Shown: one piece after another, positions 1 to 43,505 of the stretch
Numbering within the stretch: position 1 is the first letter of the stretch
How the letters are laid out: each line of letters starts with the position of its first letter
DNA from: a virus
Virus record (IMG/VR): IMGVR_UViG_3300017917_002269
Span: 1 to 43,505 of that record
DNA length: 43,505 nt
Reading direction: 5' to 3' (one strand)
Made by a program: the position numbers and the translations under genes
Notes under the pieces: generated by a model
Told to the model about the DNA's origin: nothing
Seen by the model: only the letters and a program-made list of their open reading frames with translations
Database searches by the model: none

Positions 1-1464
1 AATGTAATCTTTAACTGTGATTAACAATCTTCTAACGTTTACCCGATCCAAAGCAGAAGCTTTTTTCTGCAATGTCTTCTGACCGAATACTACAACACCC
101 TGGTTAGGGAAAGTAGCGATTGGGTTAACATTACCTTGGTATAAAGAATCTCTATCTCCTTGAGTTAATTTTCTTTCTGCTCTGATTACTGTAGATAATC
201 CACCTCTGTTGAATCCAGCAGGTGCAAACCAAGCCTCAGTTGAGTTATCGTTGAAAGCATAAACTGCAGGGATCAAAGTAGAAGCTGGTACCCATACTGC
301 ATTACCTGTAGTAGGTTCTGCTGCTTGTACCCAAGGCCAGTAAGTTGCACCGTAAGAAGTATCCATTCCTAATGCTTGACCTGTTACTGTAGTTAAAGCA
401 GTTCCATAAGGAGCCATATCAACTACTGCAATATTATCTCCTCTATTCTGTGCATTGCTAACCAATGTAGAGATTTGAGCTGCAGCACTTACTCTGTTCA
501 AACCAGGCATTGAAATTACGTTGTAGCTATATTCATCAGCATTAGCAAGTAGGTTTAACATTACAGTGTAATCACTTCCTGTAACACCTTGTGAATCTGC
601 GTTAGCAGTTAAACCAGCGTTTTCGTAGAAGAAAGCTTGTCTACCGGTTGCAAAAGGAGTTCCTGTAGCTGCACCGAAAGTACCTGAACAAGCAGTTGGG
701 ATAGATCCAGTGAATTGGTTCTTAGCAGTTCCGTTGTTATCAAAGTAGTTTGGAGTTTGGAAGTTAACAGCTTTTACTCTTACATAAGAAGAAGCATTAC
801 CGTAAGATCCAGAAGTCTGAATGTAGTAAGTTGAACCGTCTGTTGCAATGTTTTGAGTCTGGTCTCCAATTACTCTTGCGATGTAGTTAGAGGCTTTAGG
901 ATCTAATGATAGGTTAGTCCATGTTTCTAAAACAACTTTAGAAGTAGCAGTATCATCACCCTTTCTGATTAACAAAGAGAAAGTTCCTGATGCTGAGTTA
1001 GGAGAAACAATTTCCCACCTTAGGTTATCAGCTGATCCTGAAGCTAACGTGTTGTTAGAACCTTCAGTTGAAGTACTGTTCATGATAGTTCCTTTTGACA
1101 AGGTCTCTAATACAAAAGGAGCTAATCCTGTAGTAGGTCCGCCTGACCCTGTGGTGATCATAGACGATGTAGCTGCTGTATAAGTACCGTTTGTAACTCT
1201 ACCTACCAACAAAGAATCACCGCCGTTTTGGAAGTAATTGTATGCTGCAATAGAGGTAAAGTAGGTATAGAAATCTGAACCTGATTGTACCAGGGTTCCA
1301 AAGGTGTTTTGGTATTGTGAGTAAGTAGTAACAATAGTCGGTACTGTAGGGCCTTTAACTGTAGGTCCTAGGATGGCTGCTCCGGCCTGAATAGGCTGGG
1401 CGGTCAAGAACGACTGATCGTTTTCTCTTGCTAAAACACCAGGTGATAATAAAGTTTCTGCCAT
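1..1464 (-). CDS. gp18: Tail sheath protein, T4 gp18-like (C-terminus cut by window edge)
   Basis: Contractile tail sheath subunit, which polymerises around the tail tube and contracts on infection. I translated it by hand from the ATG at 1464-1462 (MAETLLSPGVLARENDQS). The frame stays open for 488 codons to the window edge, so the C-terminal end and stop are missing. Family hallmarks are the N-terminal 'SPGV...E.D' opening, which in gp18 proteins precedes the tube-facing arm, and the stretch 'LTQGDRDSLY' followed by 'NVNPIATFPNQGVVVFGQKT' and 'ALDRVNVRRLLITVKDY' near the cut end. The last motif is typical of the conserved sheath core domain. T4 gp18 is 659 aa, so roughly a quarter may be missing. 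It is the last gene in the window and has its own upstream TATTTATA octamer, which fits a highly expressed virion protein. Confidence 0.93.
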   Translation of the reverse strand, partial: MAETLLSPGVLARENDQSFLTAQPIQAGAAILGPTVKGPTVPTIVTTYSQYQNTFGTLVQSGSDFYTYFTSIAAYNYFQNGGDSLLVGRVTNGTYTAATSSMITTGSGGPTTGLAPFVLETLSKGTIMNSTSTEGSNNTLASGSADNLRWEIVSPNSASGTFSLLIRKGDDTATSKVVLETWTNLSLDPKASNYIARVIGDQTQNIATDGSTYYIQTSGSYGNASSYVRVKAVNFQTPNYFDNNGTAKNQFTGSIPTACSGTFGAATGTPFATGRQAFFYENAGLTANADSQGVTGSDYTVMLNLLANADEYSYNVISMPGLNRVSAAAQISTLVSNAQNRGDNIAVVDMAPYGTALTTVTGQALGMDTSYGATYWPWVQAAEPTTGNAVWVPASTLIPAVYAFNDNSTEAWFAPAGFNRGGLSTVIRAERKLTQGDRDSLYQGNVNPIATFPNQGVVVFGQKTLQKKASALDRVNVRRLLITVKDYI

Positions 1465-1492
1465 TTTATTTTAGTTTGTTAGATAGTTCTAA

Positions 1493-1500
1493 TATAAATA
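1493..1500 (-). promoter_or_regulatory. TATTTATA octamer upstream of tail sheath gene
   Basis: Coding-strand TATTTATA preceded by C, 28 nt before the sheath ATG, in the 56-nt gap between the gp15-like and gp18 genes. Proposed late promoter element. Confidence 0.6.
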
Positions 1501-1520
1501 GTAAATAGACCTTCAAAAAG

Positions 1521-2414
1521 TTATTGAACGTCGTTGATATCACTTACCACTTCGGTAGTAAAATTCACCCTGCCTTTTGAGAAAAACTTCTTAGTAGACA
1601 CTAATTCTTTGTTTATAGCATTGGGTATAATATAACCGTACATTTTAATGTTGAACGCCGTTCTTATCAAACGTTCTTCACCCTGATTTACTGTTTCGTT
1701 ATTGTTAAAACTATCAATCCGGGCACGGAATTTAAACCTACTAGGATCTCCCCAATAAGAATCTGATGCGTAGTTGATGGATTCAACTATTGAGTTCATC
1801 TGCTCAATATAATAAGTCCAGATTACACATTCGTAGTTTATAGTTACATAATCCGGAATAACTACTGCTTGGTAGGAGATTACAGGCTTTCTATTATTTA
1901 ATAAATCAAAATTAGAGTATGCATTTCCTTTTTGGTAAGATTTGCCTGCAATAGCATAATTTTGAGGATTGTTAGCATCTAGCTTATTTCCAACGACATA
2001 GGACTTATCTAAAGATGTTCTTTTGAACATAATGATAGGTGCCATAATTTTATCGTTCTTATCTCTATAGTACCCGTCTTTCTGAACTGCTTTCCATCTT
2101 TCAGGATTTCCGTAAATGATTGGTACTGGAATTGTGGTTCCGTTCTGATATACTTGAGGTTTAATTACGTTATTAAAGTAATACGCAATAGTTTCATCTA
2201 TATCTCCAATCCCTACTGTATATTCTTTAGCAGTATCTCCTTTAACTGAGATCTGTTCTGCACGGTAAGTCTTAGCAGTAGCTGGATCGTTTTGGTTGGC
2301 AAATACCGGCAATGGTACCACAGCATCGTTTGGATTATCCAACAATGGGGTTTGTTGAGAGATAGAAATTTCTCTCTGGTTCTTTGGTACCGGTTTTCTA
2401 ATCTTATCTGCCAT
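1521..2414 (-). CDS. gp15: Tail sheath terminator/stabiliser, T4 gp15-like
   Basis: 297 aa. Likely forms the ring that caps the finished tail and joins it to the neck. The similarity I recognise is to the gp15 family. A segment around residues 75-125 ('DETIAYYFNNVIKPQVYQNG', then 'VPIIYGNPERWKA') matches the 'fixed-size ring, imposed parameters, PI.YG...' start of gp15 proteins. A later block (about residues 180-230) reads 'VISYQAVVIPDYVTINYECV' then 'IWTYYIEQMNSIVESINY', corresponding to the strand-rich core with the '..Y.l.i.t.y..dm.qIvEqi.' pattern of gp15. T4 gp15 is 272 aa. It lies between the gp14-like gene and the sheath gene, and its start overlaps the preceding stop as TAATG, which suggests coupled translation. 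Assignment is by motif and order rather than by a database search. Confidence 0.75.
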   Translation of the reverse strand: MADKIRKPVPKNQREISISQQTPLLDNPNDAVVPLPVFANQNDPATAKTYRAEQISVKGDTAKEYTVGIGDIDETIAYYFNNVIKPQVYQNGTTIPVPIIYGNPERWKAVQKDGYYRDKNDKIMAPIIMFKRTSLDKSYVVGNKLDANNPQNYAIAGKSYQKGNAYSNFDLLNNRKPVISYQAVVIPDYVTINYECVIWTYYIEQMNSIVESINYASDSYWGDPSRFKFRARIDSFNNNETVNQGEERLIRTAFNIKMYGYIIPNAINKELVSTKKFFSKGRVNFTTEVVSDINDVQ

Positions 2415-2908
2415 TACATTCTTTCTTTGGTTATACCTAGTTTATCCGCAGGTACAAGGTGAGTTGAACAAATGATACTAATTGATGAACCAAATTGATT
2501 CAGACCTTCAGAATACGAGTATTCCGGTATCTTTCCTACAAAGTATTGGTTATCAACCACTCCATCAACTTCATAGTAGTTTTCATACCAGAAAATAACA
2601 TCTCCAACCTCTGGAAGAATCTGAAGGTCTCTTAAGTCCTCTAAGAAGAATGCAAAAGAAACTGTTCTGTTTAGATCTGGTCCAAATCCATTAGCTGCAT
2701 CCCAGTTCTGATCTCCTCTTGTTACTAAGCAGTTTAGTAAAGCTGGTTGACTAAAGAACTTGTCGATAGCTTCTCCATACATATTCGTCTGTGAAGCTCC
2801 TAAAGACACTTTATAATACCCTACCTGTTGAGTTATAATGTCGGGTAATAACTCACGGTTGATACTATTGATCAATAAAACGTCTCTCTGTCTTCCGAAT
2901 AATGCCAA
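2414..2908 (-). CDS. gp14: Neck/head completion protein, T4 gp14-like
   Basis: 164 aa, probably a head-tail connector (neck) component. Conserved-looking features are 'NMYGEAIDKFF' (about residues 42-52), an 'F.FFLEDLRDLQI.PEVGDVIFWYENYYEV' block in the middle, and 'FGSSISIICSTHLV' near the end. The 'YGE..., evGDii.y...yYev' pattern is what gp14-type neck proteins of cyanophages and related T4-like phages show. The start codon is TTG, not ATG. The first in-frame ATG is 42 codons later and would remove the conserved part. The TTG is preceded by GAGGAG with 8 nt between GGAG and the start. This is the best Shine-Dalgarno-like site in the window, although it also encodes the end of the previous protein. 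The next gene overlaps as TAATG. Confidence 0.65.
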   Translation of the reverse strand: MALFGRQRDVLLINSINRELLPDIITQQVGYYKVSLGASQTNMYGEAIDKFFSQPALLNCLVTRGDQNWDAANGFGPDLNRTVSFAFFLEDLRDLQILPEVGDVIFWYENYYEVDGVVDNQYFVGKIPEYSYSEGLNQFGSSISIICSTHLVPADKLGITKERM

Positions 2909-2922
2909 CTTTAGATCTCCTC
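2906..2922 (-). promoter_or_regulatory. Shine-Dalgarno-like site with TTG start
   Basis: Read on the minus strand: GAGGAGATCTAAAGTTG. GAGGAG ends the previous gene's coding sequence, TAA is its stop and TTG starts the gp14-like gene. Most other starts in the window have no purine-rich site at this distance. Confidence 0.5.
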
Positions 2923-3228
2923 AATTTTTTGTAATTGTTTGATACTATACTTAAATTTCTTTAAAGTAGGAATAGTAGATAATGCTTCTTTCTTAATCAA
3001 CTCAAAAGTTTCTTGTCCAGGTTTTACTGTAATTACTTTCAATTGGAGCAATCCTCTTGGATTAAGATCTTCTTTATCTGTTTTGTTGTTTACAACAGTA
3101 ACGTATCTCAAACCTCTAATCAACTGAGCAATATCAGTAACGTTGGTTTCGTCTGAGAATTCAACATATACCAAACTTTGGTACATTGAGTAGGTTACTT
3201 CATTTAGTAGGTTCGTTAACTGTACCAT
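2911..3228 (-). CDS. Small conserved-looking neck-region protein, unknown function
   Basis: 105 aa, no recognised family. It has an alternating strand/helix look: 'QSLVYVEFSDETNVTDIAQL', 'RYVTVVNN', 'LLQLKVITVKPGQE', then a helix with 'TFELIKKEALSTIPTLKKF'. That beta-alpha-beta-beta-alpha arrangement would fit a small ferredoxin-like fold, but this is inference. It is the first gene of a three-gene run (this gene, gp14-like, gp15-like) with 2 nt or less between genes, directly behind a TATTTATA octamer. Position between gp13-like and gp14-like genes suggests a role in head completion or tail joining. No signal peptide or membrane segment. Confidence 0.8.
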   Translation of the reverse strand: MVQLTNLLNEVTYSMYQSLVYVEFSDETNVTDIAQLIRGLRYVTVVNNKTDKEDLNPRGLLQLKVITVKPGQETFELIKKEALSTIPTLKKFKYSIKQLQKIEEI

Positions 3229-3229
3229 G

Positions 3230-4384
3230 TTATGCTATAAATATTGGTTGTGGAACCATGTTAAGTTCCTTCTGTTTATAATCAGCTTCTAAAGATCTTC
3301 TCTCAAGTAACTTTTCTCTTGAAGTTTCTTCCAAGTAAGCTCTTAATCTATCTAATAGCAAGTTCTTCTCTGCAGTAGCCGCAGTGATCAGATCTGCATG
3401 ATTCAAGGTAACTTCTGCTCCTGGGATTGGGACCGTGGTGTACTTACCTCTTACATACCCTAGCATCTCTTTTACTAATGAAAGTGTATATTCAAAAATC
3501 CACTGTCTTCCTATAGAATTAATTTGAGTGTAGTTAGGGTTAGTATAAGGAACATTGGAAACGTTAGAAACTAATGCTGATGAATTTGCCATTACTGGAT
3601 TGTTTCTTTCTGAGTTTTTAATATACTCAAAGAACATCCTTCCTTCGTTTACTGTTGGGATTGGGAATAATCTCAATCTATTATTTACTAATTCAAAAGA
3701 ATAGTTTGATTTTCTGATTTGATCGTTAAACTCAATAGCTTGAATCTTCTGAAGATCATAATTGATTGGCATCAGAAGGAAGTTAATTGCTGGTGAGTAG
3801 TTACCCCATCCAAAAGTATCTAGTAGGTTCATCATACCTGTACCTGTTCCTGCATAAGGATCAAAGTAACGAACGATGGCCGGCGGTGCTTCGTAGAATA
3901 CCCTCTTAATCTCAATCGTATCTCCAGGTGCTAAGGAAGCAGAAGAAGCTGCCCAAGCATTCATATCATAATCTTGAACTGAGGCTGTTGTATAGAAAGA
4001 ACCTGTATACCAAGTAACTGTTCCTCCAACTCCTGCTTCTTCTCCGTATTGAGCAGACATTCTGACAATGGATGCAAAGTTTGGTTGGATAACTGCATTA
4101 TTGAAGCTAGAGCCCGTAGAAGCTCCTTCCATTGAAAGATAATCCTGCCTTACTTTGAATGCATAGATTTCATTTCCGTAAGTAGTTACTGCTTCTTCAA
4201 AAGCTGTATAAAAGTTTGTAGCTTGTAATTCAACATCTACTAATGGGTATCCTAATCTTCTTGCACAGAAATCAGCTACCTTATCAGCATCTATCTGAAA
4301 TTGATAATCATAGTCGTAAAAACCGAATGGAGTATTTCCGGGAAAGAATGAGGATGAACCGGGCCAGATTTGAGCATTAGCCAT
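3230..4384 (-). CDS. gp13: Neck protein, T4 gp13-like head completion protein
   Basis: 384 aa. Likely the neck protein that binds the portal vertex after packaging. It shows 'VADFCARRLGYPLVDVELQA' at about residues 36-55, then a helix with 'FYTAFEEAVTTYGNEI', the pattern ('...lgyP.v.ve.t...l..a...A...y') seen near the N-terminus of neck proteins of marine T4-like phages. The middle carries 'FYEAPPAIVRYFDP' and 'RLRLFPIPTVNEGRMFFEYI', and the C-terminal 100 residues are helical and charged ('LLLDRLRAYLEETSREKLLE'). It is followed at once by the small unknown, gp14-like and gp15-like genes, the expected neck order. The last codons (ATATTTATAGCATAA) contain the octamer for the next transcription unit. 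Homology to gp13 is judged by pattern and order. Confidence 0.65.
   Translation of the reverse strand: MANAQIWPGSSSFFPGNTPFGFYDYDYQFQIDADKVADFCARRLGYPLVDVELQATNFYTAFEEAVTTYGNEIYAFKVRQDYLSMEGASTGSSFNNAVIQPNFASIVRMSAQYGEEAGVGGTVTWYTGSFYTTASVQDYDMNAWAASSASLAPGDTIEIKRVFYEAPPAIVRYFDPYAGTGTGMMNLLDTFGWGNYSPAINFLLMPINYDLQKIQAIEFNDQIRKSNYSFELVNNRLRLFPIPTVNEGRMFFEYIKNSERNNPVMANSSALVSNVSNVPYTNPNYTQINSIGRQWIFEYTLSLVKEMLGYVRGKYTTVPIPGAEVTLNHADLITAATAEKNLLLDRLRAYLEETSREKLLERRSLEADYKQKELNMVPQPIFIA
3236..3243 (-). promoter_or_regulatory. TATTTATA octamer before the neck operon
   Basis: Preceded by A; 7 nt before the ATG at 3228. It is embedded in the final codons of the gp13-like gene, encoding Ile-Phe-Ile. 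Confidence 0.55.
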
Positions 4385-4389
4385 ATACT

Positions 4390-4397
4390 AATAAATA
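4390..4397 (-). promoter_or_regulatory. TATTTATT variant octamer before gp13-like gene
   Basis: Coding-strand TATTTATT preceded by C, 5 nt before the ATG at 4384, in a 21-nt gap. Confidence 0.45.
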
Positions 4398-4405
4398 GTA
4401 TGGGC

Positions 4406-4900
4406 TTAAATGTAAGTTGCTACGAAAGTAAAATCTACGTTTGCTACGTTGCTTACAAAAGTAATTGATGTTGGGCTGCTAACAGTTGCACTTACTGTGG
4501 CTCCAGACTGTGAAGGAGCAATACCTAAGAATAAAGTTTGATTTAAGGTTTTACCTGTTAGGTCAAGCGGACTTACTGTTACGATAGAAGTATACGGAAG
4601 ACTTCCTCCTGTTTTACCTGCACCGGCAAATACTTTTAATATTCCGGCAACACCTACTACTGATCCGGAAGGAGTATAGTAACTCGTCATTCCAGAGGTT
4701 GATGTTGAGGTACTTGCATTACCTACCAAAGATCCAGTAAATCCATTCTGAGAAGAAACTGAACCGGTTAAGGTTAGTGAACCTGATAGGGTGATATCAT
4801 AAGCTGCCTGCTTTGTAAAAGCATCAATAGACTGAGTAACGTGTCCTACCTGAATTGTTGATCCGTTTGTTATACCTGTTTTTGATAATGTAAGTGCCAT
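4406..4900 (-). CDS. Small fibre-like virion protein
   Basis: 164 aa of Ser/Thr/Gly-rich, strand-forming sequence. The first 70 residues resemble the linker parts of the larger fibre proteins in this window ('SLTLTGSVSSQNGFTGSLVG'). The second half ('ILKVFAGAGKTGGSLPYTSI', 'VSATVSSPTSITFVSNVANV') looks like a compact beta domain ending in 'DFTFVATYI'. No catalytic motif, signal peptide or membrane segment. Likely a short fibre or fibre tip attached to the tail, by similarity and by position between the LamG array and the neck genes. It stands alone as a transcription unit between two octamers. Confidence 0.75.
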   Translation of the reverse strand: MALTLSKTGITNGSTIQVGHVTQSIDAFTKQAAYDITLSGSLTLTGSVSSQNGFTGSLVGNASTSTSTSGMTSYYTPSGSVVGVAGILKVFAGAGKTGGSLPYTSIVTVSPLDLTGKTLNQTLFLGIAPSQSGATVSATVSSPTSITFVSNVANVDFTFVATYI

Positions 4901-4904
4901 TTGT

Positions 4905-4912
4905 TATAAATA
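4905..4912 (-). promoter_or_regulatory. TATTTATA octamer before small fibre gene
   Basis: Preceded by A; only 4 nt from the ATG at 4900, in a 15-nt gap after the LamG array. Confidence 0.6.
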
Positions 4913-4915
4913 TTG

Positions 4916-5518
4916 TTATAGGCCGAAACGTGATTTTTGTGCGTTGTAGTTTTGAAGGCTTTCTCCGGCTGTTAAGTTTCTGTTATATATTGAAATAGAC
5001 CCTAGAGCTCCATTGGTAAACATATAGCTAGTATATTTGTTAAATCTGTGTAAAGTCCAAGCACTCAGGTTAACGCCTTTAAATTCTACCATATGCCATT
5101 GTCCGTTTGGAAAATAATCATAGATATTGGGTGTATCTACAGCATCCATAAAAAATTCCGGTGTGCCTGCGTTACTCCAATATTCTTTATTACCTACTCT
5201 ATAAGCTCCTACGTAGTAATTCCCATCATTACCGGCCCAAAATAAAGACTGTAGCTCAGTACTCCTTATCCAGAATACTAGTGTACAGGTAGTTGAATTA
5301 GGTATTGATCCACTGTATGTTGCCCCTACATTAGTGACTAGGTTAAAATACCCGGTCGAGTTCCAAGTTATTCCTGAATCTAAAGTAAAGTTTCTGTTGT
5401 TACCGCTTAGGTCAAACCAAGTAGTTGATCCGGAAACATAGGAGTTTCTATCGGCTGCATCTAAACATACCGCAAGTCCGTCTGTTACTATTTTTCCATT
5501 TGCGTATTGAGTTGCCAT
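4916..5518 (-). CDS. LamG/concanavalin-like lectin-fold virion protein (array copy 1)
   Basis: 200 aa, one LamG-type (Laminin_G_3-like) beta-sandwich over nearly the full length. It starts with 'IVTDGLAVCLDAADRNSYVS' then 'TWFDLSGNNRNFTLDSG', the usual opening of this domain. The core 'STTCTLVFWIRST' and 'ISIYNRNLTAGESLQNYNA' match the central and last strands, and it ends in the array signature QNYNAQKSRFGL. Among the nine copies it is divergent: the usual 'GSIVFDGVDD' strand is replaced by 'TGYFNLVTNV'. Such domains bind carbohydrates in many proteins, so a role in binding host surface glycan is inferred. It is the last LamG gene of its unit. Confidence 0.85.
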   Translation of the reverse strand: MATQYANGKIVTDGLAVCLDAADRNSYVSGSTTWFDLSGNNRNFTLDSGITWNSTGYFNLVTNVGATYSGSIPNSTTCTLVFWIRSTELQSLFWAGNDGNYYVGAYRVGNKEYWSNAGTPEFFMDAVDTPNIYDYFPNGQWHMVEFKGVNLSAWTLHRFNKYTSYMFTNGALGSISIYNRNLTAGESLQNYNAQKSRFGL

Positions 5519-5549
5519 ATTATAAACCGAATCTTGTTTTAGTTGCGTT
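5512..5549. repeat. 38-nt exact direct repeat, copy A
   Basis: Identical to 8321-8358. It covers the last 10 codons and stop of LamG copy 2, the 1-nt spacer and the first codons of LamG copy 1. One base on each side differs from the other copy. Confidence 0.85.
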
Positions 5550-6191
5550 GTAGTTCTGAAGGACTTCTTGTTGAGACAAAGCTCTATTATAATGTCTAGC
5601 GATAGAAACTTTTCCTTTTATTTCACCCCCATAATCAGTTCCTGATATTTTATGGACTCCTACGCTGTAGGTAGTTGATGGGGTTGATGTTCTAGTTCCT
5701 GATAAAGCTCCATTTATGTATGTTCTTAAAGTTTGGGCAGCATCATCATATATACCTACAAAATGAACCCATCTATCCCATTGAAAAACTCCTGCTCCTG
5801 TATTTGCTCCTAATTGTCCTCCTGCTGAGCTGTAGTTATACATTGTTACACTTCTATCACTATTTGCCTCTAAAGAATTTCCACTCCAGTTTAAATATAG
5901 AATATGCCTGTCATTAATTGTTTGTAAATTTGCCCATATTTCAAAAGTAACACTTGGAGTATTAAAAGCTGAGTTGATCGGTAATGAAACAAAGTCGTCT
6001 ACTCCATCAAATACAATTGAACCGCCGCCATCTGAATTATATGTAGGACTGTTAGTTAAAGTTCCATTATAGCTATTCCCGCTTAAATTTATCCAGGTAG
6101 TTGATCCAGATACATAAGAATTTCTATCTGATGCATCAAGGGCAAGTACTAACCCGTCTTCCACTAAATTTGGTCCACCTGCTACTCCCAT
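5520..6191 (-). CDS. LamG/concanavalin-like lectin-fold virion protein (array copy 2)
   Basis: 223 aa, single LamG domain. Diagnostic parts in order: 'VEDGLVLALDASDRNSYVSG' (10-30), 'INLSGNSYNGTLTNSP' (34-50), 'GGSIVFDGVDDFVSLP' (55-70), 'VTFEIWANLQ' (85-95), 'TLRTYINGALSG' and 'VSIARHYNRALSQQEVLQNY', ending QNYNATKTRFGL. 'FDGVDD' and 'NRALS..E' are the strongest LamG_3 marks. Only 1 nt separates it from the next gene. Its 3' end is part of a 38-nt exact repeat shared with another array junction. Confidence 0.88.
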   Translation of the reverse strand: MGVAGGPNLVEDGLVLALDASDRNSYVSGSTTWINLSGNSYNGTLTNSPTYNSDGGGSIVFDGVDDFVSLPINSAFNTPSVTFEIWANLQTINDRHILYLNWSGNSLEANSDRSVTMYNYSSAGGQLGANTGAGVFQWDRWVHFVGIYDDAAQTLRTYINGALSGTRTSTPSTTYSVGVHKISGTDYGGEIKGKVSIARHYNRALSQQEVLQNYNATKTRFGL

Positions 6192-6192
6192 A

Positions 6193-6879
6193 TTATAATC
6201 CGAACCTTCCTCTTAAGGCGTTAAAATTTTGTTGAACTTCGGCAGCAGTAAACGACTTATTATACATCCTGAAGCAGGTATAATTTCCTTTAAAATATTC
6301 ACTGCTTCCTTGATTACTTCCGATATAAGAAGTTGCATTTCCTTGTGTTAAGTTTCCTGTAATTCCAATATCCAATCCTATTAAAGCACCGTTAGCATAC
6401 ACAGCTTTGTATCCATTGGTATAGGTAGCTACAAATTGATTCCACCTGTTAACGTAGTTAGAAGATGTTATAGGTACATCTAATTCATTGTAGGCTGTAG
6501 TCCATGTCCCGAAAGATAGGATCGTACCATATTCCTGAAAGGAGAATAAATGTCTGCCTGCACTAATTTCTTTTCTATAGAGTTCTTGATACCTTACTGT
6601 GGTTAGGTCTGTCGGATAGACCCAAGCTTCTAGAGTAATTGCCGGTATTGGGTCTATAGCTGTACTGTAAGGAATACTAACAGTGTCGTTTGTCCCATCA
6701 AACACAATCGATCCTCCTGATCCGGAGCTAAAAGTGGGTCCATTAAGTAACGTTCCGTTATTTGTTCCTACTAAATCAAGCCAGGTAGTAGACCCGGAAA
6801 CATACGAATTCCTATCTCCGGCATCTAATGCTAAGATCAATCCATTTGTTATTGAGGCGGGTCCGTTTGAAAAACTCAT
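6193..6879 (-). CDS. LamG/concanavalin-like lectin-fold virion protein (array copy 3)
   Basis: 228 aa, single LamG domain: 'ITNGLILALDAGDRNSYVSG', 'TWLDLVGTNNGTLLNGPTF', 'GGSIVFDGTNDTVSIPY', 'AITLEAWVYPTD' and 'YKAVYANGALIG'. It ends with QNFNALRGRFGL, with Phe for the first Tyr of the signature. It is directly adjacent to the stop of the 84-aa gene (TAAATG region at 6877-6882), so translation may be coupled. The strand order and length agree with copies 2 and 9, and it resembles copy 2 closely in the N-terminal third. Confidence 0.87.
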   Translation of the reverse strand: MSFSNGPASITNGLILALDAGDRNSYVSGSTTWLDLVGTNNGTLLNGPTFSSGSGGSIVFDGTNDTVSIPYSTAIDPIPAITLEAWVYPTDLTTVRYQELYRKEISAGRHLFSFQEYGTILSFGTWTTAYNELDVPITSSNYVNRWNQFVATYTNGYKAVYANGALIGLDIGITGNLTQGNATSYIGSNQGSSEYFKGNYTCFRMYNKSFTAAEVQQNFNALRGRFGL

Positions 6880-7134
6880 TTAGGCTTGGAGTGGGTTTGG
6901 ATCTGTCCAATCCGGTCCTGCTAGAATAGTTAGCATTTCCTCGTAGGTATAAGGTCCTTCTTTTGTTTCTAATATAAGAACACTTTCGGGAATAGGCCCG
7001 TTCCATTTGACAAAAGTTTTTAATCCGTCAACTGATTTTCTAACTGTCTCTTCTGAGGTTTCTAAAACTTGGGTGAAATCAATCTGATTTAGTTCACTGC
7101 ATGAAAAAATCATAAATTCTCTATTGTCGTACAT
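6880..7134 (-). CDS. Small acidic protein inside LamG array, unknown function
   Basis: 84 aa, not LamG. It reads like a compact alpha/beta protein: 'REFMIFSCSELNQIDFTQVL', 'SEETVRKSVDGLKTFVKWNG', then 'GPYTYEEMLTILAGPDWTDP'. I have a general memory of similar small proteins ('...FVKW.G..P.s...l..keGPYT.EEml.IL..peWt.P') next to fibre genes in T4-like environmental phages, but no function is known to me. It leads a transcription unit, 4 nt behind a TATTTATA octamer and followed without spacing by three LamG genes. Could be a fibre assembly helper; that is a guess from position only. Confidence 0.82.
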   Translation of the reverse strand: MYDNREFMIFSCSELNQIDFTQVLETSEETVRKSVDGLKTFVKWNGPIPESVLILETKEGPYTYEEMLTILAGPDWTDPNPLQA

Positions 7135-7138
7135 ATAG

Positions 7139-7146
7139 TATAAATA
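7139..7146 (-). promoter_or_regulatory. TATTTATA octamer inside LamG array
   Basis: Preceded by A; 4 nt before the ATG at 7134. It heads the unit of the 84-aa gene and LamG copies 3, 2 and 1. Confidence 0.6.
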
Positions 7147-7148
7147 TT

Positions 7149-8327
7149 TTAGGTTAGACCAAAGCGAGTTTTAAGAGCGTTGTAGTTTTGTTGAACTTCT
7201 TGGGCTGTTAATGTTCTGTTATAGATTTTTACATTTGATATAGAACCACTCCAGTTTGTCCCTGCGCCCCATCCGTAGATATTTCCTCCTATCTTTACAG
7301 TATCGGCTACATTTCTATTTACGGCTGCATTTGATGATGTTTGAGCGGTCTGTAAAACTCCATTTTTGTAAAGGCTGGTTGTTGAGCTTCCGCTGTCCCA
7401 TGTCATAGTAAGATGTTTCCACCCACCATCGAAAAAGTTATTGACATACAAAACAGGACCGTTAGTATGGTTGCCTGTACTATCCCAATAAACATAGGTT
7501 ATTGCAGTGCTAGGGCTTTGGTCGATGCCTTGTCTTATTTGCCACATGTAGTTAGTAGTACCTATAAAAGGGCCTGATGTCGATGAAAGTCCGTTTTTTA
7601 GCCACATTTCAATAGAAACACTACTTCCGGTACCCCATCTTAAATCTAACCCTGTGTTGGCGTAACTACCTATACCGTCAAAATTTAAAACTCTTTCATT
7701 TAAGTAATTATATTGAGGGATAGATCCTGATAAGGAACTGCTCGTTAAAACTGTATTATTACCTGGTCTTGCTAGATTTTGCCAAATTGTTAGGGAGGAT
7801 GTAGTAAACAGAGGAGAGTATGTATTTTGTACAAGTTGCATATCCCATATATCCACTATAGTATTTTCACTCATATTAAAATCCATGAATCTAAATGTAG
7901 CATCATATGTGGTCCTAGTCCCAGTTGCGGAGGCATACCTGTAACTTCCATAATTAATATCAACAACATTAGTTAATGTAGTATCACACCAGTCATTCAT
8001 TTGAAACTGCGACCCGGAAACTATTTGATACTTGTAAGAAAGAGTATACGGTTTACCGTTAGCTAATACATTTAACGGAATATTCAAACGTAAACTTCCA
8101 CCGGTATACGGAGGAATAAAAGTAGAGGATGTAATTCTAAAATACGAATTAGGAATTATAATAGAGGAGGATGTATAGAGTGTTAGATTTTGAGTAGATG
8201 GAGTATAAGTACTGCTTGTATAAAGTAGGTTAACTGTAGGATCTACAGGTAAAGATTGTGGGTTTAAACTATCTAAGTTTAATACTAACCCGTTTGTTAC
8301 TACACTACTCCTTGTTAGAATTGCCAT
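7149..8327 (-). CDS. LamG virion protein with inserted beta domain (array copy 4)
   Basis: 392 aa. The first LamG strand is present ('VVTNGLVLNLDSLNPQSLPV', residues 9-28). The expected continuation is postponed about 150 residues, to 'LTIWQNLARPGNNTVLTSSS', followed by 'NERVLNFDGIGSYANTGLDL', 'SVSIEMWLKNGL', 'TTSLYKNGVLQTAQ', 'ISNVKIYNRTLTAQEVQQNY' and the end QNYNALKTRFGLT. The intervening stretch (about 30-185) is a beta-rich segment with 'RLNIPLNVLANGKPYTLSYK' and 'ENTIVDIWDMQLVQNTYSPL', which looks like a carbohydrate-binding-module type jelly roll; the last phrase resembles the final strand of CBM_4_9-like domains. So a second domain appears to be nested within LamG. Confidence 0.85.
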   Translation of the reverse strand: MAILTRSSVVTNGLVLNLDSLNPQSLPVDPTVNLLYTSSTYTPSTQNLTLYTSSSIIIPNSYFRITSSTFIPPYTGGSLRLNIPLNVLANGKPYTLSYKYQIVSGSQFQMNDWCDTTLTNVVDINYGSYRYASATGTRTTYDATFRFMDFNMSENTIVDIWDMQLVQNTYSPLFTTSSLTIWQNLARPGNNTVLTSSSLSGSIPQYNYLNERVLNFDGIGSYANTGLDLRWGTGSSVSIEMWLKNGLSSTSGPFIGTTNYMWQIRQGIDQSPSTAITYVYWDSTGNHTNGPVLYVNNFFDGGWKHLTMTWDSGSSTTSLYKNGVLQTAQTSSNAAVNRNVADTVKIGGNIYGWGAGTNWSGSISNVKIYNRTLTAQEVQQNYNALKTRFGLT

Positions 8328-8358
8328 ATTATAAACCGAATCTTGTTTTAGTTGCGTT
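8321..8358. repeat. 38-nt exact direct repeat, copy B
   Basis: Identical to 5512-5549. It covers the 3' end of LamG copy 5, the 1-nt spacer and the first codons of LamG copy 4. Confidence 0.85.
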
Positions 8359-9735
8359 ATAGTTTTGCATAACTTCGTTTTGAGTTAATATTCTATTATA
8401 TGCCTTCACAAAGTAATATTCACCGTCTAATGAATTACCGTCATTTTTTCCTATTCTAAACTGTAGATTATTATTATAAAAAGACCCGGTCATTACTCCG
8501 CTATTTAAACTTTCGGGATTAATTAATACTCCGTTTCTATATTCTGATAGTTTAAGACTAGCACTATTAAACGTTAATACTGAATGTATAAAAGTATAGT
8601 ATGGGAATCCACCGCTTAATCCTGAAGGGACAGTAGCATTGTTTGTATTACCACTTCCATTATCAACCGAAATAATAGTTGAAGCATTAGTTGTGTTGCC
8701 GTTTAACATTCTATACTGATACCCAGGTGCGCTTCCAATTCCACCTGTACCGGTTCTTTTTTGATATAAAGTATTTACTGTTCCTGATGCTGTTGCTGTT
8801 AACTTCACCATCACTTCAATACTAAAACTTCCAGTATTAAAGTTCATAGTGTCTATGTTGTTGAATACACAAGTAGAATTGCTTGAACTTGTAAATAAAA
8901 TACATTTTTTACTATTATCATAACCGGTTCCTATTAATGATCCCGATACTATAGGGTTTGTTAAGTCGGTCCAAGTTCTTGTTCTATCTGTTAATAAGTC
9001 GTTTATAGAAGGCTGTGTACCATCACACAAATCTACTCTAGGATCAAAAAACTGAATTTGGCTGGAGGAGTCTGCTGAATAATAATGATATGTGCGGTGG
9101 TTGGTAAAAATACTTCCTGTTTGCCATCTAACATCCCCTCCTGTACTACACCCGTCATTGTTTCTTACTTTCCCTCCTGCGATTGTATAAACACCACTGT
9201 CAGAATGACTTGATGTAGTTGTAGTATTTACAGGATAAACATGCCCTACTACTAAATACCAAATATCCTTTGTAAATGTTCCAATATTAGGACAATCCCA
9301 ATAAGGATTTAATTCTGTAACTCCATTATCTAAACGGACAACTCCGATGTTATTTCCTGCAGAGTTCTTGCCATAAATACCTAAGTAAAAATTTCCAGAA
9401 GTTGTATTTGAGGTTCTTTTTACCCAGACTGAAAATCTATATAGTTGATCTTGATTAATACGTAGATTGTTTGTGTTCCAACCTCCATCGTCGTTATTTA
9501 AACCTTGAGGGAAGGTTGACCACAGTACAGAACTTTTACCAAAAGGATCGGTTCCGTATGCCCGTCTATTTTCATCTGTAGCACCATTTTGGTTAAATAG
9601 ACCTATACTTCCTGATGATACAGTCCATGTATATGGATTTAATATATTCCTATCTCCTATATAGGATTGAGGATTATTAGCATCTACATAAAATACTAAT
9701 CCGTTGGTTGCTATAGGCGGTGTTCCGTAATACAT
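8329..9735 (-). CDS. LamG virion protein with large inserted domain (array copy 5)
   Basis: 468 aa, the longest LamG gene here. It opens with 'IATNGLVFYVDANNPQSYIG' (7-26). The second LamG element 'RTWTDLTNPIVSGSLIGTGY' appears only after about 220 residues. The insert begins 'RNILNPYTWTVSSGSIGLFN' and contains 'YRFSVWVKRTSNTTSGNFYL', a pattern typical of CBM-like jelly-roll domains found beside LamG domains, ending at 'SQIQFFDPRVDLCDG'. The LamG remainder has 'GSFSIEVMVKLT', 'EYRNGVLINPESLN' and 'YYFVKAYNRILTQNEVMQNY', ending QNYNATKTRFGL. It has several cysteines in the insert, unlike its neighbours. Function: probable glycan-binding tail component. Confidence 0.85.
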   Translation of the reverse strand: MYYGTPPIATNGLVFYVDANNPQSYIGDRNILNPYTWTVSSGSIGLFNQNGATDENRRAYGTDPFGKSSVLWSTFPQGLNNDDGGWNTNNLRINQDQLYRFSVWVKRTSNTTSGNFYLGIYGKNSAGNNIGVVRLDNGVTELNPYWDCPNIGTFTKDIWYLVVGHVYPVNTTTTSSHSDSGVYTIAGGKVRNNDGCSTGGDVRWQTGSIFTNHRTYHYYSADSSSQIQFFDPRVDLCDGTQPSINDLLTDRTRTWTDLTNPIVSGSLIGTGYDNSKKCILFTSSSNSTCVFNNIDTMNFNTGSFSIEVMVKLTATASGTVNTLYQKRTGTGGIGSAPGYQYRMLNGNTTNASTIISVDNGSGNTNNATVPSGLSGGFPYYTFIHSVLTFNSASLKLSEYRNGVLINPESLNSGVMTGSFYNNNLQFRIGKNDGNSLDGEYYFVKAYNRILTQNEVMQNYNATKTRFGL

Positions 9736-9739
9736 AACT

Positions 9740-10459
9740 TTATGTTAATCCAAATCTTGTTTTAGTTGCATTATAGTTTTGAGTAATCTCAGCTTGAGAT
9801 AATGCTCTAGTATAATATCTCATTGTACTGATTGATCCGTTCTGTCTTCCTGAAAGGGATGCTCCAAACCCAACATTGTTTCCTGTTGTTAAACTCCACT
9901 GAGTAAAATTTGTAAAGGTTTGAGTATTTCGCAATACACCGTTAATATACACAGATACAGTTCCTGTTGAACTGTATGATAAAACTGTTTGATACCACTG
10001 ATATGGGGTGTATTGAAAGCTAGTTACGTAAGGGAATAAGCCGGCAGATCCTGTAGCGTACATTAACCAAGTATATGTGTCAGTAGCAGTGGTTGTATTT
10101 CTATACAATGCTATTAAACTGTTAGATGTCCCACCCCCAAAATAGAGAGTTGGACTATCAACGTTTTGTACAGCCGTTGGAGGCTTTACCCATAATTCAA
10201 CTGTAGCTTCTTGTCTGTTAAAAAAAGGATCATTACCCGGGTACTGTATTGCTCCAACACTACTGCCTGATACTACTGTTAAAGAATATCCATCAAAGGA
10301 TTGACTGGTTGGTGATATTATTGTTATACTGCCTGTATATGTAGTAGATAAGTTTCTAATTGTGCTTGATCCGCTTGTGTAGGATTGTCTATTAGCCGGA
10401 TCTATATGGATTGATAACCCATTAGTTACTATAGGTGGTGTATTTTTATAAATTGCCAT
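9740..10459 (-). CDS. LamG/concanavalin-like lectin-fold virion protein (array copy 6)
   Basis: 239 aa, one LamG domain: 'IVTNGLSIHIDPANRQSYTS', 'STIRNLSTTYTGSITIIS', 'SFDGYSLTVVSG', 'ATVELWVKPP', 'TVSVYINGVLRNTQTF', 'NGSISTMRYYTRALSQAEIT', ending QNYNATKTRFGLT. The 'VELWVKP' and 'YINGVLR' strands are clear, while the usual 'TLTNGPTF' loop is altered. It is 4 nt from LamG copy 5 and 2 nt from the preceding fibre-like gene, with no octamer, so it should be co-transcribed with both. Confidence 0.87.
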   Translation of the reverse strand: MAIYKNTPPIVTNGLSIHIDPANRQSYTSGSSTIRNLSTTYTGSITIISPTSQSFDGYSLTVVSGSSVGAIQYPGNDPFFNRQEATVELWVKPPTAVQNVDSPTLYFGGGTSNSLIALYRNTTTATDTYTWLMYATGSAGLFPYVTSFQYTPYQWYQTVLSYSSTGTVSVYINGVLRNTQTFTNFTQWSLTTGNNVGFGASLSGRQNGSISTMRYYTRALSQAEITQNYNATKTRFGLT

Positions 10460-10461
10460 GA

Positions 10462-12015
10462 TTATGCAAAACTTGAACTTCTATAACGTAATCCATCCCA
10501 AACAAACAGGAAAGAACCTGACCAGTAAGCTGATCCGGTTTGTGGTGATACTGATTGAGATAAAGGTAAGATAAAGCTTCCACTAACTCTCAAAGTTCCG
10601 TTTATGTTAACCTGTGAACCTGTTTTTTGGAATACTAGGTTTGGAAAGTTATACATGTTAACTGTCCAGTCAGAAGTTGCTTCTATGATCGGTAGGCCGG
10701 AAACATCATTTACCATGTAAATTGATCCGGAAGTTACATCTGTTACTGTTAACTGAGAACCAACAGAACTTGCTCCAAAGTCTGCAATTATATTTGTCCC
10801 TCCGGTTGCAAATACTGAAGAAGTATTAAATGTAGCTGCTACCCTGAATGCTGTCTCGGTTTGAGATGCTGTTGTCTGCCAGAATGTTGGGGTGATGTTT
10901 ACTCCGTATACTTGACCTCCTACTGTGTTTGAAGAAGATATTGATTGTGATATTACATAACCAGATTGAGATGATGCTAATGTAAGTAACGGACCGGAAT
11001 ATGTGTACTGTCCGTTATCTAAAATAGTTAATAAAGTAGACGGTGTTGAGTTTTGAAGTAGGAAGTTTGTAGTCGCAGATGTTGTTCCTGCTCCTATTAT
11101 ATGAGTACGGGCAGAAATAGTTCCTAATGCTGTCCCTATGCCCATATTGCCCGACGTATCTAATCTAGCTCTTGTTGCTGCTCCGGCAGTAAGGTCTAAG
11201 TTATTACTTCCTAACCCGCCTACCATAACTCTACCAGTATCCCAGGTTATTAAACCTTGGTTCATAGCAGCTCCCCATCTAATTTGACCGTCTCCTGTAA
11301 CTCTAAATGAAGTATTAACTTGTAGAGAACTAATAGCTCCTATTCCACCATCAACAATATGTAATGATCCTGTAGGGTTTACAGTTCCTATTCCTATTCT
11401 CCCTGATCCTGATATAAATAAAATACTAGAAGAAACATCTGAATCTATTCTTGTTAGTATTTGAGAAGCTGATCCTGAAATGTATAATGAGCCGGATACT
11501 GCATTAGAAGCATAAACTTGAACTCTGTAACCATTGTCAGGAAGTGTAAAACTATAATTACCAAAAGCTGTATTTCCTGAGGTTGATGCTTTTACTTGCA
11601 TAAAAGTAGCGGATCCTCCTCCTGCAAATGAGATTACGTTACCTGAAAAGCTTAAATTACTTCCGGCAAATACAGCGTTTAAGCTAGCATTTCCAAAAAA
11701 TGCAAAGTTGTTTATATCTACTCCAAAAATATTGTAGTAAGTTCCAGACGTATTTGCTGATTGAAAATAGGTTTGGTTTGGGAATCTTATGGCTGTTCTA
11801 GATACTCCTGTGAATGAACCTGTGTTGTAAGTAGGTTGTATATCTAAAGTAATTAGATTATCACTATTTGCCGAAGCAGACAGTACAGGACCAATAAATA
11901 TAGCTCTAGCTATAGAACCTGTCGCTGTTTGAGTTCCTCCTATAGATAGAGATCCAGTAATGGTCGTATTGTTGAGGGCAATAAGCCCGTTGCGTGCTAT
12001 AAATTCGTTTGGCAT
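10462..12015 (-). CDS. Fibre-like virion protein with GIGT repeats
   Basis: 517 aa. N-terminus 'MPNEFIARNGLIALNNTTIT' then 'GSLSIGGTQTATGS', a common opening for fibre segments that attach to a base. The body has trimeric-fibre style repeats: 'RIGIGTVNPTGSLHI' (about 208-222), 'NMGIGTALGTISARTHIIG', and a diverged copy of the module seen in three other fibres here ('IYMVNDVSGLPIIEATSDWT'). It ends 'AYWSGSFLFVWDGLRYRSSS', a small C-terminal domain typical of environmental phage structural proteins. No enzyme motif. It starts a transcription unit with a 30-nt leader. Likely a side or tail fibre. Confidence 0.82.
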   Translation of the reverse strand: MPNEFIARNGLIALNNTTITGSLSIGGTQTATGSIARAIFIGPVLSASANSDNLITLDIQPTYNTGSFTGVSRTAIRFPNQTYFQSANTSGTYYNIFGVDINNFAFFGNASLNAVFAGSNLSFSGNVISFAGGGSATFMQVKASTSGNTAFGNYSFTLPDNGYRVQVYASNAVSGSLYISGSASQILTRIDSDVSSSILFISGSGRIGIGTVNPTGSLHIVDGGIGAISSLQVNTSFRVTGDGQIRWGAAMNQGLITWDTGRVMVGGLGSNNLDLTAGAATRARLDTSGNMGIGTALGTISARTHIIGAGTTSATTNFLLQNSTPSTLLTILDNGQYTYSGPLLTLASSQSGYVISQSISSSNTVGGQVYGVNITPTFWQTTASQTETAFRVAATFNTSSVFATGGTNIIADFGASSVGSQLTVTDVTSGSIYMVNDVSGLPIIEATSDWTVNMYNFPNLVFQKTGSQVNINGTLRVSGSFILPLSQSVSPQTGSAYWSGSFLFVWDGLRYRSSSFA

Positions 12016-12045
12016 AAGTTTATCCTTTCCCTATCCAGGATCTAT

Positions 12046-12053
12046 TATAAATA
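12046..12053 (-). promoter_or_regulatory. TATTTATA octamer before fibre gene at 12015
   Basis: Preceded by A, 30 nt before the ATG at 12015. The leader holds a purine-rich AGGGAAAGGAT, one of the few Shine-Dalgarno-like stretches in the window, about 8 nt from the start. Confidence 0.6.
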
Positions 12054-12057
12054 TAAA

Positions 12058-12783
12058 CTATAGTCCGAATCTACTTTTATGTGCGTTGTAGTTTTGAAGT
12101 ATCTCAGAAGCTGATAATGCTCGGTTATAAAATTGCACTATTGGAATTTCTCCTTGTAGGAAGGAAGCATCACTTGGTGCTGTTCTCTCGTAGTTGCCGG
12201 CAATTGTCCAAGATTTTATTGGATTATTTAAATTAGGATAGAATGCCGTACTGACAGTACTAACCGGTATTCCGTTGGTATAGAGGATTACTTGAGTACC
12301 GTTATAAACTCCAGTATAGTGTCTAAAAGTAGTTGTAGATAGTAAATTAGAATAATCAGTAGCTGTAGTTCCGGCACTGTTATTTCCTATTTGAAATATA
12401 ATAACTTCTGGCCGTAGTCGTAAAGCATTCCATCCTCCTCCTGTACTATCCCAATCTTGACCTATTAAAACATTACCACTACTAGTTATAGCTCCCTTAA
12501 CCCAGCAAGATATACTAAATGATTGACTGTCTTGTGAGATAGGATTAAAGTTAGCATTTTGTGTTATTCTAACAAAACTACCTGAACCTGTGAAAAAAGT
12601 TAATGTTCCTAAACTCGCAGTACTATATCCAACATTATTAATTAAAGAACCAGAATATCCACTATTTGCTAGATCAGTCCAAACTAAAGATCCTGAAGTA
12701 TATGATGTGGGGTTTGCAGCGTCTACATAGAACACTAATCCATTAGTTACAATAGTACCCGGTCCTCCGTTTAATGTACTCAT
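12058..12783 (-). CDS. LamG/concanavalin-like lectin-fold virion protein (array copy 7)
   Basis: 241 aa, one LamG domain: 'IVTNGLVFYVDAANPTSYTS', 'VWTDLANSGYSGSLINNVGY', 'LTFFTGSGSFVRI', 'QSFSISCWVKGA', 'QVILYTNGIPVSTV', 'IPIVQFYNRALSASEILQNY', ending QNYNAHKSRFGL. The strand that normally reads FDGVDD is 'FFTGSGSF', so this copy is mildly divergent. The first bases overlap the stop of the preceding LamG gene as ATGA. It is the last gene of the unit that begins at 18136. Confidence 0.87.
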   Translation of the reverse strand: MSTLNGGPGTIVTNGLVFYVDAANPTSYTSGSLVWTDLANSGYSGSLINNVGYSTASLGTLTFFTGSGSFVRITQNANFNPISQDSQSFSISCWVKGAITSSGNVLIGQDWDSTGGGWNALRLRPEVIIFQIGNNSAGTTATDYSNLLSTTTFRHYTGVYNGTQVILYTNGIPVSTVSTAFYPNLNNPIKSWTIAGNYERTAPSDASFLQGEIPIVQFYNRALSASEILQNYNAHKSRFGL

Positions 12784-13457
12784 ATTCCGTATCTTGATCT
12801 GTATGCGTTATAGTTTTGGGTTATTTCTACTTGAGAAAGGGCTCTATTATACATTGTTAAATTCCCAACAGCTCCGTTACCGAAATTATCTGCTCTTCCT
12901 AGTTGAAGTGCACTTGTGTCCGTGTTTGTTGGGAAAGTAATTCCTGAGAATGTAGCTCCTAATACTCCGTTTAAGTAGCCTCTTACACTAGTTCCATCGT
13001 AAGTAAAAGTTATATGCTTCCAAGAAGTACTTGTGGCGCTAGTTAAAGTGAAGGTTTGGTTTTGTCTCTTAAAATACATATCTCCATTACTTATAGATGT
13101 ATAAAACATTATATAACCTGTTCCGGCGGGACCAGAATTTCCTTTGTATATAGGTCCTGGGTATGTGTTTACCATTGTTATTGCTCTATGCCATAAACTT
13201 ATAGTAAAATTTCCGTTTAATCTTAAATCTGAGTTATCAGGTATATTCGCATAGTCGTCTACTCCGTCAAATGCAATACTTCCGTAATCAGCAGAACTAA
13301 AAGCAGGTCCGTTAGTTAGTGTGCCTCTACTTGCATTTACGGATAAATCATTCCAAGATGTACCTGTTCCAGGATAAGATTCTCTTTTGGCAGCATCAAG
13401 ATTTAATACTAAACCCTGTGTTACTATATTTCCTAAATACGCTATTCTGCCTGCCAT
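12780..13457 (-). CDS. LamG/concanavalin-like lectin-fold virion protein (array copy 8)
   Basis: 225 aa: 'IVTQGLVLNLDAAKRESYPG', 'SWNDLSVNASRGTLTNGPAF', 'YGSIAFDGVDDYANIPDN', 'NFTISLWHRAI', 'SVRGYLNGVLGATF', 'GNLTMYNRALSQVEITQNYN', ending QNYNAYRSRYGI, the most altered C-terminal signature in the array (Tyr and Ile instead of Phe and Leu). All LamG strands are well preserved. The stop TGA overlaps the next ATG, and only 3 nt separate it from the previous LamG gene. Confidence 0.88.
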   Translation of the reverse strand: MAGRIAYLGNIVTQGLVLNLDAAKRESYPGTGTSWNDLSVNASRGTLTNGPAFSSADYGSIAFDGVDDYANIPDNSDLRLNGNFTISLWHRAITMVNTYPGPIYKGNSGPAGTGYIMFYTSISNGDMYFKRQNQTFTLTSATSTSWKHITFTYDGTSVRGYLNGVLGATFSGITFPTNTDTSALQLGRADNFGNGAVGNLTMYNRALSQVEITQNYNAYRSRYGI

Positions 13458-13460
13458 AGT

Positions 13461-14156
13461 TTATGTTAAACCAAACCTTCCTTTGGTTGCGTTGTAGTTT
13501 TGTAAGACTTCTGAGGCTGAAAGTGCACGGTTGTATAGTGATGTTGTAGCAATATTCCCCGTGAAGGGACTATTGTATAGGTATCCACTTCCGACTGTAA
13601 ATCGATTTCTAGAATCGTATACTAATGTTCTAGATTTAGTTCCAATCAAAGCCCCGTTAGAATATGCTAATTGGGTTGTTCCGTTAAAAGTCATTGTGAA
13701 ATTATACCACCGGTTATTGCTTATTAGATATTGTACGTAATCTTGCCCTGCTCCACTGTTAATAAAAAAATTAACCTGTGGTCCTTGTCCTATATAAGGG
13801 TACGTAAATATCCCGTAGCCATACTGCCATCCAAGAACATCATTCATTCCAGCAATCATTCTAGCTTGACCACCAGCTTCAGCATTTGTAGGGTAGCACC
13901 ATATACTTAGAGTAAGTTGAGTTAATGCTAAATTTGGGTATTCTCCAATATAGCAACTATCATCTACACCATCAAAAACAATTGAACCTCCCGACCCGGT
14001 ATTAAATGTTGGTCCGTTGAGCAGAGATCCGCTCAGTTGGGATCTTGATACATCATTCCAGTTTGTTGATCCAGAAACATACGAATAAGGATTAGCTGCA
14101 TCTAAATACAGTGCTAACCCATCTGTTACTATCTTAGGTGAATATGAAAATGCCAT
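13461..14156 (-). CDS. LamG/concanavalin-like lectin-fold virion protein (array copy 9)
   Basis: 231 aa: 'IVTDGLALYLDAANPYSYVS', 'NWNDVSRSQLSGSLLNGPTF', 'GGSIVFDGVDDSCYIGEYPN', 'LTLSIWCYPTN', 'TQLAYSNGALIGTKSR', 'IATTSLYNRALSASEVLQNY', ending QNYNATKGRFGLT. A full-length, typical copy. It is the first LamG gene after the 1194-aa fibre gene (4-nt gap), so fibre and lectin-like genes are expected on the same message. Confidence 0.88.
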   Translation of the reverse strand: MAFSYSPKIVTDGLALYLDAANPYSYVSGSTNWNDVSRSQLSGSLLNGPTFNTGSGGSIVFDGVDDSCYIGEYPNLALTQLTLSIWCYPTNAEAGGQARMIAGMNDVLGWQYGYGIFTYPYIGQGPQVNFFINSGAGQDYVQYLISNNRWYNFTMTFNGTTQLAYSNGALIGTKSRTLVYDSRNRFTVGSGYLYNSPFTGNIATTSLYNRALSASEVLQNYNATKGRFGLT

Positions 14157-14160
14157 AACT

Positions 14161-17100
14161 TTATATTGATCGTATACCAGCCCTAACTGTCCATCCTGAG
14201 GTACTTGCAGAACCTGTCAGAACCATATTAGAGCCTGAGATTATTAATCCGAAAATGAATCCTGATGTTGATCCAAAATCGGTAGTTGAATTGTCTGTGT
14301 ATGTAGTAGTTGAACCTGACCACATTCCCATAAATTGACCTGCTCTTGCATTAGAGCCGGATCTAATTACGTAATCAACAAATATTCCGTCGTAAGAAGA
14401 AGTTGGTAGACCGTAGATTACTGTTGATCCAGAGTTTGCTGTTACCCGTTGGGTAGTCATTAACATTGGATCTAAGTAACTTCCTAACAGGACAGTATTG
14501 TCTGAGAATACTTCCAGGATTGGTAATCCTGAAATGTTACTTACTGAGAATAATGAACCGGATAATGAATCTGTAATGCTAAATAATTCACCTTGAGAAC
14601 CTTGGATCGACATTACTGTTGATCCTGATTTGTATACTGAGAATGCAGATCCTGTTCCTGCTGAACCTGAAAAGATTGTGTTTCCTACTACGTGTAGGGA
14701 AGCAGAAGGAATTATTCCTATACCGACGTTTCCGTAGAATCTTGATGTTAGATCGTCTGTGATTGTTAAGGAAGAAGAAGCGTTAGCATTTTCTACTCTG
14801 AGTGCTGTGGTTGCCGATGTTGATCCTGCTCCTCTGACTGCTAGTTTTGCTCCTGAATCTGTTGTAGTATTGATTGTTATGTTTCCGGTTGAGTTTACAG
14901 TTAATGCAGGGACAATACTTACCCCGTTGTAGTAACTTAGTGTTGGTCCTGTAAATCCGTAAAAATCGGCTTTAGATGCTCGAGTAGAGACTACAGCAAA
15001 GTTAGCGTTAAATGACGAAGCACTTACTGCCCCGGCTACTGTAAGTAAACTACCTGGTGTTGTAGTTCCAATACCTACGTTACCTATTGAGTTTATTCTA
15101 ACTCTTTCAGCAATACTGTTTGGAGTATTGAGGGGTGCTGTGCTAAATATTAAATCACCTTCTAAACCGCCTCCGGCAGATCCGGAACCTCCTACAGCTG
15201 ATATTCTTGCATAAGTTCCAGGGGCAGTAGGGTCGGTGGTTGAAAACTCTAATGAACTTATCGTGGTCCCTACCCATCCTGTAGTTGCTATATTGGCTGT
15301 GTTTTCTAATTTTAAGGTAGGTGCTGAACCGGAAGAAACTACTAAATTAGCGGTTGGGGTTGTTGTTCCAATACCGACAAAACCGGAAGAACTTATGTTA
15401 ATATGCTGGTTTGTCTGACCTCCTGCCCCTAGTGAAAATAAAGATTGGCTTATTCCTGTTGTTATATAAGTAGTTCCTCCGTTAAATGGTGCTAATATAT
15501 TTACTCCGTAGCTAGTATTGTCCTGTGGTAAGAATCTCCAAATGCCTGTTTCCCCAGCTCCCATTCCTAGTATCCATTCAACTACAGGCCCGTTGACTCT
15601 GTGATATAGGTAATGTTGTTTACCTGCTGATACACTTGAGGAAGCAAATAAAATACCTACCCTATTACTAACTGTATTTACTGAGGTTAGGAGTAATGGG
15701 GACTCTGGGTTTACTGAACCAGATGCATCTACATGCAAACGTCTTTGGGGTGAGTTTGTTCCAATACCAATATTACCTGATCCGCTAACATATAAAATAT
15801 TCGGAGTAGAATTTGAATCTACTTCTAATAATACTGATCCTGATGAACCTGAGATATGAAGAGAGGCTGCGGGGGTTATTGTTCCGATCGCAACCCTACC
15901 TGCTCCGTCTACTATAAATTTTGGAGTAGTTGAGTCTCCTATATGTATTTGATACTGTTTAAATGAATCAGATACACCTCCTTCAAATTTAAATCCAAAC
16001 CTTCCGAAGAAATCTGGTGCTACAGCAACGTTTGTATAAAAATCCCAAACTCCTCTGTTTTGGTTAGCGTTGGCTGAACTAATATCGTATCGGGCAAGTT
16101 GTCCTTGGACTTGGTACTGGTGGTAACTACCGTATACATCTAAGCTATAAGAAGGAGCTGCGGTACCGATTCCTACATATCCGTTATCTAATACAACCAT
16201 TGAAGCAGAAGTGTTTGAGTTTTCTACCCTAAAGGCTGTTGTTGCTGATGTAGTTCCGGTTCCTTTAGCATGTAAACGAGCGGTAGGTGCATTCGTTCCA
16301 ACACCAACACTACCTCCTCCTGTTACAAGCCAAACGTTATCTGATACGTAATGGTTAAGTATAGTTGCACCTCCTGCTGAGTCTAAAGCTAAAGTTGTAG
16401 ATAAGGCATCATCCGTGCTTGCTTTAATGCTTGAATATCCGTTTGATCTACCTACTACTAAAGTATAATAAGATGGGAATGGAGTTATATGCACTTTACC
16501 TGTCGGAGAGACAGTTCCGATACCTACGAAACCATCATCCTTGATAACCATTGAAGCTGAAAGGTTTGAGTTTCGAACTAGAAATGCTGAAGTTGCTGAG
16601 GTTGATCCAGTACCTACTACATGTAAGCGAGCTGTTGGAGTTGTAGTTCCGATACCGACACTACCACTATTAGTAATAACAGTATTATATGAGTTAAGTC
16701 CTCCAAATCTGGAAATACCATCTACGTAAAAATCATTTGTACTACCATTAAAGTAAACAGAACCATTAACCTGTAATTTATATGTAGGTGAAGCAGTTCC
16801 GATACCTACGTTATTACTTGTATTTACAACAATTGTATTATTATTATTATACCCTAAGGATAATGCTCTTGAAGCATAAGATTGTAACGTAAGGTAGTTA
16901 TCATTACCGTTTACCAAACCTGTTCTAACTCCTCCAACTTGGAAAGAGACTGCACCACCACCGGTTAGAGTGTTGTTTATAGTTAATGTTGTTGTACTAC
17001 CTATATTTTCAGGGGTTGTTGTTCCAATACCTACATTACCTGAAGAAGATACAAGTAAATGTGTTGTTGTGCCTGTCTGTAATTGTACTGTATTAGATGC

Positions 17101-17745
17101 TTTTAGTCTAGTTATAGACCCTAAAAGTCCTATGTCTGAAGTAGTTCCGTATTTTAGATACGCACCTGTTGTTTGATCAAGAATAAGTGAAGAATTTGCT
17201 GTGTCTCCATATAACACAGTACCTGTTCCTAAACTAAGACTTCCTGTGAAGTAAGAACTACCGGAAACGGTAAAACTTCCTGTCGGGATTCTAACGGTTC
17301 CGTATAGAGTCTGAGTATCATTAGCTGCATCTCCTAATTGATTCGACCCGGTTGATAGTTGAGTTTGATTTACAATTAACGTATTAATTGATGCTGTTCC
17401 TAATACAGTAACATTTCCTGTTACAAAAGCATTTGATGCTGTAAAGCTAGTTAAGTCAGCTGAACCGGTAAAAGATCCGGTAAAAGATCCTGTATTGTAA
17501 GATGCTGTAAAAGCATTAAAAGATGCTGTAGTTACGAATGAACCGGAGATGTTATCAAAGCTACCTGACGGACCTTGCGGGCCAACTGGGCCTTGTGGTC
17601 CTAAAGCAGCAACTTCAATAGTTCTTGTAATAGGTTGAGTAACCGTGATCTGATTTGCATCAGAGTCTGTTATAACAACAATATTATTTTGTACAGGAAC
17701 TACTGTTACCGTATTGTTTGGACTATTTGCATTTACGGTTGGCAT
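14161..17745 (-). CDS. Giant repeat-built tail fibre-like protein with collagen-like segment
   Basis: 1194 aa, the longest protein here. The first 45 residues are beta-rich and are followed by a short collagen-like segment GPQGPVGPQGPSG (about 49-61). A GSFTGS linker ('SYNTGSFTGSFTGSADL') and a long array of fibre repeats of the form 'NVGIGTTTPTARLHVVG' come next; I count roughly ten. Many are followed by a cassette 'SATTAFRVENSNTSASMVVL'. Near residue 1060 is the module 'GELFSITDSLSGSLFSVSNI' then 'SGLPILEVFSDNTVLLGS'. The C-terminus ('YVIRSGSNARAGQFMGMWSG' onward) is a separate globular beta domain ending 'GWTVRAGIRSI'. It has no peptidase signature of the endosialidase-chaperone type. Probable long tail fibre, by composition. 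Confidence 0.83.
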   Translation of the reverse strand: MPTVNANSPNNTVTVVPVQNNIVVITDSDANQITVTQPITRTIEVAALGPQGPVGPQGPSGSFDNISGSFVTTASFNAFTASYNTGSFTGSFTGSADLTSFTASNAFVTGNVTVLGTASINTLIVNQTQLSTGSNQLGDAANDTQTLYGTVRIPTGSFTVSGSSYFTGSLSLGTGTVLYGDTANSSLILDQTTGAYLKYGTTSDIGLLGSITRLKASNTVQLQTGTTTHLLVSSSGNVGIGTTTPENIGSTTTLTINNTLTGGGAVSFQVGGVRTGLVNGNDNYLTLQSYASRALSLGYNNNNTIVVNTSNNVGIGTASPTYKLQVNGSVYFNGSTNDFYVDGISRFGGLNSYNTVITNSGSVGIGTTTPTARLHVVGTGSTSATSAFLVRNSNLSASMVIKDDGFVGIGTVSPTGKVHITPFPSYYTLVVGRSNGYSSIKASTDDALSTTLALDSAGGATILNHYVSDNVWLVTGGGSVGVGTNAPTARLHAKGTGTTSATTAFRVENSNTSASMVVLDNGYVGIGTAAPSYSLDVYGSYHQYQVQGQLARYDISSANANQNRGVWDFYTNVAVAPDFFGRFGFKFEGGVSDSFKQYQIHIGDSTTPKFIVDGAGRVAIGTITPAASLHISGSSGSVLLEVDSNSTPNILYVSGSGNIGIGTNSPQRRLHVDASGSVNPESPLLLTSVNTVSNRVGILFASSSVSAGKQHYLYHRVNGPVVEWILGMGAGETGIWRFLPQDNTSYGVNILAPFNGGTTYITTGISQSLFSLGAGGQTNQHINISSSGFVGIGTTTPTANLVVSSGSAPTLKLENTANIATTGWVGTTISSLEFSTTDPTAPGTYARISAVGGSGSAGGGLEGDLIFSTAPLNTPNSIAERVRINSIGNVGIGTTTPGSLLTVAGAVSASSFNANFAVVSTRASKADFYGFTGPTLSYYNGVSIVPALTVNSTGNITINTTTDSGAKLAVRGAGSTSATTALRVENANASSSLTITDDLTSRFYGNVGIGIIPSASLHVVGNTIFSGSAGTGSAFSVYKSGSTVMSIQGSQGELFSITDSLSGSLFSVSNISGLPILEVFSDNTVLLGSYLDPMLMTTQRVTANSGSTVIYGLPTSSYDGIFVDYVIRSGSNARAGQFMGMWSGSTTTYTDNSTTDFGSTSGFIFGLIISGSNMVLTGSASTSGWTVRAGIRSI

Positions 17746-17746
17746 A

Positions 17747-18136
17747 TTAGCAAGTTGCGACTGTTACCTCTTTCGATAATTGAACATTCCCTTGAAGTAA
17801 TCTGGTTGTAAAAGATCCGCTAGATATTTCTAAGTCATATACCCCTGTATCAAAGGTTAACAAAGAGGATGAGATAGCCGAAATATAAATCCCGATCGAT
17901 CCAGATGTTGGAGGAGTGGTACCGTAAGACCCTGAGAAATTCAATCCTGTTCCGTCTGGCTGTAAGGAACTAGAAAGGCAAATATACGCTATCGGTGAAC
18001 CGGTTGAAGGTCTAATCTGTAGCTTTCCTGAATATCCTGTAAGGTCTACTGCTACTCCGTTTGAATCTTTGTATTGTATTTCAACTTGGTAGGTTGCTCC
18101 TTGTTCAATTAATAAGTTATATTTTCCTGCAGCCAT
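17747..18136 (-). CDS. Small beta-sandwich virion protein, unknown function
   Basis: 129 aa. Opens 'AAGKYNLLIEQGATYQVEIQ' and 'DSNGVAVDLTGYSGKLQIRP', then 'VYDLEISSGSFTTRLLQGNV' near the end, finishing 'QLSKEVTVATC'. This opening ('.y.l.ieqGatf...i.w.D..G.pvdLtGy.a..qiR') is common in small phage proteins next to baseplate and fibre genes, and resembles the N-terminal part of upper-baseplate proteins of the BppU kind. I would not go further than that. It heads the operon that includes the giant fibre and LamG copies 9, 8 and 7, just after a terminator and an octamer. Confidence 0.8.
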   Translation of the reverse strand: MAAGKYNLLIEQGATYQVEIQYKDSNGVAVDLTGYSGKLQIRPSTGSPIAYICLSSSLQPDGTGLNFSGSYGTTPPTSGSIGIYISAISSSLLTFDTGVYDLEISSGSFTTRLLQGNVQLSKEVTVATC

Positions 18137-18143
18137 ATTTTAT

Positions 18144-18151
18144 TATAAATA
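18144..18151 (-). promoter_or_regulatory. TATTTATA octamer between terminator and fibre operon
   Basis: Preceded by A, 7 nt before the ATG at 18136. It lies directly downstream (in the transcription direction) of a hairpin terminator. Confidence 0.65.
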
Positions 18152-18154
18152 TTT

Positions 18155-18185
18155 GAATAAACAAGAAAGGCTCCACGTGGGAGCC
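18155..18185 (-). terminator. Rho-independent-type terminator after 18216-18470 gene
   Basis: On the minus strand GGCTCC-CACGT-GGAGCC forms a 6-bp GC-rich stem (18169-18185) followed by TTTCTTGTTTATTC. It closes the two-gene unit that starts at 18894. Confidence 0.75.
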
Positions 18186-18215
18186 TGTCTGTAATTTGCA
18201 AATTTAAGGTACTAT

Positions 18216-18470
18216 TTAAGCTTGGGCAGGAATGAATTCACCTTTCTCAAGGTCAATTGATCCGTTACCGTACTTTTCAGAAAGTTCTTTTCCGAAAGCC
18301 TGCTCTTCTTCTTTAAGTTTATTGAAATAATCAACAACTTCGTTTTTACGAGCTTCAATTTGTAACTTAGTAATCTCAAGATTACCTAATTCATTTGCAA
18401 CTGCAGCATTGTCCTGCTGGATCTTGGTAAGTTTTTCAACTTCCTCAACTGTTAACTTTGTATTTTCCAT
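18216..18470 (-). CDS. Small coiled-coil protein, unknown function
   Basis: 84 aa, almost wholly helical and charged. 'LTVEEVEKLTKIQQDNAAVA' then 'LEITKLQIEARKNEVVDYFN' and 'EEEQAFGKELSEKYGNGSID' give heptad-like spacing of Leu/Ile/Val. It ends with 'LEKGEFIPAQA'. Proteins of this kind are frequent in phage late regions, often with no known role. It is followed by a strong terminator. No signal peptide. Confidence 0.82.
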   Translation of the reverse strand: MENTKLTVEEVEKLTKIQQDNAAVANELGNLEITKLQIEARKNEVVDYFNKLKEEEQAFGKELSEKYGNGSIDLEKGEFIPAQA

Positions 18471-18492
18471 ATAACGTTATTTTTTACTTTAA

Positions 18493-18894
18493 TTAAACTG
18501 GTGTTTCTTCGCTAGGAGTTTCTTCAACTATTGGCTGGGTAGGTTCAGTAACTTCTGGTTCTACAGGAGCTTCTGTTGGAATACCTGTAATCTCAAATGT
18601 AGTACCGGGATAAGAAGCTTCCAAGCTCTCTTTAACTTTTGCTGTAACATAGTAAAGGTACTTATCTACTACTGTGTAACCAGTCTCTAATTCAGGAGCT
18701 TCTGCTGTCTCAATATAGAAAGGCCAACATGCAATCGAACCTGCACCTGCCAAGTAAGCATCCTTTGAAGGATACATAAAGCAATCTACCGGTACTTGAG
18801 TACCTGCTACAGGGTAGTGTAGAGTTAAACGGAAATAAGGTTGAGTATAAGTTCCGTAGTTATACTCGAGGGTGTCTGTTACTTGAATTGCCAT
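18493..18894 (-). CDS. Small virion-region protein with Pro/Glu/Thr-rich tail
   Basis: 133 aa. The first 105 residues look like one small beta-rich domain ('QVTDTLEYNYGTYTQPYFRL', 'VPVDCFMYPSKDAYLAGAGS', 'YVTAKVKESLEASYPGTTFE'). The last 28 residues form a disordered tail of Pro, Glu, Thr and Val ('PVEPEVTEPTQPIVEETPSE'). Such tails often serve as flexible linkers. It is the first gene of its unit, 11 nt after an octamer, and is followed by the small coiled-coil gene. No family is recognised. Confidence 0.82.
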   Translation of the reverse strand: MAIQVTDTLEYNYGTYTQPYFRLTLHYPVAGTQVPVDCFMYPSKDAYLAGAGSIACWPFYIETAEAPELETGYTVVDKYLYYVTAKVKESLEASYPGTTFEITGIPTEAPVEPEVTEPTQPIVEETPSEETPV

Positions 18895-18905
18895 AGTTTA
18901 TATCT

Positions 18906-18913
18906 TATAAATA
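18906..18913 (-). promoter_or_regulatory. TATTTATA octamer before gene at 18894
   Basis: Preceded by A; 11 nt before the ATG, in the 37-nt gap behind the 909-aa protein gene. Confidence 0.6.
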
Positions 18914-18931
18914 TTGTATTTTTCTTAAATC

Positions 18932-21661
18932 CTACCAGAAGATTAACTGTCTCCACCAAGGTGTATCTGCATGTCTCATAATGTACATATACTTAAGACC
19001 GTCTTCGGTTTGTTTAACCCAGAATCTTCTTCCTTGGCGTGCAGTTGACATACCCGCTGGGATTTGACCCGACACTTCTGAAACATCTTTATCTGTATCT
19101 ATGTAGATGATACGAGCTGTTGAGTTTGGTTGGATGTAGATTCTGTTATTTCCATCATAAGCATACATTGTACCTGTTGATAAGTTTTCACCGGTCATGT
19201 GGTTAAATGGTGTAATGAACGGTGTTTCGTACCTCATAGTAGCTATGTTATACTTTTGGAACCTCATAGTACCGTTAGCTTCAAAGCAGTATAGGTATTT
19301 TCCTGCATCGTTAATGTTATGTAAGCTAGATGACCCTAACCCATACACCCATTTCATATCACTACCAACAGCTCTTGGTTGAATAGGGATAATGCTGTAA
19401 ACAGAGGTTGTATCAGGAGCGGTTGCTAATGCAAAAGTCAATGTGTTTGTTGTATTGGCTGTAATAGCATACTCGGCACCGGTGTTAGTTCCTGCTAGAA
19501 TCCTTACACGAGCTCCAGCCCAGAAGTTTGTAGGCCATGATTTAGTTGCATCAATTAACGTAGTAGTTGAACCACCTGTTGCTATACCATACCCTCTAGT
19601 TAAGTCTAAACTACCTGTAAATACTAAGTTGCCAGCAGTGGCTACTGTGTTGTTACTCAGAGACATACTGATAAATGATGGAGAAGTTGGTTGAATTTCC
19701 CAAGATCTAAAGAATGTATTCGCTGCAATACCTGAACCGGTAATAGGAGCACCTAGAGGGATAGCTGCTATACTTGCAGAAAAACTTGCTGAGATAAATA
19801 TAAAGGGTGTTCCTGAGACTGTACTACCTGTAAAGAAGTAACTGCTTGTCCCTGTTGTGTCTAATCCAGGGCTAGCTCCAAAAGATGCTGAGTTTATAAT
19901 ATTATAACCCCAAACACCCGATGTTGGTGCCGTAATTGCTAAATCAAAAGTAACCGACTGGGATGTATTAGAAATAATTTTTCTATATGTAGTAGTTGGG
20001 GCAGTTGGGTTAGAGCTGAATATCTGAAATACACTACCTGACCATTCGTTAGTTGTCCAGTTTTTAGAAGTATCAAAAACAGTTAAGGTAGTATGTGTAT
20101 TTAAAGTAGCGTTAGCAGACGGTGTACCTGACATCCCGTATGTAAAAGCAGTGGGTTGAGTCGTACTTGTTAAAGCTGTTGATAGTGGGTAAGAACTTGT
20201 TACAGTTACAAAGCCGTTGTAGAACTGAGAATCAGCTCCAATAGCTCCTGATATAAATACTCTATCACCTGTTACAAAAGGATGACCTGTTATTGTAGCT
20301 ACAGTAGCAATGTTACCTGCTCTAGTAATACTGGTAATTGGAATCTGCATTTCAAAACTTTGAGATTGTCTTACATATGCAGTATTCACTACTCCATCTT
20401 CTAATCTTTGAGAAGGGAACCACGTATTGTTACGTAATGAATATTGGGCCATTGTTGAGAAGGCTCCTCCGTTCATATACATTTTATCATCATCGTGTAC
20501 TACTGTAAACTGGTTACCAGCACTCATCGGCAGATCCCAATCGCTTTTAAAGTAAAAAGTAGTAGCATCGTTAGCGATGATGTGTTTTTCTTGGCCGTCC
20601 ACTAAATTTTTAAACCTGTAATTACTCCATTGGTTTGGAGCCATGTTTAAAGTAGAGTCTGTTACTGATCTAGCAGTAGCAGAGGAGATTGCTCCGGTTA
20701 CAAAGGTAGGTGTATATTTAGTATCAATACCTTCAATAGCTAATTCAGTACCTGCAACATAAGAAGGTAATACTCCTGTTAAAGCATGAGCAGGGAACCA
20801 GTTAGCATAAATTGGATCATACCAATAATGCAAAAAGAAACCGTTTGTTGAAATATTTTGAACACTGTGTATGATACCGGTTTGAATTTCATACTTAGAA
20901 GTTTTATCTAAGGAACCAGACCATGGAGTATCTACTGTAATTGTATTATATTGAATAACTGCTCTTGAACCGTAAGCAGTAGATGGTGTAATTGCGTTAG
21001 CATCCCAAAGTTGATTATAAGCTTGGTGAGGATCAATTACATGCCATTCTGCATTGGCAAAAAATAAAGTATCGTTATTATTGTATAAAACTTTTCTAAT
21101 TACATATTGCTGTGCAGTACCTAAGTAAACCAGTACTTGGTAGTTTCTCCACTGGTTTACAACCCACTTTTTAGATGAATCTGAAACAGCTCCTAAACCC
21201 GTACCTGAGTTAGTCCAGCCAGTCAAAGTCATATACTCTACATCAACGGGAGCTGATGCGCTAACAATAGTTCTAACTTGTCCCAGTCCGGTACCTGCTA
21301 TAATTTTAATCTTATTACCTACTACAGCGTGTTCGTTCACAAAAGAACCGGTAGCAACACTGCCTGTTGCAAACAACATATTACCGTGGTGTCCATCATC
21401 CGATTTCCAAGTTCCTCCCACTGTTGAAGCAGGAGAGTTAGGTAATAAAGCACCAAAGTAAGACCATCCATCAGAGTACGTATCGTATCTCCATTGATCA
21501 GTACCGTTAGTACCGTAGAAGTATCGGTAGTGTTGACTTCCAGTATCTGCTACGGGTGGGGTAATAAGTGTATTAGTTGCTGCAGATGCAAATGGAGAAT
21601 AACGCATCCATTCCCATACCGGTTGATCTACTATTTTTCTTAATTTATTTATTAATGCCAT
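18932..21661 (-). CDS. Large virion structural protein with internal repeats
   Basis: 909 aa, no signal peptide. It starts 'MALINKLRKIVDQPVWEWMR' and 'YSPFASAATNTLITPP', an opening I associate with large structural proteins of environmental myophages. At least four copies of a 40-50-residue unit are visible: 'DSSKKWVVNQWRNYQVLVYL', 'DSTLNMAPNQWSNYRFKNLV', 'DTSKNWTTNEWSGSVFQIFS', 'DATKSWPTNFWAGARVRILA'. Each is followed by a strand such as 'YAITANTTNTLTFALA'. The pattern is D-x-[ST]-K-x-W-x-x-N-x-W with a 'v.i..g....y.I..n....l.f' continuation. The C-terminal 150 residues ('MKWVYGLGSSSLHNINDAGK' to 'DTPWWRQLIFW') are a separate domain. Probably a baseplate- or fibre-associated protein; no enzymatic motif seen. 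Confidence 0.8.
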   Translation of the reverse strand: MALINKLRKIVDQPVWEWMRYSPFASAATNTLITPPVADTGSQHYRYFYGTNGTDQWRYDTYSDGWSYFGALLPNSPASTVGGTWKSDDGHHGNMLFATGSVATGSFVNEHAVVGNKIKIIAGTGLGQVRTIVSASAPVDVEYMTLTGWTNSGTGLGAVSDSSKKWVVNQWRNYQVLVYLGTAQQYVIRKVLYNNNDTLFFANAEWHVIDPHQAYNQLWDANAITPSTAYGSRAVIQYNTITVDTPWSGSLDKTSKYEIQTGIIHSVQNISTNGFFLHYWYDPIYANWFPAHALTGVLPSYVAGTELAIEGIDTKYTPTFVTGAISSATARSVTDSTLNMAPNQWSNYRFKNLVDGQEKHIIANDATTFYFKSDWDLPMSAGNQFTVVHDDDKMYMNGGAFSTMAQYSLRNNTWFPSQRLEDGVVNTAYVRQSQSFEMQIPITSITRAGNIATVATITGHPFVTGDRVFISGAIGADSQFYNGFVTVTSSYPLSTALTSTTQPTAFTYGMSGTPSANATLNTHTTLTVFDTSKNWTTNEWSGSVFQIFSSNPTAPTTTYRKIISNTSQSVTFDLAITAPTSGVWGYNIINSASFGASPGLDTTGTSSYFFTGSTVSGTPFIFISASFSASIAAIPLGAPITGSGIAANTFFRSWEIQPTSPSFISMSLSNNTVATAGNLVFTGSLDLTRGYGIATGGSTTTLIDATKSWPTNFWAGARVRILAGTNTGAEYAITANTTNTLTFALATAPDTTSVYSIIPIQPRAVGSDMKWVYGLGSSSLHNINDAGKYLYCFEANGTMRFQKYNIATMRYETPFITPFNHMTGENLSTGTMYAYDGNNRIYIQPNSTARIIYIDTDKDVSEVSGQIPAGMSTARQGRRFWVKQTEDGLKYMYIMRHADTPWWRQLIFW

Positions 21662-21662
21662 A

Positions 21663-22178
21663 TTAACTAAATTCTAGTTGTTGTCTTAATGTTGCGTATG
21701 CTACTCTTGTCTGTACGTTAAATGCTGCTTCTGCAGCGGATACTGTATTACTTATTGATCCGAAGTATGTTGTAATTGCTCCGTTTAGAACAATTCCTGA
21801 ACTCTGTGCTATATCGACTTGTTGCATACCGTTTGAGCTTACCCTAGCTGAGGGTTCTAATAATTTAACCATTCTCCCTAGTAATTCTGTCTGGTCTTGA
21901 ATAGACTGTAGCATTTCATCTGATGCTGGTGTTAACGAATTATCTAAGAATATCTGCAGTACATCACCATCAAACATTGTAGCTGTATTGTAATTTAATG
22001 TTAATATGTTATTTGATATACTACCACCTGCATTAGGGTCTGCAAAATTGTAAATAATAATGTTTCTAGTTACGTTTGTAATAACTAACAGCTGATCTAA
22101 AGAAATACTTGAAGGAGTATTAAAGGTTATCTGCTGAGATGCAGCATTAAAGCTATAATTTTCAAATAATACTTTCAT
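21663..22178 (-). CDS. Small virion-region protein, unknown function
   Basis: 171 aa. The N-terminal 95 residues are beta-rich ('MKVLFENYSFNAASQQITFN', 'LDQLLVITNVTRNIIIYNFA', 'NNILTLNYNTATMFDGDVLQ'), like a small jelly roll. A short helix follows ('EMLQSIQDQTELLGRMVKLL') and then a second small part. The helix with 'QDQTELLGRMVKLLEPSARV' looks like a trimerisation or docking helix. I recall similar proteins beside large structural genes in T4-like environmental phages, without a known role. It overlaps the previous gene by 1 nt (TAATG) and is 1 nt from the 909-aa gene, so the three are probably made together. Confidence 0.8.
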   Translation of the reverse strand: MKVLFENYSFNAASQQITFNTPSSISLDQLLVITNVTRNIIIYNFADPNAGGSISNNILTLNYNTATMFDGDVLQIFLDNSLTPASDEMLQSIQDQTELLGRMVKLLEPSARVSSNGMQQVDIAQSSGIVLNGAITTYFGSISNTVSAAEAAFNVQTRVAYATLRQQLEFS

Positions 22179-22366
22179 TAGTTTTCAGGATTATAAACCT
22201 CTACAACTTTAAATTTTATACCGTCAGGATGTCCGTCTTGTAAAACTTTACAGATTCTCTCTGCTTCTTCTCTATTTAGAAAAGAATAAATAGCGTCAGA
22301 CTCGTTGATTTTCTCAACCCAGTTACCAGACATTCCTTCTAATTGTTTGTATATTACGTATAACAT
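22178..22366 (-). CDS. Small protein, unknown function
   Basis: 62 aa: 'MLYVIYKQLEGMSGNWVEKI', 'DAIYSFLNREEAERICKVLQ', 'KFKVVEVYNPEN'. A short beta-alpha-beta layout with one Cys and many charged residues. The 'FLNREEAERICKVL' helix between two strands resembles small alpha/beta proteins that track sequence edges in phage genomes, but no family can be named. It leads a three-gene unit behind an octamer. The ORF is credible because of the octamer, the TAATG overlap with the next gene and fully consistent strand use. Confidence 0.75.
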   Translation of the reverse strand: MLYVIYKQLEGMSGNWVEKINESDAIYSFLNREEAERICKVLQDGHPDGIKFKVVEVYNPEN

Positions 22367-22373
22367 ATTTTAT

Positions 22374-22381
22374 TATAAATA
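22374..22381 (-). promoter_or_regulatory. TATTTATA octamer before gene at 22366
   Basis: Preceded by A; 7 nt before the ATG. The bases from the octamer to the ATG are the same as at the site before 18136 (TATTTATAATAAAATATG versus TATTTATAATAAAATATG). Confidence 0.65.
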
Positions 22382-22385
22382 TAGA

Positions 22386-23450
22386 TTAACCTAAAGCTAT
22401 TGCATAAGCGATAGACAGCGCTTGAATATTAGTTCCGTTAGTATAGATGTTGCCTGCCACGTTTATTGACCCTGTTGTGTTTATTGAACCAGAGATGTCT
22501 ATTGACCCTGTTACGGATAATACTGAGTTCGGATTAGTAGCACTTCCTATTTCTATATTACCGTTAGGTTTTATTCCTAGTAATTGAACTGAACCGGTGT
22601 ATATATCAAAACCGTTTTGCGGATCTATCGAGAACCAATTGGTCCATCCCATTCCTGACTCGTATAGAGCTATGATATTTACTTTCTGTCCTAGCTGTAC
22701 TCCTAGATTAAATGTTCCTTGGGGGGTAATAGCAAATGTTGCTTGACTTTGATTAAATGTAAATTCATCAGCTGTAGCTGTAAAGAAAGGAACCCCAGAT
22801 CGCTTATATCTGATACCGTTATTTAACTGGAAGGTGTCGGTCCCGAAGTTGTTGGTTAGTTCAACCGGCCCAGTTGCAGAATACAGTGTTGTAGTTTGAG
22901 TGTTAATATCACCTCCAACATACATAAACCCGTAATCATCTACAAACTTTACTTTACCTCCTGCTGTATAATTATTAATACCTACAACAATATCATCATT
23001 AAACCAAGCATTACCCCCACTTACATGTAGTTTTGCACTTGATGGGTAATTATCGGTTCCTATACCTATGTTTCCATTACTTGATCTGATACTTAAAGCA
23101 ACACCGCCAAATGAGGTAAACCAGTAACTTCCTATATTGTTGTTTGTGTTAATACTAAAACCGGTGTCTTCAAATTTAATTGATGGACCTTCAAAAACTT
23201 GCTGTGAACCTACAAGTAGACCGTCTGTAAAATAGGCTTTTGGACCTACTTGAAAACTACTAGTGTTATTCTGGTAAAAATCAGTAAGTCCAAATCCTAC
23301 AAATCCTGAACTGCTTATATGGATTAGGTTTGTAGAACCGGTGTTAAACTGTAAAGCAGACCCTGTGTAGATCAAATCTAATACATCACCGGCAATTGAA
23401 CCAGTAAATTGTATCGAGCCGGAGGCGGGGGTTATTCTTACGTCTGCCAT
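22386..23450 (-). CDS. Fibre-like virion protein
   Basis: 354 aa, Gly/Ser/Thr/Asn-rich. It opens 'ADVRITPASGSIQFTGSIAG' and contains fibre repeats: 'LIHISSSGFVGFGLTDFY', 'NIGIGTDNYPSSAKLHVSGG' and 'IEIGSATNPNSVLSVTGSID'. The end is 'GNIYTNGTNIQALSIAYAIA'. The organisation matches the other repeat-built fibres but is much shorter, and it lacks the SLTGSLFSVN module. It lies 2 nt after the stop of the 749-aa fibre gene, so the two fibres are probably translated from one message and may form a complex. Confidence 0.82.
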   Translation of the reverse strand: MADVRITPASGSIQFTGSIAGDVLDLIYTGSALQFNTGSTNLIHISSSGFVGFGLTDFYQNNTSSFQVGPKAYFTDGLLVGSQQVFEGPSIKFEDTGFSINTNNNIGSYWFTSFGGVALSIRSSNGNIGIGTDNYPSSAKLHVSGGNAWFNDDIVVGINNYTAGGKVKFVDDYGFMYVGGDINTQTTTLYSATGPVELTNNFGTDTFQLNNGIRYKRSGVPFFTATADEFTFNQSQATFAITPQGTFNLGVQLGQKVNIIALYESGMGWTNWFSIDPQNGFDIYTGSVQLLGIKPNGNIEIGSATNPNSVLSVTGSIDISGSINTTGSINVAGNIYTNGTNIQALSIAYAIALG

Positions 23451-23452
23451 AG

Positions 23453-25702
23453 TTAGCTAATGGTTGTTATTAGTTTATCAATATCCTTTCTCTCTCCGTG
23501 TATCAAGTAATGGTAGTTAAGGGAAATAGGTTCAGACACTTGGATTTCCACTCTAGTACTAGTTATGTTACTAACGTATAGAGGTTGGAATTTACCGATT
23601 GATGTTAATTGTACTGTTATTGATTCTTCGTCTACTAATCCGGTCCATTCTTCAGGTAATTCGATGATACTTGAGGTTGATCTTCCTCGGAAGTAGACAG
23701 CATGCTCCGGCCCTTCTAAGTTACCGTATTGTAGTTTTTTACCTGGTTGGGTTGGATGTTCGATTAAGAACGATTTTACTGTCGCTGTTAACGTTCCGTT
23801 AATGTTAACGTCTCCGACATAGTTCTGAGAGCCAGATACGTTTAACGATCCTGTTAATGTGATTGAGGTTGCTCGGACACTACCGCTAAAAGAACCTGTG
23901 ACGGCTGCTGCCGTTCCTAAAGAAACGACTTTAATTGGGTAGCTTCCAAACTTACCTATATTGACTGTATTGTCAGAAAATGCTTCGATGGTCGGAAGAC
24001 CGGCCGCCGTATTAACTGAGAATAAAGAACCGGTAAGTGAATCTGTTACTGCAAATAACTGTCCGGAAGATCCTTGAATGTCTAAAGCAGTTGATCCTGA
24101 CTTGTAGATTGTAACTGCTGATCCTGTTCCGGCTGAACCGGTGATACTAAGTCCGGCGGTGAATCTACCTGAGCCGGAAACGTCTAGTTTGTAAGTAGGG
24201 TTAGTAATACCAATACCTATGTTTCCAGATCCGCTTACAGACATTACTGTTGTACTACCTGTAATAAAATCTAATCTAGATTCTCCGGTAGCTCCGTTGT
24301 TCTGTAATGCTAATGCACCATTATTGAATAAGTTGTTAAATCTTACTTGTTTACCGGTTAGAAATACTGATGCTGCTGCTGATCCACTCGGGTCAAAATG
24401 TAAGTTGGCATTAGGGCTAGTAGTTAGCCCTGCTACTCCATTTCGTTGTGCTATAATAATTGAATTGCCATTCCCCGAATACCAAAATTCTGCTATATTT
24501 TGAGAATACGGTGCAACACCAGCTCCAGCTACATACAATGCTGCTCCATCTGATGTAATTCTTGTTTGTCTATCATCAAGTACTACCAATGATGCAGAAG
24601 CGTTCGCATTATCTACCCTAAATGCAGTTGTAGCAGATGTTGTTCCTGATCCTCTTACGTGTAGGCGGGCTCCAATTGAACTTGAGACAGAAATACCCAC
24701 GTTACGTGAGCTGTCAAAAGTCATTATATCAACTCCGGTGTAAGTTTGAATAGAACCGCCTCCGGCATTAGCAAAAAAGTAGTTAACTGCTTTTACAGGT
24801 CCATCTGTTCTTAAACCGTAGTATCCATTAGAAGTAGTATTTATTTCGGTAGTGTTAACACTTCCTTGAACTCCTCTAAAAGTAGCTTGAGCATTCAGGC
24901 TTGATGTTTGGTTAAATCCAATTACACCACTACCTGAAATATAAATAATACTTGATGTTGCTGGGGAATCTATTCTTAGTAAAGTCTGAGAGGATGATCC
25001 TGAAATGTGAAGTGAAGCAGAGGGGCTTGTAGTTCCAATACCAAAGCTACCGTTGTTGTTAACGACGCTCATAGCGACTCCGCTACTATTTTTCCACTGC
25101 TGTAAATCGAATGTTTGTCCGGAGAATCCTTTTATCGAAAATCCAACATAGTTAGCTGAGTAAGGTATTACCTGAACTCCTTCAGGCTGTCCGGCAAATT
25201 TTAGAGAGGCAGCTCCCCATACTAGTCCTAGAGAATAATTCGTATTATACGATATATCACCTGTAGATTGTATAGTAGTACGTTTAATGCTTCCGTTGTA
25301 AAACGTAGCTAAATCTCCAGATACACTCGTTACTGTAAGTCTAGCATCAGGTGCAGTAGTTCCAATACCAACGTTTCCGCTCCCTACAATATAGCTAGTT
25401 TGACTACTGCTTATTTGCAAAGCACCAGAAACTGTTAAGCTACCTGTCGGTATTCTTACTGTTCCGTAAAGTGTTTGAAAGTCGTCAGCTGCATCTCCTA
25501 AGATATTCGATCCTGAAGAGAATGATTGGGTAACTACAACTGTGTTTTGTGCATAAAGAGTACCGCTAACGACGAGGTTCCCAGGTATTGTTATGTTATT
25601 TATTAGACTGCCTGTTCCGTCGGCCAAGTAAGTACCATCCGTCTGTACTACACGTTGATACGTACTACTTATGCCTTTACCGGCGAATGTTTCTATAGGC
25701 AT
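23453..25702 (-). CDS. Tail fibre-like protein with conserved C-terminal domain
   Basis: 749 aa. N-terminus 'MPIETFAGKGISSTYQRVVQ' then 'TDGTYLADGTGSLINNITIP'. The body has GIGT repeats ('NVGIGTTAPDARLTVTS', 'SFGIGTTSPSASLHISG', 'NIGIGITNPTYKLDVSG') and an 'RGSGTTSATTAFRVDNANAS' cassette. Residues about 525-610 form the module with 'SGQLFAVTDSLTGSLFSVNT'. The last 105 residues begin 'VKSFLIEHPTQPGKKLQYGN' followed by 'LEGPEHAVYFRGR', a C-terminal domain shared by virion proteins of cyanophages and other T4-like phages, where it follows long repeat regions. It may be the tip, or an assembly domain that is processed; this is not settled. Confidence 0.85.
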   Translation of the reverse strand: MPIETFAGKGISSTYQRVVQTDGTYLADGTGSLINNITIPGNLVVSGTLYAQNTVVVTQSFSSGSNILGDAADDFQTLYGTVRIPTGSLTVSGALQISSSQTSYIVGSGNVGIGTTAPDARLTVTSVSGDLATFYNGSIKRTTIQSTGDISYNTNYSLGLVWGAASLKFAGQPEGVQVIPYSANYVGFSIKGFSGQTFDLQQWKNSSGVAMSVVNNNGSFGIGTTSPSASLHISGSSSQTLLRIDSPATSSIIYISGSGVIGFNQTSSLNAQATFRGVQGSVNTTEINTTSNGYYGLRTDGPVKAVNYFFANAGGGSIQTYTGVDIMTFDSSRNVGISVSSSIGARLHVRGSGTTSATTAFRVDNANASASLVVLDDRQTRITSDGAALYVAGAGVAPYSQNIAEFWYSGNGNSIIIAQRNGVAGLTTSPNANLHFDPSGSAAASVFLTGKQVRFNNLFNNGALALQNNGATGESRLDFITGSTTVMSVSGSGNIGIGITNPTYKLDVSGSGRFTAGLSITGSAGTGSAVTIYKSGSTALDIQGSSGQLFAVTDSLTGSLFSVNTAAGLPTIEAFSDNTVNIGKFGSYPIKVVSLGTAAAVTGSFSGSVRATSITLTGSLNVSGSQNYVGDVNINGTLTATVKSFLIEHPTQPGKKLQYGNLEGPEHAVYFRGRSTSSIIELPEEWTGLVDEESITVQLTSIGKFQPLYVSNITSTRVEIQVSEPISLNYHYLIHGERKDIDKLITTIS

Positions 25703-25716
25703 TCTTATTCAACTTT

Positions 25717-26283
25717 TTAAAACTTATCTACTAGGTAGCTTAAAGTTGAATCTAATTTGTCTCCGGAGATTTTATGTTCTGCAATATAACTCTTAACCAG
25801 TCTGTTGGCTTTTATGTTATAAGTTAGCAACTCTGATAAAGTTTTATACTTCTTTAAATTTACATTCTCTCTAAGTAGCAAATTATAAATTTCTTCTCCA
25901 GCATCAGCTTTAGCCTTACTAGTATTATCAATATAAGAAACATCCACAACTTCTACAAGCGCTTTTGGAGCTTTTTTATTTTCTAATACTTCTACAACTA
26001 CTGTCTTAGATTGCTCAACTTTATACTCTGATTTCCACGGGGTGAAATAAGTATCGTCTGCAATAACTTCTAGCTTTATAGATCCTTTACTTTTGAAATT
26101 ATCAAAGTTTTTAAACTTGCCAATGTTTACTTCACAGACTCCTTCTTTTAGTTTACCGTCAAACATGAGGTTATGAGACTCTCCTTCTATTACCAGGCGG
26201 GCGATGGTTGTGCTTTCATTAGCACCTTCAATTAGGACTTTACACTTGAAGGTATTATTTTTATCTGTGTATAATTTGAACAT
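25717..26283 (-). CDS. Two-part protein near fibre genes, unknown function
   Basis: 188 aa. The N-terminal 100 residues are beta-rich ('FKLYTDKNNTFKCKVLIEGA', 'IARLVIEGESHNLMFDGKLK', 'SIKLEVIADDTYFTPWKSEY'), like a small Ig- or jelly-roll-type domain. The C-terminal 65 residues are helical and basic ('YNLLLRENVNLKKYKTLSEL', 'NRLVKSYIAEHKISGDKLDS'). A head with a helical tail would suit an adaptor between virion parts. It overlaps the preceding gene by 23 nt and lies 14 nt before the 749-aa fibre, so an adaptor or assembly role is possible but inferred. Confidence 0.78.
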   Translation of the reverse strand: MFKLYTDKNNTFKCKVLIEGANESTTIARLVIEGESHNLMFDGKLKEGVCEVNIGKFKNFDNFKSKGSIKLEVIADDTYFTPWKSEYKVEQSKTVVVEVLENKKAPKALVEVVDVSYIDNTSKAKADAGEEIYNLLLRENVNLKKYKTLSELLTYNIKANRLVKSYIAEHKISGDKLDSTLSYLVDKF

Positions 26284-26713
26284 CTTCTAATATTACTTTT
26301 TGACCAAATCTTTCAGTTAATAGGTTTTCTACTTTATCTTTAAATTCAACTTTGACTTGGTCGTTCTTTTCTTTTATGAAAATTTTCTCCAAATCATCTA
26401 TTATAAATATCAGCTTTACTTTGTTCTTACTGTCTCGCTGTTGTTTTTGTCTTTCGTCATAAGTAGAGTCGTACCGTGACGGGAAGCCTATCGTTAGAAT
26501 GATAGCGTGATCCCATAGCATTTCATACGGAGGAGGTACGGTTATACCAAACTCCGCAAGTAAGTACTGTGCGTAATAATCCTCAGGTTTTATAATTGTA
26601 GGATCATATTCACTATCGGCATAAAAGGTATCCCAATTATCGTTAGCTTGATCCCATACTATTTCATTAACCTCGCCTACTATGAATGTATTTATAGGCT
26701 TATTTACTATCAT
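26261..26713 (-). CDS. Small acidic virion-region protein, unknown function
   Basis: 150 aa. It opens with 'MIVNKPINTFIVGEVNEIVW' then 'DQANDNWDTFYADSEYDPTI' and has an aromatic 'VPPPYEMLWDHAIILTIGFP' stretch. The second half is charged and helical with 'KVKLIFIIDDLEKIFIKEKN'. No family recognised. The octamer TATAAATA (plus strand) also occurs inside this gene at 26402-26409, in codons for Leu-Ile-Phe-Ile, 118 nt before the next gene start. It could be coincidental. It leads a four-gene unit with the 188-aa gene and two fibre genes. Confidence 0.78.
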   Translation of the reverse strand: MIVNKPINTFIVGEVNEIVWDQANDNWDTFYADSEYDPTIIKPEDYYAQYLLAEFGITVPPPYEMLWDHAIILTIGFPSRYDSTYDERQKQQRDSKNKVKLIFIIDDLEKIFIKEKNDQVKVEFKDKVENLLTERFGQKVILEDVQIIHR

Positions 26714-26717
26714 TGAT

Positions 26718-26725
26718 AATAAATA
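26718..26725 (-). promoter_or_regulatory. TATTTATT variant octamer before gene at 26713
   Basis: Coding-strand TATTTATT preceded by A, 4 nt before the ATG; the gap between genes is only 12 nt. Confidence 0.45.
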
Positions 26726-27349
26726 TTAGAATACGTTTATTAAAATACCATTCTGAAAGTCTAGGTTTTGGAGTCCGGGGGGATTACCTGCTATGTTAAC
26801 GATACCTGTATACCCTGTAACTGGAGTAACAGGTGCGGTTGTTATTATATTACCGCCAGAATCTACTTCTAAATTTGCTACCGATGTCCCTGTAAATGCT
26901 GATGCGTTGTTATATGCAGGTAGTGACATTTGTAGGCTATGCATACTCCAGTTAGCAACTTCAGCAGTACTACCGGCATTTGTACCTTTAAGTATTCTAA
27001 TTCTGTTTTGATATAGGTCAATAAATGAAGCAGAAGTATAGGTTCCTCCTGGAGCATTAAATCCTATTTGACCTCCTTCACTACTATTATCACGTGCTCC
27101 TAATGTTAAGGTATTTTCAGATGGACCTAAACTAGATGTTCCTATAGCAGCACTAGCTGTTATTAATACGTTTTGATTTAAAGTATTAATATAGGATGCT
27201 GTAGAAGCAAATGATGCGGTTAATGCTCTTGTTGCATAAGAACCTGTTCCTGAGAAAGAACCGGTAAATGAACCTGTGAATGAGGATGCAGTTACGTTTA
27301 GTAATAACGCACTAGATCCCGAAGTGATTACTTTTTTCCAAGATGGCAT
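26726..27349 (-). CDS. Short fibre-like protein with WKKVI N-terminus
   Basis: 207 aa. N-terminus 'MPSWKKVITSGSSALLLNVT' is nearly the same as in the 420-aa fibre gene at 29144, so the two probably dock at one site. GSFTGSFTGS linkers follow ('ASSFTGSFTGSFSGTGSYA'), then a unit 'AAIGTSSLGPSENTLTLGAR' and a C-terminal section 'NLEVDSGGNIITTAPVTPVT' ending 'LQNLDFQNGILINVF'. It stands alone with a 73-nt upstream leader. Likely a short tail fibre; no enzymatic signature. Confidence 0.82.
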   Translation of the reverse strand: MPSWKKVITSGSSALLLNVTASSFTGSFTGSFSGTGSYATRALTASFASTASYINTLNQNVLITASAAIGTSSLGPSENTLTLGARDNSSEGGQIGFNAPGGTYTSASFIDLYQNRIRILKGTNAGSTAEVANWSMHSLQMSLPAYNNASAFTGTSVANLEVDSGGNIITTAPVTPVTGYTGIVNIAGNPPGLQNLDFQNGILINVF

Positions 27350-27422
27350 ATTTTATTCTCTTTTGTGGTTAGAAACAGCGGTATTGCTGCCTACTTCCCT
27401 TGCGGGCCAACAGTAGATTTAC
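27350..27422 (-). promoter_or_regulatory. 73-nt structured leader before short fibre gene
   Basis: Untranslated region between an octamer and the ATG at 27349. On the minus strand CTACT...AGTAG flanks CCC-GCAA-GGG, and CAGC-AATACC-GCTG follows, giving two small stem-loops. No run of T follows, so it does not look like a terminator. Confidence 0.4.
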
Positions 27423-27430
27423 TATAAATA
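27423..27430 (-). promoter_or_regulatory. TATTTATA octamer with long leader
   Basis: Preceded by C; 73 nt before the ATG at 27349, just downstream of the stop codon of the 75-aa gene. Confidence 0.55.
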
Positions 27431-27432
27431 GT

Positions 27433-27660
27433 TTATGCTTTTGACTTAGTGCTATTTTCTTTTTGTATAATCTTTTGAAGCCCTTCCTGCTTTTTTACTT
27501 CTTCAGCCTGTAGGGTGAATTGTATATTCATAATAGCTTCGTCAAACTTATCTTGTAGATTAGCAATAACTCTTGCACTTTTACCTTGTATCTGAATAAT
27601 ATCTAGAGATTGTCTTACTATTGAGATCTCTTCTACTGTGAAACCGATTTGATAGTCCAT
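27433..27660 (-). CDS. Small helical protein, unknown function
   Basis: 75 aa, predicted mainly helical: 'FTVEEISIVRQSLDIIQIQG', 'SARVIANLQDKFDEAIMNIQ', 'EEVKKQEGLQKIIQKENSTK'. Two helices with a basic, Lys-rich tail. No known family. It is preceded by the 69-aa gene with a 2-nt gap and followed by a new octamer. Pairs of small helical proteins of this type sit between fibre genes in other environmental phages, with no known role. Confidence 0.78.
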   Translation of the reverse strand: MDYQIGFTVEEISIVRQSLDIIQIQGKSARVIANLQDKFDEAIMNIQFTLQAEEVKKQEGLQKIIQKENSTKSKA

Positions 27661-27662
27661 AA

Positions 27663-27872
27663 TTATTTTATACTAATATACTGGTTTTGTAGCTTAATTA
27701 CAAGCTTATATAGCATTTCAATAGCTTCTCCTTGAAAAGTTGATTGTTTAATCATAGAGAGTAAGAATTGTAGCTCTTCTCGGGTTAGTTTCTCTGTAGT
27801 ATCGTTACTAACATGTCTTTCTTGGGTAACTTCTTTATTACCTATAATTAGATTTTCTGCATTTAATGCCAT
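27663..27872 (-). CDS. Small helical protein, unknown function
   Basis: 69 aa. After a polar start ('ALNAENLIIGNKEVTQERHV') it has a long amphipathic helix 'LTREELQFLLSMIKQSTFQG' then 'EAIEMLYKLVIKLQNQYISI'. The phrase 'LT.EEL.FLL..IK.STF.G' is one I have seen in many small proteins of environmental T4-like phages, but no role is assigned. It leads a two-gene unit with the 75-aa gene, 20 nt behind an octamer. Confidence 0.78.
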   Translation of the reverse strand: MALNAENLIIGNKEVTQERHVSNDTTEKLTREELQFLLSMIKQSTFQGEAIEMLYKLVIKLQNQYISIK

Positions 27873-27881
27873 AAACTTCTA

Positions 27882-29144
27882 TTAACTGTATATATAAATA
27901 TCCCCGCCTGTTGTAGTCCACATGTTACCAGATCCATTAGTACTTCCACCAAAGGTTGGAGCAGCAGATGGAGCAGATGCTTGATCAGCTTTCACTGTTA
28001 CCATGTATTCGTCCGGAGTAGCTGTGGTAGCTCCAGCTCCTAAACTTCCTGTAACTGCAAAACGACCGAAAGTTCCGGTAGAGGTAGCTTCTAGGTAAAA
28101 TGCTGTTCCCACTCCTCCAGCGGCATTTTGAATAATAATACCTCCGTCAGCTAACGTAGTTGATCCTGAAGCTAATAACATAAATTTATCAGCAACTAGA
28201 ACACTAGTTGTATTTGTAAATGAAGCAGTACCTGCAACGTTTAAATCTCCAGCTACTGTAACGTTTCCTGTGGTTGAGATTGCTGCAAAGTTTGCAGTAC
28301 CTGTAAACGTTGGTGATCCAGCAAATACTAAAGCACCAGTTCCTGTTTCGTCTGTTACGGCAGATGCTAAGTTAGCAGAAGAAGGTGTTGCTAAGAAAGT
28401 AGCTATACCTGTTCCTAATCCAGATACACCGGTTGAAATAGGTAGTCCTGTCGCATTAGTTAATGTAGCACTTGAAGGTGTACCTAAAGCTCCTCCGTTT
28501 ACTACTACTGATCCAACACTTCCTATGTTAGTTCCTAAAGCGGTTGCAACTCCTGTTCCTAACCCGGAAACACCTGTTGAAATAGGTAGTCCTGTTGCGT
28601 TTGTTAGTGTTGCTGAAGATGGAGTTCCTAATACACCTCCGTTTACTACGAAAGAACCGGCTGATCCAATTGCAGTACCTAAAGCGGTTGCAACACCGGT
28701 ACCTAATCCAGATACATCTGTTGAGATAGCTACGGCTCCTGCTTGGATAGTTGCTACACCGGAACCGTTAATTAAGATATCTCCAGTAACACCTGCCCAG
28801 GAATGAGAGCTAAATTGAGAGATTGTTGCATATTTACTAGTACCGTCACTAATAAATACTTGGGTAGTGCCGATAACAGGGGTTAACTGTGTAACAGGAA
28901 AGGTAGCAGTTACACCGGTTAATCCGGAACCGTTTCCAATGAAAGAACCTGAGAAAGAACCTGATGCAGATAATCCTGTAGCGCCAGTTGTTGCTACGAT
29001 GTTACCGGTACCGTTGATCGCTGTTGTTGATAGGTTAGAGGTTCCTCCTCCAATCACTACTTGTCCTGATGTTAAATTGCTTACCTGTAAAGATGCTAGG
29101 TTAGCAGAACTTCCAGAGACTATTACTTTTTTCCAACTTGCCAT
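27882..29144 (-). CDS. Fibre-like protein with exact-period internal repeat and WKKVI N-terminus
   Basis: 420 aa. 'MASWKKVIVSGSSANLASLQ' shares the N-terminal dock with the 207-aa fibre gene. After a 'GATGLSASGSFSGSFIGNGS' linker comes a repeat of 48 residues: 'GLGTGVATALGTNIGSVGSV' then 'VVNGGALGTPSSATLTNATG' and 'LPISTGVS'. Two copies plus a partial one are present. 'GGALGTPSSATLTNATGLP' is a widespread phage fibre repeat. The C-terminal part ('VAGDLNVAGTASFTNTTSVL', 'MLLASGSTTLADGGIIIQNA', 'TPDEYMVTVKADQASAP') resembles a fibre end and closes with 'GNMWTTTGGDIYIYS'. The final codons contain the octamer for the next unit. Confidence 0.85.
   Translation of the reverse strand: MASWKKVIVSGSSANLASLQVSNLTSGQVVIGGGTSNLSTTAINGTGNIVATTGATGLSASGSFSGSFIGNGSGLTGVTATFPVTQLTPVIGTTQVFISDGTSKYATISQFSSHSWAGVTGDILINGSGVATIQAGAVAISTDVSGLGTGVATALGTAIGSAGSFVVNGGVLGTPSSATLTNATGLPISTGVSGLGTGVATALGTNIGSVGSVVVNGGALGTPSSATLTNATGLPISTGVSGLGTGIATFLATPSSANLASAVTDETGTGALVFAGSPTFTGTANFAAISTTGNVTVAGDLNVAGTASFTNTTSVLVADKFMLLASGSTTLADGGIIIQNAAGGVGTAFYLEATSTGTFGRFAVTGSLGAGATTATPDEYMVTVKADQASAPSAAPTFGGSTNGSGNMWTTTGGDIYIYS
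27893..27900 (-). promoter_or_regulatory. TATTTATA octamer in last codons of fibre gene
   Basis: Preceded by A; 20 nt before the ATG at 27872 and inside the codons for Ile-Tyr-Ile at the 3' end of the 420-aa gene. Confidence 0.5.
28408..28735. repeat. 144-nt tandem repeat inside fibre gene
   Basis: Units start at 28408, 28552 and 28696, exactly 144 nt (48 codons) apart, with the third partial. Similarity is high but not perfect, and many differences are synonymous, so the protein repeat is under selection or is being homogenised. Confidence 0.85.
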
Positions 29145-29157
29145 AATTTGTGTTACT

Positions 29158-29165
29158 TATAAATA
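29158..29165 (-). promoter_or_regulatory. TATTTATA octamer before 420-aa fibre gene
   Basis: Preceded by A; 13 nt before the ATG at 29144, in a 22-nt gap after the 1058-aa fibre gene. Confidence 0.6.
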
Positions 29166-29166
29166 T

Positions 29167-32100
29167 TTACATTCCAAAATAAAAATCTCCTGATGCGGAG
29201 TAGTAGATTCCCCCTGTAACTGCAGTAGGTACAGTAGTTCTTGCTTCTAGGACCATAACTCTCTCTGCGTTAATCTTAAGCATTTCCACAGATCCTGATT
29301 GAACTAGAAAGAAGTAAGGTACCGCGGCAGCAGGACCTATTTCGACTGATGCAGCGATTGATCCGGTAGCTATTGTATTTACGATAACCGGACTTGCAGG
29401 TGCAGATGCAGTTACAAACAATGCATTACTTACTGCATCGTACATTACAACCCTAACTGATACAGAAGGAGAGTACGGTGTTGCAAAAGAAGGTACTGTG
29501 AATAACGGAGCGTTAATGTTTAACGTATTTGTATTAATATCCGTTGTTGTTGCACCGGTTACTGTAAAGTCTCCTTTTGTAACTGTAGAGCCTGTTATAG
29601 TTAATCCGTTTGTAAATCTACCTGAACCAGAAACATCTAATTGAGTTATAGGTACTCTAGTGCCGATCCCTACCGATCCAGATACTGCTAAACCATAAGC
29701 CGGAGGTGAACCGGTTGTTCCTCCAATAGTAAATCCGCCGATGGTCATACCGTTATTTGGAGAAAATACAAAATTCTCACTGTTACTGTTTAACGGTCTT
29801 ATAAATATTTCACCATTGAGGTAACTGTAGCTTCCGTATATTCTTCCACCGCCGTAACCGCCGCCGTCGAAAAATGATATTCCTAAAGAATTCCAAACAG
29901 TAACACTACCGCTTATAATAGCACTACCGCTAACATCTAAAGCAACTGTTGGATTTGATCTTCTAATACCTACAAATCCATTATCAAGTACGGTTAATGA
30001 AGGTGTTGTACTTGAATTTTCTATTCTTAAAGCGGTTGTAGCAGAGGTTGCTCCTGATCCTTTTACTAATAAACTATTAGTAGCTGAACCTGTTACCCGT
30101 ACGTTGGCAGCAAAAGAAGTATTTCCGTTGTTTCTATCAAACTTGACTACTAAACTAGAAGTTGTTGAAACACTTCTTCTCCATAAAGAAAAACTCCCGT
30201 CAGCACTGCTATCATACCAAGCCCAACCGTAAGTTGCACTTGCCGGATCAGCATTATTAAGTACTGCCCAGGTTGGGTTATTACCCCCTTCAGTAGTATT
30301 TCCTCTATCCATAGAGATCCAATAACCGCCGGCCGGTGTATTTATAGTGAATCTTAGTCTTGGATTTGTCTCTGCTATACCGACATTATTTCCAACGTAA
30401 GCAATATTTGATCCTGTTTGAAACCAGGGAAATGAAGAAGTTAAAGCAAAAGATGCAGTAACTGCTGTAGTTGCTGAACCGGTAAATGATCCTGTAAACG
30501 AACCTGTAATAATAGCTAATGTTCCGGTAGCTGCTACCTTAATCGGATAAGTTCCAAACTTACCAATATTGACTGTGTTATCAGAGAATGCTTCAATGAC
30601 TGGTAGCCCGGCTGCTGTATTAACTGAAAATAGAGACCCTGTTAATGAATCTGTAACTGCAAATAGTTGTCCAGAAGAACCTTGAATATCAAATGCTGTA
30701 GAACCAGACTTATAAATTGAGACTGCTGATCCTGTTCCTGCAGAACCGGTAAATACTGCCGGTCCAATGTTTATAAACGTTGCCGAACTAGAGATTAATA
30801 CCGAACCGGTAATTACTAATGACCCTGTTAATCTTACTGTTTGAGCTAGTGGATTAAGATATGAAGCCGTTAGTGCATTTGAGGCTGTTCCAAAGAGAGA
30901 CCCTGTAAAAGACCCTGTAAACAAGGATGCTGATACTGGGCCTACTACGTTAAGTGATCCGGTAATTTCTGCCGAACCGGTATACGGGAATGCAGGGGTT
31001 GAGGAACCTCCTCCTCCGCCGCCGCCGCCTCCTCCTACTGAGGTTCTAAATAAACCGCCGGCAATTATCTGATAATCAGTACCTATAGTCCCTGTAAAGT
31101 CTTTGTTTCCTCTAATTACAATAGCGCCTAAGTAAACAGCATTCTGTTTTGTATTTTCTACTTCGCTAAATACTTCCGTAGCAATTCCTAAAATACCTTC
31201 AGACAAAGTTGTGTATTCTGCATTACCGTAGTAAACAACGATACCTTGAGTCGCAGAATTAGGATACCAGAAGACTCGTTGAATTGTAAATCTAGAGGGA
31301 GTGACTGATGCTAAACTACCTGATCCGCCTGGGTTGTAATTAGTTGGATCAATACCGGTATAACCTAACCCTCCGTTTGTATCTTGTACAAAGTCAGAAC
31401 CAGATTGGTAATACCTAAACACTTTAGACGTGTTGGTCCCTGGGTCAATAATATAGGAAGGATTATTTGGATCTACTTGATAGTTTCTACCGTCTGCAAA
31501 TGCTGTACCGTTTCCAACTGTTAAACCTAGTGAACTACTAGTAAACAGAGTATATCCTGATAGTTTTAACGGGCCGAATGCTTTAATAAAGTCGTAAGTC
31601 CTCTGCTTATACCCATAAGCAACGTTTGGGTATGAAATTCTACCATTAATTGTTGATTTATTCTGATGTAAAACAGTTCCGATTTGAATAGAAGTGTTAT
31701 ACTGACCGTCGGTCCATGGCGAGGTTTGCTGTATTATACTTCCAGATGAATCAATTCCTACAAATGTTTGAATCGAAGAAGTTAAGTACGTTAATGTTTG
31801 GTTGGTAAGATTACCCCAGTTTACATACTGAACTGTAGGGTATGGATTAGCATTTATAGATGCATTTAAATTAACGATAATCCCACTTCCGGATGAAATA
31901 TTAAACGTGGTAGAGGATGCAGAAGTTATTATTCCTCCGTTAAGTAGCCCTGTGTATAAGTTACCTTCTAACCATCTTAATCTAGTTGTATTTGCATAAC
32001 CGTTTCCGTTCTGAGAGAAGTATAAATCGTTTGTTGATCCGGAAACATAAATATAAGAAGCAGATTTTGTTGTATCTATATTTGTAGTTACGGGTTGAAG

Positions 32101-32343
32101 CTCGATATACCCCTTTATAATCTCACTTCCAGATATATTTAAAGAGCCGGTTAGATATACATCTTGATGTAGGGGATATAGGTAAGAAGCTGAAGCTCCT
32201 AAATCTACAATACTTTGAATAGAACCACTATACTTTTTAAGGAATGCCTTTCCGTCTACTGTATTAATAGCGATATCACCTAACGCCAGTTGGTTGACAG
32301 TTGGGATAGATCCTGATACTAATATGGTTCTAATTTGAGTCAT
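29167..32343 (-). CDS. Large tail fibre-like protein with deca-glycine hinge
   Basis: 1058 aa. The N-terminus 'MTQIRTILVSGSIPTVNQLA' then 'LGDIAINTVDGKAFLKKYSG' is a typical fibre opening ('l..GeiAiN..dgk.f.k'). The first 430 residues form a distinct beta-rich part. Ten glycines in a row (about residues 437-446; DNA 31006-31036) separate it from the second half, which has GSFTGS linkers, GIGT-type repeats, the cassette 'KGSGATSATTALRIENSSTT' and the module 'SGQLFAVTDSLTGSLFSVNT'. The C-terminus 'PTAVTGGIYYSASGDFYFGM' is short. It starts 1 nt inside the phoH stop (TAATG), so it shares the phoH message. Probable long or side fibre. Confidence 0.85.
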   Translation of the reverse strand: MTQIRTILVSGSIPTVNQLALGDIAINTVDGKAFLKKYSGSIQSIVDLGASASYLYPLHQDVYLTGSLNISGSEIIKGYIELQPVTTNIDTTKSASYIYVSGSTNDLYFSQNGNGYANTTRLRWLEGNLYTGLLNGGIITSASSTTFNISSGSGIIVNLNASINANPYPTVQYVNWGNLTNQTLTYLTSSIQTFVGIDSSGSIIQQTSPWTDGQYNTSIQIGTVLHQNKSTINGRISYPNVAYGYKQRTYDFIKAFGPLKLSGYTLFTSSSLGLTVGNGTAFADGRNYQVDPNNPSYIIDPGTNTSKVFRYYQSGSDFVQDTNGGLGYTGIDPTNYNPGGSGSLASVTPSRFTIQRVFWYPNSATQGIVVYYGNAEYTTLSEGILGIATEVFSEVENTKQNAVYLGAIVIRGNKDFTGTIGTDYQIIAGGLFRTSVGGGGGGGGGGSSTPAFPYTGSAEITGSLNVVGPVSASLFTGSFTGSLFGTASNALTASYLNPLAQTVRLTGSLVITGSVLISSSATFINIGPAVFTGSAGTGSAVSIYKSGSTAFDIQGSSGQLFAVTDSLTGSLFSVNTAAGLPVIEAFSDNTVNIGKFGTYPIKVAATGTLAIITGSFTGSFTGSATTAVTASFALTSSFPWFQTGSNIAYVGNNVGIAETNPRLRFTINTPAGGYWISMDRGNTTEGGNNPTWAVLNNADPASATYGWAWYDSSADGSFSLWRRSVSTTSSLVVKFDRNNGNTSFAANVRVTGSATNSLLVKGSGATSATTALRIENSSTTPSLTVLDNGFVGIRRSNPTVALDVSGSAIISGSVTVWNSLGISFFDGGGYGGGRIYGSYSYLNGEIFIRPLNSNSENFVFSPNNGMTIGGFTIGGTTGSPPAYGLAVSGSVGIGTRVPITQLDVSGSGRFTNGLTITGSTVTKGDFTVTGATTTDINTNTLNINAPLFTVPSFATPYSPSVSVRVVMYDAVSNALFVTASAPASPVIVNTIATGSIAASVEIGPAAAVPYFFLVQSGSVEMLKINAERVMVLEARTTVPTAVTGGIYYSASGDFYFGM
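31006..31036. repeat. Ten consecutive glycine codons
   Basis: Codons are GGA/GGC with one GGT, forming a GC-rich island in an AT-rich genome. The tract separates two halves of the fibre protein and is expected to act as a flexible hinge. Confidence 0.85.
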
Positions 32344-33032
32344 TAATTTCTATAGGTTGTAAATACGTCTAAGATTGGATCTACAACGGCATGCCTGTGA
32401 TTCTGCTTCAACGTAACAACTCTAACTTTAGGAACTTCTAATTCCAACTTCAAAAAGAAGTCAAAACCGGAATCTTTCTTATCTCGAAGGTCACATTGAG
32501 ACATATCCCCGCAGAAAACCATCTTAGAGTTAATTCCTAAACGTCCAATCATTAGTTCTGTTTGTCTCATAGAGGCATTTTGTGCCTCATCAATTAAAAC
32601 AAAACAGTTAGTAAATGTATTACCTCTCAAAAAACCGAAGGGAGACACTGTGACAACCCCTTCTGCGACTAGTTTATCTGTCTTTTCTTTTCCGATAAGC
32701 TCATACATTATATTATAAATAGGAGAAGTAAGATACGATAGCTTCTCATCTACATTACCCGGTAAGTGTCCGATATCTTCACCGGCAGTTACGTAAGGAC
32801 GGGCAATAATAATCTTCTCGATGTCTTTGTTAAATAGCATATCTAAGGCTACCTGAACTCCTAATAGGGTTTTTCCGGAACCAGCTTTGCCTTTAATGGC
32901 CGTAACGTCGTGAAGTAAGATTTCTGCTTTCGCTCTCTTCTGTTCTTCGTTTAAAGTGATACCAAACTTAATTGGTGTCTTAGGTCTTCTTTTTTCTTTG
33001 AAAACTTCTGCGGTGTGGTGATCGCTTGCCAT
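32343..33032 (-). CDS. phoH: PhoH-like ATPase
   Basis: 229 aa P-loop ATPase of the PhoH family, related to the N-terminal domain of some helicases. Visible motifs: Walker A 'GKAGSGKT' (48-55), 'RPYVTAGEDIGHLPG' (78-92, conserved in PhoH proteins), Walker B 'FVLIDEAQNAS' (144-154) and 'FCGDMSQCD' (173-181, sensor-like), then the end 'LKQNHRHAVVDPILDVFTTY'. Length is near the family norm for the ATPase domain alone. Its job in phages is not settled; RNA binding or unwinding and phosphate stress have been proposed for relatives. It sits right after the capsid gene and terminator, behind its own octamer, and overlaps the 1058-aa fibre gene start by 1 nt. Confidence 0.93.
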   Translation of the reverse strand: MASDHHTAEVFKEKRRPKTPIKFGITLNEEQKRAKAEILLHDVTAIKGKAGSGKTLLGVQVALDMLFNKDIEKIIIARPYVTAGEDIGHLPGNVDEKLSYLTSPIYNIMYELIGKEKTDKLVAEGVVTVSPFGFLRGNTFTNCFVLIDEAQNASMRQTELMIGRLGINSKMVFCGDMSQCDLRDKKDSGFDFFLKLELEVPKVRVVTLKQNHRHAVVDPILDVFTTYRN

Positions 33033-33045
33033 AAATGTATTTACT

Positions 33046-33053
33046 TATAAATA
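33046..33053 (-). promoter_or_regulatory. TATTTATA octamer between capsid terminator and phoH
   Basis: Preceded by C, 13 nt before the phoH ATG. It directly follows a strong hairpin terminator in the transcription direction, supporting a promoter role. Confidence 0.7.
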
Positions 33054-33056
33054 GAA

Positions 33057-33087
33057 TATAAAAAAAAAGCCTGGATTTCTCCAGGCT
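33057..33087 (-). terminator. Terminator after the major capsid gene
   Basis: On the minus strand AGCCTGG-AGAAAT-CCAGGCT is a 7-bp perfect stem with a 6-nt loop, then a run of nine T. The stem is 26 nt downstream of the capsid stop. It is the strongest terminator in the window. Confidence 0.92.
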
Positions 33088-33113
33088 CTTCTTTAAGATT
33101 TTGATGGTTTATC

Positions 33114-34754
33114 TTACAAAGTGTTCAAGCCACTTACGTAGATTTTTCCATAAAATTCGGGCCTCACCATCTTCTTAGCGTATCTAGTCAAAAGACCTTT
33201 TCTTGGTACGAAAGTATCAGGATCATACACCAAAGGAGTCATGATCAACGGAATGTAAGGAGCAAATACAGCACCAGTTTCCAAGAATTGACTACCTTTG
33301 AAGCCCATCAAGATGGTGTTTTCCTTCATGTAAGGGTTCTTGTAGATGGTGTATCTGTTGTTGATTTGACCCATTTTCTGTACACCGAAAGCGTAGCTAG
33401 CTACAGTAACGTCACCGTTAGAGGTAGAAGCAAAGCCTGGGATACTTTCCAAGATGGTAGCAACTGTAGGAGATACTACGCAGAAGTTAGCACCACCACG
33501 CAAAGTTCTTTGGTGAATGATGTTAGACAATTTCTGCATCTTAGTTCCTAAAGTCTGGAACCATTGACCTTGAGTGTTGTAGAAACCTAAGCTCTGATCA
33601 AAAGCAGTGCTAGCTGCGTTGATAGCTTGGTTGTTAATAGCAGACCAGTACTCAGTACCAGCAGCAGCTGATTCGATCAACATGTCAAGGATTTCTAAGT
33701 CGATTTCCAAAGAAATGTACTCAGACATTACAGCAGTCAATTCAGCTTCAGCATCCAAAGAATGGTAAGCGTTCAAATCTTGAGCGAATTCAGGAGTCCA
33801 TTGTGCTTTCAATTTCTTGGTCTTAGCAACGATGGCTTCAGATCTCATTTGAACGTTAATCTGAGGGATAACGATTTCAGAAGCAGACTCACCGTTAGGT
33901 ACAGCGTAAGCAGCACCTGCTTCGAAGTCACCTCTTGCGTTGTCTTTAGTTAACTTGTTGTACTCAACCAACCAAGTAGAATCTACTACAGGAGAAGATC
34001 CAGCTGAACCGGTGAAGAAGAAGTTAATTACGTTACCGCTCAAAGTGGTGAACTCTTGCAACAAGGTAGAAACACCGAATGTTGAACCAGAAGTTGCGAT
34101 AAAACCTCTAACCGCTAAAGGATCTAAATCAGAAGAGATAGAAGCAGTAGGGATAGAAACTTTCTTAATTCTACCAGCAACAGCTGAAGCAGAATAATCA
34201 GAGTTAAAGTTTACTTCAGCGAAAGAAGCAGAAGCCACAGCGTAGCTAGCAGCAGATGAGCTTACAGAAGCTGAGAATTGGTTAGTAGAGTAGGTGAAAC
34301 GACCAGCTCCGTATAAAGCACCAGTTGAGGTGTTACCGAAGTTCTCTGATGGGGTACCATACATAGAGTTACCAGAGGTAAAAGGATTCTTAGTAGTTCC
34401 GTATTGGAAATCCAAGAAGAATACAAGACCTGAAGGAAGGTTCATAGGCTGAACTGAAACGAATTCTTTAGCAGCGATTTGACCGAACACCTTACGCACT
34501 AAAGGTAAAGCGATACCAGCCCACTGCTCACCAGTACCGGTTGTAAAGCTAGCACCAGTTCCAGTGTTAGATTGCTCGATAACCAACTGTTTAGCTTGGT
34601 TTTCAAGAATCATAGACATGTTATTTTTTTCAGTTTCGTTGCCCATACCTTCTAAAAGGCCAGTAGCACCCCACTTTTTTGCTAATCTAGCAGCGTCAGA
34701 TTGCAAACTCTGCCAGGGGTTAGCAGATTCGAGTAATGATTGTACGTTTGACAT
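33114..34754 (-). CDS. gp23: Major capsid protein, T4 gp23-like
   Basis: 546 aa (T4 gp23 is 521). HK97-fold coat protein of the T4 type. The N-terminal region with 'MSNVQSLLESANPWQSLQSD' and 'ATGLLEGMGNETEKNNMSMI' looks like the removable prohead segment. Possible gp21-type cut sites ([IL]-x-E) include 'LLE' at 33-35 and 'ILE' at 49-51. Further marks are 'LPLVRKVFGQIAAKEFVSVQ' then 'PMNLPSGLVFFLDFQYG' (about 81-118), the conserved gp23 'RKVF...iAkelVgVQPM' block, and a C-terminal 'APYIPLIMTPLVYDPDTFVP' then 'RKGLLTRYAKKMVRPEFYGK'. It follows the scaffold gene and ends at a strong terminator, all as expected for a highly expressed gene. No octamer lies in front, so it should depend on the scaffold's leader. 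Confidence 0.95.
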   Translation of the reverse strand: MSNVQSLLESANPWQSLQSDAARLAKKWGATGLLEGMGNETEKNNMSMILENQAKQLVIEQSNTGTGASFTTGTGEQWAGIALPLVRKVFGQIAAKEFVSVQPMNLPSGLVFFLDFQYGTTKNPFTSGNSMYGTPSENFGNTSTGALYGAGRFTYSTNQFSASVSSSAASYAVASASFAEVNFNSDYSASAVAGRIKKVSIPTASISSDLDPLAVRGFIATSGSTFGVSTLLQEFTTLSGNVINFFFTGSAGSSPVVDSTWLVEYNKLTKDNARGDFEAGAAYAVPNGESASEIVIPQINVQMRSEAIVAKTKKLKAQWTPEFAQDLNAYHSLDAEAELTAVMSEYISLEIDLEILDMLIESAAAGTEYWSAINNQAINAASTAFDQSLGFYNTQGQWFQTLGTKMQKLSNIIHQRTLRGGANFCVVSPTVATILESIPGFASTSNGDVTVASYAFGVQKMGQINNRYTIYKNPYMKENTILMGFKGSQFLETGAVFAPYIPLIMTPLVYDPDTFVPRKGLLTRYAKKMVRPEFYGKIYVSGLNTL

Positions 34755-34783
34755 TGTATTAATGTGTAGTAATTTTTATTTTT

Positions 34784-35752
34784 TTATAAGCCTGCAAGTT
34801 TTCTCATTCTTTCGAATACCGGATTAACATCTACCACAGGCTGTTTTGGTGAAGTTCCGACGGGTTTTGAAGCAAACCCTTTGCTTTCTCTTACCAACTC
34901 TTTCTTAGCAACTCTTTCAAGTCCTTCGTTTAGAGTTTCGAATACCAACTTAACTTCTTTTACTGATTCAGCTTTGTCGAAAGCAGTTAATACTTTCACT
35001 TTCTGAGCTTCAGTTAGGTTTTTAGCCTTGAAAATTTTGTTGGTGTAAAGAAGTTTAGAATTTAACAAGTTAATCTCGTGTAATTCTGACTTCAATGTGT
35101 TAATAGTCTCGAGAGCTTCAGCTAATTCTGATTCCATGGCTTTCATCTTCTTAGTCTTTTCCTCATCCTCTTCTGCTTTCTTAGCTTCTTTCATTGGCTC
35201 TTCTTCGTGAGACACTTCAGCAATTTCCTCTTCTGCAGATACTTCTTCTTCAGCACCCATTTCAGGCTCTTCCATTTCAGCACCAGCTTCATCTTCCATT
35301 CCTTCGTGACCAGCTTCTAATTCGCCAGCTTCGATCATTTCGTCTACCACTTCTTCAATAAATTTCTTCAAGTCTTCTTCGGACATTTCTTCAAGATCAA
35401 CTTCAACCTCTTCTTCTTCTTTTTCACCTTCTTCAGATCCTTCTTCTTCCTCTTCTTTCTCCTCTTCTTCGGCAATATTGCCATGAGCAGTCGGAGTAGT
35501 TTTGGGGTCGTTCATAAGATCTTCACTTTCTTCAAGCTCTCTTAAAAGCTCTTCGATTTCAGCGTCGGTGGTGTCTAAAGCTTCGGTCTTAACTTCTTCT
35601 TCTTCTTCCATGTCCATCATTTTCTTTTCGAACATCGATTTCAAATGTGGTGTGAAAGCCTCCTCTAATGCAGCTTTTGCATTAGTGATAGCGACTTCCT
35701 TTACAGCTTTTGCATCAGCAATAGCCTCTTTTAACAATTCTCTGTTTGTCAT
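34784..35752 (-). CDS. gp22: Prohead scaffold protein, T4 gp22-like
   Basis: 322 aa, the internal core that shapes the prohead and is later degraded by the protease. It begins 'MTNRELLKEAIADAKAVKEV' and has a long Glu-rich, repeat-like central stretch (about residues 48-210). A C-terminal coiled-coil region follows with 'LLNSKLLYTNKIFKAKNLTE' and 'QKVKVLTAFDKAESVKEVKL', a segment typical of gp22-family scaffolds, then 'VVDVNPVFERMRKLAGL' at the end. T4 gp22 is 269 aa; the extra length is in the acidic part. Order protease, scaffold, capsid is that of T4. It has a 101-nt structured leader and shares its message with the capsid gene. Confidence 0.87.
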   Translation of the reverse strand: MTNRELLKEAIADAKAVKEVAITNAKAALEEAFTPHLKSMFEKKMMDMEEEEEVKTEALDTTDAEIEELLRELEESEDLMNDPKTTPTAHGNIAEEEEKEEEEEGSEEGEKEEEEVEVDLEEMSEEDLKKFIEEVVDEMIEAGELEAGHEGMEDEAGAEMEEPEMGAEEEVSAEEEIAEVSHEEEPMKEAKKAEEDEEKTKKMKAMESELAEALETINTLKSELHEINLLNSKLLYTNKIFKAKNLTEAQKVKVLTAFDKAESVKEVKLVFETLNEGLERVAKKELVRESKGFASKPVGTSPKQPVVDVNPVFERMRKLAGL

Positions 35753-35853
35753 TTTCCTAATAATAGTTTTTTTGGGAAATACGCTTATTAATAAGAGCGT
35801 AATAATTTTTTAGAGCAATAAGTGGTACCACATTAGATCGTGGTACATACAAA
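35753..35853 (-). promoter_or_regulatory. Structured 5' leader of scaffold-capsid operon
   Basis: Between the octamer and the ATG at 35752. On the minus strand GTACCAC-GATCTAAT-GTGGTAC gives a 7-bp stem-loop near the 5' end, and ACGCT-cttattaata-AGCGT gives a second about 25 nt further on. It is the longest leader seen here and belongs to the most highly expressed virion genes. It could protect the message or control translation. Confidence 0.5.
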
Positions 35854-35861
35854 TATAAATA
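35854..35861 (-). promoter_or_regulatory. TATTTATA octamer for scaffold-capsid operon
   Basis: Preceded by C; placed between the terminator of the protease gene and the 101-nt scaffold leader. Confidence 0.7.
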
Positions 35862-35868
35862 GCTACTA

Positions 35869-35909
35869 TTTTACCAAAAATAAAAAACCCTCCTTTTTTA
35901 AGGGAGGGT
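35869..35909 (-). terminator. Terminator after prohead protease gene
   Basis: On the minus strand ACCCTCC, a 9-nt loop (CTTAAAAAA) and GGAGGGT form a 7-bp stem (35887-35909), followed by TTTTTATTTTT. A smaller GGGAT-AGC-ATCCC hairpin (35917-35929) sits just upstream. Confidence 0.88.
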
Positions 35910-35937
35910 CCGTCAAGGGATGCTATCCCAAGAAAGG

Positions 35938-36540
35938 TTAGAATATTGGACAGCTACCATGAGCACATAAGATCTCTCTTATAATCTCATTAGCTTTGTC
36001 ATATTTATTTACGGTTTTTGTTAACCCCTCATGCAAAGGAGTCATCCAAGAACCCGGATTTGATGGAGTAGATACAAAATCCCAACATAGTAATTCAAAG
36101 TCCTCTTGAACTTCTAATGTCTCTCCCATCTGTCTTACTGAGCCCATCCCTCTAGATGATACACCAACGGTAATACCTGAACCAATTAAGGCTTGTAGTA
36201 TGTTTCCGGATGGGGTTGGAAGGATTTCAATCCTACCCATAATATGATCACCATCCCACCAAATATCTTTGATGTTATGACATACATTTTTAAGGTTAAT
36301 TACAGTAGATTCGGGGTGATCTAGTTCACCAACTGCTCTATTCTCTTTAACGGAACTCATGTACTTATTGATTTCCCTATCCCAAATCTTTTTACTGTAG
36401 TACCTTCCATTACCGTTCTTTATCTCAGCGGTTGCTAAAACACCTTCTACCAAAGGAAGACCAGAACCATCCTTTGCTTCTGTTAATTTAAAAGCTCGGG
36501 GTTGAAAGGATATAGTCTCAATAAGTAAACTCTTATCCAT
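35938..36540 (-). CDS. gp21: Prohead protease, T4 gp21-like serine protease
   Basis: 200 aa maturation protease that cleaves scaffold and capsid N-termini inside the prohead. Motifs: 'VEGVLATAEIKNGNGRYYSK' (31-50), 'GELDHPES' with His75 as the likely catalytic His, 'HIMGRIEILPTPSGNILQAL' (99-118), 'GVSSRGMGSV' with Ser128/129 as the likely nucleophile, and 'LLCWDFVSTPSNPG' with Asp154. This His...Ser...Asp order is that of gp21/HK97-type prohead proteases. T4 gp21 is 212 aa, so the length fits. It sits right after the 493-aa gene (TAATG overlap) and before a strong terminator, upstream of the scaffold it would process. The end 'ILCAHGSCPIF' has two Cys of unknown purpose. Confidence 0.93.
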   Translation of the reverse strand: MDKSLLIETISFQPRAFKLTEAKDGSGLPLVEGVLATAEIKNGNGRYYSKKIWDREINKYMSSVKENRAVGELDHPESTVINLKNVCHNIKDIWWDGDHIMGRIEILPTPSGNILQALIGSGITVGVSSRGMGSVRQMGETLEVQEDFELLCWDFVSTPSNPGSWMTPLHEGLTKTVNKYDKANEIIREILCAHGSCPIF

Positions 36541-38021
36541 TATTTTAATTTTAAATTTTTTGCGTTAATTAATTCTCTAACCATACCAGACCAAGATTCT
36601 TTCTTTGGTTTTGGAGCAGTATCTCTCTTCATAGAAGCAAAAATTCTATCTCTATCAGGGTCTGCAGGAGGAGTAAAAGGCTTTTCCTTTTCTTTCTCTT
36701 CCATTACAGTAGTGTTTTCACCTGCTGCTGTCTGCATTACAGACTTATCCTTTACTCTTTTAGCTGCCTTAGCTTTTTGCTTTTCGTATAAAGCTTTTTT
36801 CTTACTTAGTAAAGCAATATCTTTCTTAAGCTCTTTTACTGCTTTCTTATCAACCATATCCTTGACATCATCACCCTCAGTTACGGTCATTTTATTGGTT
36901 AATTCTTCGATCTTTTCTTGAACTTTGCTGATTCTATGATCCCAAGCAGCTACTTCGCCCATCTTTTCAATTTCAGCAATATGCTTTTCGATAGCTCTTT
37001 TCTTAGCTTCTGAAAGTGTTTCATGCTTAGGTGTTCTGATGCCTTTAACTCCCTGTCTTACATCATCTTCTTCTTCTGATCCTGCAATACCGGTTACGTC
37101 TAGTTCGTCTATTTCATGACCTTTAGTTTTATTGGGGTGTGTACTACTACCTTCGCCCTCTTTAACTCCTAACTTTTCATAGTTCAGCAATGAGTTTGCA
37201 AGATATCGATCCAGTCCCACCTTATTATTTATTGTAGATAACTTAAACAACATTTGTTTTTTAGAAACATCGTTTATTCCGCTTGCTTTTACGAACTCAG
37301 TAAATTTTTCTTTAGCTTTTTCAAAATCAGGTTCTCCCCAAACTTCTGGTGCTAGTTTTTCTAAGCTCGATTTAATATCAATAGTATCTGCTACACCCTT
37401 TACTTTGTTAGGAAGGACTTTTCTTTTATATTCTGTACCGTCTACAGCTTCATTCAAGTTAACAGGTTCCATTCCTGAGGATTTGTATTTACCTGTTACT
37501 TCCTTTGTTGGCCCTAGGCCGGGATGGTTTTCAGTATATCCTAAACCTTTGATTCCAAATTCTCCGTTTTTAACGTAGAATAAAGGATCTTTTTCAAGGT
37601 TCTTAACTACGATTGCTTTAATCTCATCCTCTGTCTTTTCAGCATTCTTAGGATCTTTCATTTCAGCATAATAGCCTTTAAGCATTTCTGCTGTAGAAAT
37701 GTTATTGTTGTTTTTAGCTTTATAATCGTAGCCGGCAGTTTCTTTCTCAGTTACTGATTTATCAGTATCTTTCAGATCTGCTTTAACACTCTCTGTATTT
37801 TCTTTAAAGATCTTAAACCAGTCTGGTGTTTCAGGTCTTTTAGCTGACACCAATACCATTTCGTTGATGATTCCTTTCTCAGTGAGAGAATGGATAACTT
37901 GATCAAACGTTTGAACGTTACTGATATACTGAGGGAATTGAGCTTTAGCTTCTTTTAAGAAGATTTCTTTATTGCCTTTACCTTCTTTGATAAGATTGTA
38001 TTGATTCTGTAGGCTTTTCAT
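36540..38021 (-). CDS. Large charged coiled-coil protein, candidate prohead core protein
   Basis: 493 aa, strongly charged, with long helical and coiled-coil stretches ('SEAKKRAIEKHIAEIEKMGE', 'HRISKVQEKIEELTNKMTVT', 'KELKKDIALLSKKKALYEKQ'). It starts 'KSLQNQYNLIKEGKGNKEIF' and ends 'WSGMVRELINAKNLKLK'. No family recognised. Its place between the portal and the protease, where T4 has the prohead core genes 67 and 68, makes a core or accessory scaffold role plausible. T4 gp67 and gp68 are much smaller (80 and 141 aa), so this is an analogy by position. Its last part ends with a basic helix like other core proteins. It leads a two-gene unit with the protease. Confidence 0.75.
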   Translation of the reverse strand: MKSLQNQYNLIKEGKGNKEIFLKEAKAQFPQYISNVQTFDQVIHSLTEKGIINEMVLVSAKRPETPDWFKIFKENTESVKADLKDTDKSVTEKETAGYDYKAKNNNNISTAEMLKGYYAEMKDPKNAEKTEDEIKAIVVKNLEKDPLFYVKNGEFGIKGLGYTENHPGLGPTKEVTGKYKSSGMEPVNLNEAVDGTEYKRKVLPNKVKGVADTIDIKSSLEKLAPEVWGEPDFEKAKEKFTEFVKASGINDVSKKQMLFKLSTINNKVGLDRYLANSLLNYEKLGVKEGEGSSTHPNKTKGHEIDELDVTGIAGSEEEDDVRQGVKGIRTPKHETLSEAKKRAIEKHIAEIEKMGEVAAWDHRISKVQEKIEELTNKMTVTEGDDVKDMVDKKAVKELKKDIALLSKKKALYEKQKAKAAKRVKDKSVMQTAAGENTTVMEEKEKEKPFTPPADPDRDRIFASMKRDTAPKPKKESWSGMVRELINAKNLKLK

Positions 38022-38025
38022 ATGT

Positions 38026-38033
38026 TATAAATA
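38026..38033 (-). promoter_or_regulatory. TATTTATA octamer before 493-aa core-type gene
   Basis: Preceded by C; 4 nt before the ATG at 38021, in the 20-nt gap after the small basic gene. Confidence 0.6.
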
Positions 38034-38041
38034 GGTATTGT

Positions 38042-38266
38042 TTATTTCCAAAGATCTTTATACACCATACCCTTGGCTGCTTTACGTACTTTATTTTTAT
38101 TGACAAGCTTCCAGCCCATCTTTAAGTAGTAATTACGTGCGGCACCTTGAGCATTCTTGTTTGGATTAAAAGCGTATGGTGTGTTGTAACTACCAGCTGC
38201 TCCAGAGGTTGACTCTTCTTTAAGCCACTGCTTAAGCTTCTCCTTCAACTGTGCTCTGGTTGCCAT
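38042..38266 (-). CDS. Small basic protein in head module, unknown function
   Basis: 74 aa, Lys-rich: 'ATRAQLKEKLKQWLKEESTS', 'YNTPYAFNPNKNAQGAARNY', 'KVRKAAKGMVYKDLWK'. I recall similar short proteins ('...tPyAF...') next to the protease/portal genes in environmental T4-like phages. Size and location between portal and protease resemble gp67/gp68 of T4, small prohead core proteins, but I see no sequence evidence for that. Its start overlaps the previous stop (TAATG), so it is made with the 277-aa protein. Confidence 0.75.
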   Translation of the reverse strand: MATRAQLKEKLKQWLKEESTSGAAGSYNTPYAFNPNKNAQGAARNYYLKMGWKLVNKNKVRKAAKGMVYKDLWK

Positions 38267-39099
38267 TAAAGTTCATTAAGTAGTTCGTAGTATTGTAATA
38301 AGTTAATGATACAATCGTTAGTAACCTTTTCTGTTTTACCTAATGGTTGAACGTACTTTAAAACTTCTGTAAGTTTAATTTTTAGTACTTCGTCTTCAAG
38401 TTTAGCTGTTTTAGCTTCCAGTAAACCTTGTACTTCTACAATTTTTGTATTGTAATAATGTTTCAACTTATCTGTATTATCAACCGCTGTGACAACCTCT
38501 CTTAACACTTCTTTTTGCTGTGTTGTTAAATGATCATACTTCTCATTAAACTTATCTAACAGCATTTTATATGTTAAGATACGTAGGTCTTTGCTATACC
38601 CTTTGTATTCTTCTAGAAGTTCATCCGATTGTACTACTGTTGGTGCTTTAGTTAGGTGTTCAAGAAGTGTAATCTTATTGTTAATTACTGTTTCTGGAGC
38701 TACCTTCTCTGAGGATTGATTTTCGATTAGGTTATTTAATGCTGCGAATACTTTGTAATTACCTACTTTAGCTTTAAAGAAATTTTCTACGTTGTAGTTT
38801 TCTTTGATTTCTCTAACTAGGTTGTACTTTTGCTTTCTAATCTCAGTCCTCTTTAGTTTTGTAGATGTCTCTACTAATGTATTAATAACCATCTCAGCCT
38901 TAGCTTCGGTTAAGTTTTTATAAGCTCCTAACTGTTCGTATAGCTTATATTCTTTTCCTAATTCAGTATTAACAAAATACTTCTTCAGTATATTAATAGC
39001 GGTAGAGTTCTTCCCCTCTAAAGTATCAGAGGTGATCTGCCTTACTAGAAGTTCAAAAAGAAGTCCCGTATTCTTAAACTTTGAATGTTTTATTGACAT
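38266..39099 (-). CDS. Helical protein between portal and protease, unknown function
   Basis: 277 aa, almost fully helical and rich in Lys, Glu and Leu: 'KNTGLLFELLVRQITSDTLE', 'EAKAEMVINTLVETSTKLKR', 'YKVFAALNNLIENQSSEKVA', 'HYYNTKIVEVQGLLEAKTAK', ending 'DCIINLLQYYELLNEL'. No catalytic motif, signal peptide or TM. By location it may be a prohead core component or a portal partner. I recall proteins with the same 'SIKHSKFKNTGLLFELLVRQ' opening in related environmental phage genomes, always unnamed. Preceded by a TATTTATT variant octamer. Confidence 0.78.
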   Translation of the reverse strand: MSIKHSKFKNTGLLFELLVRQITSDTLEGKNSTAINILKKYFVNTELGKEYKLYEQLGAYKNLTEAKAEMVINTLVETSTKLKRTEIRKQKYNLVREIKENYNVENFFKAKVGNYKVFAALNNLIENQSSEKVAPETVINNKITLLEHLTKAPTVVQSDELLEEYKGYSKDLRILTYKMLLDKFNEKYDHLTTQQKEVLREVVTAVDNTDKLKHYYNTKIVEVQGLLEAKTAKLEDEVLKIKLTEVLKYVQPLGKTEKVTNDCIINLLQYYELLNEL

Positions 39100-39115
39100 C
39101 TATCGATGGTTTTAT

Positions 39116-39123
39116 AATAAATA
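39116..39123 (-). promoter_or_regulatory. TATTTATT variant octamer before 277-aa gene
   Basis: Coding-strand TATTTATT preceded by A; 16 nt before the ATG at 39099, in the 35-nt gap after the portal gene. Confidence 0.45.
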
Positions 39124-39134
39124 TGTGTTAAATG

Positions 39135-41021
39135 TTATTCCCTAATTTGTCTTTCGTCTAACAAGCTTTCTCCGTTCTTCTGCGATTCGAAAACCAGCTT
39201 CTTTCGCATTGGTATTTCATCTAGAAGTCTAGAGTGTTTTGATAACTGTCTCTTGGTAGTCTCCATTGTAAACGGTGAGGTATTATCTCTTCCATACCCT
39301 TGTTGATCATCAGTTTTCATTGCTTTCTTACCTAATCTATCCATGCCTAAAGGATCATTTGTAGTATCAATATTTGAAGCTTTTTCTTCTGGTCTACCTA
39401 CAGGTCGATCTCTATCATATCCAGCAGGTACTGCTCCAGGTCTATCGTATACTCTACCTTTGCCGTAAGATGTAGCAATGTCATGAGGAGTTCCGTAAGA
39501 TTCTCCTGTCTCTAAAGGATCGTTTCCTTCGTTTTCAATCTGAGACATTCTGAATTTGCGTTTAGCATCTTGTAGGATTAGCTCTCTCATCTCATCGTAT
39601 TGATCTGTGCTTAAGTGGAAGATGTTATCATAAATCCAATCAGAAGAAATTAATTGAGAATCCATCATTGATTGAGCTAACTCAATTTTCTCCTTCATCA
39701 ACATTACTCTTTCCTGATCGTAAATGATAGAAGGGGTTGTTAATGATAATTCAAAGTTAGTTAATGATTCGTCTCTATAGCCCTGAATGTATAAATGCAC
39801 AAAAGCAATCTTGTAAAGCTCAGAAACCATAATTCTCTGGATCTTCTCTACCGTTCTACCAAAGCGAATATCTTCTGCAGCTAAGGTAGCTTTACCTTGT
39901 AGCTTTTCATCATACCCTAAGAATGCTTTTGGAATTCTTAAAGCAGCAAATAACTTATCTCTTAAGTAATTTACGTCAGTGATACCGTCATACTGTAAAC
40001 CTCCTAGAGTATCAATCTTAGTTGCAGTATCATTACCTCTTACTGGAACGTAAAAATCTTCCATTAAGTTCTGCATGTTGTACTTTAAGTTATATTCCCC
40101 TGTTTGCTGGTCAATATAAGGAGTACGCTTCATTTTAGAGATAGCTTTCTGCATAAAGTTTTCTACCTCTGCAGGAGGAATACCACCTACGTTCATATAG
40201 AAAATACGCTTCTCAGGAGCTCTTACAATTCTGTGAATTAACATAGCATCTTCCATCAAAGTATACTGCTTAAATAATTTACGGGCAGGTTCAATGTAAG
40301 AACGGCCGTAAGGTAAGTAGTTTACATCTGTTAGTAATCGGAAGTGAGCTATTTCGTAATTATCAAAGTAAATTGACTTAGAATCACTCTGGTTTGGAGT
40401 CTTAAAGTATCCGTAAGTATCTGCAGCCAATCCATCAGCATCGTATCTAAATCTAACCGCAGTTGGATTTTCTGGGTCATAACTCTCCTGTCTTTCTATG
40501 TTAAAAGCTGAGAATGGAATAACGTTGTAAACACCGTACTTCTCTGAAGCTTCTAATTTCAAAAAGAAGTCTCCGTATTTGCACATATTTCTAATCCACC
40601 AACTTAAATTAAACTCAATATTCAATACATCGTAATAAAGGTTGTAAAGAATCTTTTGAATATTCTCATCAGAGGATCTAATATGCAAAACCTCCCCCAT
40701 ATCGTTCTTAAGGGTAGATTCTTCTGATAGGATATCTAAAGCAGAAGCAATAATTGCATCTGTATCCATTGCATCATACTCAGAATATAATTGAGTTCTT
40801 AATGTTTGGTAATTAAATGAAGATTGATATCCGTAGAGAGATGTAGGTGAAGTAGTGTAAATCCTATTGTATCTAGCCATCAAGGAGTTATTTTCTAACT
40901 CTCCTGACATTTGAATTTGGTTTGTATCTGCTACAGATAACTGATTACCTCCGACGTTCCGAATAATAACATCTGTGGAAAAAAGTCTACGTAATCTTGA
41001 AAATATACTAGTATCAGCCAT
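39135..41021 (-). CDS. gp20: Portal protein, T4 gp20-like
   Basis: 628 aa (T4 gp20 is 524). Forms the dodecameric ring at the packaging vertex. Recognised parts: 'YDAMDTDAIIASALDILSEE' (about 80-100), 'FNLSWWIRNMCKYGDFFLKL', 'IVRAPEKRIFYMNVGGIPPA' (about 265-285, a hallmark gp20 block), 'NYLRDKLFAALRIPKAFLGY' and 'AAEDIRFGRTVEKIQRIMVS'. These match the crown, wing and stem region of gp20-type portals. The extra 100 residues are a low-complexity C-terminal tail (about 495-600). It sits between terminase and core genes as in T4. Its own octamer lies 19 nt upstream. Confidence 0.95.
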   Translation of the reverse strand: MADTSIFSRLRRLFSTDVIIRNVGGNQLSVADTNQIQMSGELENNSLMARYNRIYTTSPTSLYGYQSSFNYQTLRTQLYSEYDAMDTDAIIASALDILSEESTLKNDMGEVLHIRSSDENIQKILYNLYYDVLNIEFNLSWWIRNMCKYGDFFLKLEASEKYGVYNVIPFSAFNIERQESYDPENPTAVRFRYDADGLAADTYGYFKTPNQSDSKSIYFDNYEIAHFRLLTDVNYLPYGRSYIEPARKLFKQYTLMEDAMLIHRIVRAPEKRIFYMNVGGIPPAEVENFMQKAISKMKRTPYIDQQTGEYNLKYNMQNLMEDFYVPVRGNDTATKIDTLGGLQYDGITDVNYLRDKLFAALRIPKAFLGYDEKLQGKATLAAEDIRFGRTVEKIQRIMVSELYKIAFVHLYIQGYRDESLTNFELSLTTPSIIYDQERVMLMKEKIELAQSMMDSQLISSDWIYDNIFHLSTDQYDEMRELILQDAKRKFRMSQIENEGNDPLETGESYGTPHDIATSYGKGRVYDRPGAVPAGYDRDRPVGRPEEKASNIDTTNDPLGMDRLGKKAMKTDDQQGYGRDNTSPFTMETTKRQLSKHSRLLDEIPMRKKLVFESQKNGESLLDERQIRE

Positions 41022-41040
41022 TGTGTAGTGTTAATATAAG

Positions 41041-41048
41041 TATAAATA
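41041..41048 (-). promoter_or_regulatory. TATTTATA octamer before portal gene
   Basis: Preceded by C; 19 nt before the ATG at 41021, in the 28-nt gap after the terminase stop. Confidence 0.6.
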
Positions 41049-41049
41049 G

Positions 41050-42627
41050 TTAATAAATCCAGCTTATATCTTCTTTTCCTCCTTTACCATTGTCGATCTC
41101 ATAGGGATTAGCCACGTGAGAAGGTAGGTAAACACCCTGGTATGTAGGCCTAGTGACTGTTATGTTGTTTAAAGCATTACGTGTAAGGTCTAATCCTTGC
41201 TGTCTAAACTTTAATGCAGTGTCTCTAATGTACATAGCAATACCGAAAGCCATAACTAAGTCATCATTATAACCGTGCTGTGCTTCTGCTTTACCATTTT
41301 TCCATATAAACACTTTCATCTCTTCGATTAAACGTTTAGATCGAATGGTAACTGCTTTCTCATTAACGTATTCTTGGAACTTACCAACAACTAACGGCCT
41401 AGTTCTTGAATTCATAGAGAATCCAGCTACCATATTTGAGTTGTAATCGTATTGATCGAAATAAGAATCGGCAGATGTATTGCCGCCTTTCGGTGAATAG
41501 TACAGGTTAGGATACCCTCTATCAATAACGGTCTGAATTGTTGACCATCCAATAGAAGCATTCTCTATTATTAATAATGCTTGGTTGTATTCTGATGCTA
41601 TACCTACTAGTAAGTAGCCAAATTCTTTAGTTCCTAATTGTCCTTTATACTCTCCTACCTGAGAGTTATTCTCAATGTCTATGATATGGAAGGTTGAGTA
41701 ATCTTTTCCATCACCCCTTGCTACGTCCGCTACTACCATATAGCTTCTTGAGTAGTCTACAGGTTCCCAAATCCATAAGTTATGATCCCCACCACGTCTT
41801 TCTATCGGTTCAGCCATATAGGTCTGTTGATAAAACTCTAAATACTCACCGTAGAATACTGTATCTCCAGAAGTAGCAAAGTCACAATCACACTCCTGTG
41901 CTGCAAGTCGTGGATCTCCTAGTAAATTATCTTGAGCATCTCTCCAAGATTGATCTCTTTCAGGATGTACAAACCAAGGTAATCTAATCGGTAAGAATTC
42001 ATTCTCCTTTGCTTCAGCTCTAACCCAGGTTTGGTGAAACCAGTTACCGGTACCGTATGGAGTTGACAGTACAATCGCACCACCACCCGTTGCTAACGTC
42101 TGTTGAGCTGATGCCCATGTTTCTGCAATGTTATCAATGAACGCCGCCTCGTCAATCAATAGTAGAGATACCGCTTCTGAACGAGCAGCATCAGCATTTG
42201 ATGATTTAGCTGTGATTTTAGACCCGTTTACAAGACGTAAACTCAATTTGTTTTTTTCTTCTGCATCAATTTTTAACCAAGAAGGTAGGTTTTCGTACAT
42301 AAATTGCACTTTCGATACCAAGTTACGTGCAGTTGCTTGGGTAGTTGCTAAAGTAAGTACGTTTTTATCTTTGTGAAAAAGCATTAACCATAACGCATAT
42401 CCTGCTCCTAAAGTCGAAATACCTAATTGTCTTGACTTTAAAATGATAGAATATGGATTATCTTGGAAGTGTTTTAGTACTTTTTCCTGAAAAGGATATA
42501 AGTGGAATAAGATTCTACCTCTTAATGGATGCTGAATGTAGCAGTATTTTTTCATAAAGTGAATAGGATCAACTACGCACTTTACATACTCCTGCCTGAT
42601 GATTGCTTTTAAATCTGGTTGACTCAT
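41050..42627 (-). CDS. gp17: Terminase large subunit, T4 gp17-like
   Basis: 525 aa DNA-packaging motor with ATPase and nuclease domains. Walker A 'SRQLGIST' (65-72) replaces the T4 form SRQLGKT, with Ile-Ser before the final Thr. Other marks: Walker B 'LLLIDEAAFI' (155-164) with Glu160 as the likely catalytic acid, coupling motif 'LSTPYGTGN' (187-195), then the RNase H-like nuclease with 'VVADVARGDGKDYSTFHIID' (298-317, Asp301), 'LLIIENASIG' (351-360, Glu355) and 'YNDDLVMAFGIA' (about 453-464, Asp455/456). T4 gp17 is 610 aa. The start overlaps the previous stop as ATGA. No small terminase gene is in front of it; the upstream genes are membrane proteins. Confidence 0.96.
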   Translation of the reverse strand: MSQPDLKAIIRQEYVKCVVDPIHFMKKYCYIQHPLRGRILFHLYPFQEKVLKHFQDNPYSIILKSRQLGISTLGAGYALWLMLFHKDKNVLTLATTQATARNLVSKVQFMYENLPSWLKIDAEEKNKLSLRLVNGSKITAKSSNADAARSEAVSLLLIDEAAFIDNIAETWASAQQTLATGGGAIVLSTPYGTGNWFHQTWVRAEAKENEFLPIRLPWFVHPERDQSWRDAQDNLLGDPRLAAQECDCDFATSGDTVFYGEYLEFYQQTYMAEPIERRGGDHNLWIWEPVDYSRSYMVVADVARGDGKDYSTFHIIDIENNSQVGEYKGQLGTKEFGYLLVGIASEYNQALLIIENASIGWSTIQTVIDRGYPNLYYSPKGGNTSADSYFDQYDYNSNMVAGFSMNSRTRPLVVGKFQEYVNEKAVTIRSKRLIEEMKVFIWKNGKAEAQHGYNDDLVMAFGIAMYIRDTALKFRQQGLDLTRNALNNITVTRPTYQGVYLPSHVANPYEIDNGKGGKEDISWIY

Positions 42628-43028
42628 AGGCCGATAAAGATACTTAATAGGACTGACAGTATACCTAAAGCATAAGCTCCATTTCTAGCTGTTCTAAGAT
42701 TGTCTATTTCTTTTTTGTAGACTCCTATGATTGTATCTTTGTTGTTAATAACTTCTTTATATTTTAGTTCACTATCCTTGTATAACAAGATAGCACTATC
42801 TCTATGAAAGATAATAGTATCTTTAGCAGTGATGATCTCCTGCAAAGCACTAATAGAATCACGGGCAAAGCCTAATTGAGCTCCGCAATAAACTCTCTCT
42901 TGTTTAACAATAATTGCTTTCTTCAGAGTAGCACAAGGTACACAGCAGGTATCACTTGAAACTTTCTGCGAATAGAGCGGCAACGTCGCTATTAGACATA
43001 GCATTAATACGCTTAAGATCTTCTTCAT
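42624..43028 (-). CDS. Exported coiled-coil protein with C-terminal membrane segment, spanin-like
   Basis: 134 aa. N-terminal signal peptide 'KKILSVLMLCLIATLPLYSQ' of Bacteroidota-like form (ending LYSQ), then 'SSDTCCVPCATLKK' with three Cys, a long polar/coiled-coil middle ('RDSISALQEIITAKDTIIFH', 'YKEVINNKDTIIGVYKKEID'), and a C-terminal hydrophobic segment 'AYALGILSVLLSIFIGL'. Ends anchored in two places with a coiled coil between is the layout of unimolecular spanins, though a clear lipobox is absent (the closest is the Cys in SVLMLC). It overlaps the neighbouring membrane gene by 77 nt in another frame, as Rz/Rz1 genes often do. A lysis role is likely but not shown. Confidence 0.65.
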   Translation of the reverse strand: MKKILSVLMLCLIATLPLYSQKVSSDTCCVPCATLKKAIIVKQERVYCGAQLGFARDSISALQEIITAKDTIIFHRDSAILLYKDSELKYKEVINNKDTIIGVYKKEIDNLRTARNGAYALGILSVLLSIFIGL

Positions 43029-43290
43029 GTTCTTTTTGTTCTTTAGCAGCTTCGGCTGCGGTTTTACTTAACTTTTTTTCTAGTCTGTTGATTTTGTTTT
43101 CTTGAATATCTACTAATGAATCTAACTGCAACATTTTTTTGTTGTTTAATTCAATTTCGTTATTCAACGAATCAATTCTTCTCTCGTAAACAGAGGTGTC
43201 TGGTAGTTTTTCTTGCGGTTTAAAAAAACGGCTGTAAACAATGCCTCCTCCAAAAACTAGTATTATAATCCAAATTATAGCTTGTTTCAT
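42952..43290 (-). CDS. Inner-membrane-anchored coiled-coil protein, i-spanin-like candidate
   Basis: 112 aa. An N-terminal TM anchor ('AIIWIIILVFGGGIVY', residues 4-19) is followed by a short basic/Pro segment and a long coiled coil: 'SVYERRIDSLNNEIELNNKK', 'LQLDSLVDIQENKINRLEKK', then 'EAAKEQKEHEEDLKRINAMS'. The end 'NSDVAALFAESFK' resembles the C-terminus of many phage i-spanin-like proteins ('...sn.dva.lf'). Layout and size (Rz of lambda is 153 aa) fit an inner-membrane spanin. The next gene starts inside it. The start ATG overlaps the TGA of the previous gene (ATGA). An octamer occurs 65 nt upstream, inside the preceding coding sequence. Confidence 0.7.
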   Translation of the reverse strand: MKQAIIWIIILVFGGGIVYSRFFKPQEKLPDTSVYERRIDSLNNEIELNNKKMLQLDSLVDIQENKINRLEKKLSKTAAEAAKEQKEHEEDLKRINAMSNSDVAALFAESFK

Positions 43291-43505
43291 GACTTATATA
43301 TTTTTAACTTTAGAGTGCCAGTGCCTTTTATAACTCTATGCCACTCATGTCTCTTTATAAATATAGATTCATTTAAAGAAGTAGGCAAGCTATTATCTAA
43401 CTGTATTTTCCAATCTGTTTCTCCAAGTATCTCCACGGTTCTATCTTCATCATCTCGATGCCATAGTAATTCTATGGGGTCTATATTTTCGTTAAACTCA
43501 CGAAT
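43287..43505 (-). CDS. Small cupin-like protein (N-terminus beyond window edge)
   Basis: Translated by hand: 72 residues to the TGA at 43289-43287, open at the window edge. Visible sequence includes 'EFNENIDPIELLWHRDDEDR', 'DWKIQLDNSLPTSLNESIFI' and 'HEWHRVIKGTGTLKLKIYKS'. The pattern '...eL.WH.D..dR...v......W..Q.Dn.LP..l.....I.....HRvIKGtg.L...i' is one I recall from small unnamed proteins of T4-like phages. The His and Glu-like positions and the Gly-turn fit a cupin-type barrel that may bind a metal ion, but no function is known to me. Confidence 0.75.
   Translation of the reverse strand: MREFNENIDPIELLWHRDDEDRTVEILGETDWKIQLDNSLPTSLNESIFIKRHEWHRVIKGTGTLKLKIYKS
43356..43363 (-). promoter_or_regulatory. 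TATTTATA octamer inside cupin-like gene
   Basis: Preceded by A; lies in the coding sequence (Ile-Phe-Ile), 65 nt before the start of the spanin-like gene. It may serve the unit that includes the terminase, but an in-gene copy can be chance because Ile-Phe-Ile codons create it. Confidence 0.3.

Follow-up and report, generated by a model that had tools for sequence, protein, structure and literature searches.

A TATTTATA octamer as a likely late promoter of Far-T4 phages and a gp55-related sigma factor as its candidate reader

The octamer TATTTATA precedes many genes in a 43,505-nucleotide stretch of viral DNA (the window) and is very probably the late promoter of Far-T4 phages, read by a phage sigma factor related to gp55 of T4. 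That it serves as a promoter is strongly inferred from the sequence. The octamer would act as a -10-like element in the ordinary reading direction, without a -33/-35 element, and transcription would be expected to start about 5 nt past it, on conserved A's. The likely reader is the host RNA polymerase together with a phage sigma remotely related to T4 gp55, while early genes would use the host's primary-sigma promoter. A late promoter had been proposed in an earlier note on this DNA, and the proposal is supported by the enrichment at late genes, the orientation, the conservation at junctions, the A's at a constant position downstream, the distinct promoter of early genes and the gp55-like sigma of relatives. 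Messages begun at sites lying 4-7 nt from the ATG would have no leader or almost none, and those from more distant sites would have short ones; the nearly leaderless messages suggested by the earlier note for the closest sites fit this geometry, being predicted from the spacing.

The window carries the virion genes of a T4-related, Far-T4 phage, whose host is probably a member of the Bacteroidota. Far-T4 phages are widespread in freshwater and marine settings. The gp23-type capsid protein falls in the Far-T4 branch (RM378 and relatives), a placement made from its Pfam match and sequence identities, without a tree; it is 56% identical to that of Flavobacterium phage immuto, 50% to that of Mel-JY01 and 36% to that of RM378, as against ~25% for T4-like vibriophages. 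The relatives used for comparison, 80 in all and dozens of them uncultured, were found through the major capsid protein gene.

When both strands of the window are scanned, as the earlier note had proposed, TATTTATA occurs 22 times on the coding (-) strand and twice on the + strand; the total of 24 compares with 6.6 +/- 3.0 in dinucleotide shuffles, and none of 100 shuffles reached it. That note had listed 15 exact copies and three of the variant TATTTATT ahead of gene starts, all on the coding strand and 4-30 nt from the start apart from two at 73 and 101 nt, and this was confirmed site by site (Table 1), with the preceding base A or C at 18 of 18 sites. A sixteenth exact copy, missing from that list, lies ahead of start 43290, and six further exact copies are within genes. 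An octamer is found at 17 of the 20 junctions with a gap of more than 5 nt, the exceptions again being those before starts 18470, 25702 and 34754. Its reported absence where genes overlap or abut is not strict: two octamers (3236 and 27893) are within the 3' end of the preceding gene, and for one of these the junction has a gap of 1 nt. Within 60 nt of the window's 42 starts, 12 genes have the octamer, whereas shuffling of the upstream sequences gave an expectation of 0.41 and never more than 4 in 2000 rounds; 12 copies are forward and none reversed. The order terminator, octamer, gene is backed by hairpins at the three places where it had been described. A search of Rfam gave no match, a scan for host sigma-70 promoters showed no excess over shuffles, and Shine-Dalgarno-like sequences are rare in the window (3 of 42 genes).

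Table 1. Octamer sites, putative terminators and identified virion genes of the window. Distances are from octamer to gene start; fractions are orthologous junctions of relatives that carry the motif.
Feature	Position	Strand	Remarks
TATTTATA	1493..1500	-	28 nt before start 1464
TATTTATA	3236..3243	-	7 nt before start 3228; within 3' end of upstream gene
TATTTATT	4390..4397	-	5 nt before start 4384; 21/42 relatives
TATTTATA	4905..4912	-	4 nt before start 4900
TATTTATA	7139..7146	-	4 nt before start 7134
TATTTATA	12046..12053	-	30 nt before start 12015
TATTTATA	18144..18151	-	7 nt before start 18136; terminator upstream; 20/22 relatives
Intrinsic-terminator-like hairpin	18168..18186	-	upstream of octamer 18144; -14.8 kcal/mol, z -4.0
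TATTTATA	18906..18913	-	11 nt before start 18894
TATTTATA	22374..22381	-	7 nt before start 22366
TATTTATT	26718..26725	-	4 nt before start 26713
TATTTATA	27423..27430	-	73 nt before start 27349
TATTTATA	27893..27900	-	20 nt before start 27872; within 3' end of upstream gene
TATTTATA	29158..29165	-	13 nt before start 29144
TATTTATA	33046..33053	-	13 nt before start 33032; terminator upstream; 20/54 relatives
Intrinsic terminator	33061..33094	-	after major capsid gene; -20.8 kcal/mol, z -5.7
Major capsid protein, gp23-like	33114..34754	-	Pfam Gp23, E 1.1e-73; no octamer ahead
TATTTATA	35854..35861	-	101 nt before start 35752 (upstream neighbour of major capsid gene)
Terminator-like hairpin	35888..35904	-	upstream of octamer 35854
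Prohead protease, gp21-like	35938..36540	-	Pfam Peptidase_S77, E 3.5e-31
TATTTATA	38026..38033	-	4 nt before start 38021; 12/51 relatives
TATTTATT	39116..39123	-	16 nt before start 39099; 48/50 relatives
Portal protein, gp20-like	39135..41021	-	Pfam Portal_T4, E 2e-65
TATTTATA	41041..41048	-	19 nt before portal (gp20-like) start 41021; 36/51 relatives
Terminase large subunit, gp17-like	41050..42627	-	
TATTTATA	43356..43363	-	65 nt before start 43290

The same strand bias is seen across the 80 relatives. At their capsid loci the octamer upstream of genes is forward in 259 cases and reversed in 39, while inside genes, the comparison that the earlier note had called for, the figures are 64 and 70; loci fetched by the sigma gene give 127 and 28 upstream, 45 and 43 inside. 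Codon bias was rejected as the cause of the octamer because forward and reversed copies are about equally frequent inside genes. Some orthologous junctions keep the octamer (48/50, 20/22, 36/51) and others lack it (0/77, 0/66); it precedes the major capsid gene in none of 77 orthologs, nor in the window. In a de novo search TATTTATA was among the top three upstream 8-mers of the window, of the relatives G001, G003, G004 and G005, of immuto and of Mel-JY01, and the same search on T4 as a control returned TATAAATA. The octamer is concentrated in structural-gene blocks, being found at 34/107 late and 6/115 other genes of G001 (p 2e-7) and at 19/61 late and 14/156 other genes of immuto (p 1e-4). 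A 3-nt periodicity of the distances, seen in six genomes, was not repeated in the 80 relatives. Outside the structural blocks of immuto, ~9% of genes carry the octamer.

An alignment of 226 sites carries little information between 45 and 9 nt ahead of the octamer, that is, no -33/-35 element. The consensus is [A/C]TATTTATA-A-N-A-AA. The distance from octamer to ATG ranges from 1 to ~50 nt, and the downstream A's are spaced from the octamer, not from the ATG: at sites with the ATG 14-45 nt away, AA stands at octamer offset +11 in 53-87% of cases compared with 3-34% at offsets 13-21. These A's sit where a start ~5 nt past the octamer would fall, consistent with a T4-type start position. Early genes carry TTTG-N20-TATCTTTAGG or TATATTTAG, which matches the Bacteroidota promoter TTTG/TAnnTTTG (PMC6847099). 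The -33 TTTG and -7 TAnnTTTG are absent at octamer sites, and close variants of them precede early genes in G001 and G003.

The earlier note had suggested looking for a gp55-like sigma elsewhere in the genome. One was found in relatives; the window is a 43.5-kb piece and the gene lies outside it. A conserved sigma-region-2 protein is encoded by relatives including immuto (gp118, YP_010114565), RM378 (Rm378p020) and Mel-JY01; in the first two its annotation is hypothetical. It is a remote homolog of T4 gp55 (Pfam Sigma70_r2, E 2.6e-4; late sigma phrog_234, E 0.011, colinear; hhalign against gp55, probability 89%, E 2e-6). The RM378 member is 22-24% identical. The N-terminal domain was modelled alone because the full-length model was of low confidence (pLDDT 70, Foldseek E 0.17). 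It gave a pLDDT of 81, and nearly all its top Foldseek matches are sigma region 2 (best match 4lup, probability 0.92), with E-values above 0.3; the gp55 structure 7d7c was not among the 50 best matches, and the sigma profile matched nothing among PDB sequences. In G005 (136 kb) and the shorter G002 and G007 the motif is present and the sigma gene was not detected, perhaps owing to incomplete genomes. Megaphage LR756508 has no TATTTATA before genes in the 50 kb around its capsid gene, despite encoding a relative of the sigma. Distantly related to the T4 late sigma and not annotated as such before, the sigma-region-2 protein is the likely reader of the octamer.

As with the T4 late promoter (TATAAATA; sigma gp55, co-activator gp33, clamp gp45), a short 8-bp -10-like element without a -35 stands before late virion genes, and the relatives encode a small sigma whose region 2 homology is colinear with the gp55 N-terminus. 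The two differ in that the T4 consensus is not matched here, its central AA being TT in TATTTATA, and in that the octamer is often 4 nt from the start codon rather than the 14-28 nt of the T4 region examined, where most genes have Shine-Dalgarno-like sequences. The sigma is also larger (~230-260 aa against ~185), with a C-terminal part unrecognised by Pfam. A gp45-type clamp was not detected with PF02916, a model that may miss divergent clamps: it matched T4's own clamp only and nothing in Mel-JY01, although clamp-loader genes are annotated in that record. Other T4-like phages offer a precedent for octamers changing from phage to phage, Aeh1 having CTAAATA alongside a diverged gp55 and RB49, KVP40 and S-PM2 an A or T first (PMC1524935); those phages keep TAAATA, whereas the present octamer differs in its central bases and belongs to phages of the distant Far-T4 branch. 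The Bacteroidota primary-sigma promoter, which belongs to the same host group and drives the early genes of these phages, likewise has an AT-rich -7 element, but the late octamer lacks the -33 TTTG and is out of register with TAnnTTTG. A sister motif found in this analysis upstream of RM378 genes, TTATTTAA, has the TATTTA core in the same sense near the ATG (commonest distance 6 nt) with an A-run downstream; it differs in ending in AA rather than TA, and RM378 genes are scattered on both strands.

In the main survey of Far-T4 phages, from 2015, none of the T4 core genes that regulate transcription were detected, and its conclusion was that these phages might transcribe their genes differently (PMC4360716). 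Our literature search returned no relevant paper on TATTTATA as a phage promoter, on late promoters in Flavobacterium phages or on Mel-JY01. The window and its relatives now supply a promoter and, in a protein annotated as hypothetical, a candidate sigma, the two parts of a late system open to testing, together with host-type early promoters. This would allow late genes to be predicted in uncultured genomes and provides an example from the T4 superfamily of sigma and promoter varying together (TATAAATA, TATTTATA, TTATTTAA); it also poses the question of whether the late mRNAs are leaderless. It is conceivable, though we regard it as rather doubtful, that Far-T4 phages have a late programme apart from that of T4, in which a sigma that descends from gp55 and carries a new C-terminal domain reads TATTTATA without clamp or gp33 and produces many leaderless late mRNAs suiting hosts without Shine-Dalgarno initiation.

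The earlier note had allowed that the octamer might instead act in RNA, as a translation-initiation or mRNA-processing signal. It would then be, for instance, an A/U-rich element recognised by the ribosome or S1, or a point of cleavage just before the start codon. Many octamers are only 3-20 nt from the ATG, Shine-Dalgarno-like sequences are scarce and, in Flavobacterium, initiation is helped by an A-rich region upstream (PMC6847099). This reading is nevertheless disfavoured, and we consider it unlikely, because the octamer is missing from most early genes, which the same ribosomes translate, and the distance to the ATG is not fixed while the A's keep theirs to the octamer. The octamer also comes after terminators, and the known determinants of initiation in Flavobacterium are A at -3, -6, -12 and -13, not an octamer. 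It seems slightly less likely still that the late promoter is read by another phage sigma, for example the ECF-like sigma encoded in both G001 (87367-87903) and RM378 (Rm378p144), which has Pfam regions 2 and 4; RM378 does have a related motif, but a sigma region 2 search matches only the gp55-like protein in G003, G004, G006, G008 and G009 and nothing in immuto, all of which carry the octamer. The ECF-like sigma annotated in RM378 was rejected as the reader, not being conserved in most relatives.

The mirror of the T4 promoter described in the earlier note, in which the T4 octamer would be bound in reverse orientation, was not borne out and is highly improbable. TATTTATA is the exact reverse complement of TATAAATA, but because TATAAATA is a near-palindrome the two also agree at 6/8 positions when read directly, and two central A-to-T changes are enough to convert one to the other. 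A sigma reading a -10 element backwards would need the polymerase to load the other way. T4-like octamers already vary, as in Aeh1, and RM378 TTATTTAA and Mel-JY01 ATATTTAT form a series with TATTTATA in the direct orientation.

The octamer TATTTATA is a real and strong signal in the window. All 18 sites described in the earlier note were recovered, each preceded by A or C and at the distance reported there; as a correction, the octamers at 3236 and 27893 fall within the upstream gene, at its 3′ end, and one further site, missing from that note, precedes the start at 43290. The whole window holds 24 copies where 6.6 were expected; 22 are on the coding strand, and six exact copies fall in gene interiors. 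Within 60 nt upstream of the 42 gene starts the octamer occurs 12 times forward and never reversed, and shuffled versions of these upstream sequences gave a mean of 0.4 and a maximum of 4.

All genes of this 43.5-kb IMG/VR record lie on the - strand, and they include those for the T4-type virion proteins terminase (gp17), portal (gp20), protease (gp21) and capsid (gp23). The nearest capsid proteins from cultured phages are those of Flavobacterium phage immuto (56% identity), Microcystis phage Mel-JY01 (50%) and Rhodothermus phage RM378 (36%), with T4-like vibriophages below these at ~25%, a ranking that would place the window with the Far-T4 phages. A capsid-protein search gave 80 relatives, in which gene starts were called mechanically and 8-mers upstream of genes were ranked without bias. 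ATATTTAT came third and TATTTATA fourth; the top two are rarer words from one conserved leader, that of the gene upstream of the capsid gene (see below). Applied to T4, the same method returns TATAAATA. The clearest result came from the comparison of both orientations upstream of and inside genes that the earlier note had proposed, with 259 forward and 39 reversed copies upstream and 64 and 70 inside. Loci fetched by the candidate sigma gene discussed below gave 127 and 28 upstream and 45 and 43 inside. At orthologous junctions the motif is largely all-or-none, being kept or missing as a rule.

Occurrence of the motif at orthologous gene junctions in the relatives
Junction before	Start in window	Relatives with motif
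Ortholog of gene starting at 39099	39099	48/50
Ortholog of gene starting at 18136	18136	20/22
Portal gene		36/51
Capsid gene		0/77
Protease gene		0/66

Judged from its sequence context, the octamer is very likely a late promoter, as had been proposed, and this is supported by its enrichment before virion genes, a separate early promoter, the fixed place of its downstream A's and the terminators ahead of octamers, found at three places in the window. With structural-block limits that we drew from annotation and gene layout, it precedes 19 of 61 structural-block genes in immuto against 14 of 156 elsewhere (p 1e-4), and 34/107 against 6/115 (p 2e-7) in G001, a 166-kb relative with a capsid identity of 84%. 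The early-gene signal of the relatives is TTTG or GTTTG ~20 nt ahead of TATCTTTAGG or TATATTTAG, in agreement with the TTTG/TAnnTTTG promoter of Bacteroidota, whose -7 element spans -12 to -5 (PMC6847099). Since these early promoters are of Bacteroidota type, and bacterial genome collections gave six capsid relatives, two of them in Flavobacteriales bins, the host is likely to be one of the Bacteroidota. That the octamer is instead a translation signal is disfavoured: the same ribosomes translate the early genes, yet most of these lack it, and the A's at +11 and +12, counted from where the octamer begins, hold their place however far away the ATG is. Among 226 distinct sites the preceding base is A in 92%, and no -33 element was found.

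The proposal that this promoter mirrors the T4 element is not needed. TATAAATA and TATTTATA are reverse complements, yet the string is nearly palindromic, and read in the same direction the two differ only at two central positions. In RM378, which has genes on both strands, the top upstream motif is TTATTTAA/TATTTAAA (28 and 26 of 146 genes), often 6 nt before the ATG, with overlapping copies common to divergent genes. Such gene pairs (loci L127-L129) have in common overlapping, palindromic TTATTTAAATAA-type elements, which could be back-to-back promoters. The series TATAAATA, TATTTATA, TTATTTAA would most simply reflect drift of one -10-like element. A published precedent is Aeh1, where a CTAAATA late element occurs together with a diverged gp55 (PMC1524935). 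Very likely, the octamer represents a new form of the T4 late promoter.

If placed at -13 to -6, as in T4 (PMC1524935), or at -12 to -5, as in Bacteroidota, the octamer would put the conserved A's at -2 to +1. Where 4 nt separate the octamer from the ATG, the first base of this codon is at offset +12, about the predicted start site, so that messages of this class would be leaderless or nearly so. T4 late octamers lie 14-28 nt from the ATG in the region examined, against mostly 4-30 nt in the window, and SD-like sequences precede 32/45 T4 genes in that region but 3/42 in the window. Short early-type ORFs at about 83-97 kb of G001 (locus L093) often have Bacteroidota-type promoters ahead; in some, TATCTTTA ends 3 nt before the ATG, and early messages may therefore be nearly leaderless too.

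A gp55-like sigma factor, which the earlier note had suggested seeking outside the window, has a candidate in the relatives, found by sequence, profile and model comparison. A sigma region 2 search matched RM378 and T4 (gp55, E 0.004) and, in six records, one conserved frame of 238-245 aa; iterative searching joins this family (G001, G003, G004, G006, G008 and G009, all relatives of the window) with immuto gp118, RM378 Rm378p020 and megaphage LR756508. Mel-JY01 also encodes a member, as do 598 IMG/VR stretches, the best 80 of which were kept for analysis. Both gp118 and Rm378p020 are annotated as hypothetical, and the examined records do not identify the family as a sigma factor. Pfam Sigma70_r2 matches at E 2.6e-4, slightly below the curated cut-off; the top PHROG, with E 0.011 and a colinear match across residues 3-108, is a late sigma factor family; and over the first 100 residues, profile-profile comparison with nine gp55 proteins gave a probability of 89% (E 2e-6). 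A model of the N-terminal part (pLDDT 81, pTM 0.74) retrieved sigma region 2 structures at nearly all top Foldseek ranks, the first being sigma-E region 2 bound to a -10 element (probability 0.92, TM 0.63 by target length, E 0.31). Individually modest, these lines are jointly persuasive for a putative gp55-like factor, which would read the octamer. The C-terminal half is conserved and is not recognised by Pfam. In immuto the gene lies shortly ahead of the baseplate genes, and it does so in G001 too, where gene sizes follow the same order. None of the 13 loci checked has an octamer in front of it, as expected because the factor would be made before the late phase, and it is absent from the window, presumably because this is a fragment. 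A weak test detected no gp45-type clamp in the relatives. LR756508 has the sigma relative, but the octamer is missing before genes in the 50 kb examined there. A second, ECF-like sigma (regions 2 and 4, phrog_1740) is encoded in G001 (L093:7367-7903) and RM378 (L129:28329-28928).

The capsid gene must be strongly expressed late, yet no octamer directly precedes it. The octamer at 35854 can, from its position, serve it in the window. The gene upstream of the capsid gene, however, has no octamer within 260 nt in 34/40 relatives, and transcription of their capsid operon must therefore begin further upstream or depend on another signal. The leader of this upstream gene holds a conserved RNA hairpin (UUACGNUU...AAUAANCGUA; window 35743-35803, - strand, and 37 relatives, alignment A6). 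Its covariation is strong, with 24 cells changed on both sides, a level reached by none of 500 shuffles, and the UUUCC that follows can pair with an SD-like AGGAAA adjoining the AUG. Rfam gave no match in the window. The hairpin may serve to control translation in the scaffold-capsid operon.

Tandem paralogous proteins with a common 'NGL..LDA..SY' start are encoded at 4916-14156 (- strand); only a few of their genes have an octamer in front, and the hits of the tested proteins were to phrog_8510 / phrog_24074, annotated as virion structural protein or unknown. Three neighbouring proteins, from genes starting at 27349, 29144 and 32343 (- strand), have a common N-terminal motif (xWKKVIxSGSSA..., xILVSGSIP...), perhaps a virion-attachment segment.
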